Below, in pieces: positions 1-64,000 of a DNA stretch of 64,000 nucleotides (position 1 is the stretch's first letter; every line of letters starts with the position of its first letter). Location: NCBI GenBank assembly GCA_017506865.1, contig JAFCMP010000002.1, positions 620,001 through 684,000 of the forward strand. Direction: 5' to 3'. The notes beneath the pieces were generated by a model. It worked only from the letters and a program-made list of their open reading frames with translations, ran no database searches and was not told the DNA's origin. This DNA comes from Tribonema minus (lineage: Eukaryota > Sar > Xanthophyceae > Tribonematales > Tribonemataceae). The translations under genes and the position numbers were made by a program.

Positions 1-37
1 CTTAGTGCAGTTTCTGGCACTCACACCGGCATCTGTA

Positions 38-125
38 CTTTTTATTAATTCTCGCTCAGGGCGCGAAAAAGCCCAGATGATTGGCATCTAGCTGTAAGGA
101 ATCTACATGTCGTATGACAGTCTGA
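38..125 (-). mobile_element. Truncated copy of a short retroposon (3' tail)
   Basis: This stretch is almost identical (one visible mismatch) to 1598-1685 and matches 57581-57759 in inverted orientation. Read on the minus strand it is the 3' tail of the family, ending in an AATTAATAAA-type polyadenylation-like end. Homology stops at 125, so this copy is more strongly 5' truncated than the other two. I could not find a clear target duplication around it. Confidence 0.6.
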
Positions 126-189
126 CTACGCAAAGGCTGCCTTCCACACCTTAGACGACATGGTGCTTTCACGACGTAGTCGGTACAAT

Positions 190-372
190 ATGTCGCGACG
201 GTGCCGCCAGAAATCATGTCGCGACACTCGCGCACCATCTGCCCAGTTCATGTCGTCTAGACGACGGTGTTGACGCACCGTTCATTGAGTTCATGTCGTC
301 CATTCACGACACCGTCGCGCAAGATTGGCGCTCTTCATGTTGTGTCATGTCGTGCATGTCGTAGCATGTCGT
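190..372. repeat. Palindromic CATGTCG / GTCGTCTAGACGAC cluster, part 1
   Basis: A perfect 14-base palindrome GTCGTCTAGACGAC lies at 252-265, with TGTCGCGAC-type palindromes near 193 and 217, and a run of CATGTCG(T) heptamers at 290-372. The same words recur at 855-1085. No gene was recognised in 126-1588. The array could be a protein-binding platform or a subterminal repeat of an unrecognised element; the sequence does not decide. Confidence 0.5.
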
Positions 373-854
373 GTGTGCACACACCAGTGCACACAGCATT
401 GATTCCGCGGTAGCTTGCTGCTATCTGAGCGTATTCGCAGTAGGCGGATGACACTTCCGCAGGCTCTAGCTGATGAATTACTCTGACCGTGATGATCCAC
501 GTCAGAAGCTCAAAGTTCGGTGTATTTATCAGTTATCCCGAAAAGGTCCTCCTTGCGTGGTAAGACGCTGGGAGCTGGCGCTGATGTTGGTGATGCAGCC
601 ATACACCCCAGAGGTGCTCTGCAGTGAATCCAGGGCCCAATTGGCCAGAGCGTCTTGCAGTGAGACGGTGGTTCAAATCTGTTTCAGCCGCTGTTGGAAG
701 GTTGCGTCAACAGTGTTGTGGACATGATATTTACATCAGAGAGTAGGCAGCACTACGTAATGTGAGATTGGTGTGACAATGCTTTCGCAGCAGTCGTAGC
801 AGCGCAATAGCTGCAACAGCGGTCTCTCTATCGCACTTCAATTTCTAGCTTGAA

Positions 855-1085
855 CTATGTCGTTGTGTGTGTTGCTGTCACGACATAGTTGCGTGCTCCT
901 GGCAGAACCTATGTCGTCTAGACGACCATGTCGCGACATGCCTGTCAAAGTCCATGTCGTTCTAGACGACATGTGTCGCTTGCCACTGCTAAAAGCCCTG
1001 TCGTCTGGACGACCATGTCACGACGTACCCTCAAAGGATCATGTCTTCTAGACGACTATGTCGCGACATGATGTCGTCTAAGGTG
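855..1085. repeat. Palindromic CATGTCG / GTCGTCTAGACGAC cluster, part 2
   Basis: Perfect palindromes GTCGTCTAGACGAC (913-926) and CATGTCGCGACATG (927-940) sit end to end. They are followed by degenerate versions of the same pair near 955-975, 1001-1023 and 1043-1080, at roughly 50-base spacing. The alternation of a TCTAGA-centred and a CGCG-centred palindrome is regular. Reading frames through it are fragmentary and are not called as genes. Confidence 0.55.
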
Positions 1086-1588
1086 TGCTGCTTTCTCCTA
1101 CTGCTGATTTCCTGCCTCATGCGAAAGGTGACATGATAGACTCAATGTTGTCCTGTGTCATGTTTGCCTACTGTGCAGGTGCCCAAACTGGTCTCTCAAG
1201 CCCTCGTGGTTATTTCAAGCAAGAGAGATGATGCTCTTCCCTGGTATAGAAGGCTACAAAGTGCTCTTGGCGCGACTTTTGGAAGTCTCGGGATCAACGT
1301 AGAGCGCTCGGGCTGAAAGGTCCCTACCACAACAAGAAGGGAGGCTGGCAGGTGCAGTGGCTTAGTCAGTCTCATAATTGCAACTTGCTGTTTCAACACA
1401 CCATTGATCAGAGCAAGAGCACCATCTTTGATTAAAGTGATTTCACCATTTCTTTCGGTGATAATCCATAGCTGTTTTGGCACAAACTCTTGTGCCACTT
1501 CCGTGTCGTCACCACATGCCATTGGCTGTGAAACCCTAGTGTTTGCAGAGACTATTGACATCAGTCAGAAATGTTTCAAGAACTTGTC

Positions 1589-1803
1589 GTGAGTGTACTT
1601 TTTATTAATTCTCGCTCAGGGCGCGAAAAAGCCCAGATGATTGGCATCTAGCTGTAAGGAATCTACATGTCGTATCACAGTCTGAAAGTGTCGCAACGAC
1701 AACCACTCAAATGCCGCCGCCGCCAAATGGCATCTCGGGGTCCTCCCCTACGTCCTCCTCCATGTGCCCCCCCCCCCTGGATTCTGCCATGTGTGTGAGT
1801 GTA
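1589..1803 (-). mobile_element. Short non-LTR-like retroposon copy with 9-bp target duplication
   Basis: The body (1598-1794) is an inverted duplicate of 57581-57759. Both flanks read GTGAGTGTA (1589-1597 and 1795-1803), as expected of a target site duplication. On the minus strand the element runs from a G-rich 5' end through a short coding-like tail with a stop to an AATTAATAAA-like end. That looks like a 5'-truncated LINE or SINE tail rather than a cut-and-paste element. The right-hand duplication was later hit by the LTR retrotransposon, so the insertions are nested. Confidence 0.6.
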
Positions 1804-2185
1804 TGATACAGCAAAGCAGCCTGGAGTCTATGTTCTTGAGCAATAGAGCTGCTGAGCTGCTAGTGACATCAAAGTGCAACCAACTTGCAGGGCAAACATC
1901 AGTGGGGCAAACAAAGACACACCTGTGTAGACATGACTGAAGAAGGAGAGTGAGCCCAATGGATATGGCTCAGCTCCAGAGGTCTTGCTGTCTCCCAGCC
2001 AGGATGGCCTCTTGTTGCTTGCCTTGTAGGTGCCTCGAGCACTTGTTGTTGAAGCAAAAAAAGCCGTCCTCCTAGTTGCTGGCACAGGGCTTGAAGTTGA
2101 AGTACCGGTCCAGAGAACGGTCTCCCCCTTCCAGAGCTCCTGGCATTTCATGCTACTTGTAGCATAAAACAGAGAACTTGTATCA
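1804..2185 (-). repeat. 3' LTR (element-sense), 382 bp
   Basis: The ends TGATACA and TGTATCA are perfect 7-base inverted repeats. Compared with the other LTR it has an extra 38 bases near its TGTATCA end (around 2085-2122), bordered by a GG repeat, so the other LTR probably suffered a microhomology deletion. The polypurine tract abuts its plus-strand right edge. Confidence 0.88.
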
Positions 2186-2197
2186 TCCCTCTTCTTT
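2186..2197 (-). other. Polypurine tract of the LTR element
   Basis: Read on the minus strand this is AAAGAAGAGGGA, directly abutting the LTR. Position and base composition are those of a plus-strand primer tract, and this fixes the element orientation. Confidence 0.7.
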
Positions 2198-2438
2198 GAA
2201 AGGGCCGCCGTCCGCGGCGCCCACTAGACTGGTGCGCGGAAGTCGACGTTTTATGATACTTGATATTCAGCAATCCGCCTGCTCTGTCGCATCATAGCCA
2301 GGTTCTTGTCTTGTCTAGGTTTAGGGTGCGTCACCGTTCACCGTTCCTTCACGCCAAGCGCGTGAGCTCAACACGGCTTCAGGGTCAACACCGATGCTTC
2401 ACCGCTCCTTCGCACCACGCGTGCGAGTTCAACGCGAT

Positions 2439-3293
2439 TCAACATTTGCGCAGGCGTTTCTGGGGTCTAGTATCCCCGGTCTCGTGACTTGCAGCTGGCA
2501 AATCAATTTGTATGTCGGCCTTGAGCGGCTCCTCGGCGAGCTCGCGTGCCAGCATGAGGTTCCAAGATGAAGGTTCAGCTCGAGCGTCATCACGGTAATA
2601 TTCGGCTCTGAGCTTCAAACGCTTCTCTAGAGGCTTTTGTCCTCGCGTGTTGGGGAACTCCACATCAAAAGTGAATTCTCCACAATCGCGCTTGGCGGAC
2701 ACAAGCCTAAGCAAGACGCCGCGGCTCCATCCGGAAGGGAACCGGTAGCGGAGAACTTGGCCAACGTAGAGTGGTCCAAAGTCAGTTGGCAAGCATGGAC
2801 TCACAGTCACTCTTACATTAGCAGGCGGGTCAGCCGTAAGGCTGGAGTCAAAGGCAGGTTCTGGCTCGTTGCGCTGACGCGCTAACCTACGCAGTCTGTC
2901 GCGCACGCCTTCGGCCATGAGCTTAGCAGCCCGTACCTGAGAAGACGTTAAGTCCTCCCACGTGCCATCAGAGTAGCGTACACGCCAGCGGGACAGCGCG
3001 AAGTCACGTACCTGGCCCCACAAGTAGTCAGTCGAGTTCGGCACATCATTGACTTGCCGGACCACTTGCGTGCCGCAAGGGTATCGCAGCAATGCAGCAT
3101 CTTTGGACAGCGTGCAATCTTCGCGAGGAAGGTGACGTTCAGCGTATGGGGGAGCGTATGCTTGACAAGACCGTTGGCACTTGCATGTTAGCCACGTTCT
3201 TGTATGCGCATAGTGAGCCAGCAGTACGCGCACTTGACACCAGCGCACCATTGACTGCTCCAGATGCCAGTGACGCTCCAGCAGTATGCGCAC
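2439..3293 (-). CDS. Retrotransposon ORF with Tudor-like repeats
   Basis: This ORF lies at the 3' end of the element, in the same orientation as the integrase. Two segments resemble Tudor/Agenet-type chromatin reader folds. One is centred on RWRVRYSDGTWEDLTSSQV, at about residues 103-121. The second, about residues 176-246, has a YVGQVLRYRFPSGWSRGVLL core followed by FDVEFPNTRGQKPLEKRLKL and a closing PSSWNLML. Such a W-x-V-x-Y-x-D-G-x-x-E-D-L pattern is common downstream of integrase in algal and protist retroelements; that part is family knowledge. The first 70 or so residues are antisense to the methyltransferase N-terminus and may not be translated. The element-sense start is unclear. It may be a separate ORF or the tail of a broken polyprotein. 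Confidence 0.5.
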   Translation of the reverse strand: MRILLERHWHLEQSMVRWCQVRVLLAHYAHTRTWLTCKCQRSCQAYAPPYAERHLPREDCTLSKDAALLRYPCGTQVVRQVNDVPNSTDYLWGQVRDFALSRWRVRYSDGTWEDLTSSQVRAAKLMAEGVRDRLRRLARQRNEPEPAFDSSLTADPPANVRVTVSPCLPTDFGPLYVGQVLRYRFPSGWSRGVLLRLVSAKRDCGEFTFDVEFPNTRGQKPLEKRLKLRAEYYRDDARAEPSSWNLMLARELAEEPLKADIQIDLPAASHETGDTRPQKRLRKC

Positions 3294-4609
3294 TTGACAC
3301 TAGCGCACCTTTGACTGTTCTGGGCACCAGTGACACAACCAGTTGCGCGCCGCTTGCAGCGCGAGATGTCACTAATGATGTTGCCACTCCGCAGCCAGGT
3401 AAGACCGACGTTTCTGACTCTGACCCCAGATGCGTTGCACCTACTTCCACCACTTCGCCCGTGTCATATCCGCAGACTAAGGAGGCGTCTGATGCCGACG
3501 CGGGGCGTTCGGACAGAAGGCGGCTGCGGGTGGCAGAGTTGTGCTGTGGAATAGGGGGTGTACATAGGGGGTTGCAGGAGTTCGCACGTGCAGCAGACGT
3601 TGACGTGCAGGTGGTCTTAGCGGTAGACAACTGCAAGCGTACATGTGAGGAGTACAGCAAACTCTTCCCTGACACCGAGGTCATATGTGCAGATGTATCT
3701 AGCCCCCAAGTTCGCGAGAGGCTCAAGCACCTCAAGCCAGACGCGATTTGGAATACATCTTCTTGTGTTGAGTTTTCCCCTGCGGGAATGGGGATTGAAG
3801 GCGATGCAGCACGCACGCTTGTACATGTTGCAGAGATTGCTGCCGATTGCCTGCCAGCTCTAGTCATCAACGAAAACGTGCCTAGGATGCTCCTATCAAG
3901 CTCATGGCGTGACTTCTGCCGCGTCGTGGGTACAAAGGGGTACTCCACCTATGAGGTGCAGTTTCGTGGGACCGACGTTAATGGTGCATCTTCACGTGAG
4001 CGCGTCTATACTGTGTCAGCTGCAAATGCTGCTCGGTTGCCTGAACGATTTGCACGCTTGAATGCAATTCTCAATGAGCGCTTTCGCACCAGCAAGCCAC
4101 GTACGGTCCGTGAACATCTTGGTTGCTCCCATGACACGTTTTATTGGGACCCGAGGCAACCCACGACGCAAGGCGTGCTGTCTACTGACATGCCGCTCCC
4201 TAGCCCTGTTACTCGCCAGCCTGGGCGGGGCCCCTCCTCGTCTTATCAGCCACGTGAGAAAGACGCAGGACCAGTTAATAAGGCCCTTGTCTTGACTGTT
4301 GATCAGGTCATGAACTTGCTGGGCTACTTTGAGCCACATCCTTCCGGGACTGTCACTCAGATGAAGCGCTGGGCTGCAAACTTAGTGCAACCCAATTGCG
4401 TGTCAGCGCTCATGCTTGCCTTGCACGCGGTTGCTGCCTTGCCGGAGGAATGGCCAAGCCCTCGCGATGCTACTGGCGTCTTACCAGGTGAGGTTGTAGT
4501 GCATGATCGCACTTCTCCCCCGCCAGAATGGATGGTAGACTCCGGTCCTGATCGGCCTGCAATACTGCGCCTCTTTATTACTCCGACACAGTTTAATCCG
4601 TGCACTTAG
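3092..4609 (+). CDS. C5 cytosine DNA methyltransferase carried by the LTR element
   Basis: The 505-residue ORF would methylate cytosine in DNA using S-adenosylmethionine. Motif I is VAELCCGIGGVHRGL (about 147-161). Motif IV is NTSSCVEFSPAG with the catalytic Cys at 225; the usual proline before it is Ser. Motif VI is NENV (260-263), motif VIII lies in GASSRERVYTVSA (298-310), and motif X-like AANLVQPNCVSALMLAL is near the C-terminus. The first 130 residues are low complexity and contain a 60-base tandem repeat (3212-3331). The gene lies on the strand opposite to the integrase, inside intact LTRs, so it needs its own or an antisense LTR promoter. Capture of DNA methyltransferases by LTR retrotransposons is known from dinoflagellates and charophytes; placement antisense to pol is the unusual part. 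The ATG at 3092 is the first in the ORF. No frameshift is visible. Confidence 0.85.
   Translation: MQHLWTACNLREEGDVQRMGERMLDKTVGTCMLATFLYAHSEPAVRALDTSAPLTAPDASDAPAVCALDTSAPLTVLGTSDTTSCAPLAARDVTNDVATPQPGKTDVSDSDPRCVAPTSTTSPVSYPQTKEASDADAGRSDRRRLRVAELCCGIGGVHRGLQEFARAADVDVQVVLAVDNCKRTCEEYSKLFPDTEVICADVSSPQVRERLKHLKPDAIWNTSSCVEFSPAGMGIEGDAARTLVHVAEIAADCLPALVINENVPRMLLSSSWRDFCRVVGTKGYSTYEVQFRGTDVNGASSRERVYTVSAANAARLPERFARLNAILNERFRTSKPRTVREHLGCSHDTFYWDPRQPTTQGVLSTDMPLPSPVTRQPGRGPSSSYQPREKDAGPVNKALVLTVDQVMNLLGYFEPHPSGTVTQMKRWAANLVQPNCVSALMLALHAVAALPEEWPSPRDATGVLPGEVVVHDRTSPPPEWMVDSGPDRPAILRLFITPTQFNPCT
3212..3331 (+). repeat. Two 60-base tandem repeats inside the methyltransferase N-terminus
   Basis: Two units encode the near-identical peptides PAVRALDTSAPLTAPDASDA and PAVCALDTSAPLTVLGTSDT. 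The unit length is a multiple of three, so the frame is kept. This lies before motif I in the low-complexity leader. Confidence 0.75.
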
Positions 4610-5248
4610 GCCACGAAGGTGTTCTGAAGTACTGCGTCCGCGACGGGGTCGCGCTGGCGGTGCAACAGACACATAGGGACGCTGCTATGTACTTAGACTG
4701 CCCAGCGTCTATCAGTTGCTCGCATGCTATGGCAAGTCCGTGCTGTTTAGTCCTGCAGACGACAGCATGCGATCAACGAAGCTCACGGTGTTTCCCTTCC
4801 AGCACACGGCTGCTAGGCACAACTGGCTGTACTGTCAGACTAGGTGCTCCAGCTACTTTGAGGAATCCGTGAGCATGGACACGCAACCATGCAACAGCGT
4901 TTTCCGTCAGTTAGTGTGAGCGCCGCTAACTGATTCGTGCACCTCGGCACAATGTTGCGTGCAGCGTGAAAACTCATGTATGCAACGGGACTGATCACCC
5001 CGACGCATTTTGAGTTGACAATGTGGAGTTGTCCACACGCTGGCTAGACTCGCCTAGGCCGACCCTGGCACGCTTTTTCAAGTGGAAAGGGGAATTATCG
5101 GCTTCTGCATAACCTCTGAGCAGATTGCATAAACTTTGAGCACTTTGAAAATCTTGAGCGCTCTGGCACGCCGTCGACGCGCACATTTTGAGCGTTTGCC
5201 CGCTCTACACAGAAGTGCGTACTAGCGACGAGTTGCCAACTTTGTCGT
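4610..5248. other. Spacer between methyltransferase and gag-like frame
   Basis: A plus-strand frame at about 4716-4919 reads for 67 codons (ending NSVFRQLV then stop) and could be a remnant, but it has no recognised motif. No RT, protease or RNase H signature was seen on either strand here. Confidence 0.35.
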
Positions 5249-5860
5249 GTGTCTCAGGGAGGAAGTGCTATCCACACTGGCAACGCCGAACAGCCTGCGA
5301 CGGCCTTAGCCTCCGTTGGGGAAACGGGTGGCGCGGGAACCGGCGGTGAGAGTAGCGGTGGCGGTGCGGATCCGCAGGCACAGCCCCCCCCTGTGCACCC
5401 TGTGTCGGCGCCTCCTGCCGATCAGGGCGGCATGTCGGCTGCGGTCGCCTCGACCCCTGCGAGCGCTGGGACTGCACCGACTGCCACTCCGCCTGTCACT
5501 GCCGCTCAAGCTCAAGGTCCCCCCGCGTCCTCCGGAAACCTGCCGGTGGCGACATCCGCCGCACCTGCCCCGGCTTCCGGTGATGGTCGAGAGCAGATGG
5601 ACGACATCGTCCGAGGACTTCGCGCCGCTCTCCCCGCTATTAGCGACGAGGCTCTGCGCCGTGCTGCAGAGCGCGTGAGCGCTTCGGTGCGTCCAGCTAC
5701 CAGCACCACTGCTAGCCTCGACCCAGCCATCCTCTTCAGCGCCGGCACCGCTGCAACTCCTACCTTGGTGCTTGAGCTCATACAAAGCATGAAAAGTGTC
5801 CAGTACCCATGGTGGTATGAACACCAGTTCTACAAGCTCTTTCTCGCGCACCCACTCTGA
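5249..5860 (+). CDS. Possible gag-like fragment, antisense to the integrase
   Basis: The plus-strand frame begins with Ala/Pro/Gly/Thr-rich sequence and continues into a plausible helical segment, MDDIVRGLRAALPAISDEAL, with LVLELIQSMKS further on. This is the look of a retroelement gag N-terminus, but I recognise no nucleocapsid knuckle or other diagnostic motif. After about 5790 the frame simply overlaps the integrase C-terminus in antisense, so any real protein is broken there. The upstream end of the frame is a GTG; the first ATG is at about 5432. The minus strand is also open, so which strand codes is uncertain. Confidence 0.3.
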   Translation: MSQGGSAIHTGNAEQPATALASVGETGGAGTGGESSGGGADPQAQPPPVHPVSAPPADQGGMSAAVASTPASAGTAPTATPPVTAAQAQGPPASSGNLPVATSAAPAPASGDGREQMDDIVRGLRAALPAISDEALRRAAERVSASVRPATSTTASLDPAILFSAGTAATPTLVLELIQSMKSVQYPWWYEHQFYKLFLAHPL

Positions 5861-7696
5861 AGTAGTGCCGTCGCGCGCCAGCCACTTGTATGACCAGCCG
5901 CCGTCCTGGTCAGCTCTGCGGTCCAGTATCTGGCACAATTGCTGGTCAGGGTCCAGCTCTTGCAGTTGCGCGGAGTCCAGGAGGGCATGTACTCCCTCAA
6001 TGTCAAGTCGCGCGGGTCTGGGGTGATATGGCTTCATGTTTTCAACATGCGCGGTGGTCTCGCGTATGCGCGTGCCCATGAGTTGGCATTGAAAAGAAAG
6101 CCCTGAGTCACCGTACGGAGCTACTAGCTTCCAGGGGCCAGTGAAATGCTCCTCAATGGCACTTGCGTGGCCGCGTGAAGGTGGTTTCTTGATCCACACA
6201 TAGTCACCGACCTCCAAGTGTATAGTGCGTTGGATTTGGTCATTGCGAGCTTGAATGCGCTCAGCACGTTGCTGCAGCGCCTCGCCAACCGCCTCCTCAG
6301 CAAGTTTAAGATTTTCTTGCAGACGCTTTACCTCAGCATGTAGGTCTTGTGGACTTGCAACCTCAGAGGTCAAAGCGTCAAGAGGGAAGCGTGCTTCGCG
6401 ACCATAAACACAGAAGAATGGGGTCAGACCCGTCTCCTCCCTAGGCGTGTTCCTGAGCGCAAATTGCACGGCATCAAGGTATACATGCCAGCGTGCCTGG
6501 TAGCGAGAACAGAGTCTAGCAAGCGCTCGCTTGACGCGCCCATTCATGTTCTCAACGACGCCGTTAGACTGGGGGTGATATGCGCTGGTTTCAATCTTGT
6601 GCACTTTAAAGAAGGTACAGAGCGTGGTTATCAGCGCACTCATGAATTCTGCGGCCCTGTCAGACATCAGCTCTTCCACAAGCGCGCCGCACTCAAAGAG
6701 CACTCTTGCCAGTAGGGGTGCGGCCTCAGCTGCTGATCGTGTCTTTACGGGGAAAAGCCAACAGTAGCCTGACCTAGCTTCGGTGATGATGAGCAAGTAT
6801 CGATGCCCTTCTGAGGAAAGGACGCCGACTTCGGTGTAGTCCACATGCAAGCGTTGCCACATGTGTGTAGATGGCATCAGTGCTTGCTTGTACCTGGCAG
6901 TGGACTGCGGTTTGGTTTGTTGACAAGGGACGCATGAGCGTACGTAGTCTCGGACGTCAGCGCCTAACCCTCTCCAATACATGCGTTCCAGCACCTTGGC
7001 GTGCGTGGCAGCGGTCGAGGGGTGTTGAGCACTGCCATCATCATGGCAAAGACGGAGCACTAGTGGCTTCAAAGCGTCGGGGATCACCCACTGAGTAATT
7101 AAGGTGCCCTTCTTTGACCGACTTGCCATGAAGTGCACGAGTAAACCGTCAGGTTCAACTGTGAAAAACTCTTGGTTCTGGCTGACAAATTTGGCAAGGC
7201 TAGGGTCAGGGGTCTGGCCTTGTGTTTCCAGATAGTGCTTCACAGATGAACAGAAATGGTCACTTTCCTGCCAACGCACAAAGTTTTTGCGTTCCAGCAT
7301 AGCAGGTGAAGACTCTAGGCGTGAGTCAGACTCTCCAGTCTGGGTTGACATATTGTCATCTGAAGTATCTGCTTCAGCGTCTTCAGCTCCAAGGGCAAGG
7401 TCAGTGATTTCGCTAGTTTCGGTTGGAGCAGTTGCATCTCTAAGCGGCGAGAGTATCGCAGCGCAGCTGTCCCAAATGTGCTCAGAATACGAGCCCAATT
7501 TCATGCTGCAAAGCATGGAAACGAGGGGAGTGTTTTCTAGTTCTGGTTCACCTCCCTCTTCTTTGAAAAGCGCGGTGTGCACGCACGCGCTCTCGTGCAT
7601 GGTATCACTGAGGTCATGTACCTCCTGAGGTGTCAATGTACCCATGCGGTTGCTCAGTTTTGTAGATATTGTCGCCGGCAAGTGGAGCTGAGCCAT
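5306..7696 (-). CDS. Integrase with zinc-binding H2C2 and C-terminal chromodomain
   Basis: This is the Ty3/gypsy integrase, which joins retrotransposon cDNA to the host chromosome. Order, counted from the upstream end of the open frame at 7771: a pol-like linker; a zinc-binding region with His near 250-257 and Cys in SCVPC (280 and 283); a catalytic core with D311 (HVDYTEV), D371 (MSDRAAEF) and E407 (GVVENMNG), the last two 35 residues apart (DD35E); and a chromodomain-like segment near 610-650 (CQILDRRADQDGG, YKWLARDGTTSEW). The ATG at 7696 uses the last base of the LTR plus the TGG that starts the primer site, so nothing lies between the LTR and this ORF. Gag, protease, RT and RNase H are therefore absent. 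The frame stays open to 5306, but after about 5790 it is low complexity and probably not conserved. Confidence 0.82.
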   Translation of the reverse strand: MAQLHLPATISTKLSNRMGTLTPQEVHDLSDTMHESACVHTALFKEEGGEPELENTPLVSMLCSMKLGSYSEHIWDSCAAILSPLRDATAPTETSEITDLALGAEDAEADTSDDNMSTQTGESDSRLESSPAMLERKNFVRWQESDHFCSSVKHYLETQGQTPDPSLAKFVSQNQEFFTVEPDGLLVHFMASRSKKGTLITQWVIPDALKPLVLRLCHDDGSAQHPSTAATHAKVLERMYWRGLGADVRDYVRSCVPCQQTKPQSTARYKQALMPSTHMWQRLHVDYTEVGVLSSEGHRYLLIITEARSGYCWLFPVKTRSAAEAAPLLARVLFECGALVEELMSDRAAEFMSALITTLCTFFKVHKIETSAYHPQSNGVVENMNGRVKRALARLCSRYQARWHVYLDAVQFALRNTPREETGLTPFFCVYGREARFPLDALTSEVASPQDLHAEVKRLQENLKLAEEAVGEALQQRAERIQARNDQIQRTIHLEVGDYVWIKKPPSRGHASAIEEHFTGPWKLVAPYGDSGLSFQCQLMGTRIRETTAHVENMKPYHPRPARLDIEGVHALLDSAQLQELDPDQQLCQILDRRADQDGGWSYKWLARDGTTSEWVREKELVELVFIPPWVLDTFHALYELKHQGRSCSGAGAEEDGWVEASSGAGSWTHRSAHALCSTAQSLVANSGESGAKSSDDVVHLLSTITGSRGRCGGCRHRQVSGGRGGTLSLSGSDRRSGSRCSPSARRGRGDRSRHAALIGRRRRHRVHRGGLCLRIRTATATLTAGSRATRFPNGG
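7678..7695 (-). other. Primer binding site of the LTR element
   Basis: Immediately inside the 5' LTR the minus strand reads TGGCTCAGCTCCACTTGC, starting with the TGG complementary to a tRNA CCA end. I cannot name the tRNA. The site overlaps the start of the integrase ORF. Confidence 0.6.
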
Positions 7697-8039
7697 GATA
7701 CAGCAAAGCAGCCTGGAGTCTATGTTCTTGAGCAATAGAGCTGCTGAGCTGCTAGTGACATCAAAGTGCAACCAACTTGCAGGGCAAACATCAGTGGGGC
7801 AAACAAAGACACACCTGTGTAGACATGACTGAAGAAGGAGAGTGAGCCCAATGGATATGGCTCAGCTCCAGAGGTCTTGCTGTCTCCCAGCCAGGATGGC
7901 CTCTTGTTGCTTGCCTTGTAGGTGCCTCGAGCACTTGTTGTTGAAGCAAAAAAAGCCGTCCTCCTAGTTGCTGGTCTCCCCCTTCCAGAGCTCCTGGCAT
8001 TTCATGCTACTTGTAGCATAAAACAGAGAACTTGTATCA
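7696..8039 (-). repeat. 5' LTR (element-sense), 344 bp
   Basis: This is the partner of 1804-2185 with the same TGATACA and TGTATCA ends, lacking 38 bases present in the other copy. It is followed at 8040-8043 by the TGTA duplication. Confidence 0.88.
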
Positions 8040-8043
8040 TGTA

Positions 8044-8693
8044 CTCCGAGTCCTACAGGCTTGCAGGCAATTATGCAGAAATTTGTGGCTCAAATACTTA
8101 CTGCGTTATTTTCCTCATTGATGGAGCTGATAATCAACATTGTAAACTTGTACCAGCTTGTAGACTGATACGCCCATTCAAGTACAGCTGTTTCAGGCAC
8201 CAAGCCCTACGGCTTTCGCAGATTGGAAGTATCATCCCAAACAACTTTTACCAGTACAGAAGGCATCACCCTCTGCTTGCGTGCTTCAGCAAGTCATGGG
8301 GGGCAGTACAACAGCCATCATGCTGCAGGCACGTGAGATGATCATCTCGAGACATTGATGCTGGTGCGTAGCAAGCAGGTGTGTGCGACCCGATACTCGC
8401 TTCTGCGTACAACAGCTGCCAAACATTCACTCAGCAACTGTTCTGCGCGCGTCCCGTCGCTACAACCATGACTGCCATGTCCATCCACCAAAGATTTGGT
8501 GATGCTGGCTGAGTGCAGTCACAACAGCTCGGGAAGGTGGCGGCTGCCTACAGTGCATGCATCGAATGTCAGACATGTGCCGCCTGAGATGCATCGTTGT
8601 GCATATTGACCTGCTGTCAAAGCGTGGTGTGCCGTGCTGCAATGAATGCAATGACCAGCGTCGCACAACTTTCTTGGATGTCCACACTCTCAG
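8044..8693. other. No gene recognised between LTR element and candidate exons
   Basis: Only short frames without conserved motifs are present. The sequence after 8043 (CTCCGAG...) originally continued from 1597, before the two nested insertions. Confidence 0.4.
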
Positions 8694-9665
8694 GTGATCA
8701 ATGGCCAGCCGTTTAACAGATCTGGAGTCATCTACCACATCGATGGCTCTGCTTTTGTACGCAACCATGGCGATGTGACAAATGCCGACGTCGCGGCCAT
8801 TATTGTGGCTGCAACCAAGTTCTCAGGAAAGGCGGGCGCAGCCGTTCAGGTACCATCTACTTCTAGTAGAGTCTCGAGCTGTAATACTGGTGGTAAGCGT
8901 GATTGTGATCATTTGGGTTTTACGTGGTCTTGATGACTTCGCCATTGCTCCGGAATGCTCGCCACAGAAGGGTTGTCCTGCCACAGATGGCCATGTCGTC
9001 ACAAGAATAACAAGTCACACATGGAATCACTGTAGTACCTCGGCAAGGCCCTGCATTGTGTAATTGCACACGAGTTGTAAGCCTGTAAGCCTGCATCCAA
9101 CTGCAGCACAACGTGCCTCTGCCACACATGTGCTAGTGTGGTGTCTTACTTCAAGGATGTCACAAAAACCGAGCCAGACTGAGTGTCGCCACTTTCCTCC
9201 TTGCATGTTCTGCAGACAAAAAATGCGGCAGACAAGAATCATGGCGAGCTGTGACTCATCGGATGATCATTCAGCTGCAGAAGCCATCCAGACTGCGCGG
9301 GAAGAGCAATGTCAGCGACTGGACTCCAGGGTGGTGATTGGGCAAGAGCACAGCCTTGTACGTTGTACATACATGTAGAATTTAGTACAACATTGGCCAT
9401 GTACATACAGCGAACCAAAAGTTCAAAAACGGTTTGCCACTTCAACAGGTAGCGCAAAGGGATCATCATGGTGGGCACGCTTTGAGGGCATTGGCATTGT
9501 CATGTGAGGTACCAACGCTGCCAAGCCTCAGAGGCAAATCACACGTAGCCTGCGTGCTAGTGCTCTACTGGAGCAGTTTCGAAGCAGCGCTGCGGTCACA
9601 GTTGCTGACATCAGACAAAACACTGCAGTGGCAAGATTAAATGCATATGCTGTTGCCAATTGGTG
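8694..9665 (+). CDS. Tentative three-exon gene of unknown function
   Basis: Three phase-compatible plus-strand exons can be joined: 8694-8849 (acceptor CTCTCAG, donor CAG/GTACC), 9232-9357 (acceptor GCGGCAG, donor CTT/GTACG) and 9532-9665. Peptides include INGQPFNRSGVIYHIDGSAF, EAIQTAREEQCQRLDSRVVI and SALLEQFRSSAAVTVADIRQ, which look like coding rather than random sequence. The last exon either ends at the TGA at 9663-9665 or splices at the GTGACG there. I recognise no family. The start has not been found; upstream exons could have been displaced by the retrotransposon inserted 650 bases upstream. Confidence 0.35.
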
Positions 9666-11444
9666 ACGTGAGTGAGTAGATCAGGAATCATCGCATCTTG
9701 CGTGTTTTTGTGATATCATCATCTGCTTCGCAGGGGGGCCATTCATTGTTGCCCTTCTTTTGGTCTGTGCGCAAGCATGCACTGCATGCGATGCATGATT
9801 ATGAGCAGCCAAACCCTGATGGGACAGCTGCAAAGGCAGTTTTGCAGCATACTGCTCACTCTCGTTGATTGCTTGAGACCGTGGTCGCTGTGAAGACGTA
9901 CAAACATTAGTTGTACCTAAGTTATTCCTCATATGACAAGAAGGCCTCAATATTACTGACAGTGTGCCTCTGTCCACTGCACGGTAATTATACTGGAGCA
10001 ACGCTGCAGCTCATCTTCCTTCATGATGATAGACTGGCACTCAGATTTGCTGCTCCCGTGCGAAGCTTCAGGGTTTCACGCAGTGTTCGGAGGCGCCATG
10101 ACCTAGCAGCGCCATGACCTAGATGCATACATGTACGCTCTGCCACAAGGGAGTTGCACTTGTCAAATACCATCACCCTCAGTCACGCAGGCAAGTGCAA
10201 GCCCGATCAGCACATCCAAAGGTAATGCAGCAGAATCTAGTGAAGCCTGTCTGACAGCGCATTCAGCTGAAAAACGTGCGTGTACTTTTTATGTGTACTT
10301 GTATGATGGATGTACATGCAGCAACACAAACGTAGCCAGATGAAAAACGAAAGTACTCTACCAGAATTGGCATGCATCACAGCACATTGGCATCCAGCAG
10401 CAACCTAAAAGGTGCGGCAGAGACTCGCAGTGCAGAGTGTGTGATGGTACCTTTCATTTCAAAGCGCTTATACGCTTTCATATATAAACAAGGGGCAGTT
10501 CCCCAGAACTGCCCATTCACATAAATATAAACAGAGCCCCTGCCATGCAGGCGGTACAATGGCGACCACAAAGGTTGGGGGGATGACAGCAATGACATGA
10601 GCGACAGCATGGCTGGAAAAGCCAGCGCCAGCTACATGCCCCTTCTCAAAATTGCCTACCGCTACCGCTAGCCTAGCCACCACTTAGTGAATGTGCCCGG
10701 TGGAACGTGCCCCGTCACAGCCCTCGTGATCATCACGTGCACAAGGGATCCGCAGTGCGCAGGCACCAAATACCCCACCTACCCCGCCCCCCCGCCCCCC
10801 CCCCCCTTCCCGCGCCCCACATGTATTCCTGGAGTCTCTGGTGATTGGGCCTGCGAAGGCGGCACAAACAGCCCGCGATACCCCTACTAGTATTACATAT
10901 ACATACCCCTGAATGCATGCAGCACAGAGCTGTGGCGACTCACGCACTGAGCGGTGCTGCTGCAGATTCCTCAACCCACGTTCATAGGTATGGTACCCCT
11001 CTGTCCCTGCCCCGCCCCCCTCGCCCCCCTCCCCCGCCCCCCCCTTCCCCGTCCTATCATAACTCCTGGAGTCACGCGGCACAAAGCTGCGGCGGCTCAC
11101 AAAATGAGCGCTGCTGCTGCAGGTGCGCCGCCACCGCGACTGCCCCCCCGCCCCCTGCCCTCTGCTCCCACTGCCATCACCCGAAGAGTGCCGCTACCAT
11201 GGTGCCGCTGCGACCGCTCACACCCCCCCCCCCTTTCCCTGCCCCTGGTTTTCAAGCAGAGACTGCCATGGCTAGTGCACTGTCCACCCCTCCCCCTACC
11301 CCTGCTGCCATTACCCAGAGATCGCCGCTCCTGCGAAGTCGGCCTCACGATCCGCCCCCCGTGCCCCTGCTATCACCCAGAGATTAGAGATTGCCATGGC
11401 TAGTGCACCGTCCACCCCTACCCCTTCCCCTACCCCTGCGGCTA
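9666..11444. other. Gene-poor stretch with C-rich tracts
   Basis: I find no supported gene here. From about 10780 to 11250 the plus strand is dominated by long cytosine tracts, with two related blocks (about 10780-10890 and 11000-11100) sharing a TCCTGGAGTC word and a GGCACAAA word. These shade into copies of the 3' end of the alpha/beta hydrolase gene. Confidence 0.5.
11240..11444 (-). repeat. Tandem copies of the hydrolase 3' end beyond its stop codon
   Basis: Blocks at about 11250-11370 and 11380-11444 repeat the last 60-80 bases of the final coding exon, recognisable by GAGATCGCCGCT and GGCCTCACGATCC, downstream of the functional stop at 11445-11447. The copies include sequence on both sides of the stop. 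Confidence 0.6.
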
Positions 11445-14400
11445 TCACCCTGAGATCGCCGCTACGATGGTGGCCTGCGACGGCGGCCTCACGATCCACC
11501 CCCCGTGCCCCTCCCCCTTCAACTCGTGCACCACCAAGCGGCCCTGGCGCTCCGGCTGAGCAGCTGATGCAGCCAGGTACGGGACGATGGCGCTAGCGCG
11601 CGAGATCTCATCGATTTCGGAGATGAAGACGTCGGCGCTCATGGCGGTAGGTATGTCGGATGCGAAGAGCACCGACTCGTACCACCAGAAGTGCCTGCGG
11701 CAGGGGGGAAGAGGGGGCACAGGGGGGTGGCGGTTGGAGAGCGCTGCATGTGCCTCTTGATGATGCACTGCACTTCTTGACAACGGGGTGGTGTGGTGGG
11801 CTGACAGGGTCGGATGTGCATGCTTCTCCATACAGTCCTTCGATTGCGTCTCGCTGAGTGCGCAAGAAAGCTCATGATCAAAGCGGTAGGTACTGGAGGA
11901 CTTGTTTTCCCAACACAGCCGCGCTGTTCGGATATGCTTGATATTATAATGATAAATCCTGATACAATGGTGTGCTTGTACATGCGTTGCCATGAAAAAG
12001 CCTCTGATGGATGCTGTCACTAAAGCTTAAGATCCCTCAAGGCATTGGCTTCGAAGTGCTTCCGAGGAGAGACAACTTTGTTGAGCAGACATGAAAGCGA
12101 CAGCGCGCACCCAGGTGGCCTGATGATCAATAGGAACAGCAGCGTCCGTTGCAGATGTGCTACGTCTATACAGCATTGGCATTCACGTTCGCACGTCTGG
12201 TTCTCTTGTCTTCAGCCTTCTCCATTGCATGTGCCGGGCACCAGCTCCAACATCACATGCTTGTCATGAAGGGCTCAGAGAGTGTCACATGTTGAGCACT
12301 GCCTCAGCGCTCCTTAATAGCGGCATACTGGAAGAGACTGAGGGCGGACAGTACATGTACTGTGTAAGCATTAAGAAGCGTGCTGCAAGAGCTGCAAACG
12401 CATCTGTCACCGTTGCACGTGGAGATTATGGTATACTTCGAGTAACAATTATACACCACACTGTTGCATGTGGAGATTATGGTATACTTCGAAGTAACAA
12501 TTATACACCACACTCTCATCATACTGTGTATGCGCACTTCCACACGACCCTCAGCGGTCAAGGTGGCACTGCTCAGTGGGCAGGGACCAGCAGCAGCGAC
12601 CAGCAAACCCAAGCAGCAGCCAAGATTTCATCGCCAGCACGTAGCTTGCTCGACAAAACCTGCTATATCAGGGGCACAGCCATACTCTCTCTCCGCGTTG
12701 ATGCATGTACTAAGGTGGTGTAGCTGCCGGGGCAGCCATTCGACTGCGTCTGCCTCCCTGGCTTGTTGCGGGCACGTCGACGTGCCGGCTGGCCGTGTCC
12801 CTGCTTAGGGTTAGGGTTAGGGTTAGGGTTAGGGTTAGGGGTAGGGTTAGGGTTAGGGTTAGGGTTAGGGTTAAGGTCAGGCGTAGCTGTGAGGCTTAGC
12901 TGTGATCGGAGTCGCCTGTGGATGAAGTGGCTGACAACAGCTCCTGAGACGATTGATAGTGGATGATTGACGCTCAGCTTACTTAGGGATAGGGCGAGGA
13001 TCAGGGTTAGGGTTAGCTGCGGTCAGGCTCACCTGTGGAAGAAGTGGCTGATGAACAGCTCCTGGGACATGTGGTAGTGGATGATGTCCTGCATCGCGGT
13101 GCTGGGCTGCCTGCGCGCGGTTAGGGTTAAAGTTAGGGGTTGCATGAATGTGTGCAGTGCTCAGCAGTGCTGCAGTCAGTAGCAGCAGCGCAGTTGTTGC
13201 GCAAAAGAGGCGCAGTGTCGCTGCAACAGCTGCAGGTAGAGTGTGGGTGCAGTGGGAGAAAAAGAAGCCACACTCAGCATATACTCGGCAGGAACGCCGC
13301 TCAGTACATGCGGGAAGCTGTGTAGGCATGTCGGAATATGATACTCTCATGTAACTACAGAGTTGTGTAACTGCAAGGACGTGTAACTGCAGGGGCGTGA
13401 CTGGCTGAGCTGGCTGTTATTTGAGCAGGTTGCACGAGCAGGTTGCACCTTCTCGTACCATGCATAAGACTCGTCGCTTGGACTGCTCATTTTATAGCTG
13501 GCTCTGTCGAGCCAGCTCTATTCACGACCTCGACATTACACTTAATATCCACTTCTCCTTACACGGTCCTTCGGCCGCAGTCTCTCTTCCTCCCTCCTGC
13601 CTTGCTACCTGGCTTGGCATCTTGTCATGGAGCTCTAGCTGAGTCGTCATTTCCATCAGGCATGGTGTCAACAGGCTTGTTTGCTTGTCGCAGGAAGTGG
13701 GCACTAACAGTAGGCGATCGCGCAAGCGCTGAGTGATGGTGGAGATTTGAGTGATGGTAGGTGCTGTATCCTAGTGTTGGTAGGGCATATGAGAACTGTA
13801 GCCTTGAGTCCAATGCCTGCTGCCCAGGATGCCAGTCAAGCATTCCAGGATGCCACTCCAGAGGTTGTTTCAAAACGGCACCTGGCGAATGGCACTTGTT
13901 CAACATGTGTCACTGATTCTCACCTGTAGCAGAACTTCCTTGGCACGCCCACCTCTCATCAACGTACATTGATGTACAACCTCGCAGACTGTTCTACCCT
14001 ACAGCAGCATATACAAGTATCCACATGTCCTTCGGTTCTCAGCAACAAGTACCAACTATATTCATTTACTATAAGAATATCAGCATGTTCAAGTATATGA
14101 AATTACGCTTTCTCACCTGTAGCAGAAGTTCTCGAGAATGTCCACCTCCCAGAGCAGGAAGCACACAGGGTCGATGAGGACCACGCTGTGAACCAAATGC
14201 GGCTTGGCCTTCAAGAAGGCTCCCACCAGGCAGGTCCCCAGGGAATGCCCGATCCATCTGCACCAGCGCAAACATGCATAAGACGCTTTCAGTGCTGATG
14301 CAAAGATGTCACAATATTAATGAATTCAAGAAGGCACCCACCAGGCAGGTCCCAGGGAATGCACGATCCAGCTGCATCAGTGCAAACATGCAATGTACAC

Positions 14401-17400
14401 TGTTCTTCAGAAACTTCCACAATGATCATGACAACAGGGCAAGGCAAACGAACGCCATCTCGACCGACATTAGCGCATAACATGATCAAGTGTACGAAGT
14501 CCGTGGAAAATGTGATTATTGCATCAGCAAGATTACAGCGGCAGGCCACGACGCATTGTGAAGGTGAACGAGGCCAGCCTAACACGCTGCAACGTGCCCA
14601 AAACAGCGCTTCGACATCACATTTCTGTGAGCATCAGTACATCTGACATATACTCGTAAGCCTGACCTAAACCCCAACTATAATGCCAATGCTCACCCTG
14701 ACTTTGACGCCAATGCTTACCGGCAGCACAGAGGGGTGGCATCAATGACACCCCAACCCTACATACGTTCTAGCCCTGACCCTAACGCTACTGCTCACCG
14801 CGAAAGCCTGACGCCGTGGCGCCGTATCGCCGCCTCCGCCGTCGCGACAAACTCGCCAATGCTAACCCTACTTCTCAAGCCAATGCTTATCGGCGGCACA
14901 ATCAGATGGCGTCTACAGCACGTAAACAACACCTAAACCCCAACGCTAGTGCTCACCGCGAAGGCCCAAAGCCATGGCGCTGTATCGCCGCCTCCGCCAT
15001 AACTGCAACGGCAATGTTGACACTACCTCTCATGCTAATGCTCAAAGGCCGCACATTGGGGTGGCATAAATAACCCTAAACCCTAAACCCTAGCCCTAAC
15101 CCTACTGCTCACCGCGAAGGCCCAAAGCCGTGGCGCTGTATCGCCGCCTCCGCCGTCGCGACAAACTCGCTCACGCTCGGCACGTTCTCCTGCCCGAGCT
15201 TGAGCGACACGTGGGGCAGCTCGATGAGCATGATGCGGCGCTGGCGCGTCGAAGTTGAATCTGAAGTTGAAGTGACGCCCCGCACCAGCTTCAGCACGAA
15301 GAAGATGTACGTCGCGAGGCCCATGCCCACGCCGTGCACGAAGATCAGCGGCGGCAGCGGCGCGCTGCTGCTTTGCTGAGCACTGCTGCTGCTGTCGAGC
15401 GGAGCGCTGCTGTTGCGGTTGAAGTTGCCATTGAAGTTGGTGACGTGCTGCTGCGGCTGCTGCTTCGGGGCCTCGCGGACGTAGTACCAGATGTTGCCCA
15501 GGGAGTAGCGGCGGAAGCCTGCGCGAGTAAAAGTTCACAGCGGTTCACACACAGAGTACACACAATGTAAAGGGTGCACTCACAGAGCACCTGTACCAGA
15601 TGTTGCCCGGGTATACGGACGGAAGTTTGCGGTGCCATATAAAGTAACAGTTCACAGCGGTTCACACACAGAGTACACGCATTCTGATGAGTACATTAAC
15701 AGTGCACTGGTATCTCGACCACGCAGCAATGATTCCAATCGCGGTGTGCAGTGTCATAGCAAGCAGTGGCCCGCACGTGTCAACGCTCATCAGGACTTGT
15801 GGAGCGTTGCCACCAGCGCTTGGCCGCCCTCGGCGCTGGTTCACAGCTCACTTCATTTTGCAATGCTCTTCAAGCAAAGGACAGCGGTTTACTTGCCCAT
15901 GTCAAGTGCCTTGGTATTCTGTCTCAGCTGTTTGTATCATTTCGCGTGCCGTTGACGTATTTCTACCTGGAGCGCGTGAGGTACTTCAACTTGCAGTTTG
16001 CAGCAGTGCTCAGCGCACCAGCACGCACCTGCAGCCCGTCGCACCTGCAGCCCGTCGCTCCGCAGGTGAGTTCAGCTTGCAAAGATCATCAAGCAGAGCG
16101 ATGAGCATATGTACCTCAATTTTAACTTGAAATATACGAGATGGCAAGTGACGTGCGCGCTGGCGATGCACCAGCGCTCAGCACGTGCCCGCAGCGCGTA
16201 TCGCAATCCCCGCAGCCGTGTCCTAAGCATCTCTCGAAGTGTGGCATTCCAATCTGCAGTATGCATAGCAGCGAACTACTTCGATGCTTCACCATTAAGC
16301 TTGCATCACTGCACCAGCACGCACCCGCAGCGCGTATCGCGATCCCCGCAGCTGTGTCCATGATGAGCGTGCAGGCATAGTAGATGAACGGGCGGTGCTT
16401 GCTGGTGACTGGGTCCAGGTTGAGACGCCGCACTGTTACCCCTGTGCTCCCTTTGGGCAGTTTGACCCCCCTGGTGGCGACGCTCGTCTCAATCTCTTGC
16501 GTCAGCGCCTCGAGCTCATCGGCCGCGTCTGGTCCTTCCGCTTTGATCTGTGGTTTTAGCAGTGAACCGGGGGCAGAAGTGTTGGGGGTGTGTTCTGGGA
16601 AGAGGATTGCGTGTGGTGTATGCACTTCTATTGTTGAAGTGTTGCAGTGTGACGCACCTGACGAACTTGCCTCAAACCTATACGTATTAAGAAAACTCAT
16701 CATATTATCAATATGTAAACACTCACCCTAACTGGCATCTCAACCAATCATGACGCTGCATGCACTGCTTGCTGCATGTGTGCTTCACGCTTGAAAATGA
16801 ACAGAACAACATTGACTCGTGCACAGTTGAAGTTGGACTCCATCATGAACATCGCCATCCACTACTATGCGCAAGCTGAATATGTGATACTTCTATGCAC
16901 AACAGTACTGCACACTATTACGCATCTCTTCAAGCGTTCCCTCTCAGATGCTTCGCCGAAGAGGGTCGCCATTAAATAACTTCAAAGTGTGCAAGCAACC
17001 TGCATTGCCACAATTGTCCTGTCCAACCTCAACGAGTGACGCATCGATACGCAACGCTGAACTCCACAACAAGTGTCACATATATGTGATCAGGTGTGAA
17101 GGCACACTTGGGCCTTCAGCATTGATCCCAACAACAAGTCGTCTTTCAACACGGTAAAACTGACCAGAGCTCATGACAGCCCCCAAACTTCATGCATGGC
17201 ACCAAGATTGTTCAGCCCATGTTGAAGGGAAACTTCACAGCAGCAGCTTCAACAGCAAGCATGCAACTTCAACAGCAAGCAAATAAATGCCTCAAAATGA
17301 CTCTCCAACTCAAGGTCACAGCCCGTCTGTTGCCAAAGAAGGCCCAGGTCAGCCACGACAACGTTTTGTACACCCTAGGTAGGAACTTCACAGAGCCTCA

Positions 17401-18513
17401 CAGCAGCTGCAAGAGCAAGCACGGGCACCTCAGCGAAAGTACTTAGCTCACCTGTTCAATTGTGTCCTAGGTGGAGCAAGCATGCGTACGACAAGCAGTG
17501 ACTCTTACACTCACTTCTTCAACTGTCTTGCCGAAGAAGGCCCAGGCCAGCCACGACACCAGTTCATCGCGCCCAACCTCGCTGAGCGACGAGGCACCCG
17601 GGAACCAGAGATCCAGGAACTGGTACGCGTTGCCAGACTCACTGTTGAGCCTGCATGTGAAAGTGAAGTAGCAGACAAGTCGAAGGTGAGTTGCAGGGCT
17701 CAATTTGAAGTAGGTCTGAGCTGTGCTCACACGGCTGCTGAGGCGTGTCACTGCCTACTTCAACTTGTGATGCGTGCTGATGGGTGACGTTCAGCGTCGG
17801 CACAAGGTGGCATTGGCTGAGTGTAATTCATGCGTGCAAGAAAAGGTCCTGATACTAACTGCGGCACGCATTGCTTGTACACACAAGAGAGCTCCAAGAG
17901 GGCATTGCTCGGCATGCACTCCTGAGACACAGCTTTGAGGCTGAAACAAGTAGCACAAGTGATGCTACAAGCAAGCAAACGTCTGGTCTTACGTTTCCAT
18001 CACTGTCTCTGGTAGCTGCTTGCTGAATGAGCAATTGACTTCTCTCTCGTTGAGTACAAAGTACAGAGTACATTCATGTTGTTCTCATAGAGGGAACAAT
18101 TGTAGACCAGACAGCCGACTTTAGACCAAACAGCCAAGTGCCTCTGCTAATAGTACCAGAGTCAAGCATGATGCCCAAAAACGCTATTGTGCTCACCGTA
18201 GAAGCAGCTCCTTGCGTGCCTGTGACGTAAGCGCAGGGGGCGTGTGCCTTCTCTGCAACCTTCGCCTGGCCTTGAGGTACCACAAGTAGAAGGCTATCTC
18301 CACAGCCAGCAAGACGTTCACACCAGTTCTCACAGCCGTGTGCTTTGCGAAAGCCAGAGGATCTCCAAGCTCCAAGCACACCACGACGGCGCACAGCCAT
18401 GCGAACGGGGTCAACACTCTGAGAGGCCAGATTATTGCCAAGGACAAAACTTTGAACCAGGTTCCGTCGGACCGCTCATCTGCCTCGATGACGACATTCT
18501 GCTTCTCGACCAT
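11445..18513 (-). CDS. Alpha/beta hydrolase (lipase-like), seven exons
   Basis: Minus-strand exons are 18513-18197, 17650-17515, 16547-16325, 15518-15113, 14257-14117, 13110-13033 and 11694-11445. They total 1551 bases and all phases join, giving 516 residues. The product is probably a membrane-anchored serine hydrolase acting on lipid-type esters; the substrate is unknown. Residues about 15-45 form hydrophobic segments (LSLAIIWPLRVLTPFAWLCA). The oxyanion-side motif is PPLIFVHGVGMG. The nucleophile elbow GHSLG puts Ser at 366. Asp462 (ISEIDEI) and His497 (GEGHGGW) are the likely remaining triad. Donors are GTGAGC, GTGAGT, GTGCGT, GTGAGC, GTGAGA and GTGAGC. It is divergent from the DUF3783-like gene, 185 bases away. 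Most introns carry diverged copies of the adjoining exon edges. A 36-base in-frame GT...AG insertion sits in exon 4 (15241-15276). Confidence 0.87.
12805..12873 (+). repeat. Interstitial telomeric array (TTAGGG)n
   Basis: About eleven TTAGGG units with one GTAGGG variant lie in the last intron of the hydrolase gene. It is the longest such run in the window. Shorter runs occur near 13010, 35785, 35925, 36678, 37142, 41260, 43971, 44371, 46431, 47611, 51142 and 60166. Confidence 0.9.
12890..13032 (-). repeat. Copy of exon 6 end and donor in hydrolase intron 6
   Basis: The segment at about 12905-12955 repeats the exon 13033-13110 sequence (CTGTGGATGAAGTGGCTGA against CTGTGGAAGAAGTGGCTGA) on the intron side of the donor. 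Confidence 0.75.
13895..14400 (-). repeat. Exon-edge copies flanking hydrolase exon 5
   Basis: A copy of the exon end plus donor lies at about 13915-13950 (TCTCACCTGTAGCAGAA), downstream of the exon on the minus strand. A copy of the acceptor plus exon start lies at about 14324-14395, upstream of it. The functional exon is 14117-14257. Confidence 0.8.
14790..15112 (-). repeat. Copies of exon 4 end and donor in hydrolase intron 4
   Basis: Two diverged copies at about 14795-14870 and 14953-15015 repeat the exon end and donor (GCTCACCGCGAAGGCC and CGCCGCCTCCGCC). They are separated by short CCCTAA-rich spacers. Confidence 0.8.
15241..15276 (-). other. In-frame 36-base GT...AG insertion in hydrolase exon 4
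   Basis: On the minus strand the segment starts GTCACTTCAACTTCAG and ends GCGCCAG, and is a multiple of three. It encodes a Ser/Thr-rich insert between LVRG and RRIMLIELP. Its body is the TTCAACTTC word common in introns here. It may be a very small intron, an intron remnant or a coding insertion. Confidence 0.4.
15585..15690 (-). repeat. Copy of acceptor and exon 4 start in hydrolase intron 3
   Basis: The segment repeats the sequence around 15480-15580, with ACCAGATGTTGCCC and GTTCACAGCGGTTCACACAC matching in order, on the upstream side of the functional acceptor. Confidence 0.8.
16010..16324 (-). repeat. Copies of exon 3 end and donor in hydrolase intron 3
   Basis: A clear copy at about 16185-16230 matches CGCAGCGCGTATCGC and CCCGCAGC of exon 3. 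A more degraded one lies at about 16018-16065. Confidence 0.7.
17320..17400 (-). repeat. Copy of exon 2 end in hydrolase intron 2
   Basis: The segment repeats the exon 17515-17650 end (GAAGGCCCAGGTCAGCCACGAC against GAAGGCCCAGGCCAGCC). Confidence 0.7.
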
Positions 18514-18698
18514 GCTGTTGCTGTGCTGCGCCAGACACTGTTTGATGTGATGCTCTGGTCTGCATAGTGATGAGTTTGGTGATGATGTTTTGAGGAGAAG
18601 CGAAATCACTGCTTGTGACACGCCTCTGGATGTGAAGTTTGGTCTGAAGTTCTCTTTTTTTCAGATTGAGCGCTACTTTCCGTAGTTCTCTAAAGGCG
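18514..18698. promoter_or_regulatory. Divergent promoter between hydrolase and DUF3783-like gene
   Basis: Only 185 bases separate the two opposed ATG codons, so both genes probably share a bidirectional promoter. No TATA box was recognised. A pyrimidine tract ending in CAG at about 18652-18664 could instead be the 3' splice site of a 5' UTR intron of the plus-strand gene. Confidence 0.45.
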
Positions 18699-19337
18699 AT
18701 GCATCAGTGGGGCCAAGGCGTTGTTGCGCTGCTGTATATTTTTGGCAGCGATCCCAACAGAACGGCCAATGCTTTCATCAGACCGCCAGTGGCGCCTTGC
18801 CGAGGCAGCAGCACAGGCTCCCGCACGACAACCATGGGCATAATGGACTGGCTCAGTGGAGCAAAATCGCAGCCTCAGGCGGCGAAGTTCATTAGACTAG
18901 GAGGGAGCGAGGATGCGCCAGTGGTGGGGGCGAGGTGTGTGATAGCGGCAGGGCTGCCGGGCGGCGAGGTAACCACCCTGAGGAACCTGCTGTCCTATGA
19001 GACGCACCCAGTGTTGCTGCTGTCTCGGCACATGCTCGACATGACACTCCAAGAAGCTTTGGAGGACTGTCAGAAGCTGGCTCAAGAGCCACCTGTCTCA
19101 GCGGCCGATGCCGTGGAGTTGGATTGCCCTGTTGTCCTGATATCTGGCTATGGAAACACAGAAGTTACACAGCTCATTAGAAACTACAAAGAGGTTACAG
19201 ACATGCGACCTGCTTTTGCCAAGGTCGTGCCAAATGCCATGGGGAAGAATCTAGGAAGACTGTTTGGGGAGATTGGCAACGATCACAGGGAGAGGCAGGC
19301 ACAGCAACGGGTGCAACAACAACAGCAGCAACAATGA
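18699..19337 (+). CDS. DUF3783-like protein, probably plastid targeted
   Basis: An uninterrupted 212-residue frame. The C-terminal half (about 140-200) matches the DUF3783 pattern: a beta strand VVLISGYGNTEVTQLIRNY, then FAKVVPNAMGKNLGRLFGEI. The family is of unknown function and is found in bacteria and plastid-bearing eukaryotes. The N-terminus has a short hydrophobic stretch (VVALLYIFGS) and then NAFIRPP, similar to an ASAFAP-type plastid presequence; this is weaker than in the other two such proteins. The tail is a short polyglutamine run. The frame is open upstream to a splice-acceptor-like site at 18664, so an extra 5' exon is possible. The gene is divergent from the hydrolase. Confidence 0.6.
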   Translation: MHQWGQGVVALLYIFGSDPNRTANAFIRPPVAPCRGSSTGSRTTTMGIMDWLSGAKSQPQAAKFIRLGGSEDAPVVGARCVIAAGLPGGEVTTLRNLLSYETHPVLLLSRHMLDMTLQEALEDCQKLAQEPPVSAADAVELDCPVVLISGYGNTEVTQLIRNYKEVTDMRPAFAKVVPNAMGKNLGRLFGEIGNDHRERQAQQRVQQQQQQQ

Positions 19338-22054
19338 GACGAGCGAGTGTATCATTTGTGTTCACGTCTCATGTCCGGAAACTGCTGTTTATCGCATGGT
19401 GCTGTTTACTCAAGAAACTTGTCTCGAAGCTTGCAGCGGACGCATCTTGATGCAGACCAGTCCCAATGCGCATGGAATATTGAGCACAAAAACAATTGGC
19501 TTTGACTGTGGAGGTTCTTCTGATATGCTGCCAGAGCGGCTATCTTTTCCGGTCGCTGCACACTGCATCATCCCTGCTGCGCACATGTGTGCCAGAGTGT
19601 GCTGTGCAAGGCGTTGTTCTCAAGAGTGTTGAGCGATGAGTGCATCATTGCGTACACACGCGTAGCGCATGTGCTGGGCCGTGATGCAGTGCCCATTGCT
19701 AAGCTCCCTTAGGTTCAGCGCAGACTATATTGCTGCACTACTTACTGGATGATGAACGACAAGATTACAACAAGACACAGGACACAAGCCTCTCTGCGTC
19801 CAGCCTTCTTGGGCCTTTAGGAGAGCAAGCTGCAGTGCAGAGGGTGCTCCGCATCCATCTGCACAAAGGTGGTACAAACAACCAAATGATGAGAACACAG
19901 AACCACATTCTGCGCAATGCCGCAATGGCCCTGTGTGTGTGATCATTACACTTGTTGCACCTTAGAGTCTGCTGAAGCGTTAGTGTCCATGTAGGTCTAC
20001 TGGCAGACTATGCAGTCCAAGTGGCTGCCACGTTGGTAGACGTTCAATAGATTGAAATACTGGCACCCAAACACTTACCAAGCGCCGCAATTGCATACAG
20101 AGGAGATTTCATCAGGGCATTCATTACTGCATTGCACATGGCATCGCGCAGCATTGCATGTGACAGTGACAATGACTCCAAGTTAACAGCATGTGTGCGC
20201 ACAACCATGGCGAGGGGAAATCATAGTATGCCTGTTGATTGAACAAAGCTGAAGTCCTGCTGCTGACACCAAAGCATGTGGTGATGCCGTGGTGCATTCA
20301 GCGGCAGACCGCTGTGGGGAACTCACTGTTCAGAGTCTTTAGAGCACTTGTATGTGAACCTACATCTACAATTACGTAGTCTAACACCTCCACGATCAGC
20401 TTGATGCTGCCAACAGAATTCATTTGGTGGTATGCTGCGTGACGCTACCCACTACGTACTCAAAATGGCGCACTGCCAGCTGCACGTCTGTTCCAGGGCA
20501 ATCGCAGTAGCGCACAGTGTCTCTGTCCAATCACGCCTCGCCTAGCACCGACGGCACAGTCGATTCCCCCAAAAAGCTCCCCTCCCCCTTTGCACATACC
20601 CTTACGCTCTGTACAGAGGACACAGCAACTAGCATTACCACTTGTGCTGTACACAGCAACGCCTGCAGGAGCTTGAATAGCGCTCCACAGTGGCAGCAGC
20701 GACAGGTCGTGTGTGGCAGCATGCAGCTGAGAATGTGACGCTGCTCAGAGCTCCAGTGGCAGCTATGGGGCGGTGTCACCAACATCATTAACAGTACTGC
20801 AGCAGAAGCCGTGATGACTTGTCAACGCTCAGCTGATGGTGCGATGATGCTCAGCTCCTGCAAGAGCTGCGGCAGTGCTCAGCAAAGCCACTGCTGCAGC
20901 AACACTCAGCAGCAGCAGCAGCAGCAGCGGCAGGCTGGCGTCCCCCTCAGGTCCAGGCGGAGGCAGCACTGCTCAGCTCCTGGTGTCGCGCTTGCGTTCG
21001 GCGACGTAGGCGCTCTGCGGTATGCTGCGCAGGCGAACCTGCGCGCCAATGAGTTGGCAGGAGACTCAGTGGCAATCACATTAGGGCAGATGTGTGATTT
21101 CAATCTGCTCATTGGAAGAGAACGATGAGCTCGATGAAGGCCGCACAGTTCTACTGCATGCGTACATCATACCGTGCAGAGGGTGTGCAGAAGGTCATCG
21201 GGTCCCTCAGGCACTGCACGGCCTGCTGAATGCACCATTGTTCAGTGGCCCTCGCTGTGTTGGGGTTAAGGAATTGGGATAGGGTTACACTTTCACATTT
21301 CAGGTTTGGGGGCATCCTAAAATGTCGAAACACCCAAGTTTTGTGTGCTCACTCGGCCTGTCTGCAAGTTACTGGGTTCAGGTCTCACCAAGAGTGGCTC
21401 AGAGGCCGTCACAGAGGTGGTGACTACAGCAGCCCCAAGTCTCAGTAGTCCTAGATGCAGGGTCCACACGCAAGCTGTTGCTCGGTGTAGGGCATGAGGG
21501 AAGGGGAATGAGCGTTTCGCTTCGCAGTATACTTGAAGTACCTCAGTGAGAAATAATGAAAGTACACAGCACTCGAGCTCTTGTACTTGAAAGAAAATCA
21601 GAGCTCTGCACGCCAGAACCTTCGAGCAGCTGTGCTCGGTACGAGGTGGCACTGGTCACCTAACCAGCAGCTTTTGCCCTCCATAACAGTGCCTCAAGTG
21701 CTCAGTCTGCCCTCATTACAATAAACCACCTCAAGGCAACCCCCATCTGAGACATGCTAGCAACTCTTCTCCCCTCGCCAACCTAGTTCGTGCCCTTCAT
21801 GATGGTGAGGCACGACAGCCTCCAGCGTCTGGCAAATAGCAGATGTATGCTAGCAGCAGTGCTCAGTGTCAGGTGGCAGCGCTCACCTGGCTGGCCTCAT
21901 TCTTTCCCCCCACAACGGTGCGGCAGGACAGCCTCCAGCGCCTAGTTCTTCCCCTACATGATGGTGGGGCACAAAGGCTCCAGCGGCTTGGACAGAGAGC
22001 AAGCTGAAGTTTACTGGCAGCAGTGCTCAGTGTCAGGGAGGTGGCAGCGCTCAC
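19338..22054. other. No gene assigned; should hold the 3' end of the ferredoxin gene
   Basis: The minus-strand PDZ-ferredoxin gene must end in this stretch, because its last recognised exon ends at a splice donor. I could not find the terminal exon. A plus-strand frame at 19730-19942 and a glutamine-rich one near 20811-21128 have no recognised motif. Copies of ferredoxin exon 5 occupy 21780-22054. Confidence 0.4.
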
Positions 22055-22400
22055 CTGGCCGGCCTCATTCTTCCCCCCCACAACGGTCCGGCAAGACAGT
22101 CTCCAGCGCCGAGGAAGGTTCCTCATGACCATGTTCTCGAGACCGTCGGGCGGTGAGAGGAGCTCTGCACCCTCTTGCACCTCCACAAAGCACGTTCCGC
22201 CTAAGGTTGGCACATGTAAGATTGCGGGCAAGGGTCAGGATTGCATGATGAAGCGAGGGCGCGCAGAGTTGTGTGGATGCGTGTAATCAATGCTGGAATG
22301 TAACTTCGTCGGGTGGTGAGAGGAGCTCCGCACCTTCTTGCACTTCCACAAAGCACGTTCCGCCTGGGTTTCAGCACGATGCAAGCAAGGTCAGGGCCAG
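21780..22400 (-). repeat. Exon-edge copies flanking ferredoxin exon 5
   Basis: Copies of the exon end and donor lie at about 21790-21835, 21885-21945 and 21945-22000 (CAGCCTCCAGCG words, GCTCACCTGGC). A copy of the acceptor and exon start lies at about 22305-22375 (GAGAGGAGCTC, CACAAAGCACGTTCCGCCT). The functional exon is 22055-22200. Confidence 0.8.
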
Positions 22401-25400
22401 GACTATGGTATGGACCTTGAGGGTGAGGATCGTGTAGTGAAGCAAGGGTGCAGACTTGTGTAGTCAAGTAGAATTATGCTTGAAATGTCATCCTGTGCAT
22501 GGCCATTGCGAGCACATCTACTCCTCAGAGCAAGCACACTTTGGTGAAACCCTCGCTGATACAATTTCTAAGCGTACGGGGCTCTGCTCCACCCCAGGGC
22601 CTCGAGAGCGCTGACGTCACAGCAAACCTCCAACCCTATTCCGAGATTTGATCAAGCGACTCAGACTCACAGATCCCCTCGCCAAAGTTATCCGTCGCGT
22701 ACGGCTGGTTGAACCTTGACCCTTCTTCCAACCCTAAACTCAAAGCAATCTTCAACCTTCAGAGACTGGAACTGTAGCTTGAAACACTCACAGCACTTTG
22801 CACATTGCTACATGCTGCAAACAGATTCAGACTCTGAGTCAGACTCACAGATCCCCTCGCCGCCGCAGTTCCCCGTGGCGTACGGCTGGTCGAACCGCTG
22901 CGTCTTGGCATCATACACAGGCCTCTAAAACAATCACAGCACTTTGTACTTCGCTACTGCAAGGTTACGTTTAAACAGATTCAACTTCTGAACAGACTCA
23001 GACTCACAGATCCCCTCGCCGCCGCAGTTCCCCGTTGCGTACGGCTGGTCGAAGCGCCGCGTCTTGGCATCGTACACAGGCCTCTAAAACAATCACAGGA
23101 CTTTATACTTTGCTACAGCACGGCTAGACCCGAACTCAAGTCTTAAACAGATTCAGACCCTGAGTCAGACTCACAGATCCCCTCGCCGCCGCAGTTCCCC
23201 GTCGCGTACGGCTGGTCGAACCGCCGCGTCTTGGCATCGTACACGGGTATGTCCCTGCGGATCATCTCGCTGCGCAAATTGCTGCCTGCGAGCATCTGCA
23301 CGCCCTGGCCGCCCCACTCGACCGCCGTGCCGTCTTCGGCGTACGCGGTGGGAGTCTCAAAGGTGACCTCGAGGGTCTTGCGCTGGACGAGGCGCTTCAG
23401 GACGAGGGTGATCTCGGCGAGGTCGGCGTATTTGCCGAGCGCTGCCACGGTGGTGTCGTAGTCCTGTGAATGATGTGGGCAAGGATGGTGAAAACTTTGC
23501 TTAGACATTTAGTGCTTCAGCACGAGGGTGATCTCGGCGAGGTCGGCGTATTTGCCGAGCGCTGCCACGGTGGCGGCGTAGTCCTGCGTTGGTGCCACGC
23601 GCGGTGTAGAGAGGAGATATCTGAGTAGCAGCAACTTCAAAGGTGACCCTGAGAGTCTTGCGCTGAACGAGGCACTTCAGGACCAGCGTTATCTCGGAGA
23701 GATTGGCGTATTTGCCGAGCGCTGCCACAGTGGCATCGTTGTCTTGCATTGGCGCAGAACTATGGGCGGGAGCAGAACTTGGTAGCACAAGAAATCTACG
23801 GGAACAAGTCCAATTGCCGTGTCTGCTCTGGATGAGGCATTGTAGACTCGGCGAGGTCCGCACACTTGCTGAGCGCTGCCATGGTGGCGTTGTAGTCCCA
23901 CAACATGTTACTGGATCGAGGTGAAATTGGCATTCACAAATGGCCAAATGTGACATGGGGAGGGAAGGCTGCATGCGCATCAAGTCAAGGCATGTATCTT
24001 ACATGATGTATGTACGTAGTTGCATACCTGCCCCTCCACTCGTGTCATGTCCCGTGCAGCCTCATTGCCGACATAAGTCAGCGTGTCGCCGGTATTAATG
24101 AGGCCCGACTCCGCCGCGTTGCCGCCGACATCGCCGATCAGCACCAGACCCCTGCAAAGCAGGAGAGACATGGAGACAAAGTCAAACCATGTGCATGTAT
24201 GATGTGCGTGCTTTGCACATGCAGTCAATCAGCACCAGGCCTCTTACCGCACTGGGGACGTGAAGGCGGTGTTTAACACAATGAGCCACTCAATCTAGTA
24301 CCCATTATTGCTTTTTAAGCGCTTTGCATGATTTAGCCAATGCAGTCAACCAGCACCAGGCCCAGCGCAGTGCAGGAGACATATGACTGTTGCGATCAGC
24401 TAGATACCTGATATATTTTCGCTAAGTTTCAGCACAAAATCAGAAGTTCTTTGTTTGATCACATTCATTATCATGTGCAAATGTCATGACTTTCAGGCTT
24501 ATGCTATGGTGCTGCAGAGAAGGGAGAGTCTGCCTGCAGCAATTGGCAGTGCACCTGCCGATATCAACAACATGATACTTGCATCATGCTTGATGTGCGG
24601 ATCCTCACCTCGTGTACCGCCCAGGCAGTGCTTCACTGATGGGGGATGTAACTGAAATCGCAGGGCATCATAAGGCTTCCCTGATACAGTGTAGTCTTGC
24701 AAATCCGCGCCATCATCAACAGCAGCAACGTCGTTGCGCTCACAAAAAAAGCGCATTTGGCATCGCAGGAGAGGTTCCCTTGTACTTGAGCCGAAATTAT
24801 TTGTGTTGACCGCTGTTACTAACTTCATGTGAATTCAAGTTTGATGTCTTGCCTGCCGTCGCCGCTGCGCGCCACCTCAATCAGCTCCAGCCCCAACCCC
24901 GGCTTGCGCTGCACCTGCGCCTTCACTGCAGCCGAAGCGTGGTGGGCGGCAGCCAAATGATGCAGCAATGAGTGTCGGAAAGTGCTGTGCATGAGCTGGA
25001 GTTGGTGTGCTGCCTGTGCACGTCGAGCTCAACCATGTGATGATAAAGATGTTCAACTCCAAGCGCTTTCAAGTTTTTGACACAACGCTGGCTACAAGCG
25101 GTTGGGAACCTACGCATGGCAGGCCTACGCATCCATGTTGCTGCTACTGCATGTTGCATGCTGTGAAAGTCAATGGATCTTGGTGCTGAAAAAACAAATG
25201 TTGGGTAAAGTGTGACACAGTCCGGCGTAGCGTTGACCTTCCTCGCAGGTCAGCTTATGATGCAGTGGGAAATTACATGCAGTGGTGTGGCAGATGCATG
25301 GATGTAGCGGATGCCTCAATATGCCGTTGATACGAATGCCCTACCTGTGAAGCTTGCACGGATGTATCATTAGCCTTAGAACAAACAGCTCAAGATTTCT

Positions 25401-25687
25401 GGGTTGAAGGTCAGGTTGGGCCTGCCAGCCCTCTCACCTATTTCGATGCCAAATGCGGGATCTCTGCTTTCCAGCCCAATGATACCCTCGTCCAGGTCCA
25501 GTATTTCGATCTTAAGCCGTTTGTAGATGCCTTCGAGGCTGACGCCATCGGCGTTGACGGGCTCGTCAGCTGCAGCTGCCGCCACGCTACGTCTGCTCAG
25601 GCTGAGCCTGCTTGCACAAGGCACAAATCCTTGTGCGATGCAAGCGCACAGCAGCAGAAGCAGAAGCTGGGCTGCAAAGCATTCCAT
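22055..25687 (-). CDS. Plastid protein with PDZ domain and 2Fe-2S ferredoxin domain
   Basis: Minus-strand exons are 25687-25438, 24925-24853, 24151-24028, 23463-23175 and 22200-22055. All phases join (882 bases, 294 codons) and the gene continues at a GTGAGC donor; its end was not found. The presequence has a signal peptide (AAQLLLLLLCACIAQG) then FVP, the ASAFAP-type plastid signal. A PDZ-like region follows (about 78-150: KPGLGLELIEV, GDVGGNAAESGLINTGDTL), then a 2Fe-2S domain with Cys240, 246, 249 and 282 in CGGEGICGTC and LSC. The likely role is electron transfer at or near the thylakoid. The GNLR-like stretch (SNLRSEMIRRDIPVY) before the cluster resembles plant and cyanobacterial plastid ferredoxin-like proteins, but I cannot assign a named orthologue. 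Intron 2 has a GC donor. The gene is divergent from the methyltransferase, 182 bases away. Confidence 0.83.
22640..23174 (-). repeat. Three copies of ferredoxin exon 4 end and donor
   Basis: Units at about 22665-22720, 22840-22930 and 23000-23095 repeat the exon 4 end (ACTCACAGATCCCCTCGCC, GTTCCCCGTNGCGTACGGCTGGT, CTTGGCATC). Spacing is roughly 165 bases and each unit keeps the donor dinucleotide. The functional exon end is 23175. Confidence 0.9.
23518..23930 (-). repeat. Three copies of ferredoxin exon 4 start and acceptor
   Basis: Units at about 23518-23590, 23675-23750 and 23848-23900 repeat CGTATTTGCCGAGCGCTGCC and the acceptor on the upstream (minus-strand) side of exon 4. Divergence rises with distance from the exon. 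Confidence 0.88.
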
Positions 25688-25869
25688 CGCACCAAATCCG
25701 GTCAGGTTCGTTCGTCGGTTCGGTTCGGTTCGGCGACTCATCTTCAAGTTGAAGTTGACACTTTTCATGTGTGTTTGAATGCTGGTAATTGGGAGGAGCG
25801 CCACGTTGCAGCCGCCGTTGATCAGGTGGTCCAGCCTTGCACAGCTTGGCACCAAGGTACCACCGAACC
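25688..25869. promoter_or_regulatory. Divergent promoter between ferredoxin and methyltransferase genes
   Basis: 182 bases separate the opposed ATG codons. The stretch has a GGTTC-rich run (about 25700-25735), a CTTCAAGTTGAAGTTGA palindrome-like word (about 25743-25759), and an inverted CCAAT-like ATTGGGAGG near 25787. None is proven to be functional. Confidence 0.45.
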
Positions 25870-27879
25870 ATGAGGCTGCCGCCGCTGCAGACGCTGTGGC
25901 TGGCGTGCCACTGCCTGACGCTCGTCGCCAGCTTGTCCCATTCTATCGCTCCCAAGGCGCCAGTCGTAGCACCCAAGGCTCCTGAGAACGTGGCGGCGCT
26001 GCTGAACAGCGTGTACGGAGAGCACAGGCAGCGCCTGGCTGTGGCGGCGATAGCCCTGGGGGACTACATGACGGATGGGAAGGCGCCGCGCACGCAGAGG
26101 TGGAGGCCAGCCACAGACGAAGAGAAGCAGATGGACAGGTATGCAAGGCCATTCGGAACTTGACGTGAACGCTATCACCAGCATTTTTGATGGTCAGTCA
26201 CTGTGGGTGCTCCGCAGAGGATGGCTGCTTTTGACGCAATGGGGGGCCCTCGCGCCGGCTCAACACACAAATGCTCTGGTACACTTCTGCAGTGGTTATT
26301 GCGCATGAGCCAACGATAAAGGGCAACTGCGCATGTTCCATGGACATTGAACGGGTTGCAATGTTTGTCGCGTGACAGTCATAGCGAAGGAGATCTGCAG
26401 TGCAGCAAGGCAAAGCACCCCGCCATGACAGGGAGCTTGTGCTTAACACCGCCTGCATGGCATACCGTAGGTTGATTCTGCGCGTTAACTGTACCTGCAG
26501 GCCCAGCGGTCGCATGATGATGAAACGTGTGTGTGGCCAAAAGCGCCGCTGGTTTCTGCCGCCTTTGGCCGCTCTTGCACGCTGTCATACACGCGCAATG
26601 CTCCTCCGCGACACACTCAGAGCCGCTGTATTCGAGCCTCGAACCTGTCGCTGAAGTTCGGCCTTCAAGTGTCCATTGCACGTGCGATACTTGCAGCACT
26701 TGCGACTTGGGTGCGCCAACAGAACGTGAATCCACGGCAAGCTTGCTCTAAAACTGTGAGTAGACAATCTGACGACGAATGCGTCCGTACTGAGACTGCT
26801 TAGGATTACGGTTTGAAAGTGGGTTCAGGGGCCGGAGGGTTAAAGTAAGGGTGACGTTCAGATGCACCGCAGTGCTCAGCATCAGCCTCAACAGACAGAA
26901 GCTTATGCCCACCGGCCCCAAGCCCACGAACACGGCAACACGCATCAGCATCAAACCGCTGCTCCATCCACGCTGACTTGAAACGCCCCGCGCGCCGCCG
27001 CGCTCATTGCCGCCGCTGCGGGTCGCTCATCGCCAAAAACAGGATGTTCACGTACGGGCAGTTCGACCTCGACTTCTTGAAGTTGATCCAGGGTTGAGTT
27101 CAATACTTGCACATTTCTCAGCATGCAGAACCCTTACACTTGAAATCCCTCCCATAACGCACTCTATCCCCTGGTGCCCCTGCGATCCGCTACATATGCG
27201 CCCAATCAACAGGATGCTCACGTACGGCGAATTCGACCTCGACTTCTTGAAGTTGATCCTCGATAAGCACGATCCCGGCCCCGGCACACGCTTCATGGAC
27301 GTCGGCAGCGGCACGGGGCGCTGCACCCTCGCAGCGGCGCTGCTGCGCCCGTCGTGGGCGCTGTGCACGGGGCTCGAGATACTGCCGGAGATGACGGCGT
27401 ACGCGCGCGAGGTGCACGCAGCGCTGCTCAGCAGCTGTGGCAGCAGTAGCGGCGCTCCGCTCGCGCGCTGCGAGTTCGTCACCGCCGACATGTACAGCAG
27501 CGATGGCGGCGACGCTGCGTCAGCCACGGCGGCGGTGGCGGATTTGGTGTACGCTAGCGACGATGACCCTGCGCCAGCTGCGGTTACGGATACGCTGGCG
27601 CGCGTGCGCTGGGAGGACTACGACCTGCTGTTTGCGTACAGCACGGCGTGGCCGAGCGACGTGGGCGACTCTCCGCTGTACCTGCGACGCCTGTCGCGCG
27701 CGCTCGCTGCGCGCTTAACCGTAGGCGCAGTTGTCGTCACGGTCGACAAGCGGCTGCGCGCGGAGGACGGCTTTGAGCTTGTCATGGCGTATGAGGGGGA
27801 GAACCGCGAGACGGGGGAGTCGACCGCGTACGTGCACGCGTTCAGGGGGGCGCCCCCTGCCTCATCTTCATCTGAGTGA
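25870..27879 (+). CDS. SAM-dependent methyltransferase with signal peptide, two exons
   Basis: Exons 25870-26138 and 27213-27879 join in phase to give 311 residues. A hydrophobic N-terminus (TLWLACHCLTLVASLSHS) predicts secretory or plastid entry. Exon 2 starts with the conserved-looking RMLTYGEFDLDFLKLIL, then SAM motif I FMDVGSGTGR (117-126), the acidic loop LEILPEM, and a late DLLFAYSTAWPSDVGDSPL segment. The fold is class I Rossmann. The family is widespread in algae and distantly like DOT1-type enzymes; the substrate is unknown. An incomplete copy of the acceptor and exon 2 start lies upstream at 27041-27095, and the stop codon region is tandemly duplicated downstream. Confidence 0.82.
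27041..27095 (+). repeat. Copy of acceptor and exon 2 start of the methyltransferase
   Basis: The segment matches 27209-27262 (AGGATGNTCACGTACGG, TTCGACCTCGACTTCTTG) on the upstream side of the functional acceptor. Confidence 0.88.
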
Positions 27880-27950
27880 AGCTCCGTGCTTCGGGAAGGC
27901 GCCCCCCCCGCTTCATCTTCATCTGAGTGACGCTCCGTGCCTGCGGCACA
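27845..27950 (+). repeat. Tandem duplication across the methyltransferase stop codon
   Basis: Two units of about 53 bases repeat GGCGCCCCC, CTTCATCTTCATCTGAGTGA and GCTCCGTGC. The first contains the stop codon in use; the second lies in the 3' UTR. Confidence 0.85.
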
Positions 27951-30047
27951 CTAATGTTGAAGTTTCATGTTGAAGTTGATGATGAGGGCTGCGAGGCCTC
28001 TAGGGCATCGCCAGCAGGGGCGCGCTTTTGATGGCCGGCGGACGCGACGCGGCATGCGCGCCACGCTGCAATCGTATCCCGCTAGGGTTGGCGACGCAAG
28101 CGCGGCGATGGATCACACACGAGGGATAGGACACGGGACCGGAGGCGGCCGCAGCGTGCGCTTGCGCGCATTGCGCACAGGTGCGCGAAAGCAACGGCGT
28201 CTGCCGTGGAAGCAGCGCTTTGCGCTGTGCTGCGGTCCACAGGGGGGGGGTTTGCAGGGGGCTGGTGAAGGGCGACCCCTGACGGCGCACTTGCGATGTG
28301 CGCTGCGAGGGTGCGGCGATCGTCGGTAAAGTCTCAACTGGCGGCGGAGCGAATGTTTCCGGTGGCAAAGCCGGGGTACAACCAGGCAAGAGTCTTTAGT
28401 GGCCCGCCTACGTGCTGCGGTACAAGGGGAAGGGGGGGGGGGGGCATGCGTGGCCTGTGTGCGCGTGCAATCAGCCATTGGCCTCAGCAGCAGTGCTCAA
28501 CATTGCCAGCCGTGATGACAGAGTGCTCCCTGGGGTGGCCGTGGCGACATGTATCTGCAACGGTGGCAGCAGTGTCGGCGCTCGAACCAGGCAAGAGCCC
28601 TCTAGGGGTAACTGCCGCAGGCACATGTGTGTTGCGAGTTAGGGCTAGCGTTAGGGTTAGGTTTCGGGGTTTGGGGCAGGGATAGGCTAAGGCCCTAAAT
28701 GTTGTGTACCAGCAAGCATCTGCGGATCTTGCATTTGTAGTTGTTGAACGCACAGCTAGTGTAGTGTAGTGAGGTGATGGCATTTTACACATTTGCACAT
28801 GGCCAGGCAGTGCTCAGCACCGCACGCCAGCGCTCAACTGCCCGCTACTTCAGGGGTAGGTATGAGTATGTACACACAAGCAGATGCACATCAGTGCTCG
28901 GCGTACACATTGGACAACGAAACCTCGTTGGCCTGATATGCTGGACACAAAACCGTGACTAGGCTGTCCCTTTGCGCGGGTACTGCTGTTCACAGAGTTG
29001 ACTCGGAGGCTGTCTCGCAGGGTGCATCAAATCAAACGTGAACTTCGTAGGGCGCGTCACATTGCGAACTTTCGGGTCCATTGGTGCCATAGCACCTCTC
29101 ATGACTGAGGCCTGTGCGACGTTCATGACATTTTATGAAGTTTTTCATCACTATTATCTTTCTGTGTCTATTGCGCGGCTGCCATGTGCGCATGTTTGAT
29201 ATGAGTTGAAATTCACTGGATAACCCTCTTCACGTGTCGGCACCTTGTGGCAATTTTGTTTTCTTGTTGGCTGAGAACATGAGATTTCATGAAGGTGGAC
29301 GTTTCATGCGAGTGGTGAACGATTCGACTGCATCGCGTGTGCGTTTGCATCAGTGTGAGTATTTTCTACCCCTGGCAATGAATTGTCTTGTTGAAATTAT
29401 CGACTGCTTTGAAGTACATGACAATGCACATGCTCCGGGGGCTTTTGTGCCCCTGTGAAGCCTGCCGCACCGGAGACTCTGTTGTATTGTCTGATGGCCA
29501 TGTGCCTTGTCCACTGTTTGTGCATGAGCAAACAGCTTTAATGGTGCGATGCACTGTCTTGATTACTATTTTGACTCCAATATCGTTGCAGAAACGCTGT
29601 TTGTGAAACCGGGCAAGGCAGAGCTACGGCCTCTGGGGCTCTTCCACCCCCGGACATGCATAGCATTGTAAACGCATACACGGTTGCACATCCTTATTGG
29701 TCGAAGTCGCATGCGCAACTGCAGTGCACAGGCATGAATGCCCAGAATCCAGGATTTTTGTTGTGCTGCAAAATGCAGGCATGAATGCACTGATTCTGAT
29801 GGTGCTTCAGCTGACGTACGTAGGCGTAGAATGCATACAGTATTATTGTCAATTGGATTCATTCCCCGGTTCAAACCCCCAGCCTGGGAGGACCCGAAAA
29901 GTGCGTTTGACGGTTTGTCGCTGGCTGCAGCAGCTCAGAGCTTGCCGTGAGTCTCGGATGACGCCCTTTCTGTATCTACGCATCTAGCCTAGCGCCAGCT
30001 GCAGTGTAGCGCATCATCTTGTCTTGAATCTTGTTCCAAGCAGGCAC
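27951..30047. other. Intergenic, no gene assigned
   Basis: Frames at 27966-28330 (plus) and 28000-28478 (minus) are Arg/Pro-rich and overlap each other. None shows a motif. A short TTAGGG-like run is near 28640-28665. The 5' part of the SNF2-like gene may begin here. Confidence 0.4.
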
Positions 30048-33000
30048 ATGCAGAATCAGCACGAAGCAGAGTACCGGGAACGCTGGGCACACTATGTGGA
30101 CCCCATACTCTCGCGCTACCTGCCTCAGCCCTGCAGCGGCCTAAGCCGTCACGGTGGCAGCAGCAGTAGGTGCGACAGCTTATCCATGAGCGATCTCGCA
30201 CTGCTAGATGAAGTGCTACGGAGCGCCATGTCTCCATCAGCTGCTTCGCGCCACCAACACCTGGACAGCCGGAAGCCACGGTTGCTGGAGGACAGCGGGA
30301 GAGGCGTTGGAAGCAGCAGGCCGCAGCAGCAGCAGGAGGAGTGCAGGGCGGTTCTCACGCCCCGGAGTGGCATTCCTGCAAGGAGAGCAAACGATGTGAG
30401 TGCCGAATGTGCTGTCACTCAGCGCTGCCACTTGACTGAGCAATAAATTCTCTGTTCATAGTCTATGTGAAGGACGAGCATCAGTCGGTATATTTGACCA
30501 TACATGGTGCATATGTTGCAACTCATTCTCATCTGAGCCTGGGGCTTTGGTTGGCACCGTCACCATTGCCAGACTGGGGGGAGCAGTCACTCGCCATGTT
30601 AACATAGATTTGTATATACATGCAGCCCTGCAGCTGCTGTGGGCATCGTCGGTCACACACCTTCATCTGCAAGATCACATTTTTTTCTGTGACACAGCAG
30701 TCATCCCTCTGACCAGACCCCTTCCTTACTGCATTTAGTTTTCAGCCCAAGTAGTTAGCACAAGCTCGACACAAAAGGTTCAGCGCAATTGTTTCGTTAC
30801 GTTGAGTTGAGCTGAAGATTTCGGCACATTCTATGAGCACCGGCAAAGCTTCCAGAATTGTTATCATCCGTGTCAGCATCGGTGAGGTTTGTTGGCTGGA
30901 TCAAATACATTCTCAAAAAGGGCATCTCATGCTCTTTGCCTTTGAGTGTGCTTTCCATAAACAAGTCAACTATTAGTCGGTGTCAGGGTTGCCAGAGATC
31001 GACGCAGTGGTGTCATTCTGGCAAACGTCAACGCAGATGGCTGCCGCTTGCGAGCGATGGTGAAAGACTTGCAATCTCATCGCCCCCCTTCTTGACCTAC
31101 GGAAGCTGTCACACTGGCAAACTTCAACACGCAGTGCAACTCCTTGAACACAAATGTGTAACACACTCAGTCTTATTAGCACCACCTCCTCCCCCCTCCC
31201 CCCCCCCCCATCATGCACAGAGCACTCCCCTATCGCACCGCGCATCGCCCCTGTCACACGCAGCAGCACCATATCACTCCATCACGGCCGCCGCCGCCGC
31301 CGCCGCAATTAAACGCGATGGCGGCGCGCCTTACGATAGCCAGCACAAAGCAGCGGCGCCGCCCCCTAGCAGCCCCGGCAGCAGCACAGCAGCGCTCCAC
31401 GTCCCTGCGCCCTCCTCCCTGGACTCGTCCCTGGAGAACGTTCTCGAGAGATCGCGACTGAACGCTGCCGCAGCAGCGCTCGGCGGCAGCAGCAGTAGCA
31501 GCGGCGGCGGCGGTGGCAGCAGCGCGGTGCGCGGCCTGTTTTCCCCGCCGCCGCCGCCGTCGGCCTCGGGCCGCAAGCAGCGGCAGCAGCGCTCCGCTGG
31601 CAGATGGCAGCAGTGCTCAGCTGCAAAGGCGCAGCAGGAGCAGCGCTCAACGGAGAAGGCGCAGCAGCGCTCAGGTGAAAAAGTAAGGCAGCGCTCAGCA
31701 TGCGGCAACACCCCCCTGAGGGCGTCTGCGGAGCGGCGGAAAAAGGGGGCCGGGGCGCGCTACATGCGTCGTGACGGCAGCGACAGCAGCGCTGACCCTC
31801 GCACTAGGACTTCTGCGTCGGCAGCGCGGCGGCGGCGGCAGCGGCCTGACAGCGGCAGCCCCATGCGACAGCAGGGCAGCGGCGGCGCGCATGTGGAGAC
31901 GCCGGGTTCAGCGGCAGCAGCGCGGCGGCGGCAGCAGCAGCAGCAGCAGCACCGCATCAGCGCGGAAGCTGGAGCTGACGGCGGTGGCAGTGATGGCGGC
32001 GGCGGCGGTGGAGGCGATACGGACGACGGCGCAGGCGGTGCGGCGTCTATGCTGCTGCGGCAGTGGAGCGGGCACGTGTCACCGCAGCCGGCGCTGCTGC
32101 CGCCGCCGCCGCTGCTGCCGCCGCAGAAGTTGCGAAACCCTTATGTGCGCGCTAAACACTGTCAGCTCCATGAGCAGGGCTTGATGGAAGCGCACGGAAG
32201 GATCGTTGGCAGTGGCGGTGGCGGCAGCAATGTCAGTGGCAGCGGCGGAGGCGGTGCTGATCGTGGCACCAGCGGCAGTGGTGGCGTCGGTGGCAGCGTC
32301 GGCGTCGGCGGCAGCGGCGGCGTCGGCAGCAGCGGCGGCGGCAGCGGTGGCGGTGGCGGTGGCGGTGGCGGTGGCGGCGGCGGCGACGCAGAAAGTGACA
32401 GCAGCAGCAGCAGCAGTGACGGGGGCATGTGGGGCCGTGGTTGGCGGCGGCGCAGCAAGCCTTCCAGGACTAGCCCGATACCTACCGGTATACCACACGC
32501 GCCACAACCTCCGCTGTCACTGCTCAGCTCAAACCCTAGCAGCGCGCACATCTTGACCCTGAGCCCAAACCCTAGGTCCCCAGGCCCTGGCCGTTCGCCG
32601 CTGGCACGCGGTGCTTCGGGTATGAGGGCTGCTGCTGCTACTGCTGCTGGCGGCGACACTCCACATGCGTACCGCAGTCCCCACCATGGTATGAGCGCTG
32701 CTGCAGCTGGTGGTGGCGATGCTCAACATGTGCGCCACGGCCTGAATCAACGGTGCGGCGCCACGCCTGCTGCTTGCAGTGGCAGCAGCGGGTGCGGCCG
32801 CAGCAGCGTTCAGCAACAAGCTCTGTCGCACTGCGCGTCATCGTCGCGCGCAAATGGCACGCCTGCCGCTGCAGCAGCGATACGCAGAGCGCCACGCAGC
32901 GGCAGCGGCGCCGCGCGCGCGGCCGTCATCGCTGAGGTTGCATCCTGCAGACACAGCGGCGGCAGCGGCGGCGGCGGCAGCGACAGCGATGGCGGCATGG

Positions 33001-36000
33001 GGCTGGACATCGATGCCACTGTTATGTTTTCAGACTCTGCGTCGTCCATTGGCGCCGCGCCCGGCGGCAGTGGCGGCGGCGGCAGCGGTGATGACGCACA
33101 GTCAGTGTCCTCGGTGTGTTCGGCGCTTCGCCGCACCCACCTCGTCGCCCCTACGGGCAGCACTCCTAGTAATGGCAGCGGCAGCGGCGGTGGCGGCAGC
33201 ATGGTCGGCAAATCTGGCAGCAGCCGCGGCAAGGGTGGCAGCAGCGGCGACGGCGGCAGCAGCGGCAGCGGTGCGTTCTCAGCTACGAGAGCGGCAGCAG
33301 CAGCGGCGGCGGTCATACAGCCGTCTCTCGCATCGCAGCAATTGCAGGCGGCGGCGACAGCGGCAGCGGCACGCCCCACGTCTGCTCGCAAAGCCACAGC
33401 AAATGCAACAGCTGGCGGCGGCAGCAGCCTCGTAATGTGCAACGGCGCTGCTGTGCCGCCTGCGGCAAGTGGCAGCCAGCACAGCCTGGGCGCCAGGGCA
33501 GGGGCCGGCAGCGGCAGCTTACGCGGCCGCGGCGGCACTGCGCGCAGCGGCGGTGGCGGCGTGATGCCTCTACGCAGGAGCTGGTCGGCGTCATCTGACA
33601 GCAGCAGCAGCCCTGCAGCGCACTCTGCGCACCGCGCCGCCCCTGGCCGTAACGGCGCATTTGCGGCTGCTGCCGATGGCGTGTGCGCTGCTGCTGCTGC
33701 CACTCGCGCCGCCGCCTCCCCAGCGCTCAGCGCCACAAGTGCAGGCGCTGCGTACGCGAGCCTCCGCAACGGTGGCTGCTCCCCTATTGCAAGCGCTGCC
33801 GCCGCTGCTGCTGCTGCTGCTGCTGATGGTGGTGCCTGCGTAAGCTTCCGTGGGAACTGCGGCGGCGGCGGCGGCGGCGCACGCAGCGCCGCTGCGCATG
33901 TAAGCCTTCACAACGGCAGCGGATCGGCGGATGACGATGCTGACATCACACGCTGTTGCGGGGTGGCCCCTCCTGCAAATGCGCCAGCGGGTGCTGCTGC
34001 ACGTGGCCGCAGCGGCGGAGGCGGCAGCAGCTGTAGCGGCAGCGGCGCTTGCGTCCACAATGATGGGGCTGGCGGCAGCAACGGCGGCGGCGGCGGATCT
34101 GACAGCGACTCCATGGAGAGTCCCGTAATAGACATGGGAACGTCGTGGCCAACGGGCTGGTCCAGGCTGGGGCTGGCACCGGGTGGTGGTGATGCTCAAA
34201 ACTTTGGCAGTGACGCTGCACAATCGCCGCCGCCGTACGCATACGGCAGCGGCGCCGACGGCTCCTACGACAGCGATCTCACCGTTGACAATGGCCCTGA
34301 AGCGTATGCATCGTCTCAGGCAGAGCCGCCGCTCGCCCGCGCCGTGTTGCACGGCAGCAGCGGCAGCAGTGGCAGCAGCAGCGGCGGCAGACCTGCGCTT
34401 TCTGTTCCTGCAGCTGCTGCCACGGGCCGTGCTGCCAACGGTACTGCTTTCAACGGTGCGAGTCATAGCCAAGCACTTGATGCATGCTGGCGCGGTCATG
34501 GCGGCGGCGGTGGCGGCAGCGGCGGCGGCGCCGGCGGCGGCAGCGGCAGCGGGGGCAGCGGCAGCGGCGGCTGCGGCGGCGGCGGCAACGGTGTTGTCTT
34601 CGGTCCAACACGGGCAGCGCACCTGGCGCACGCATCGCCCAGTGCGCGCCGCAACGTTGACGCTGGCCCGCAATCAGCCGCCAGAGCCGGCTCCCGCATC
34701 AATCATGTCTCGTATAGCCCAGCCGCCTCGCTAGGGTTAGGCTTCGAAATCAGCCCCAAGGTTGGCAGCAACGCTCAAACAACATTCCGCAGCGGCTTCG
34801 GCGCCGGCGGGGAGGTCAGGATCACCGTCAGCCCTGGCACTAGGGTTAGAATAAGCCCTAGTGCTAGGGATGGGGGCGCCGCAGATGAAGGCGCGGCGTC
34901 GCAGCTGTGCGAGAGCATGGCAGGGCTCAGCATACGGCTGGAGCCGCAGCAACGCTCAGCGCGGCCTGCTGCTGCTGCGGCGTGGTGGCAGCAGCGCGGC
35001 AGCGACGATGAGGAGATCGATGAGTCGCAGGTGCGTCACATATACTTGATTATTGGAGTTTCATGCATCAGCTTTTGACAAGTTTCAGGGAGGCGTATGT
35101 GAGGGCTGTGGATAGGGTGGAGCAGTACTGCGATAGCAAGGTAAAATGTGCTTTGTGATGTGTACGCCTGATGAGAGCAGTCGACGCCCCCGTGCCGGTG
35201 CGCGTCTCAGATCACCGCCCTCAACGACCGCCTGCTCCCCCATGCGTGCCTCATAAGGGCCACATGCCAACTTCAACATGAAGCTCGTGCCCGTGCGAGA
35301 GCCCACATAGGCCAACTTCAACAACTTACAATGGCCACTTGACCCTCTCATGCGCCATTCAGATCACCGCCGACAACGACCGCCTGCCGCGCGATCGACC
35401 CCCCTACCGCCCCCCCGTCACCTGCCGAGTCCCAAACGGCAGCCAAGCGCGCTGCGCGGAGCGTGGCGCAGGGGAGCGTAACTTCAATCCTAGCTCCAAC
35501 CCTACTCTTTTTGGGAATGGGGGGCTGGAGCTGCGCAGGAAGGCCGCGGCGAAGCGGCGCGAGCCCCGCGGGCTGCAGCTCACAAAGGTGATACTTCAAG
35601 TTGCAGTATGTGGTTTCGTGTCAAGTGGCATCTGCGCTTTATGTTACTGCAGCCTGCTGTTGTCTCAAAGCGCACAAAGGTAATTCTTAGTGTCGTCGCA
35701 ACGCATGGTTCTTTGCGGCTGCTTCCTGTGTGGTTTGCTGCGGTATGCATATATGTATAGTGTACGCGCGGCCGACGCAGTTACTTAGGGTTAGGGTTAG
35801 GCTGACAATGCCACGCAGCTGGGTCCAAGCCATAGTTACGGCTGTCTACGATGCCACCTCAGTGATGCAGCAAGATCGTTGCATCGTGTGCCGCAGTTGC
35901 AGTGCCAGCAGGCAGCCTTCTTAGGGTTAGGGTATAGGTTAGGGTAGGGTCAGAGTTAGGGTGGGGCCCAGTCCTTGTTCTCAACCCTTGCCGCTCTGCT

Positions 36001-39000
36001 GGTCATGCATTTACTTTGCATCCATGAACATGTGGATCGTCGTCTTGGGCTCCGTTCGCAACACGCTGACGCTGCACAATGCTGCACCGCATCTGACACA
36101 TGTGCAGTGCCAGCAGGCGGCTTTCGACTGGATGATGCAAGTGGAAGGGGAGGTGGTGAACGGCGCAGGGGGTTCCAAGCGGCAGTGGCGGTTGAGGGGG
36201 GGCATTGTCAGTCACCTGCCGCACCGTGATGCCGTTGCCGCGGCGCTGGCGGTGCTGCAGCGCGAAGGCAAGTCTCCTGTTGAAATTACCACTTAAATCT
36301 GCGTCACTTGCCACACCGTGATGCCGTTGCCGCGGCGCTGACGGTGCTGCAGCGCGAAGGCAAGTCTCTTGTTGAAGTCACGACTTTGATCTGTTTCACT
36401 TGCCACACGGCGACGCTGTGGCCGCGGCGGTGCTGCAGTGCAAAGGCAAGTCTCCTGTTGGAGTTATCATTTTGTTGAGGTGATCTGCGTCACCTGCCGC
36501 ACTGCGACGCTGTGGCCGCAGCGCTGGTGGTGCTGCAGCGCGAAGGCAAGTCTCCTGTTGAAGTTTTCACTTTGTTGAAGTTGATCTGCGGCGCAGCCGT
36601 CACAAGGCAGTGCCCGCTAGGGGAGGCTGCCCAGGGTGCCTCATGTTTAAGTTTGTATCAGTCTGTCAAAGTTGCGCGTTAGGGTTAGCATTAGGGTTAG
36701 GGTAAGGGTTAGGTCGAATTTAGGGTTAGGGCAGGGAGCGGTGGCTACAGGAGGCTGTCCACCGCACCGGGACACCATGGCCAGTTCCTCTTGCAGTGCA
36801 ATACCTCGCGTGTCAGGTTGCTTGTGGACCTGCTGGCCTGTTGAAGTTGAGTGTAGTGGAGAGTGAGGTTATAACCTGTGCAAAGCAGCCATGCGTTACA
36901 CGCATCTTGAACTCTTGTTTCCACGTTGTCAACATGTAGTTTGTCGTGTATGGCGTGCTGCACCACTCAAGGCAGTGTGCCGCGCTTGTGCCTCAGCTTA
37001 GGTGGTAAGATGGTACGCAGCACTCCGGCATCTCAAGGTTGCTTCAGCAATTGTATGTCGCTAGTCGGCGCTGACTTTGCATCGATGTTACATGAAACCA
37101 CTGGTGGTTTTGAGTTGCGCCCTGCTTGACAATCTACTAGCTTAGGGTTAGGGTTAGGGTTAGGGTTAGGGTCCGTCGTTGACACCTCAACCTGCAATTC
37201 TACAACTTCACCTTCAACTCGCGCCAGGCAAACTCAGCGCCACCCGATCCACCGCGGCCGCGTCTTCAACGTCCTCCGGTCTGTCGCCCATCATCTTAAC
37301 TTCAATACCATATCTACAACTTCAACAACACATTCTCAACTTCAATTTCTCCGCAGGCGACCCCGGCCGGCAAGACCAGCGCCTCCCCACCCACCGCAGC
37401 CGCCTATTTGACGTCTCTGCCTTGTCGACCACTGGCGGCGGCGGCGGCGGCGAAACCATATTTCACGGCGGCACGCTTGTCATCGCGAGCAAGGACACAG
37501 CAGAGGCGTGGTGCACTGCGCTGGAGAGGACGGCGCTGGCGGTGGTGCGCTACGCGGCGGCGGCGAAGGAGCGCCGCCGCATCGGCGTGGCAACGCTCAG
37601 CGAGGCTGACGTCGTCGTGTCGACGTACGACGTGCTCAAGTGAGACACTACCGCAATACAGCATGTGCATGAACACCTTGGAGTATGAAGTATACTTCGA
37701 AGTATGAGGTCTGTTTGCCAGGTGACTTTAAGTCCTGGCGTATGTTGGCGGAGCATCGGCGTGGCGACGCTCAGCGAGGCGGACGCCGTGGTGTTGACAT
37801 ACGACATGCTCAAGTGAGACAGACACCTTTGCTATATGTATTTACTGCACTTCAAGTATGAAGTATGCACATTGCTTGTGACATGTGTTGGCGGAGCATC
37901 CGGCGTGGCAATTCAGCGAGGCAGATGTGGTCGTGTCCACGTACGACGTGCTCAAGTGAGACACCGTTGCGATAGATGTATGTGTACTTTGCAGTGTAAA
38001 GTACACTTTGAAGTACATTTCGATGACTTGCTTGCGATATAATTTGGCGGAGCATCGGCATGGCGACGCTCGGCGAGGCGGACGTACCGTGTGCTCTAAT
38101 GATAAAAAGTGCTGCTGTGACATATACTCTGAAGCATGTGTGCGCCATGGAAGTATGCATTGAGGTATGCATCGAGGAGGGGCCAGCTACAAGTGCCGTA
38201 GGCCCTCATGAAGACTTGAGTTTGATACCTCAAAAGCAGGCATCAGCTCGCCAAGAATGCTGCATTCATGATCTTTGTACGCGTTGCCTTGCTCAAACAT
38301 CCAAGGAGGGCCCCGCGTCATGTGCCGTAGACCCCGAGGAAGTCCTGAACTTTGTACTTCAAGAGTAGGAATATGAAAATGCCCATCAAAGAATACCGTA
38401 TTTGTGATCTTGTCCACGTTGCCTTGCATGCAAATGTAAGAAGGGGCCCAGCATTCATGTGCCATAGGCCCCGAGGAAGACTTGAACTTAGTACTTTGAG
38501 AGCAAGAATATGAAAATGCCCACCGATAATTCTAATTCATGAACTCATGATCTTGTACGCGTTGCCTTGCACGCAGATCTAAGGAGGGCCCAGCATCATG
38601 TGCCGTAGGCCCGGAGGAAGAGCTGGACAGACGGGGCCAGCCGGTGGCTATAGTTGGCTACGAGCGACAGATGACACCTGTCTCCAAGCTGCACTGCATA
38701 CGGTGAGTGAGACGATTGAGATTAAAGTCATGGTTGGGTTTGAGACAAGGTTGCTTCCAGGGTGAGTACTCGATATTGTGAGCATTGTTGGCTGCAATCC
38801 CGAAGTTCTTCGCCAACCACTGCAACGTACTGTAGATTGCAAGGAGCGCATGGGGAGTGACAAAGGGAGTCATGCAGGTGTTGAGCGATGCTGCGCCACA
38901 GACGTGATCGCTGACTACGCATACGTGCTGGCGTCGAGCGCTGCCACTGCGTGTGCACTACCAGCACTGCAACAATGCCCAACGCCTTGCACAACGTCAT

Positions 39001-39484
39001 CAGAGAGTGCCGACGAGAGCGCTCCGCAGCGGCGTGATTCAAGCCCATCATCGGGCCTAAATTATTCTGAACATACATGCATACCCACGATGCTGCACCG
39101 CAGATGGCATCGCGTCATCGCCGATGACGCATACCTGCTGGCCTCAAGCGCTGCCACCGCGCGCGCCACCGCCGCGTCAGCGCTCAGTCGCCTTGCACAA
39201 CGCCATCATAATTGCGGACTAGACTGCACCGCAGCCTCTTACGCATACCATGTGCCCTCCTGTGCTGCAACCACTGTAGCTGGCACCGCGTCATTGCCGA
39301 CGATGCGTATTTACTGGCGTCGAGCGCTGCCACAGCGCGCGCCACCGCCGCGTCAGCGCTCGCCGCCAGCGTGCGCTGGTGCGTGATGGACCACAACGAC
39401 ATGTCGCGCGTGGAGTACGCCTCGGCACGGCTGCGGTGCCTGTATGGGTTTGTGGGGGTACCCCCTAAGGTGCCCATGGCGCAG
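30048..39484 (+). CDS. SNF2-family protein with degenerate ATPase motifs (3' end not found)
   Basis: Proposed exons are 30048-30395, 31221-35030, 35093-35140, 35363-35587, 36108-36267, 37357-37639, 38577-38702 and 39280-39484, all in phase; the first two are less sure. About 1370 residues of Gly/Ser/Ala-rich, probably disordered sequence precede a SNF2_N-like domain. Aligned by eye, QQAAFDWMMQVEGE matches the Q-region, and GGIVSHLPHRDAVAAAL stands where GGILADxMGLGKT is expected. GGTLVIAS is motif Ia and VVVSTYDVLK motif Ic. WHRVIADDAYLL replaces W-R-V-I-x-DEAH, and RWCVMDHNDMS replaces RWxLTGTPxxN. So the Walker A Lys, the DEAH box and the TGTP motif all seem lost, although frames and splice sites are intact. 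The likely role is a chromatin-associated pseudo-ATPase. The helicase C-terminal half was not found. Intron 5 has a GC donor (36268). Confidence 0.66.
35205..35262 (+). repeat. Copy of acceptor and exon start in SNF2-like gene
   Basis: The word CAGATCACCGCC..CAACGACCGCCTGC occurs here and again at the functional acceptor (35361 onward). The first copy is degraded after about 30 bases. Confidence 0.75.
35785..35965 (+). repeat. Two interstitial telomeric runs in a SNF2-like intron
   Basis: TTAGGG runs at 35785-35801 and, with variants, at 35921-35963 lie between coding exons 35363-35587 and 36108-36267. Confidence 0.85.
36290..36570 (+). repeat. Three copies of SNF2-like exon end and GC donor
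   Basis: Units at about 36300-36375, 36395-36455 and 36485-36560 repeat CTGCAGCGCGAAGGCAAGTC and GCCGTTGCCGCGGCGCTG of the exon ending at 36267. Each keeps the GCAAGT donor. Confidence 0.88.
36678..37171 (+). repeat. Interstitial telomeric runs in the next SNF2-like intron
   Basis: TTAGGG-type runs at about 36678-36730 and a clean run of about four and a half units at 37142-37171 lie within the intron between 36267 and 37357. Confidence 0.85.
37735..38100 (+). repeat. Three copies of the VVVSTYDVLK exon end and donor
   Basis: Units at about 37745-37825, 37890-37965 and 38048-38095 repeat GCATCGGCGTGGCGACGCTC and GTACGACGTGCTCAAGTGAG of the exon ending at 37639. Confidence 0.88.
38158..38576 (+). 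repeat. Three copies of acceptor and exon start, about 140-base unit
   Basis: Units beginning near 38160, 38266 and 38400 repeat GCGTTGCCTTGC, GGAGGGCC and TGTGCCGTAGGCCC before the functional exon at 38577. Long intronic stretches such as GAATATGAAAATGCCCA are shared between units. Confidence 0.88.
38890..39279 (+). repeat. Copies of acceptor and motif II exon start
   Basis: Units at about 38890-39000, 39095-39210 and a short one at 39228-39260 repeat the start of exon 39280-39484 (GCGTCATCGCCGATGACGC, GCGTCGAGCGCTGCCAC). Confidence 0.88.
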
Positions 39485-39552
39485 GTGAGACTTGCGACTC
39501 TAGCTCGAGATAGTTTCTAAAGACATTGTTAACATTCAAAAAAAAAATTGAT

Positions 39553-39608
39553 TCGGCCGGGTTAGATTTGAACCAACGTAGGCATTGCCAGCGGATTTAC
39601 AATCCGCC
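39553..39608 (-). pseudogene. trnY: 3' fragment of a plastid-type tRNA-Tyr(GUA)
   Basis: On the minus strand the anticodon stem GCGGA/TCCGC encloses the loop TTGTAAA with anticodon GTA. A class II variable arm (TGGCAATGCCTAC) and a T-arm GTTGG/TTCAAAT/CTAAC follow, ending in CCCGGCCGA. The match to chloroplast trnY-GUA is close. The acceptor 5' strand and D-arm are missing, so it is a fragment. It lies between two exon-edge copies in an intron of the SNF2-like gene and is probably a short piece of plastid DNA captured in the nucleus. Confidence 0.72.
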
Positions 39609-39892
39609 CGGCACGACTGCGGTGCCTGAATGGATTCGTGGGGGTGCCCCCCATGGCGCAGGTGAGACTGGCGACTCCAACTCTGAGTCACATTGCGAGT
39701 ATTTGTCGGGCGCATCTGCTGTGGTGGTGTGGATTTGTGGGGGTAACCCCTCAAGGTGCGCATGGCGTGAGTGGGACTTGTGACTCTGACTCTGAGTTAT
39801 GTTGCGAGTGCATACGCGTCGGCGCGGCTGCTGTGTCCATGGTTCGTGAGGGTCCCGCCTAAGTGCCCATCAAAGAGGTGAGACTTGCGACT
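39595..39892 (+). repeat. Three copies of SNF2-like exon end and donor
   Basis: Units at about 39610-39680, 39716-39785 and 39822-39900 repeat GGCACG.CTGCGGTGCCTG, TTCGTGGGGGT and GCGCAGGTGAGACTTGCGAC of the exon ending at 39484. Confidence 0.85.
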
Positions 39893-39900
39893 GTGACTCT

Positions 39901-42171
39901 GAGACATAAAAGTATGACGAGTGCGCATTGCCATGGCTGCGATGCCGTAATCGAGGCTCTCGGGGCCGCATTCGAAACTACGAATGGCACAGCTGCAACC
40001 AATGGCTTCAACTACAATCTTGAAGCATTTCCAGATGAACTGATGAACAAGGTCTCTAGGCCGCTGACAGCAATGCTTGGAATGCAAGGACGTGCGAATG
40101 CAGGACAAAGGCTCAGCTGAAGGTCAAAGTTGGCGTGAGTGTTGTGAACGCGCAGGCGTGCACAATGCAGCGCAGTTCAGTCTGCTAGACTTGCTGGTCT
40201 CTAGGACACTGCCCAGCCACCTGGCCCTCCCATGTGCCATGCGTTGAGCGCAGCATTTTGTTGTATTCTGTGCGCCACATGCCAAACTCCCAGGCAGAAG
40301 CTCCAAGAGACACTGGCTGCTATCCAGCGTGACTGGTTATTGTGTATGCTCTGTGTCATCTTCTCACATGCAATGCTTCGAAGTTTTCGTCACAAGCACT
40401 GCTCCATTCCAAGTGCAGGTTTGCTTCTTGCAGGTAGTGTGCGACTATCAGGCTCAAGTTAGGGTTAGGATTACTAGTAGGCACGCAGTCATCGCGAGTG
40501 TGGCTCTGCACTTGGTTCACCAAGCGCACAGTAGCCTGCTGCGTGCGATGCTTCTCTATGCTCGCTGTGTGAATCATGATCAGAGACCTGAGCTTCTGCA
40601 CTGCGCGGTTTCTCACCATAGCTTGTTGCTGGGGTGTTTTTTGCGGTTCGCAGGCTGCACAGTACATAGTCCGACAGCGGGAGAGCATATAGCACAGCTA
40701 CCCACAGAGAGGCGGGTTCTATCATGTAAATAGTAAATACACATATAATGACATCTACTTCGCAGATTTGCAATGCTGAGGTGTGTGCTGCTGCAAATGT
40801 TGTTGTTTGAGAGACATTGAAATCGCCGTATGATCTTCCCACAGCCAACTGATGCAAGTCAGTGTTTACATGGCCATCTGGCCCCAGACTCTGCCCACTT
40901 TCCAGCATTGTGAGTGTGAGCGCCAAACACTATTGGCAAATACGTAGCAACGCAGTGGCTGTCACGCATGCATCATGGATTGCACGACAAATGCAAACAG
41001 CAGCAAACACACAGACATGCACCTCTCCTTTGCAGATGTGATGTGATTTAACTTTATGAGGTGCACTAACAGATACCCTTGTGCACGGCCGCACAACGAC
41101 TTGTGATTTGCTCGCCATGAGGGGATGCAGTGCTCAGACCTGGAGCGCTGGACAACCGGTGCCTCCCTCAACAGCACCACAACTACTGTGGCGTTACTCG
41201 TGAGCAGGCTGCGTGCTTTCATGTCTGGCCTAACAGTGGTTGCTGATGTGGCGCGAGGGTTAGGGTTAGGGTTAGGGTCATGCGGGCCCTTAAGCGATGG
41301 GGTTGAGGTAGGCAACGCCGCACACAGCAAGCCTCCCCTAAGGATAGGGGTAGGGCACTCAAACCCCATTCCTGCCACAGCTGTCTATGCAGCGCCGCAT
41401 CGCAACCTGCCCCTGACCCTGATATCCAAACCAGCGTGTGTCGCTTCCAACCCTCACTTGGGGTTAGCTGTAGAAGTGGGAGCGCCACATGCATCGCGCC
41501 CTAGTCAAGCGCTGACGTAGAACGCGTGCCTTGTGTGGCAGCGCGCTGTGAGCACTGGTGGCGCCGCCAGTCAGGCGGGCGGCGTGACCGACAACCCACC
41601 AGCAGTAGGTGCAACAACTGCAAGACCTAAAGTCGTGCTGCCGAGCGCTGCTGCTGGGCAGTGCACAGGTTGGCTGCAGCGCCTTTCGGAAGGCTGCTAT
41701 GCATATGTGCACATGGAGCACATGCAGGACGAGCCTTACCCTAGTCCTAGAGTTAGGGCAAGGGATGCCCATGGCGGTCTGGCAGTTGACACGGTTACCA
41801 TGGGCGGTCTGGCAGTTGACACGGTTACAGCGGAGGCATGTCTGCTGCACAGCAACGTATTTTGCGCCCCGCTCCAAGACCGGCCCACTGGCCCCAGCCC
41901 TAGGCGGCGCAGTCGGTCCAGAGTTTGGAGTCCGGCCTGAACTCAGTGCTGCTGCTGCCGCCGCTGCTGCTGCTGCCGCTGGTGCTGCTGCTTCTGGCAT
42001 GCCGTCCTAGTGGCATCTCGAAGATCGTACCACTTGCCTTGCAGTTTTATGCGGCCGCCTTTTTGTGGAGTGTTTTGCCAAGGCCACCCCTCCACCTCAA
42101 GCCCTGTGATGAGTTCAGAGCACCGAGCCGCAGAAAACATGGAAGACCGGCTGGAACTTCAAGCCCTGCGC
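39901..42171. other. No gene assigned; may hold the SNF2-like 3' end
   Basis: Plus-strand frames at 41125-41520 and 41533-41940 are open and partly coding-like, but they include TTAGGG-derived LGLGLG and have no helicase motif. A minus-strand frame at about 41943-42105 (EVEGWPWQNTPQKGGRIKLQ) follows an acceptor-like CACAG and could be an exon of another gene. I could not join any of these in phase to a neighbour. Confidence 0.35.
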
Positions 42172-45100
42172 CTAGGTCTGCAGGATGGCGGGAAACTTGA
42201 AGTTTGGTTTGAAGGCCTCCCCGCTGTCCATGTCGCAGTAGAGCTGCATGGCGTCCCGGTAGGCGTCGATCTCAGCCTTCTTTAGCCGCGGCATTGGTGG
42301 TAGCTCCCAGTGGGGGTCGGGTATGTCGCACGCGGATCTCGCAGCTGGTGCCGTTTCTGTAGGGAGGAATGTGACAATTATGCACCAGTTGCAGTTATGT
42401 TACAGTTACCACATTGCATTGTCATCTCTCTTTCTAAGAATGGGCAGGATGAAACCAAGCGCAAGTTCCAGTTACTTTGTTGGTCGCATTTGTCGCAAGC
42501 AGGTCCGGCAACTGGTGCTGTTTATGCATGAACTGAGATTAAAACGGAGCGCGGGTGACACACCACTGTACAATTTCCGCATCAAAAGCCATGCCGCTAG
42601 TTCTCGTACAGACGTGGGTGAGGGGCAATAGAGCGCAAGTGAATGCTACTACTAAGTATATCGCAGCTACATGTTGGTTGGTCGCAGCTGGTTCCGCTTC
42701 TGCACGGAATGGGGTGCAGCAGCGAGCGCAAGTTGTAGTTACCAGCAGTTGCACCACTACTTGAAAGAAGGTGCATCAGAGGATTGCAGTGTACTACGAA
42801 TGTTTCAAACAATCATCGTCGCAAAGGGACATAACACAAGGGCGGCCCTCAATGTTGCAGAGCCCTCGCAGTGTAAGTGCATACTGGCAGTCTACTCCCA
42901 AGTGTATGGTTCTTGTCCTTGGGTTAGGGTAAGGTTTCGGGCATTATGACCTGCACTTGTGTCGCCAGCCAGCAGTGCTGCTAAGCATCGCTACAGAAAC
43001 AACAGGTTCAAGCTCAAAAGGCCGAAACAGAATGGCAGCAACGAGTCCGTCTTCTCTACTGTAGTCTATGTACTGGAGTAATTCCGTGTTCAGAATGAGG
43101 GTTGCAAAAAAAACGTATTCGGCCACACAAATACGGCGTATTTGGCAACCAGGAGTACGTCGTGAGCAAACTTCAACATGATAGTATGCTGCGCGAAGGG
43201 CGTGTTTGTGGGGCATGCGGTGAGTCTGCTCAATTCCGAGCATACAGTCTGCCACAAAAGGGGCACTTGAACTCCGAAATAAACTTCAAAATACGGCTTT
43301 TGCAACCCTACCACGGTGTTCTTCATCAGTGCGTAAGCAGGAAAGGACACTTTCACGTACATACCAGTAGTTGAGTGCGCATTGATTGATAGTTCATTCA
43401 CAATACAGTACTTCTAGCGTACAGGTTAATGAATCCATTTCATTTACAATGCAGTATTATGTTGATTTCAATTTGGTCTTGTCGCTGGCCACCGGCGCCG
43501 CTGAGCGGTGCTGCAGCGACAGGTCATCAGTGTGATTTATCATACTGTATGATTCATACATATTGATGAATTCAATTCAGTGAATTCACTTACAGCACAT
43601 TGTTATACATAAATATTGGTATTTTAATTCGGTACCTGCACGCTTGTCGGCGGCCACCGGCGCTGCTGAGCGGTGCTGCAGCGACAGGTCCACAAAGTCC
43701 TTAATAGTGGCTTCCTCGAGCAGTCGCGGCACGGCAACGCCGCACACGTCTCTCAGCGACTGCATAGGCAGGGCAGGCAACAGAGGTGAGTTTGGCAATG
43801 TATGGTACAGTCCTAACTATATATATACAGTATATATATTGCAACCCATGTCCACCCCGCCGGGACCGTTACCCACACCGGATCGCAATTCAGCTCAAAT
43901 CATGTGCCGCGATCGTCTCTTAGCACCTGCATAGATATGGCAGGCACCAGAGCTGAGCACGCATGACGACAACCCTAACCCTAACCCTAACCCTAAGTCG
44001 TGTGCGCACGCATGTGCCAAGCAATGCAGCGCTGCTGTATCGTTGCAGAAAGCTGTACGACCACTCCTCTCTTGCCGCCTTGAAAACACTGGCTGCTGTA
44101 ACTAACTCTGTGAGCGTGTGAACGGCGGCTACACGCTCACCTCCCCTTTTGTGCCCCTTGGCTGGTTCCTGGTTTTTGGCCACAATTTATTCCCAAAATT
44201 GCCGAAACCTCTGCACCTCAAAAAAACATTTACGCAGGCGCAAGAATCGTGTGCGGGTACCTCCATTCGAACTTGCTGTCTCAGCAGCTTTCCTGGACTT
44301 TTGTGCGATGAAGCGTGCAGAGGCTTACCCTAACCCTAACCCCAACTCTGCATGAGCTGCTGTGGTTATCCTAACCCTAACCCTAACCCTGAGACACGTG
44401 CGCAGCCACGGTTTGGCCTAGGACGAAGTTTGGGTTAGGGGTGGGTTTAGACTATGTAGGGGTTATGTCACGGAAGCTGTACTGATTTAAAACAGGTTGG
44501 GGGTGAAGTGCATCTCATGTCCAGCTCTGCTATCTGCCAGGACTATACACAACATGAATGCAGGTGCTGAGAGACATGTGTAGCGCATGGTTAGGGCTAG
44601 GGCTGGGTCTGGTTAGCGTTGAGACTATGATCAGGGTTAGGGTCAGGGCTCGTTAAGTTGCGACAGCTACAGTACTAGTGTACATTGATGTCATCTGCAC
44701 ACGACTCATTTTGTTGTGTGGTCTATACTCTTCAGTCTGTAGTCAATATAACAACAGACCACACACACCTGTATGACCGCGTTGCTCTCCCCGATAGAAT
44801 CCGCGGCAACACAGCAACACTACATTCCTTTGTTCTGTAGTCAACACAACGACAGACCACACATTGTATGACCGTTGCTCTCCCCAGTGGGTTTCACGAC
44901 CACACAGCAGTGCTGCATTCTGCTTAGCACATTCATGCGCACAAGACCCTACACTCTCCAGTCTGTAGCCTTCGTATGACCCTGCTAATCGCAACGACAG
45001 ACCATGTACCTGTATTGTGAACCCTAGCCCTGACCGTAACCCTATCCCCAACCCTAACCCTTACCCTTGAGTGACGCATTGCTCACTCTACCCCCAGTCC

Positions 45101-48100
45101 TCGTTATGGTCATGACGACAGAACACACACCTGTATGACCGCATTGCTCTCCCCGATCGGATCTGCGACGACGCGGCGATTAGAGGTGACCGCGCGGCAC
45201 AGGTCGCTGCTCTGCGTGATCGCCCATGTCTGGTATGACGTCCACAGGCGAAACGCGCGCTTCATTCTCCAGGCCTGACAACAGTGTTGGGGGTAGGGTG
45301 GGGGTCAGATAAGAAAGTGACATTTCAAAATGTGCATGGCTTTCTTTCGCGTGCTATGACTAAATATGTACCTGGGTTAGAGTTAGGGTTGCATTTGCGG
45401 GGGGGGTATCGTACGTGTAGGTATGTATGTATATTTGTACATGACGGCCCACGTCTGACATGCTGTCCACAGGCGGAACAAGCGCTTCGTTCTCCAGGCC
45501 TGGGAGCAGCATAGGGAATAGGATTTTGGGGGTCAAACACAAAAAAGTGCATGCATGTGCAAAACCCTCAGAACAGGGTTGCAGTTGGGTTCAGGGTGTA
45601 CTGAAAGTGTCGCAGTACTGGCGTATGGTACAATGTCCATGGGCGAAACGCGCGCTTCATTCTCCAGGCCTGAACATGGTGTTGGGGGTAGGGTTGGGGG
45701 GTCTGATACGAAAGTGACTTTTTCAAAATGTGCATGGCTGGCACGTGTTATGACTTCGCATGTGCATGGGCTAGGGTCAGGGTTGGGTTTGGGGGGGGGG
45801 GGTATTGTACGTGTAGCAGAGCGTAGTGGTGCAGTATGGTATGTATGTATATATGTACGTGATAGTAAGTCTGGTACGACGTCCATAGGCGAAACGCGCG
45901 CTTCATTCTCCAGGCCTGGGAGCAGCATAGGGGATAGGGTGTCGGGGGTCAAACACAGAAATGTGGATGATGGCACATGTGCACAACCCTAGGGTAGGGC
46001 TGCGGTCGGCTTTGGGGTATAGCACTGACAGTGTCGCAGACCGTACTGGCATCTGGTATGACGTCCATAGGCGAAACGCGCGTTTCACTCAGATATGAAA
46101 ACGTGTGCAGGGCTGGCAGGTGATATATGTACCGGGGTTAGGTTTAGGGTTGGGTGTGGGGTGCGGTATACCGTATAGTACATATACGTGTAGCAGAGCT
46201 TACTGGCATACCGTATGTATTGCATGCATGTAGGTCCACAGGCGAAAAGTGCGCTTCCTTCTCCATGCCTTAAATCAAGGCAAGGGACGGCAGCGGGGTT
46301 GTTGTGTACTAGTGAAGAACTACTTCATATATGTAAATGGGCACACATAGGGGCTCACCGTTCCTTTCATCGCCACAGTCAAATGCGACCAGCATCATCG
46401 TAGTAATGAGCTATAAGCATGCGTGACTCAGGGTTAGGGTTAGGGTTAGGGTTAGGATTAAGTGTGACCACCGCCGCGAATGGGGTGCGTGCGCAAGGGC
46501 GGACGTTGATGCTCAAGCTAGAACTTAATCCATCATGGATCTATACTGATGAATAAGCACATGAAGATTGCGGTGCTCAACAGCGGCTCACCGCTCCTTT
46601 CGTGGCCACTATCAAATACTTCCGAAGTATAATATGTCTATATATACTTCAAGTACTTGAAGTATGCGTGAAACAAGCGGTACTCACCCGTGCTCAATGC
46701 TCACCGCTCCCTTCGTGGCCACAGTTGAGCGCGCCACCAGAGATTCCGCCACCTCCACCGGGTGTCGATGCACAAACACCACAGCAGCAGCCTCGAAAAC
46801 AGGGGGAGCCACATGAGCAGGGTGATGCTCAACTCAGGACTGCACGATACTACCTTTGTTAAATGCTACAATCGCTACAGTAGACTTTGCAGAACTATAC
46901 TTCAGAAGTATGTACATATGGGCACACACAGGGGCTCACCGCTCCTTTCGTCGCGACAGCTTAACGCGCCGCCAGCTCAGATCAGGACTTATTCCATCTT
47001 GGATCTATAATTGTTCATGAATATAAGCGCAATAAATAGCTGTTGTCAACCGCGATCAACGCTCACCGCTCCCTTCGTCGCCACAGTCGAACGCGCGACC
47101 AGAGATTCCGCCACCTCCACGGGGTGCCGATACACGAATACCACAGCAGGGAGCCTCGAGAACAGGGGGAGCCACGTGCGCAGGGTGATGCTCAACCGAG
47201 GGTCCTTCAGGAGCCAAGGCGGCAGCGACTCGAGCTCTCTGATCTCTCGCCAGCCCCGTGAAAAGTCCATGTCACCCTGAACAGAACGGCCGCAGCAATG
47301 CAATGTTCATCAGTAATTGACATATGGAACTGGAAAGCACTCAATCTGCCTTTCAAATCGAGTGCGGAGGCCACTGCACTCTTGTTTTGGTGTGTACAGA
47401 ATGGTGATGCTCCACCAGGGGTCCTTGAGAAGCCACGGCGGCAGGGACTCGAGCTCTCTGATCTCTCGCCTCCCACGCCGGAGAGTATACAGCAGCAGCT
47501 GTTACGCCAATGTCAATAGTTCGAGAGGTGGAAAGCATGCGTATTTCCATGGAAACAATTTGGGGTTGGGATTGGCGGTAGGGCTAGGTTTAGGGTGACC
47601 GCCACATTCGGGTTAGGGTTAGGGTTAGGGTTAGGACAACATGGAGGAACTCGATTACAGATGATACCAGGCTTCCTGCGCGCTGTTATGGTAGGTGGCA
47701 TGTGAAAAGGCAGCTACAAACCGCAGTTTCGCCGGGGGGGGAGGGCAGCGCTTTCGGTGATTTGCTGTTCAAGCATTGCCTCCTTGTAAGTTTCATAAAG
47801 ATTTCATGAAGAATTCAAAAAAAGGTTTCAGACATTCACCTCTGTCCTAGAACCGCCGCCTGTTGACCATACAGCAAAACTCGTGCGAGAGATGGTGCAT
47901 GTCGGCAGATTCTGCCTGACCGTGCCAGTGCCGGTGAGAACTCTGGCCGCTCGGACAGTCAATGCCATTGTTGCAGGTAGCCACAGTGCACTCCTAATGA
48001 GTGACTGGGGCACTTTACTGCAAGTATGCAGGCCCCCGCGCCTGGCTTGGTAGTGTCGTCTTGGGGGGAAGTCCTAGAGTTGCAGTTGGGTGTGCAAGGG

Positions 48101-49758
48101 CTCGTCTTGAGGTTAAGGTCAGCATCACGGGTACGTATGCACGGCTATGTAGGTATACCTTGAGTATGTCAGTCAGCACTGCGTCCGGCTCGTACTTGAA
48201 AATTGTATTGTCTTCGAGGTAGGGTTGGCAATCTTCAGGTTATGGGGTCAGGGGTATGTACACACGGGTAGGTAGGTATACCTTGGGTAATGTCATCAGC
48301 GTCTGGTTCGTACTTGATAGTGTCGTTAAGAGGTACGGTTGCATTGTGTTCAGACTAGGGCAAGGGGTAGGTATGCACGGGTAGGTAGGTATACCTTGAG
48401 TAGGTATACCTTGAGTATGTCAACCAGCATTGCATCGGCTTCGTACTTGAAAGTACCATAATGATACGATAATATGATATCATTAATTTTAAAGTCAGGG
48501 GTATGTACGTATGCACAGGTACCTTGAGTATGTCGATCAGCACCGCGTCCGGCTCGGTTGTGATAATATTGTAATATTCATGATATCTTAGTAACTTTGA
48601 AGTCAGGGATATGTACGTATGCACAGGTACCTTGAGGATGTCGATCAGCACCGCGTCCGGCTCGTACTTGATGTCGTTGTCGCACCAGTGCGTGTGCTGG
48701 GACTTGAGCAGCCTGTCGTTCTGCCAGACGACCATCTGCTTCTCAAAGTAGCCCTTCGCGTTCTCGTCCTGGTTGAAGTTGAAGTTGAGGTCAGCAAGAG
48801 GCGGACAGACGAGCGTGAGTGGCGTGATAGAGTGTGGTGAGCTCTCTGCATACGTTGCCCAGCAACACACTTCACAATGAAGGACACTTGCTCTTTGCTG
48901 TAAAGAAACGGTCTGCACTGCACGGGACATCATTGGCGCCCTCTTCTAGTAGTTCAACTTGACACAGCATGACTGCAATCGCTGTGGTCGGAGCTGAGGT
49001 CCAGCACGCAAGCTGCGAGCCGAACAAGGTAGATCAGATACAAGATGGTAGGGCCTTACCAGCATGGGTGCGGAACAAAAAGAGATGATCAATAGTAGCC
49101 CTGATCCTAAGTAAGGCCAGTTCACTGGACGAAGAGGTTGTAAAGAACCAAATCCCTAAACCTAGCCGTAACCCAGCATGACTATATACAGCACTGTATG
49201 CACGCATGTCCGCATTCTTCGCAACTCCAAAGCAATCGCTGTGCCATGTCGACACTTCAACAATTACTTCAACTTATGACGCACCCGCGCCGGGATGAGG
49301 CGCGTCCCCAGATTCAACCCCGCGTGCGCGAGCAGCCCCGTCACCATAGACATCAAAGCCAATGTCCATCGCCACTTCAGCAAAAACTTCAACTTATGAC
49401 GCACCCGTGCCGGGATGAGGCGCGTCCCCAAGTTCAACCCCGCGCGCGCGAGCAATCCCGTCACCATGGACGTCCCGCTGCGGTGCATGCCCAGCACGAT
49501 GACCCCTGGCCGACTGGCAGGTAGCGCAACCGCCGGGTGGCCGCCCTCGGGGGCCCTCACCGGTTCCGGCGCGGCCCAGGGGCCTTCGTCGCGCTGCGGC
49601 AGCTGCGCACCGTGCTCTAGCGGTGGCGTCAGCTCCTGCTGCTGGTGGTGGTCTTCGTGAGGCGCCGGCGCCGGCGGCGGCGGCAGCGGGTGAGCGTTGT
49701 GACGGCGGAGCAGCGCTGCGGTGCCGAGGAGCACTGCTGCGGCGGCGGCGTACGGCAT
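42172..49758 (-). CDS. Sulfotransferase, type II membrane protein, six exons
   Basis: Minus-strand exons 49758-49405, 48768-48631, 47276-47067, 45274-45131, 43759-43636 and 42344-42172 join in phase to 1143 bases (380 residues, TAG stop). The enzyme would transfer sulfate from PAPS, probably to a carbohydrate or small molecule in the secretory pathway. A short hydrophobic segment (AAAAAVLLGTAALL) then a proline-rich stem gives a Golgi-type anchor. The 5'-PAPS loop is VIVLGMHRSGTSMVTGLL (86-103). KDPRL (188-192) and the 3'-phosphate site VYRHPVEVAESL (212-223) follow. WRMKRAFRLWTSYQTWAI and DFVDLSLQH fit the family C-terminal half. The first exon and every intron carry edge copies. It is divergent from the FIST gene, 2.5 kb away. 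Confidence 0.87.
42480..42720 (-). repeat. Copies of acceptor and exon 6 start of the sulfotransferase
   Basis: Units at about 42478-42525 and 42668-42715 share GGTCGCA, GCAGCTGGT.CCG and TTCTG with the functional acceptor region at 42325-42360. Confidence 0.6.
43470..43950 (-). repeat. Edge copies flanking sulfotransferase exon 5
   Basis: The exon end plus donor is copied at 43478-43530 (GGCCACCGGCGCCGCTGAGC, GGTGCTGCAGCGACAGGTC). The acceptor plus exon start is copied at about 43908-43955 (CGTCTCTTAGC, CTGCATAG). The functional exon is 43636-43759. Confidence 0.82.
43971..44392 (-). repeat. Interstitial telomeric runs in sulfotransferase intron 4
   Basis: CCCTAA runs at 43971-43996, 44327-44342 and 44371-44390. 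On the transcribed strand they read TTAGGG. Confidence 0.85.
44750..45010 (-). repeat. Copies of sulfotransferase exon 4 end and donor
   Basis: Units at about 44758-44815, 44850-44910 and 44960-45012 repeat ACACACCTGTATGACCGC and TTGCTCTCCCCGAT from 45125-45160. Confidence 0.82.
45440..46290 (-). repeat. Five copies of acceptor and exon 4 start
   Basis: Units near 45465, 45630, 45868, 46055 and 46225 repeat GTCCATAGGCGAAACGCGCG, CTTCATTCTCCAGGCCTG and a shared intronic block (GGGTCAAACACA, AAAGTGCATG). They lie upstream of the functional acceptor at 45275. Spacing is about 170-240 bases. Confidence 0.9.
46345..47000 (-). repeat. Copies of sulfotransferase exon 3 end and donor
   Basis: Units near 46350, 46583, 46690 and 46920 repeat GGCTCACCGCTCCTTTCGT and further exon 3 sequence. 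The 46690 unit carries over 100 bases of exon 3. Confidence 0.88.
47395..47480 (-). repeat. Copy of sulfotransferase exon 3 start region
   Basis: The segment repeats 47185-47260 of exon 3 (GGTGATGCTC, GGGTCCTT, GACTCGAGCTCTCTGATCTC) on its upstream side. Confidence 0.88.
48110..48628 (-). repeat. Four copies of sulfotransferase exon 2 end and donor
   Basis: Units near 48150, 48270, 48385 and 48515 repeat GGTACCTTGAGTATGTCGAT and CACCGCGTCCGGCTCGTACT from the exon ending at 48631, with donor sites conserved and spacers A/T-rich. Confidence 0.9.
49260..49404 (-). repeat. Copy of sulfotransferase exon 1 end and donor
   Basis: About 120 bases at 49264-49383 repeat 49384-49480 (CTTATGACGCACCCGNGCCG, GGATGAGGCGCGTCCCCA). 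This gives a second potential donor 120 bases downstream. Confidence 0.92.
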
Positions 49759-50170
49759 CTGCACGGGGGCGCACCGGCGGCGCACTGGTGCTTCAGTAAA
49801 CTCGAAGTACCTAAGTGGTTGTGCGGTGAGTGGTTCAAGCCGTGTGGGGTAAGGGTTAGGGTTAGGAGCACGGCTGCGGCGCCGAGGAGCGCTGCTGCGG
49901 CGGCGGCGTACGGCATCTGTCGCGGGGGCGCAGCGGCGGCGCGCGTGAGGCGAGCGCTGCGCACTGGTGCTTTTATTATGGCCAAATGCGAAGACATAGT
50001 TGTGGTATGAGGGGTTTAAGCAGTGCGGGGTTAAGGTCAGGGTTAGGAGCAGCTGCGGCGCTCATGAGCGCTGCCGCAGCGGCGGCGGCAGACGACGTGT
50101 GTGGTGACGCGCGATGCGACTCAGCAGCAGGTATGCGTTGAGCACTGTGCACTGGTATTCTGCCAGCCAG
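49735..50170 (-). repeat. Three copies of the sulfotransferase gene start
   Basis: Blocks at 49735-49800, 49885-49985 and 50045-50165 repeat GCGGCGGCGTACGGCATCTG and GCGCACTGGTGCTT. The block at 49885 keeps a CAT (ATG) equivalent to the start codon. The translation start and 5' UTR are thus duplicated upstream of the gene, with TTAGGG-like spacers near 49850 and 50030. Confidence 0.75.
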
Positions 50171-50971
50171 CACGGGCAGGTGCAGGCCGCGGTTTGGGTC
50201 AGCGATACTGTGACGGAATGGTCGCGCACTGGCGATCAGACAAGTGGACGACGCTCCAGCAGCACCGCATCAGTTGAAGTTGAAGCAATGCTGTGGGGGC
50301 AGATTTTGGTGCAGAAGTTGAGAGTTTCTGGCGAAGTGGAGCAGCCAGGAGGCATCCAACGCACGCAGTGGGGGCCGTGCGCGATGCCTCCTGGCGACGC
50401 ACAGCACGTGACTTCAAACGCTAAAACTGAGCACTGGCGATCTTCCAAAACGTTGCTCGCAGCGTTGACAAAAGGACAGGAGGCGTCAGCTCTGGCGGCT
50501 CTGAGGCGTTGCTCGCAATGTCAAAATGTGTCAGCTGCAGGCACGTACGCCATCTCAGTAAAGGGCTGCGGTTCGGAGTGTGTCATGCGCTGTGATTGCA
50601 ATGCTGAGATTTGCGGCACATGAGGAGCGCTCCAGCGCGTGCCTGCTGCGGCGCCCCCGCCCGATGGTGAGGTGCGAGGTGAGAGCTGAGCGCTGCGCAC
50701 CGGCACGCGGAGCATCGCGTTGGCAGCAGCGATGAGCAATGCGCACTGCTGACGACAGCACCTGCTGTGCACGAAAGACAGCATGCGGGCAAGCTCAGGC
50801 TGCGTACACCACCCCTGAAGATTGTTGTTTACAACTGTTCGTACGGTAGTAATGACGCGGAGACATGGGGTGAGTGCTTAGCATCGCGCACCAGCACTTG
50901 AAGCGTTGCTGACGGGCTGCACGCTGAGCACTGCCGTGATCTGCTGAGCACTGCACGCTGCTGGGCGACAA

Positions 50972-51130
50972 ATGACGTTCGCGTTGAAAGGAGTGCGGAG
51001 CTTGCCATATATTAAGGATCTGGCCTTCCTGTCTGTTCAGGACGAGGCAAGGGCAGCCTTGCAATTAGAGTTAGGGTTAGATGCAGCGCCGCCCTACGTG
51101 GTATCCGACGCGCCAGCGCGCACGGGATAG
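50972..51130 (+). CDS. Small ORF, 52 residues, unknown
   Basis: The frame begins ATGACGTTC and reads SLPYIKDLAFLSVQDEARAA with reasonable amino acid composition, then runs through a TTAGAGTTAGGGTTAG stretch as LELGLD and ends at TAG. It may be a terminal exon or chance. No homologue is recognised. Confidence 0.2.
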   Translation: MTFALKGVRSLPYIKDLAFLSVQDEARAALQLELGLDAAPPYVVSDAPARTG

Positions 51131-51472
51131 CTTGTACGCCCTTAGGGTTAGGGTTAGGGTTAGGCCCCAATCATCACAGAGCGTGTAACCTTTATGTCCT
51201 CCAGCACACAGCAGGATCGCAAGCCCTCTACTGTTGTTCGAGCCTGCCGTGCGCAGGTTGCTTGACCACCAGGGCTAGCGGCCCCTTCATGTCAGCACAT
51301 TTGCACCTCTTGCGCCTTGGCTCGAACGCTCGTTCAGGGCGCAAATGGCGCAACTGGCAGGCCGGAGGTTTAGCCGTCAGCCCTTTGATAACTCAAGTTC
51401 ATGTGTGCTCTTGCTAACATTCGTTAGCACAAGTACAAGTACTCAAGCCAGTCCAGGCGGGGCATCGCGTAC

Positions 51473-51562
51473 CAGTGTGCGCAGTCGCCGCCACCGCGAC
51501 CGCTTCCCGCCATACAGATTGTCCTTAAGGTCCTGCGGGTGCATCGGCAGCCGCTTGCTCAT
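51473..51562 (-). CDS. Candidate first exon of an unknown gene
   Basis: On the minus strand an ATG starts SKRLPMHPQDLKDNLYGGKR, with SRWRRLRTL next, and ends at a GTACGC donor after exactly 30 codons. A diverged copy of its start (GGCAGCCGCTTGCTCAT) lies upstream at about 51727-51760. That is the same edge-copy pattern seen in the certain genes and gives some support. No following exon was found. Confidence 0.25.
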
Positions 51563-52220
51563 CCCTCCTCCTGCTAGTGCGAACGCTATCGCATCCTGTG
51601 GACGAAGTGAGCGACGCAATTGCAGTGAAGGCGCGAACGCTATCGTATCGTGTGACGCTGCTGTGGTGTTGACGACCGCACCATGTTCATCAAGTAAATG
51701 GTCTAAATCGCTGCGTGAAATTCTATGGGCAGCCGCTTGCTCATGCATCTTCCTGATGGCATGAACGCTGTCGCATCCTGTGACGGAGGAAGCACAGCGG
51801 CCCACTGAAGAAGTATATCGGGTTCTAGGCAATGAGCACCGATTGCTGTTAAACGAGTTTCTGTCAGCATCCAAGTAGGTGCGGTCGCAAGCGGTCATAA
51901 GCTGCATTGCTCACAATGTTGCAATCCTAGCCGTGGAGGCACGCGATAGCAGTCACTGATCCAAAGCACCAGTATGTGATGGAGCGCGCTTGCCTTCTCA
52001 TCAAAAACATGGTCTGCGTGGTACAGGCAATCCCCAGCGAGATGACGTAGCAGAGCAGACATGTTACCAAGTAGCACTTGTGACATCTACTGCCAAAAGA
52101 CCTCTCACCTCTGCCAACGCCAGCCGTGTGCCAGCGCAAAGAGTTTTCGGGCACGTCACACGTCGTTAACTTCAAGTTCTTTCACTTTTGAGTTGCTGTT
52201 GGACCTCATACACCCCAGCG

Positions 52221-55200
52221 ATGCAATACTTGCTGGTGGCAACAGCTGCGCTGCATCTAGCATGCGTGGCGAATGCCTTCGTTAGCGTCAGCAGTACGCC
52301 CTCTGCCCTGGTGGCTAAACGCTACTCGGCACCGACGTCATTGCATGGACAGCGAAATCATGCGCTTTATCAGCCACACAGATCGCACAAGCGGCAGCGA
52401 TGGCAATCTGCGATGGCGATGCTTGCAGGGGAGGCGGAGCCGCAGGCCTGGAGCAGTGCAGTGTCGACCGCAACGGATCTGCCCACCGCCATCGAGCAGG
52501 TAAACAAGACGCGGTGCCACGATCTTTGCATGTCTTGATCGCTGCTGCAAAATCCTGCAAAGATCGCGCAGTTTGCTTGTTGCAAGTCAGGCTGTATTGT
52601 GCAATGGAGAGCCAAACTGCCGCCTTGTCGTAAGAGAATGCGTGATTCGAGAGGGGAGACGCTTTTGCACCGCGACCTAGTGCTGTAAGGCTGCTGATAA
52701 ATAAGTCGTGTCAGACGCGAGCAAGGCTTAGAGAGGCGTGGCATCGTTCATGATGATGATGATAGGTCGTTTATTATGCCCCTCTGCGTCAAAGTTTCCT
52801 GTCATTGGTAGCATCATGGCATAAAGCTCTCTCAGCATCACGTACCAGTTCTCTCAGGGACAGCCATGAACAACTATGTAGCTCTGCGAACGACAGTGCG
52901 CGTGGCGATTTATCCATGCTTGGTTGCCGACTTGCTGCCTATGCCAAGCCTAGCAGCATCAACGGCCTTTTGCGTTGTGAGCAACAGCAGGATCATCGGT
53001 TTGCCTGGGACTTTGCTGATTGCATCTCATGAGCAAGAGCAGGGTCATGATTATGCAGCTAGCATCGGCGTTCCGGCATCGCTGCATACAACAGTCAGAC
53101 CGCCATACTAGTACAATGCTGATAAACAGGGGTCGTGACCTGCTTGCCTGCGAGCACACGTTGGAGCTCCATTACGGTGGGGCCTCAGCAGTACAAAAGT
53201 ATGCGTGAGTTGTGGCAGCTGCCATCAGACATGCGCGCGCATATGAGCATACACACATACTTTGAAGCACACACCATACACATACGCATACAGTGGCACC
53301 GTGCAGGAGTTGGTGACAGCAGGCTGCGTCGCATGCGCGGCGGTAGGTGTGCAAGCGCCGGCGGGGTGCCTACATGCAGCTACCGGCGCATACACGCGTA
53401 CATACATCATACATGAATACTAAGTATACATGCATGTTCTATACATGCACATGTACATACATAAATACTGTAACATGCATGAATGCATACATGAAGAGTA
53501 GACACATACCCACATGCGTGCATACATACTTCTACAGGCATACTCACATGCACGCACATTTACACATGCATGCGCACCCTCACGGCAACTACCGCAAACC
53601 ACTGCGTCATGTGTGTGGTGGCAGGTCTGCAAGCGCGCGCTGGCAGGGCTGCCACCTGGCACCACGCCAGACCTAGCAATCCTACACGTGAGCAGCATCT
53701 ACGGGGGCCCGGAAGTGCTGCAGAACGTGCTCAAAGGAGTGAGGGAGCATGCGCCGGGGGTGAGGGCGCTGGTGGGGGGCGGGGCGAGCGGGGTAGTGGG
53801 TATGCGCAAGGGCAGGTATGTATGCTACGCGTCCTGCCATGTACTACACTGGCGTTAACAAGTGGCACATAGAACTGGCACAGTCTTCCACCGCGTCTCG
53901 AGTTTGCTCGTTGATTTTGGGTTCTGAGAATTGACTGGGCTGGTGGGGGGCCGGGCGAGCGGGGTAGTGGGTATGCGCAAGGGCAGGTACGTATGCTGCA
54001 TGCCATGCGCTAGACGTACCTAATAAGTGCTTCTTACGCAGGCTTCAACGGAGCTCAAGGTGCACAATTTGCTCATATTTATTGGATTTTGGAATTGAGT
54101 GCGCGAGTGAGGGGCGGGGCGAGCGAGGTGTAGCGGGTATGCAAGGGCAGGCAGGAGGCGATATATCCGTCGTATGCTGTGCCGCGAAGTGTTCATATAT
54201 ACAAATTAGTGGCACAGTGTTTTCGGGTAAGTCAGGGGTGACAGTGCGTGTGCATGTTTTTTTCACATGATAGGATTGGGGTGCACTGATGGACGAGCAG
54301 GTTGGCGGGGATGTGTTGGTGCAGATATCTACTGTAGTATGTACATGCCTTGTGTGTTAACAGCAATGCAGGAGGGTAGTAAACTGCGCATTCACAGGAA
54401 CAGTAACGATCGCACACAGATGCAGATTGTCTGGAACTGACTGCACTGGTGTGGGGGGCGGGGCGAGCGGGGTGGTGGGTATGCACAAGGTCAGGGGTGT
54501 ACATACATACCGTATGACCTGTGAAGTGGCGCATTGCGCTTTGAGGGAGCACTGCTCAAACGCACAGTTGCGGGGTCATTGCAGCTGACTGCACTGGTGT
54601 GAGAGGCCAAGGGAGGGGTAAGGGGGCATGCGCAAGGTCAGCGGTGTAGGCTACATTGTTCTTGAATTACTTCCTTTTTTGTCATACATACCGCTTGACC
54701 TGTGAAGTGGCGCATTGCGCTCTGAAGCAGTGGCGAACGTGTGTGTGGGCTTTACGCTCCGAGGGGCAGTGGGTGGAGGGGTATGTATATATGTTTGTGG
54801 TAGCGTAGCCAGGCCTTGCGACTTCGCCACCATGCATGATCGGAACTGGCGGTCACAGTCTCTCAGCGTCCCAGTTGCAGGTAATCTACGATCGTCTCAT
54901 ACAACCAGAACCGACTGCACCTGGTGGTAGAATTGTTGGAGCCGGCTGCCTGGTGATAGGCGGTCTGCGCATCGATTCATACCATCAGGACTGACTGCAC
55001 TGGTGGGGGGGGGAGGGGGAGGGGGGGGGGGGTGATTGTCAGATCGAATGCACTGCGGGAGGAAGAGCGGGCCGGGGGGGGGGGGTCATATACGGATCTT
55101 CGGCGACTGTCCTGTCCAGTAGGTGCTAGCGGTTACGAGCATGGCTGCGTGTAGATCTAACCCTTTCTTCCTGAAAGCCTGCTCTGTTCTTTTTACTTGC

Positions 55201-58200
55201 AACTCAAACTAAAAGTTGGAGGCACAGGAGCGGCATGATGTCTTGCTGTCATTCGTGTGCCGCCACTGCCTCGCATTGTCCAACTTTGCAACATTCCGAG
55301 CACCAACAGTCATCATATCCAGTTGAGATTGTGGCAATGGTGAGAAATGCGTACCTACCTATGAATTACATACATACCCTGGCGTCGTCGCCGACCTGCT
55401 GCAGGCCGGTGGAGGTGGAAAACGACACTGTCCATAAAATAAAATAAATTGCACCAGCAGCAGCAGCAACAAAATGTCCATTAAAAAAAACTTCTGCACC
55501 AGCAGCAGCAGCAACAAAAGCGACTGTGCAACATCATACGTTCTTCCCTTTAAAGCAGCCATTACCCTGGCTTCAGGCCACACAACTTGAACTGCTGTCA
55601 ATGACATCAGGAAGCAGTGGTCTACTTCCTTTTTTGAAGTACATGTATACCTACCGCGTTGTCACCCACACCTGTTGCTGCGTTGCAGGCCCGTGGAGGT
55701 GGAAATCGACCACCACTAAGTTTTCTGTTCTGTTTCAACTTAAGAGCAGTTGGCCTTTGGTGAGAAATGCGCACCTATGAATAAATGCATACCGCGGTCT
55801 CGTCGCCCGCCTGCTGCAGGCCTGTGGAGGTGAAAAATGACTACGCTGTTTAGGCATTGGAGGTCGAAAAGAAACACCGATCAGTTTTCTTCGCTGTTTC
55901 AACTTGCATGAATTTGGCACTTTGGTAAGAATTGCAGTTTCTAAGAATCTTACACCTACCCTTATGTCGTCACCCACCCGCTGCTGCATTGCAGGCCTGT
56001 GGAGGTGGAAAATGACTACGCTGTGCAGCTAACACTGGCGGTCCTGCCAGGCGTGACAGTGCAGCCCTTCCACGTGCATCCAGAGTGAGTACAACATACT
56101 TGAAGTTTATACTGGGAAGTTGTAGTTGACGTACGTACATGCAGGGGGGAGGGCATTTGAAAGGCATAGCACTGGTGCGCACACGCTCATCTTTGTCTGC
56201 CGCATGTGCATCCAGAGTGAGTCAAAACATATACCTGCTTGGAGGTACACATTTTTCCTGGGTATATAAAAGTTCTTTAAGTGTATGCATGTGCAGGATA
56301 TGACAGCGCAGCGCTCCCATGTGCATCCAGAGTGAGTGTCATGTGCTTCAACTTGAAGTGTATTATTTGTACACGGTATGGTGGCGATGCAGCCAGTCAA
56401 CGCGCTTCCAGAGCGAGCCTGATAAACTTTCAAGCATATATCTCCACTGAACAAGGCATGTACCTCTGTGTCATGCGTGACAGCGGCAGCCCTTCCACGT
56501 GCAGTCACAATGAGTCCAACGTATACCCCCATAGGAGTATGTGTATGGTGGACAGATGGACAAGGACGTAGTGTGTGTGGGGGGGGGGAGGGGGCATGTG
56601 GCAATGGAGCTTCGATGTGATCGTCAAAGCGTATTGAGACACTCCATTCAAGTTGTCACAAGTTACATGTCGTAGTAAGCTCAACGCCCACTTCCGGGCT
56701 TTTCCCGCACTCAGCGAGCATTAACTACCGTAAAGTACCGGGTAAACAGCCCCCTAGCGGTAAACAGCCCCTGCGCTGTAAAAGACCCGCGGGTCTTATA
56801 GCACCAGGGGGTCACTGCCAGCTTGAGCCCCCCCTACATGGTAAAAGACCCGGGGGTTGTTTGCCACGTGATGCTTTGTCATTAGCTATGTGCATGTCAC
56901 TACAGTTATGCTCAAAGTACCATGAATGACGTTTGTTGACGGGTGTGTATGTTTCATCACTGGGCCTCAGCACATGCTGTTTTAAAATGCAGGTGTCATG
57001 TCATACTAGTTGAAACGGTTTGTGGGGCAATATAGGCAAAACAACCAAACCCTTCTTCAAGTTGTTGAAGTTTGTTTTCGAGAGAAAAGCGAAGGGAGAC
57101 CACGCTACGATGGACCCGACCTCACGATTCTGCTGTAGGCTGTAACTGAGCTGCAGCCTTTGCTTGACCTGTCAGGCATGCGCCCGAGAGGGCCATCCAT
57201 TGTGTCATCACGAAAATAATGCCGGCGCCTTACTGTGAGCAACTACAGTACGTAGCGCGCCGGTCCTCACGACAGGCACAGGCGTGTCAAATCCCTTGAA
57301 ATTCAAAGCGCACTGCTTGCTATGCTGCGAGTATTTTCTGCGATGATGTAATCGATTAACAGCCCGTGCATGGCAAACTGCCCGGGTGTTTTGCCAGGCG
57401 CAGCTTGCCAGCGCGCATCTGTGCCAGCTTAAGCCCCCCCCCTCTTGGTAAACGCCCCCTGCGCTGTAAACGACCCCTGGGTCTATGGCACCAGAGCCCT
57501 CTGCCAGCCAAGACCCAGGGGTCGTTTACCCGGTACTTTACGGTACAAGTACGTATAGACTACATCAAGTACAAAGACGCAGGGGGGGGGGGGCACATGG
57601 AGGCGGACGTAGGGGAGGACCCCGAGATGCCATTTGGCGGCGGCGGCATTTGAGTGGTTGTCGTTGCGACACTTTCAGACTGTCATACGACATGTAGATT
57701 CCTTACAGCTAGATGCCAATCATCTGGGCTTTTTCGCGCCCTGAGCGAGAATTAATAAAAAGTACAAAGACGCTCCTCCCACCAATCGCCTTGAAAGACG
57801 CTCTGACGTGCAAAACTGGTAACTGCAACAAAGCAGCGTCCTCGGTTCAAAGACGGGGCAGAGCAGGATCGCTGTCGACCCTTCCATTAATCGCTCACCC
57901 ATGTCCATTCCTCGAGCTGCACAAGCAGCCAACTTGAAGTGCGTGAAACTTCACCTTCAGCTGCAGAATGCCCCGTAGGTCGGCCACGTGTAGATACAGC
58001 CCTTGCCGAGCCTGCCCGAGCTGAGCGCTGTGGACCTCGTCGTCATTATCGCTCAATATCATTTGCTTGCAACTTCAACTGCAGGAACGTCCCCGCTCCG
58101 GAGGTCGGCCACGTGCAGATACAGCCCTCTCCAAGCCTGCCCGAGCTGAGCGCTGTGGATCCCGTCTTCCTGCTGTACCCTGCGCCATCGTTCATGTCGA

Positions 58201-61200
58201 GTCTCGACGACTTTCTCGCGGGTATCGACACGGCTCATCCTGGGGGGTTGAAGTTTGGCGCGCTCGCGTCGACGGTCAGCAGCCTCAGCAAGGCGCACCT
58301 GTTCGCATGGGGCGATGATGGCGTCAGCGGCATCACCGCTCAGGTGAGCTGAGCTGTGCAGTGTGCACTGCAAACTTCACTTATGAAGTTCACTCACTTC
58401 ATCAATGAAGTTCGCCAAAAGTGGTGTGTTCGTGGCGTGATGGGGGCGTCAGCGGCATCACTGCTCAGGTGAGCTGAGCCGTACCATGTGCACTGTGCCA
58501 ATCTTCATTGGTGAAATTCATACAAATAATTGCGTGGGGCGACGCGAGCAGCGGCATCTGGTAAACTGATGAGTAAGGTGCATCAACTTCAAGTGCTGCT
58601 TGCGGGCAAAAGACTTGCTCTGATCATAATTTGGTTTGCAAAACCCGCGGGTTTGCGCCTTGCGATGCCACTAACCTCACCATACAAGGTGCAAAAACAG
58701 GCACGTCGTACCCCTTGCAACACTGCTCAGCAACGCTTCTCGGCAGGTAACTGACACAAGTGAACTGCCTCAATCTTCGATGGCTTGCAACACGTAGAAG
58801 TAGCTTGCTCTGGTTGTAGTATGATCATAAACTTCCGAGCCCTGCACCTTTGTTGCCATTACCATTGCCACACAAGGTGCACAACAGGCGTAACCCTTGC
58901 AGCATGCGCCACTCTATACGGTATGTACCCAGGACTTTGCGGAGGGGACAGAGGTGCAAAACAGGCATTTCGTAACCCTTTCATGTATGTGCCAACTGAT
59001 GGTATGTATGTATAAATGTTCCACTCTGCTATACGGTATGTACCCCAGGATTTTGCGGAAGGGACAGAGGACCAGGACCTCCCCTGGCTGTTCAACTCGG
59101 GGGTGGTGGGCGTGGCGCTGAGCGGTGACATCCGCGCACGCTCTTACATCACACAGGGGTACGTGTGTATATGGTGACAATAGCATGTATGACTTGGGAA
59201 TGCCTTCACTGTAATGCTGAAGTATGATATGGTTACTGACATCACGCGCACTCGTACATCACACAGGGGTACGTATGCATATAATGCCATGGTGACAAAA
59301 CCATGTGAAGATGGCTTGGGAATGCTGGAGTGCAATGATCACTGACATCCGCGCACGCTCTTACATTACACAAGAGTATGCATGTATGAGAAAAGTCTGT
59401 TAACACCACCACATGTGGCGTGTGGCTTGATGATGACATGTGAAGTAGAATTCTGTTGAACCTGCGAAACGATACTTCATGACATCCGCGCACGCTCTTA
59501 CATCACGCAGGGGTACGTATGTATGTGTGAGTCCTTGGTGATGTTGCCGTGAAATGCTGAAGTATGATGATGGGTGACATTACGCGCGCGCTCTTACATC
59601 ACACAGGGGTACGAATGTATGTACGTGTATCAGTCCATGGTGATATTGCCGTGAAGTGCTGAAGTATGATGACTCCTGACGTCCGCGCGCGCTCCTACAC
59701 GCAGGGTATGTATGGATGGATGTGTAAGAGTCCATGGTGATACCACCGTGTAACATGACTTGGGAATGCCGTCAACGTAACGCTGAAGTATGGTGATCAC
59801 TGACATGCGCGCGCTCACCTGCATAGGGCTAGGTTCAGGATTACAGGGGTACTACTGTATGAATGTTCTCGATTGATGACATACCATTGTGCTTGAGTTG
59901 ATTATGTCATGAATGTTTTGGTCCTTGAAGTGACACCATGGCGATCGACTCAATCACATCAAGAATGTTGTTGGTCAGCCTGGAAGTACGATTTTAGACA
60001 TCAGCGAGCGCTTCTGCTTTACGCAAGGGTATACATGCATGCATGAGACTCCGTGGCGACATTCAGTCGATACCATATCGCAAGACTTCAGTGGCGTTAT
60101 GAAAGGAAGTACCTCATGACTCATGCGCGCGATCTTACACCACACAGACGTCTGAACTTGAATTGTAGGGTTAGTTAGGGTTAGGGTTTGCACATCACGC
60201 AAGGGTACGCTTGTGTGAGATTCTGTGGTTGTGCACTGCACCTGTCGACCGTACACTGAAGTGCTCCATGTGACGCTCGTGTCTTAAGTTCAATGCTTAC
60301 TTCACCACTTACCTCAACACAATCACCCCCGTATCAACCCTCCTCGGTGTTTCCTGGGGTGTGCCCCTCCGTATCGCGCGCACGAGACTACAGCTTCTGT
60401 TGAACATGACGCGAAGTGACGCTCCTGTTCTGATCAGCTTCAACCCTACCCTATTTGTTCCTCCAGGGCACGGCCGCTTGGCCCCGCATACATCTGCGAC
60501 CGCGTGGACAAGAGCACCATCTTCAGCATACGCATCGCGCCGCCCGCCAACCCAGACGGTACGCGTGCCTACGCACACAGTTTTTGAGGCGAATCTGGCA
60601 GCAATGCGGAACCACACTATATGTAGGCCTTTGTTCGGCATACGCATAGCGCCGCCCACCAACCCAGACGGTACGCAAGCCTACTCGCAGAGTTTTTAGG
60701 CTAATCTGCTAGACCACTGGCAACATGCAGTGCGTGCATCTGCACAAAGTTTGTGGTTCTAATCTGGCAGCAACGCGGAACTGCACTTTAGGCCTTTCTT
60801 CAGCACACGCATCGCGCCGCCCGCCAACTTAAATGGTACGCATACAGGATGTGGCACACTGTATCTACGCCCAAGTCTCTTCGTAGGCTGATGTGCCCGT
60901 TATCACTGGCAGCATGTAGAACCGCACTCTAGGCCTGTGTTCAACGTACACATTGCGCCGCCCGCCAATTCAGATGGTACACGAACAGTATGCGACGTAC
61001 TGTACCTACGCACAGTCTCTTCAAAGTCTCTTGATAGGTCGACGTGCCTGAGAGGCGCATCCTAGGCCCATGTTCAGCGTACGCATCGCGCTGCGCGCCA
61101 ACACAGATGCGCGCGCGTAGTGCAGTGTTGAAGTTCACAACGCACCTCTGTCCACCGCTCGCAGTGCGTAAGATCACGGCGAGAGAGCTGTTTGACAACA

Positions 61201-63780
61201 GTAAACTCAGGGAGGGCTGGTGTTTTGTAGGTCGCAGAGATTGACAGTAAAGAGCATAAGGAGCACTGTTTTTGGCATACGCATCGCGCCGCCTGCCGAC
61301 CGAGACGGTACACATATCTCTGTAATAATTTACTTCAGAGGTGATATTTAGCCTGATGAACATGCATGAACCACACTTGAGGCCCGAGTGCCGAGCTGTA
61401 CTTTACTTGCCTTCAGCAGCAGCATCACCGAGGGCTGCGGACCATACATCAAGCGATTGCAAAGAGCGGAAAAACTTGGCGACATGCAGCAAGCGTGCGT
61501 CACTGACTGAAGATCGCCGATCTACTGTGTCAGTGCACATGTCATTTCGCCCGGCCTTGGGGAAATTTCCCTTGTTGCGCTGAACTTCAACTTGCTGGGC
61601 TGAGCGCATGCCGTTCATTTAAAAGCTGCTAAGTTGAGCACTGTGCCCATTGTGCTGAGCGCTGCATGCCCTGTCTGTGTGCGCGCAGGCGTGCCGGGGC
61701 CCGCTATGCCGCCGCTCGCCGCCATTCGCCAGCTGCAGCAGGCCTCGTTCAACCCCCCTGTTCTTAGCACTGTGCCCATTGTGCTGAGCGCTGCTTGCCC
61801 ATTTTCTATATGCATGCAGGTGTGCCAGGGCCCGCGATGCCACCACTGGCCGCCATCCGCCAGCTGCAGCAGGCCGCGCCGGAGGCGGAGGCGGCGGCGA
61901 TACAGCGCTCGTTGCTCGTCGGCACTGAGGCCAATGCGCTGCCAAATTCGCCGCTCCAGGTACGTTGAGCCTCGCAAACAGCCAGTGGTTAGGCTAGGAG
62001 GAAGCGTCCTTCAGACCATGTTGAGCACTGAGTCGGCACCGAGGCACACGCGCTGCCAAATTTGCCGCTTCAGGTGCAGTCAGGAGTAGGAGTCCATGGA
62101 CAATACGGAGCACTGAAGCCGGCCTTTGGTGAGGGCGTGGGTACTGGGCCCTCATGCCAATGCTGAGCACTGATGCCAAATGCGCCGCTCGAGGTACAAT
62201 CAGGCCCTGTGAACAGCCAGTGGTAGTGCCAGGGGTATGCATGTATGTGTCGTGAATGCCTACATATGCCGTGCTTGCGCGTTGGGTACAGCTGCGAATA
62301 AGCGGTTGTGGCTATGAGCCTGTGGCAGTGCTCACGCGCCACGGCGTGTCATCGCAGTGCCGCCACAACGCACACGAGTCACTGCAAAGAGTGCACGCCT
62401 ATGCTTCAGTGCGCGCACGCACGCGCAGCGGTACCTGCATGCTGTCTCAACTGGCGGTACACGCATGCACACAGGGTACGTATGCACTTGAGAATAACCG
62501 ATACCTATATACATACCTACGCCTTCGCGTCAACGCAGGTGAAAGAGCGCGTGGAGGGATTCACCGACAGGCTCATGGTGCGCACCATCGCACGCGGCGG
62601 CATGAAGGCAAGTGCACATCAATAGCGGTTCCCGTACTTCAACGTCTCGTTGAATCAGGTACATCTTCACTAGAGCTCTAGCTTCAACACCTCAAGCTAC
62701 AACATCTTGATGCTTCAACTCTTCTGTCAAGGTACGTCAAACACTCTGGTCTTGCAAAGTTCTGACAGTTACGAAAACCTTGTGGTTCTGTGTTCTCAGC
62801 TTCATTGCCGTGGAAGCTGCTTTTCAAACCTTTGATACTGTACCTTAGACTTTGACATGCAAGCTCTGCCATGCATGCCTTGTGCAGTTTATGCCCATAC
62901 CTTGCTCATGTATATGTATACAATATGCCCAGCGCCTGTCTGGGCACAACAGCTTGGAATTAGGCTCAGGACATAGCTATATGCTTGAGGAATACATCCC
63001 AAGGATGCGCATGTACATATCCGATACCCACCTCTTGCTCATGTAGAGCACCTACCGTCTGTCCGGCGACAACAGGATGGGAGCAATGCATTGTGCAGGC
63101 CATACAAACCTCTCCCCCCACCCGTTGCTTATCACATGTGTCTCAACACCACACAATGGCAGCGTCTTAGTGTTAGGGTTAGCTGCTTGGGCTCGACCTC
63201 CATTTCCTATACCTACCCTTTGCTCATACCTGCCCCACGCTGATGTAGTGACAGCACGAGAGCATCATCAGCCTCTTGGTGTTGCTGTACATACCCCTTG
63301 TAACCAACGTCCCTCCCGTGCCTTTGTATAACTTTAAGTAGCACCCACCACCTGTCTGCCACCAACAGAACGGAAGCATTTCTCTTGTACTTCATGTACT
63401 TTGAAAATTAAACTTCGAAGTAACATAACACCCCAGCAACCGCACCCGGCAATCATAGGACGGGAGTATTAAGCCGCCCAGGCCCGATCTCACTCTTGGA
63501 TTGACCTCACTCTCGGGCCCGATGATCGTACTTTTAGATTAACATGACACCCATTTATTAACAGGATGGAAGTATTACGCTGCCTGGGCCGGAACTTATC
63601 TTGTATAGTATATACATATATTATAGTATAACATGACACTTGTTGCCTGTTTAACATGAACAGGATGGGAGCATTACATTGCCCGGGCCTGATCTTCGGA
63701 AAGGACAGCGCCTCCAGTTCTTCATCAGGGACGGTCCGGCAGCGGCCGCTGACTTGGACTCGACTCTGGCCGCATACAAA
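52221..63780 (+). CDS. FIST-domain protein with plastid presequence (continues past window)
   Basis: Exons 52221-52499, 53625-53815, 55995-56084, 58085-58343, 59049-59158, 60467-60558, 61820-61959, 62539-62607 and 63664-63780 all join in phase (449 codons), and the last ends at a GTGAGT donor, so the gene runs on. FIST domains are ligand-binding sensory modules known mainly from bacterial signalling proteins and also from plants and algae. The N-terminus is a signal peptide MQYLLVATAALHLACVANA followed by FVS, the ASAFAP-type plastid signal. FIST_N signs are WSSAVSTATDLPTAIEQ, PDLAILHVSSIYGGP, ALVGGGASGVVG, FLLYPAPSFMSSLDDFLAGI and SGVVGVALSGDIRARSYITQ. FIST_C signs are PGPAMPPLAAIRQLQQ and RLQFFIRDGPAAAADLDSTL. 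Mean intron length exceeds 1 kb because of edge copies and inserted elements. Intron 8 has a GC donor (62608). Confidence 0.85.
53930..54660 (+). repeat. Four copies of FIST exon 2 end and donor
   Basis: Units ending near 53987, 54150, 54495 and 54640 repeat GGGGCGAGCGGGGTAGTGGG, TATGCGCAAGG and the donor of the exon ending at 53815. The last two have lost the AG/GT context. Confidence 0.9.
55375..55860 (+). repeat. Three copies of FIST exon 3 start and acceptor
   Basis: Units near 55400, 55680 and 55815 repeat CTGCAGGCCTGTGGAGGTG and TCGTCGCCC ahead of the functional acceptor at 55994. A duplicated CAGCAGCAGCAGCAACAAAA block lies at 55455-55520. Confidence 0.88.
56190..56530 (+). repeat. 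Copies of FIST exon 3 end and donor
   Basis: Units near 56200, 56300, 56390 and 56480 repeat CACGTGCATCCAGAGTGAGT, in decreasing quality, after the functional donor at 56085. Confidence 0.85.
56728..57543. mobile_element. Non-autonomous inverted-repeat transposon (MITE-like), TA flanks
   Basis: The ends are inverted repeats: CCGTAAAGTACCGGGTAAAC at the left and its reverse complement at the right, extending imperfectly into GCCCC/GGGGT. Both ends are flanked by TA (56726-56727 and 57544-57545), as for Tc1/mariner-type insertions. The 816-base body holds further inner copies of GTAAA.GCCCC and GACCC.GGGGTC words and no transposase. It lies in FIST intron 3. Confidence 0.7.
57567..57773 (+). 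mobile_element. Retroposon copy with 14-bp target duplication
   Basis: The body 57581-57759 is flanked by AAGTACAAAGACGC at 57567-57580 and 57760-57773. It starts with a G-run, has a short frame ending GGCGGCGGCATTTGA, then a 3' tail ending AATTAATAAA. It matches 1598-1794 in inverted orientation and 38-125. Variable 5' truncation, long target duplications and an A-rich 3' end point to target-primed retroposition. Confidence 0.78.
57950..58045 (+). repeat. Copy of FIST exon 4 start and acceptor
   Basis: About 90 bases (CTGCAGAATGCCCCG, GGTCGGCCACGTG, AGCCTGCCCGAGCTGAGCGC) repeat 58078-58165, upstream of the functional acceptor at 58084. Confidence 0.92.
58430..58965 (+). repeat. Edge copies in FIST intron 4
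   Basis: Exon 4 end plus donor is copied at 58437-58490 (GGCGTCAGCGGCATCACTGC) and, more poorly, at 58536-58560. The exon 5 start plus acceptor is copied at 58915-58955 (TATGTACCCAGGACTTTGCG). Confidence 0.85.
59225..60215 (+). repeat. About nine copies of FIST exon 5 end and donor
   Basis: Units near 59240, 59345, 59480, 59577, 59678, 59795, 59998, 60115 and 60188 repeat GACATCCGCGCACGCTCTTA and CATCACACAGGGGTACG from 59128-59165. Spacers of about 60-130 bases include GCTGAAGTATGATG and CCATGGTGAT. This is the largest edge-copy array in the window. Confidence 0.92.
60630..61330 (+). repeat. Five copies of FIST exon 6 end and donor
   Basis: Units near 60637, 60797, 60938, 61071 and 61275 repeat TTCAGCATACGCATCGCGCC and GCCAACCCAGACGGTACGC from 60524-60563, plus spacer words (AATCTGGCAGCAACGCGGAA). 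Confidence 0.92.
61675..62230 (+). repeat. Edge copies flanking FIST exon 7
   Basis: Acceptor plus exon start is copied at 61682-61755 (GGGCCCGCTATGCCGCC, CGCCAGCTGCAGCAGGCC). Exon end plus donor is copied at about 62030-62080 and 62160-62200 (CGCTGCCAAATT.GCCGCT.CAGGT). The functional exon is 61820-61959. Confidence 0.9.
62880..63610 (+). repeat. Copies of FIST exon 9 start and acceptor
   Basis: Units near 62930, 63050, 63355, 63445 and 63555 repeat CACCNNNTGTCTGCCAACAGGATGG-type sequence with progressively more of the exon (the last two retain GGACGGGAGTATTA and GCCCAGGCCCGATCT). The functional acceptor is at 63663. Confidence 0.82.
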
Positions 63781-64000
63781 GTGAGTCACTCTTTCAACAT
63801 GACTGCGCAGAGAACCGGCTAGGGTTTCAAGCTTGAGTACAAGAAGGTTTACGGTTTTCGCACCTTAGAATCAGAGCTGACTGTTGCCCGCGTGGAGAAC
63901 GGTGACCCTAACCCTTGAAGACTAGTAGGTTTACGGTTGTCAAAAAATTTCAAGCAAAGTTGATTGTGCCAGGGCAGGTGACCCAAAGTTATGGCGAGTG
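63781..64000. other. Start of the next FIST intron
   Basis: The sequence follows a GTGAGT donor, contains CCCTAACCCTTGA, and has no recognised exon before the window ends. Confidence 0.5.

Follow-up and report, generated by a model that had tools for sequence, protein, structure and literature searches.

Many introns of Tribonema minus carry tandem copies of the edges of their own exons. The feature is real and genome-wide, it goes beyond what a simulated null of uniform duplication yields, and it is a variant of boundary-crossing tandem duplication. The window analysed here is a stretch of 64,000 nucleotides (positions 620001-684000 of contig 2) in a 158-Mb genome of 554 contigs. By judgement, its gene content and GC-rich codon use resemble those of green algae. 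A preliminary description of this window had claimed introns swollen by tandem copies of the adjoining exon edge in six genes. Self-comparison of the window and a shuffle-based test of single exon edges both confirm such copies.

Pfam matches above the cut-off identify four of the genes as FIST, alpha/beta hydrolase (Abhydrolase_1), Fer2 ferredoxin and DOT1-type methyltransferase, while the SNF2 and sulfotransferase matches fall below it. The six exons of the FIST gene join in frame, and its homologues (P0001-P0008) read on over the junctions. A search of the genome with the FIST family gave no match, and the short exons are probably the reason. Judged from the sequence, protein continuity at the called junctions appears to require no additional exon or intron. 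Two introns start with GC instead of GT, at 62608 (FIST) and 36268 (SNF2-like).

For the edge test, each probe consists of 40 nt of exon and 15 nt of intron, and a copy is accepted when it scores above the best of 100 shuffles. In the FIST, ferredoxin, hydrolase and SNF2-like genes, with junctions defined by hand, 17/24 window edges are copied in their own intron (11/13 donors and 6/11 acceptors); these junctions come from genes selected because the preliminary description named them. Two introns of the SNF2-like gene have far ends set by rough anchors, which makes their acceptor edges unreliable. The sulfotransferase junction, the 25th, is kept outside the count of 24; its far exon was not found and its copies are seen by self-comparison. 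The mapped arrays are summarized in Table 1.

Table 1. Exon-edge arrays and reference exons mapped in the window
Feature	Position in window	Strand	Basis
FIST gene, six reference exons	58194-58343, 59049-59158, 60467-60558, 61820-61959, 62539-62607 (GC donor), 63664-63780; whole 58194..63780	+	In-frame joining, homologues, Pfam
FIST exon 1 donor edge and its copy	58300..58520	+	80% identity; score 70 vs shuffle maximum 24
FIST exon 2 acceptor, upstream copy and real edge	58914..59070	+	93% identity; edge test
FIST exon 2 donor edge and row of copies, spacing ~96-137 bp	59124..59816	+	Self-comparison; 4 copies above threshold
FIST exon 3 donor edge and five copies	60512..61314	+	Self-comparison, edge test
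FIST exon 4 acceptor, upstream copy and real edge	61637..61878	+	86% identity; edge test
FIST exon 4 donor edge and two copies	61918..62210	+	Self-comparison, edge test
FIST exon 6 acceptor, copies upstream	63070..63700	+	2 above threshold (~63070, 63556); 63368 and 63458 set by eye
Hydrolase donor edge and two copies	14676..15170	-	Self-comparison, edge test; Pfam Abhydrolase_1
Hydrolase acceptor edge and one copy	14210..14392	-	91% identity; edge test
Hydrolase second donor edge and one weak copy	13917..14125	-	Score 40 vs shuffle maximum 23
Hydrolase upstream acceptor edge and one copy	15484..15707	-	75% identity; junction by eye, outside edge-test list
Hydrolase third donor edge and one copy	12859..13085	-	Self-comparison, edge test
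Hydrolase stop codon crossed by tandem copy (no splice junction)	11296..11512	-	Score 62 vs shuffle maximum 27
Ferredoxin donor edge and three copies	22658..23247	-	Self-comparison, edge test; Pfam Fer2
Ferredoxin acceptor edge and one copy	22144..22365	-	93% identity; edge test
Ferredoxin gene, acceptor edge and three copies	23357..23898	-	Self-comparison, edge test
Ferredoxin gene, further donor-edge repeat	21782..22113	-	83% identity; junction by eye
Methyltransferase acceptor edge and one copy	27038..27259	+	92% identity; junction by eye; Pfam DOT1
Methyltransferase stop codon crossed by tandem copy (no splice junction)	27845..27940	+	Score 61 vs shuffle maximum 24
SNF2-like donor edge (GC donor) and three copies	36211..36590	+	Self-comparison, edge test
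SNF2-like donor edge and copies, two above threshold	37579..38091	+	Self-comparison, edge test
SNF2-like array, almost exon-free, adjoining next exon	38175..38628	+	Self-comparison; far acceptor approximate
SNF2-like donor edge and three copies	39401..39892	+	Self-comparison, edge test
Sulfotransferase-like donor edge and about four copies	48125..48671	-	Self-comparison; anchors by eye; family match below cut-off

Two sets of genes chosen without regard to repeats extend the finding past the six named genes. When the genome was searched for the chaperonin family (PF00118), 56 matches at exon level were obtained from about ten genes, and all ten places were examined; three of these genes show extra partial matches, read as exon-edge copies. 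Introns were called from profile order, frame and splice motifs, and nearly all joined peptides are smooth. The 42 neighbouring exon pairs yielded 31 called and 11 uncalled introns. One call was removed for its large mismatch in length, which left a set of 30 introns from nine genes, and the strict test uses 29, with calls scoring under 4 excluded. At junction L029 (profile 322-363 to 360-487) the call seems to be off by some codons. The sampled set contains ab initio exons and putative junctions from 15 sampled stretches and two window-flanking stretches. Copies lie in the own intron at 16/60 chaperonin edges and 18/87 sampled edges, compared with 14/26 window edges in the same later scan, which found 103 copies in the three sets together; the named window genes are richer in edge copies than average. 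A junction-spanning copy is present at 44/173 edges and exon-interior copies only at 5/173.

In the strict chaperonin test 17/58 edges are copied. The donor-over-acceptor bias of the window is gone here, with 9/29 donors and 8/29 acceptors. Exon-centre 55-mers are copied in 0/15 cases; the copies hold one edge, and the claim that they are distinct from exon duplication stands. Intron centres are copied in 4/27, so that edges and intron centres differ only about twofold. Chaperonin introns with edge copies have a median length of 815 nt and those without 466 nt (n=13 and 17, p=0.006). In the chaperonin paralogues L026 (C511) and L036 (C516), the first shared intron is 357 bp and array-free versus 2382 bp with an acceptor-edge array. 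An inverted, closely similar pair of HSP70 genes (G000:C522:954544-957873 on the minus strand and 981609-984842 on the plus strand) was examined for dating duplication events, and its intron holds no array. Aligned between the two genes, this intron agrees at about 78%, and about 50 nt of exon has one differing site (two 600-bp stretches compared). HSP70 first-exon matches with identical scores also lie at G000:C179:221650 and G000:C90:846742, and are perhaps allelic or recent duplicates.

In the arrays the nearest-copy period has a median of 157 bp, a 10th-90th percentile range of 117-183 bp and a full range of 79-302 bp, in line with the unit of about 50-240 bases given in the preliminary description. 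Each unit overlaps the exon by a median of 58 nt (range 25-135 nt) and the overlap is non-uniform (KS p=0.00015, 37/38 arrays); the period and overlap figures include 25 ab initio window junctions. Within an array the copies mostly have a common exon end, as far as can be seen up to a limit of 60 nt. Copies sit on the intron side belonging to their own exon edge, which is the direction first described, and 0 alignments join both exon edges in 43 introns, a count from which very old cases would escape. The copies span splice junctions as reported; in addition, two arrays cross stop codons (hydrolase and methyltransferase) and not splice junctions. Divergence tends to rise with distance from the exon, again as described: the rank correlation is positive in 13/16 arrays with at least three copies (mean rho 0.59), and where an array has two or more copies, the most distant one is the more diverged in 19 arrays and the less diverged in 8 (p=0.052). 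Repeat identity is about 67-100% and copies of one array differ among themselves, which would not be the pattern of an assembly error, the artefact that could have explained the repeats away.

Direct local repeats in general are many in the window self-comparison and inverted ones few. Over 21 stretches of 10 kb (15 genome-sampled and 6 from the window), direct local repeats have a mean coverage of 11.9%, compared with 0.3% for inverted repeats and 0.0% in Markov shuffles. Local repeats have periods within 110-190 bp in 74/123 cases. Among repeat pairs, 25/64 overlap strong coding segments (random spans: 19.6%) and 23/64 lie more than 1 kb from a recognised coding segment (random spans: 43%). 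Repeats also occur outside recognised genes, and purely intronic or far-from-coding arrays exist. An RNA-family scan of the whole window gave no matches. Short interstitial TTAGGG arrays are present in the window (12805-12881, 37142-37172, 43971-43996, 46430-46460 and others) and genome-wide, where a TTAGGG 24-mer has 3071 forward and 3991 reverse matches, overlapping ones counted; a telomere-like array lies at the start of contig C2. One sequence occurs 99-100% identical at three places in the window (34-125, 1594-1777 and 57583-57766), one of them inverted, and is probably a dispersed, mobile element. Direct repeats of 90% identity (1803-2186 and 7695-8040) lie on both sides of a long frame on the minus strand (5306-7861) that, judged by reading the sequence, resembles a retroelement integrase. 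An open frame at 3053-4609 on the plus strand resembles, on the same kind of reading, a DNA cytosine methyltransferase, and carries a 60-bp in-frame tandem repeat within its coding part.

Array starts are tied to junctions. In the chaperonin set 15/21 repeat clusters share at least 12 nt with an exon, where random placement predicts 7.2 (p=0.0002), and 19/21 lie within 20 nt of a junction or over it, with 9.4 expected. In the same analysis the window genes give 15/16 clusters against 4.7 expected. An edge test using the intron only is non-significant (6/15 vs 5.3 expected, and 5/11 vs 3.6) and weak, with the exon-bearing unit removed. Array starts are 14 crossing and 3 internal in the chaperonin set, and 16 crossing and 10 internal in the sampled stretches. 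Expressed as density per base, starts at the exon edge exceed those in the intron interior by a ratio of 5.4-12.4 (six detection settings, both sets), where the chaperonin ratio rests on just 3-5 internal arrays and unrecognised exons in the sampled set would count as internal arrays and lower the ratio.

Because a conserved exon keeps crossing arrays visible for longer, uniform duplication was simulated at simple settings in random sequence, with 120 or 150 genes per run. The simulated genes had a conserved exon and underwent deletions and indels, and their arrays were detected almost exactly as in the real data. A correction of internal density for intron length was applied to the observed ratio and to all these simulations but the first, which gave a ratio of 2.1 at a copy frequency of 0.18, 2.7 at 0.30 and 3.7 at 0.48. 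The ratio is 1.1-1.3 with more indels and 1.9 in another run, while a model with fivefold more frequent junction duplications gives 6.0-6.6. A toy model of homology-driven growth gives 1.2-1.5, leaving the junction bias unreproduced, and was rejected. Measured against this simulated null, boundary-crossing starts are more frequent than uniform duplication would produce even with the better visibility that a conserved exon confers, the simulated ratio at comparable copy frequency being 1.1-2.7. Starts at random positions relative to splice sites, which would have spoken against the recurrent junction-anchored process first proposed, are thus not what is found. That proposal holds as to the tie of starts to the junction; the origin of the tie may lie in mutation, in survival or in exon-templated repair.

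The exon parts of the copies change less than the intron parts. Real-to-copy divergence has a mean of 0.108 in the exon part and 0.170 in the intron part, and is lower in the exon part at 19/22 edges. The later scan gives 0.106 and 0.166, and in 10-nt bins the values are 0.09-0.11 for exon and 0.11-0.20 for intron. At codon positions 1, 2 and 3 real-to-copy divergence is 0.097, 0.072 and 0.162. This pattern near 1:1:2 is roughly that of inert copies beside an exon whose changes are mostly silent. The codon pattern was set aside as proof that the copies are neutral, being weakened by a third-position excess in the copy-specific changes (0.073, 0.058 and 0.113 at positions 1, 2 and 3, p=0.0006; outside CpG, 0.099 against 0.059 with p=0.006; restricted to G or C letters, 0.085 against 0.064), which could reflect weak coding constraint or mis-ordered copy ages. 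GT/AG is intact in 42/52 donor copies and 37/44 acceptor copies (81-84%). The exon edge and splice dinucleotides had been described as best kept; per site, the dinucleotides have a retention of 0.907 and 0.920, hardly above the 0.898 and 0.902 of neighbouring exon letters. Exon-part deletions have a total that is not a multiple of three in 10/50 copies and one that is in 7/50. There is no sign in these letters of a role of the copies as splice sites, and they look inert.

The relations between copies are also informative. Between copies, the intron divergence equals or exceeds the larger of the real-to-copy values in 67/91 pairs, as expected if the exon-bearing unit was the source of each copy. 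In 11/12 close nearest pairs (at least 88% identity; 44 edges have a nearest pair) the similarity ends within 21 nt of the splice site, while only 5/29, 3/42 and 9/40 simulated close pairs end there and most continue. An unaligned gap of 25 nt or more is present in 20 nearest pairs, and in only 2 of these does it look like the sequence that follows the copy (z over 3). Copy-specific change is 0.139 in intron parts and 0.080 in exon parts, whereas the two are nearly equal in simulations. Exon overlap exceeds 90 nt in 5/38 arrays versus about half in simulations. Plain duplication with neutral decay therefore fails on three points, namely the end of similarity, the copy-specific change and the long exon overlaps.

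The reading we prefer, and to which we give an even chance, is that recurrent tandem duplication straddling the boundary lengthens introns and that the exon parts of the copies are probably refreshed from the exon. Tandem duplication would strike again and again at coding/non-coding boundaries, mostly splice junctions, with straddling segments of about 120-185 bp as its units. The outermost original site would stay in use, and the intact reading frames suggest that the protein is unchanged and the copies are removed as intron. New copies would form beside the exon and in register, and older ones would be displaced inward and decay, as the order of divergence suggests. The exon-derived part would outlast the intron-derived part, with the conserved exon most likely serving as template for repair or conversion, and the copies would have no visible role in splicing. 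Refreshing from the exon would explain both the end of similarity at the splice site and the lower change of the exon part. A wider and more tentative reading, well short of an even chance, takes exon edges as lasting duplication sources: a junction-directed, nucleosome-scale process repeatedly places a copy of the splice site and some 58 nt of exon in the adjoining intron, conversion refreshes the exon parts, perhaps from cDNA since the preserved tract ends at the splice site, and exons drive intron growth genome-wide.

Much of the pattern could also arise if tandem duplication struck non-coding DNA uniformly and crossing copies seemed special since their conserved exon side stays recognisable. 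Uniform duplication accounts for the direction, the tandem form and the codon pattern, it gives lower exon-part divergence (simulated ratio 0.69, observed 0.63-0.64), and it fits the existence of purely intronic and far-from-coding arrays. It falls short of the observed crossing/internal ratio, and it predicts long exon overlaps in excess of those seen as well as intron homology continuing beyond the splice site; it is already disfavoured, and we consider it unlikely. A mutation process aimed at the junction, such as staggered breaks or switches of template, on the scale of nucleosomes or in the course of transcription and splicing, agrees with the narrow unit length, the peaked exon overlap, the likeness of chaperonin donors and acceptors, and the same scale of local duplications overall. 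As the two crossed stop codons indicate that splicing is not required, and as the better survival of exon parts is left unexplained, such a process is rather doubtful as the source of the copies.

Selection could instead keep the copies, whether as splice sites (decoy, alternative or backup) or as exon ends, a possibility raised in part in the preliminary description. Exon parts outlast intron parts even between copies, and the weak third-position excess persists in copy-specific changes, both of which would suit it. The retention of GT/AG at about the rate of exon letters, the near-inert codon pattern and the exon-part deletions that break the multiple of three make selection quite improbable. 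Since splice sites are not specially kept, refreshing from the exon is favoured over weak selection as the reason for the lasting exon parts. Mobile introner-like elements or captured sequences would also place repeats within introns. The arrays studied are copies of their own exon edge, and the FIST exon 3 donor array and one further array, searched genome-wide as whole arrays in a DNA search that passes over very common words, match only their own place. This origin is extremely unlikely, and the distinction from introner elements drawn at the outset is upheld for the two arrays searched.

Several known processes resemble parts of this picture. Tandem exon duplication puts copies of exon sequence in introns. 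Unlike tandem (mutually exclusive) exon duplication, only edges are copied here, with one splice site each. In the available text of PMC4974935, a tandem duplication over an intron-exon boundary made a new intron in the potato RdRp gene, whose first intron also holds an 83-bp tandem duplication. The duplicated segment spans an intron-exon boundary there as in T. minus; as that text presents it, the potato case concerns one gene and a new intron, whereas here many genes are affected on donor and acceptor sides, the copies stand in rows, and no intron gain is apparent. An intron can also be created when an exon segment containing AGGT is duplicated in tandem (Rogers 1989, Hellsten 2011, according to the same part of PMC4974935); this route likewise adds splice sites and leaves the protein unchanged. 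In that description the intron comes from a duplicated exon and links both edges, unlike the introns here, in which edge-joining alignments are absent. Introners act on introns at genome scale in some eukaryotes according to PMC9860276; they are elements copied into many genes, unlike the two arrays searched here, which are private to their place. The accessible sections of the review PMC3488318 give no account of junction-anchored arrays. The literature searched, with subscription journals mostly outside its coverage, contains no description of them.

Intron lengthening is usually ascribed to transposons and slow insertion. The edge copies of T. minus are a datable record of intron growth, found also in the chaperonin and sampled sets, which were unselected for repeats. 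They provide a natural test of splicing in which near-identical sites compete with the true one next to them. Should the exon indeed refresh its copies, they would in addition exemplify gene conversion from exon to intron.
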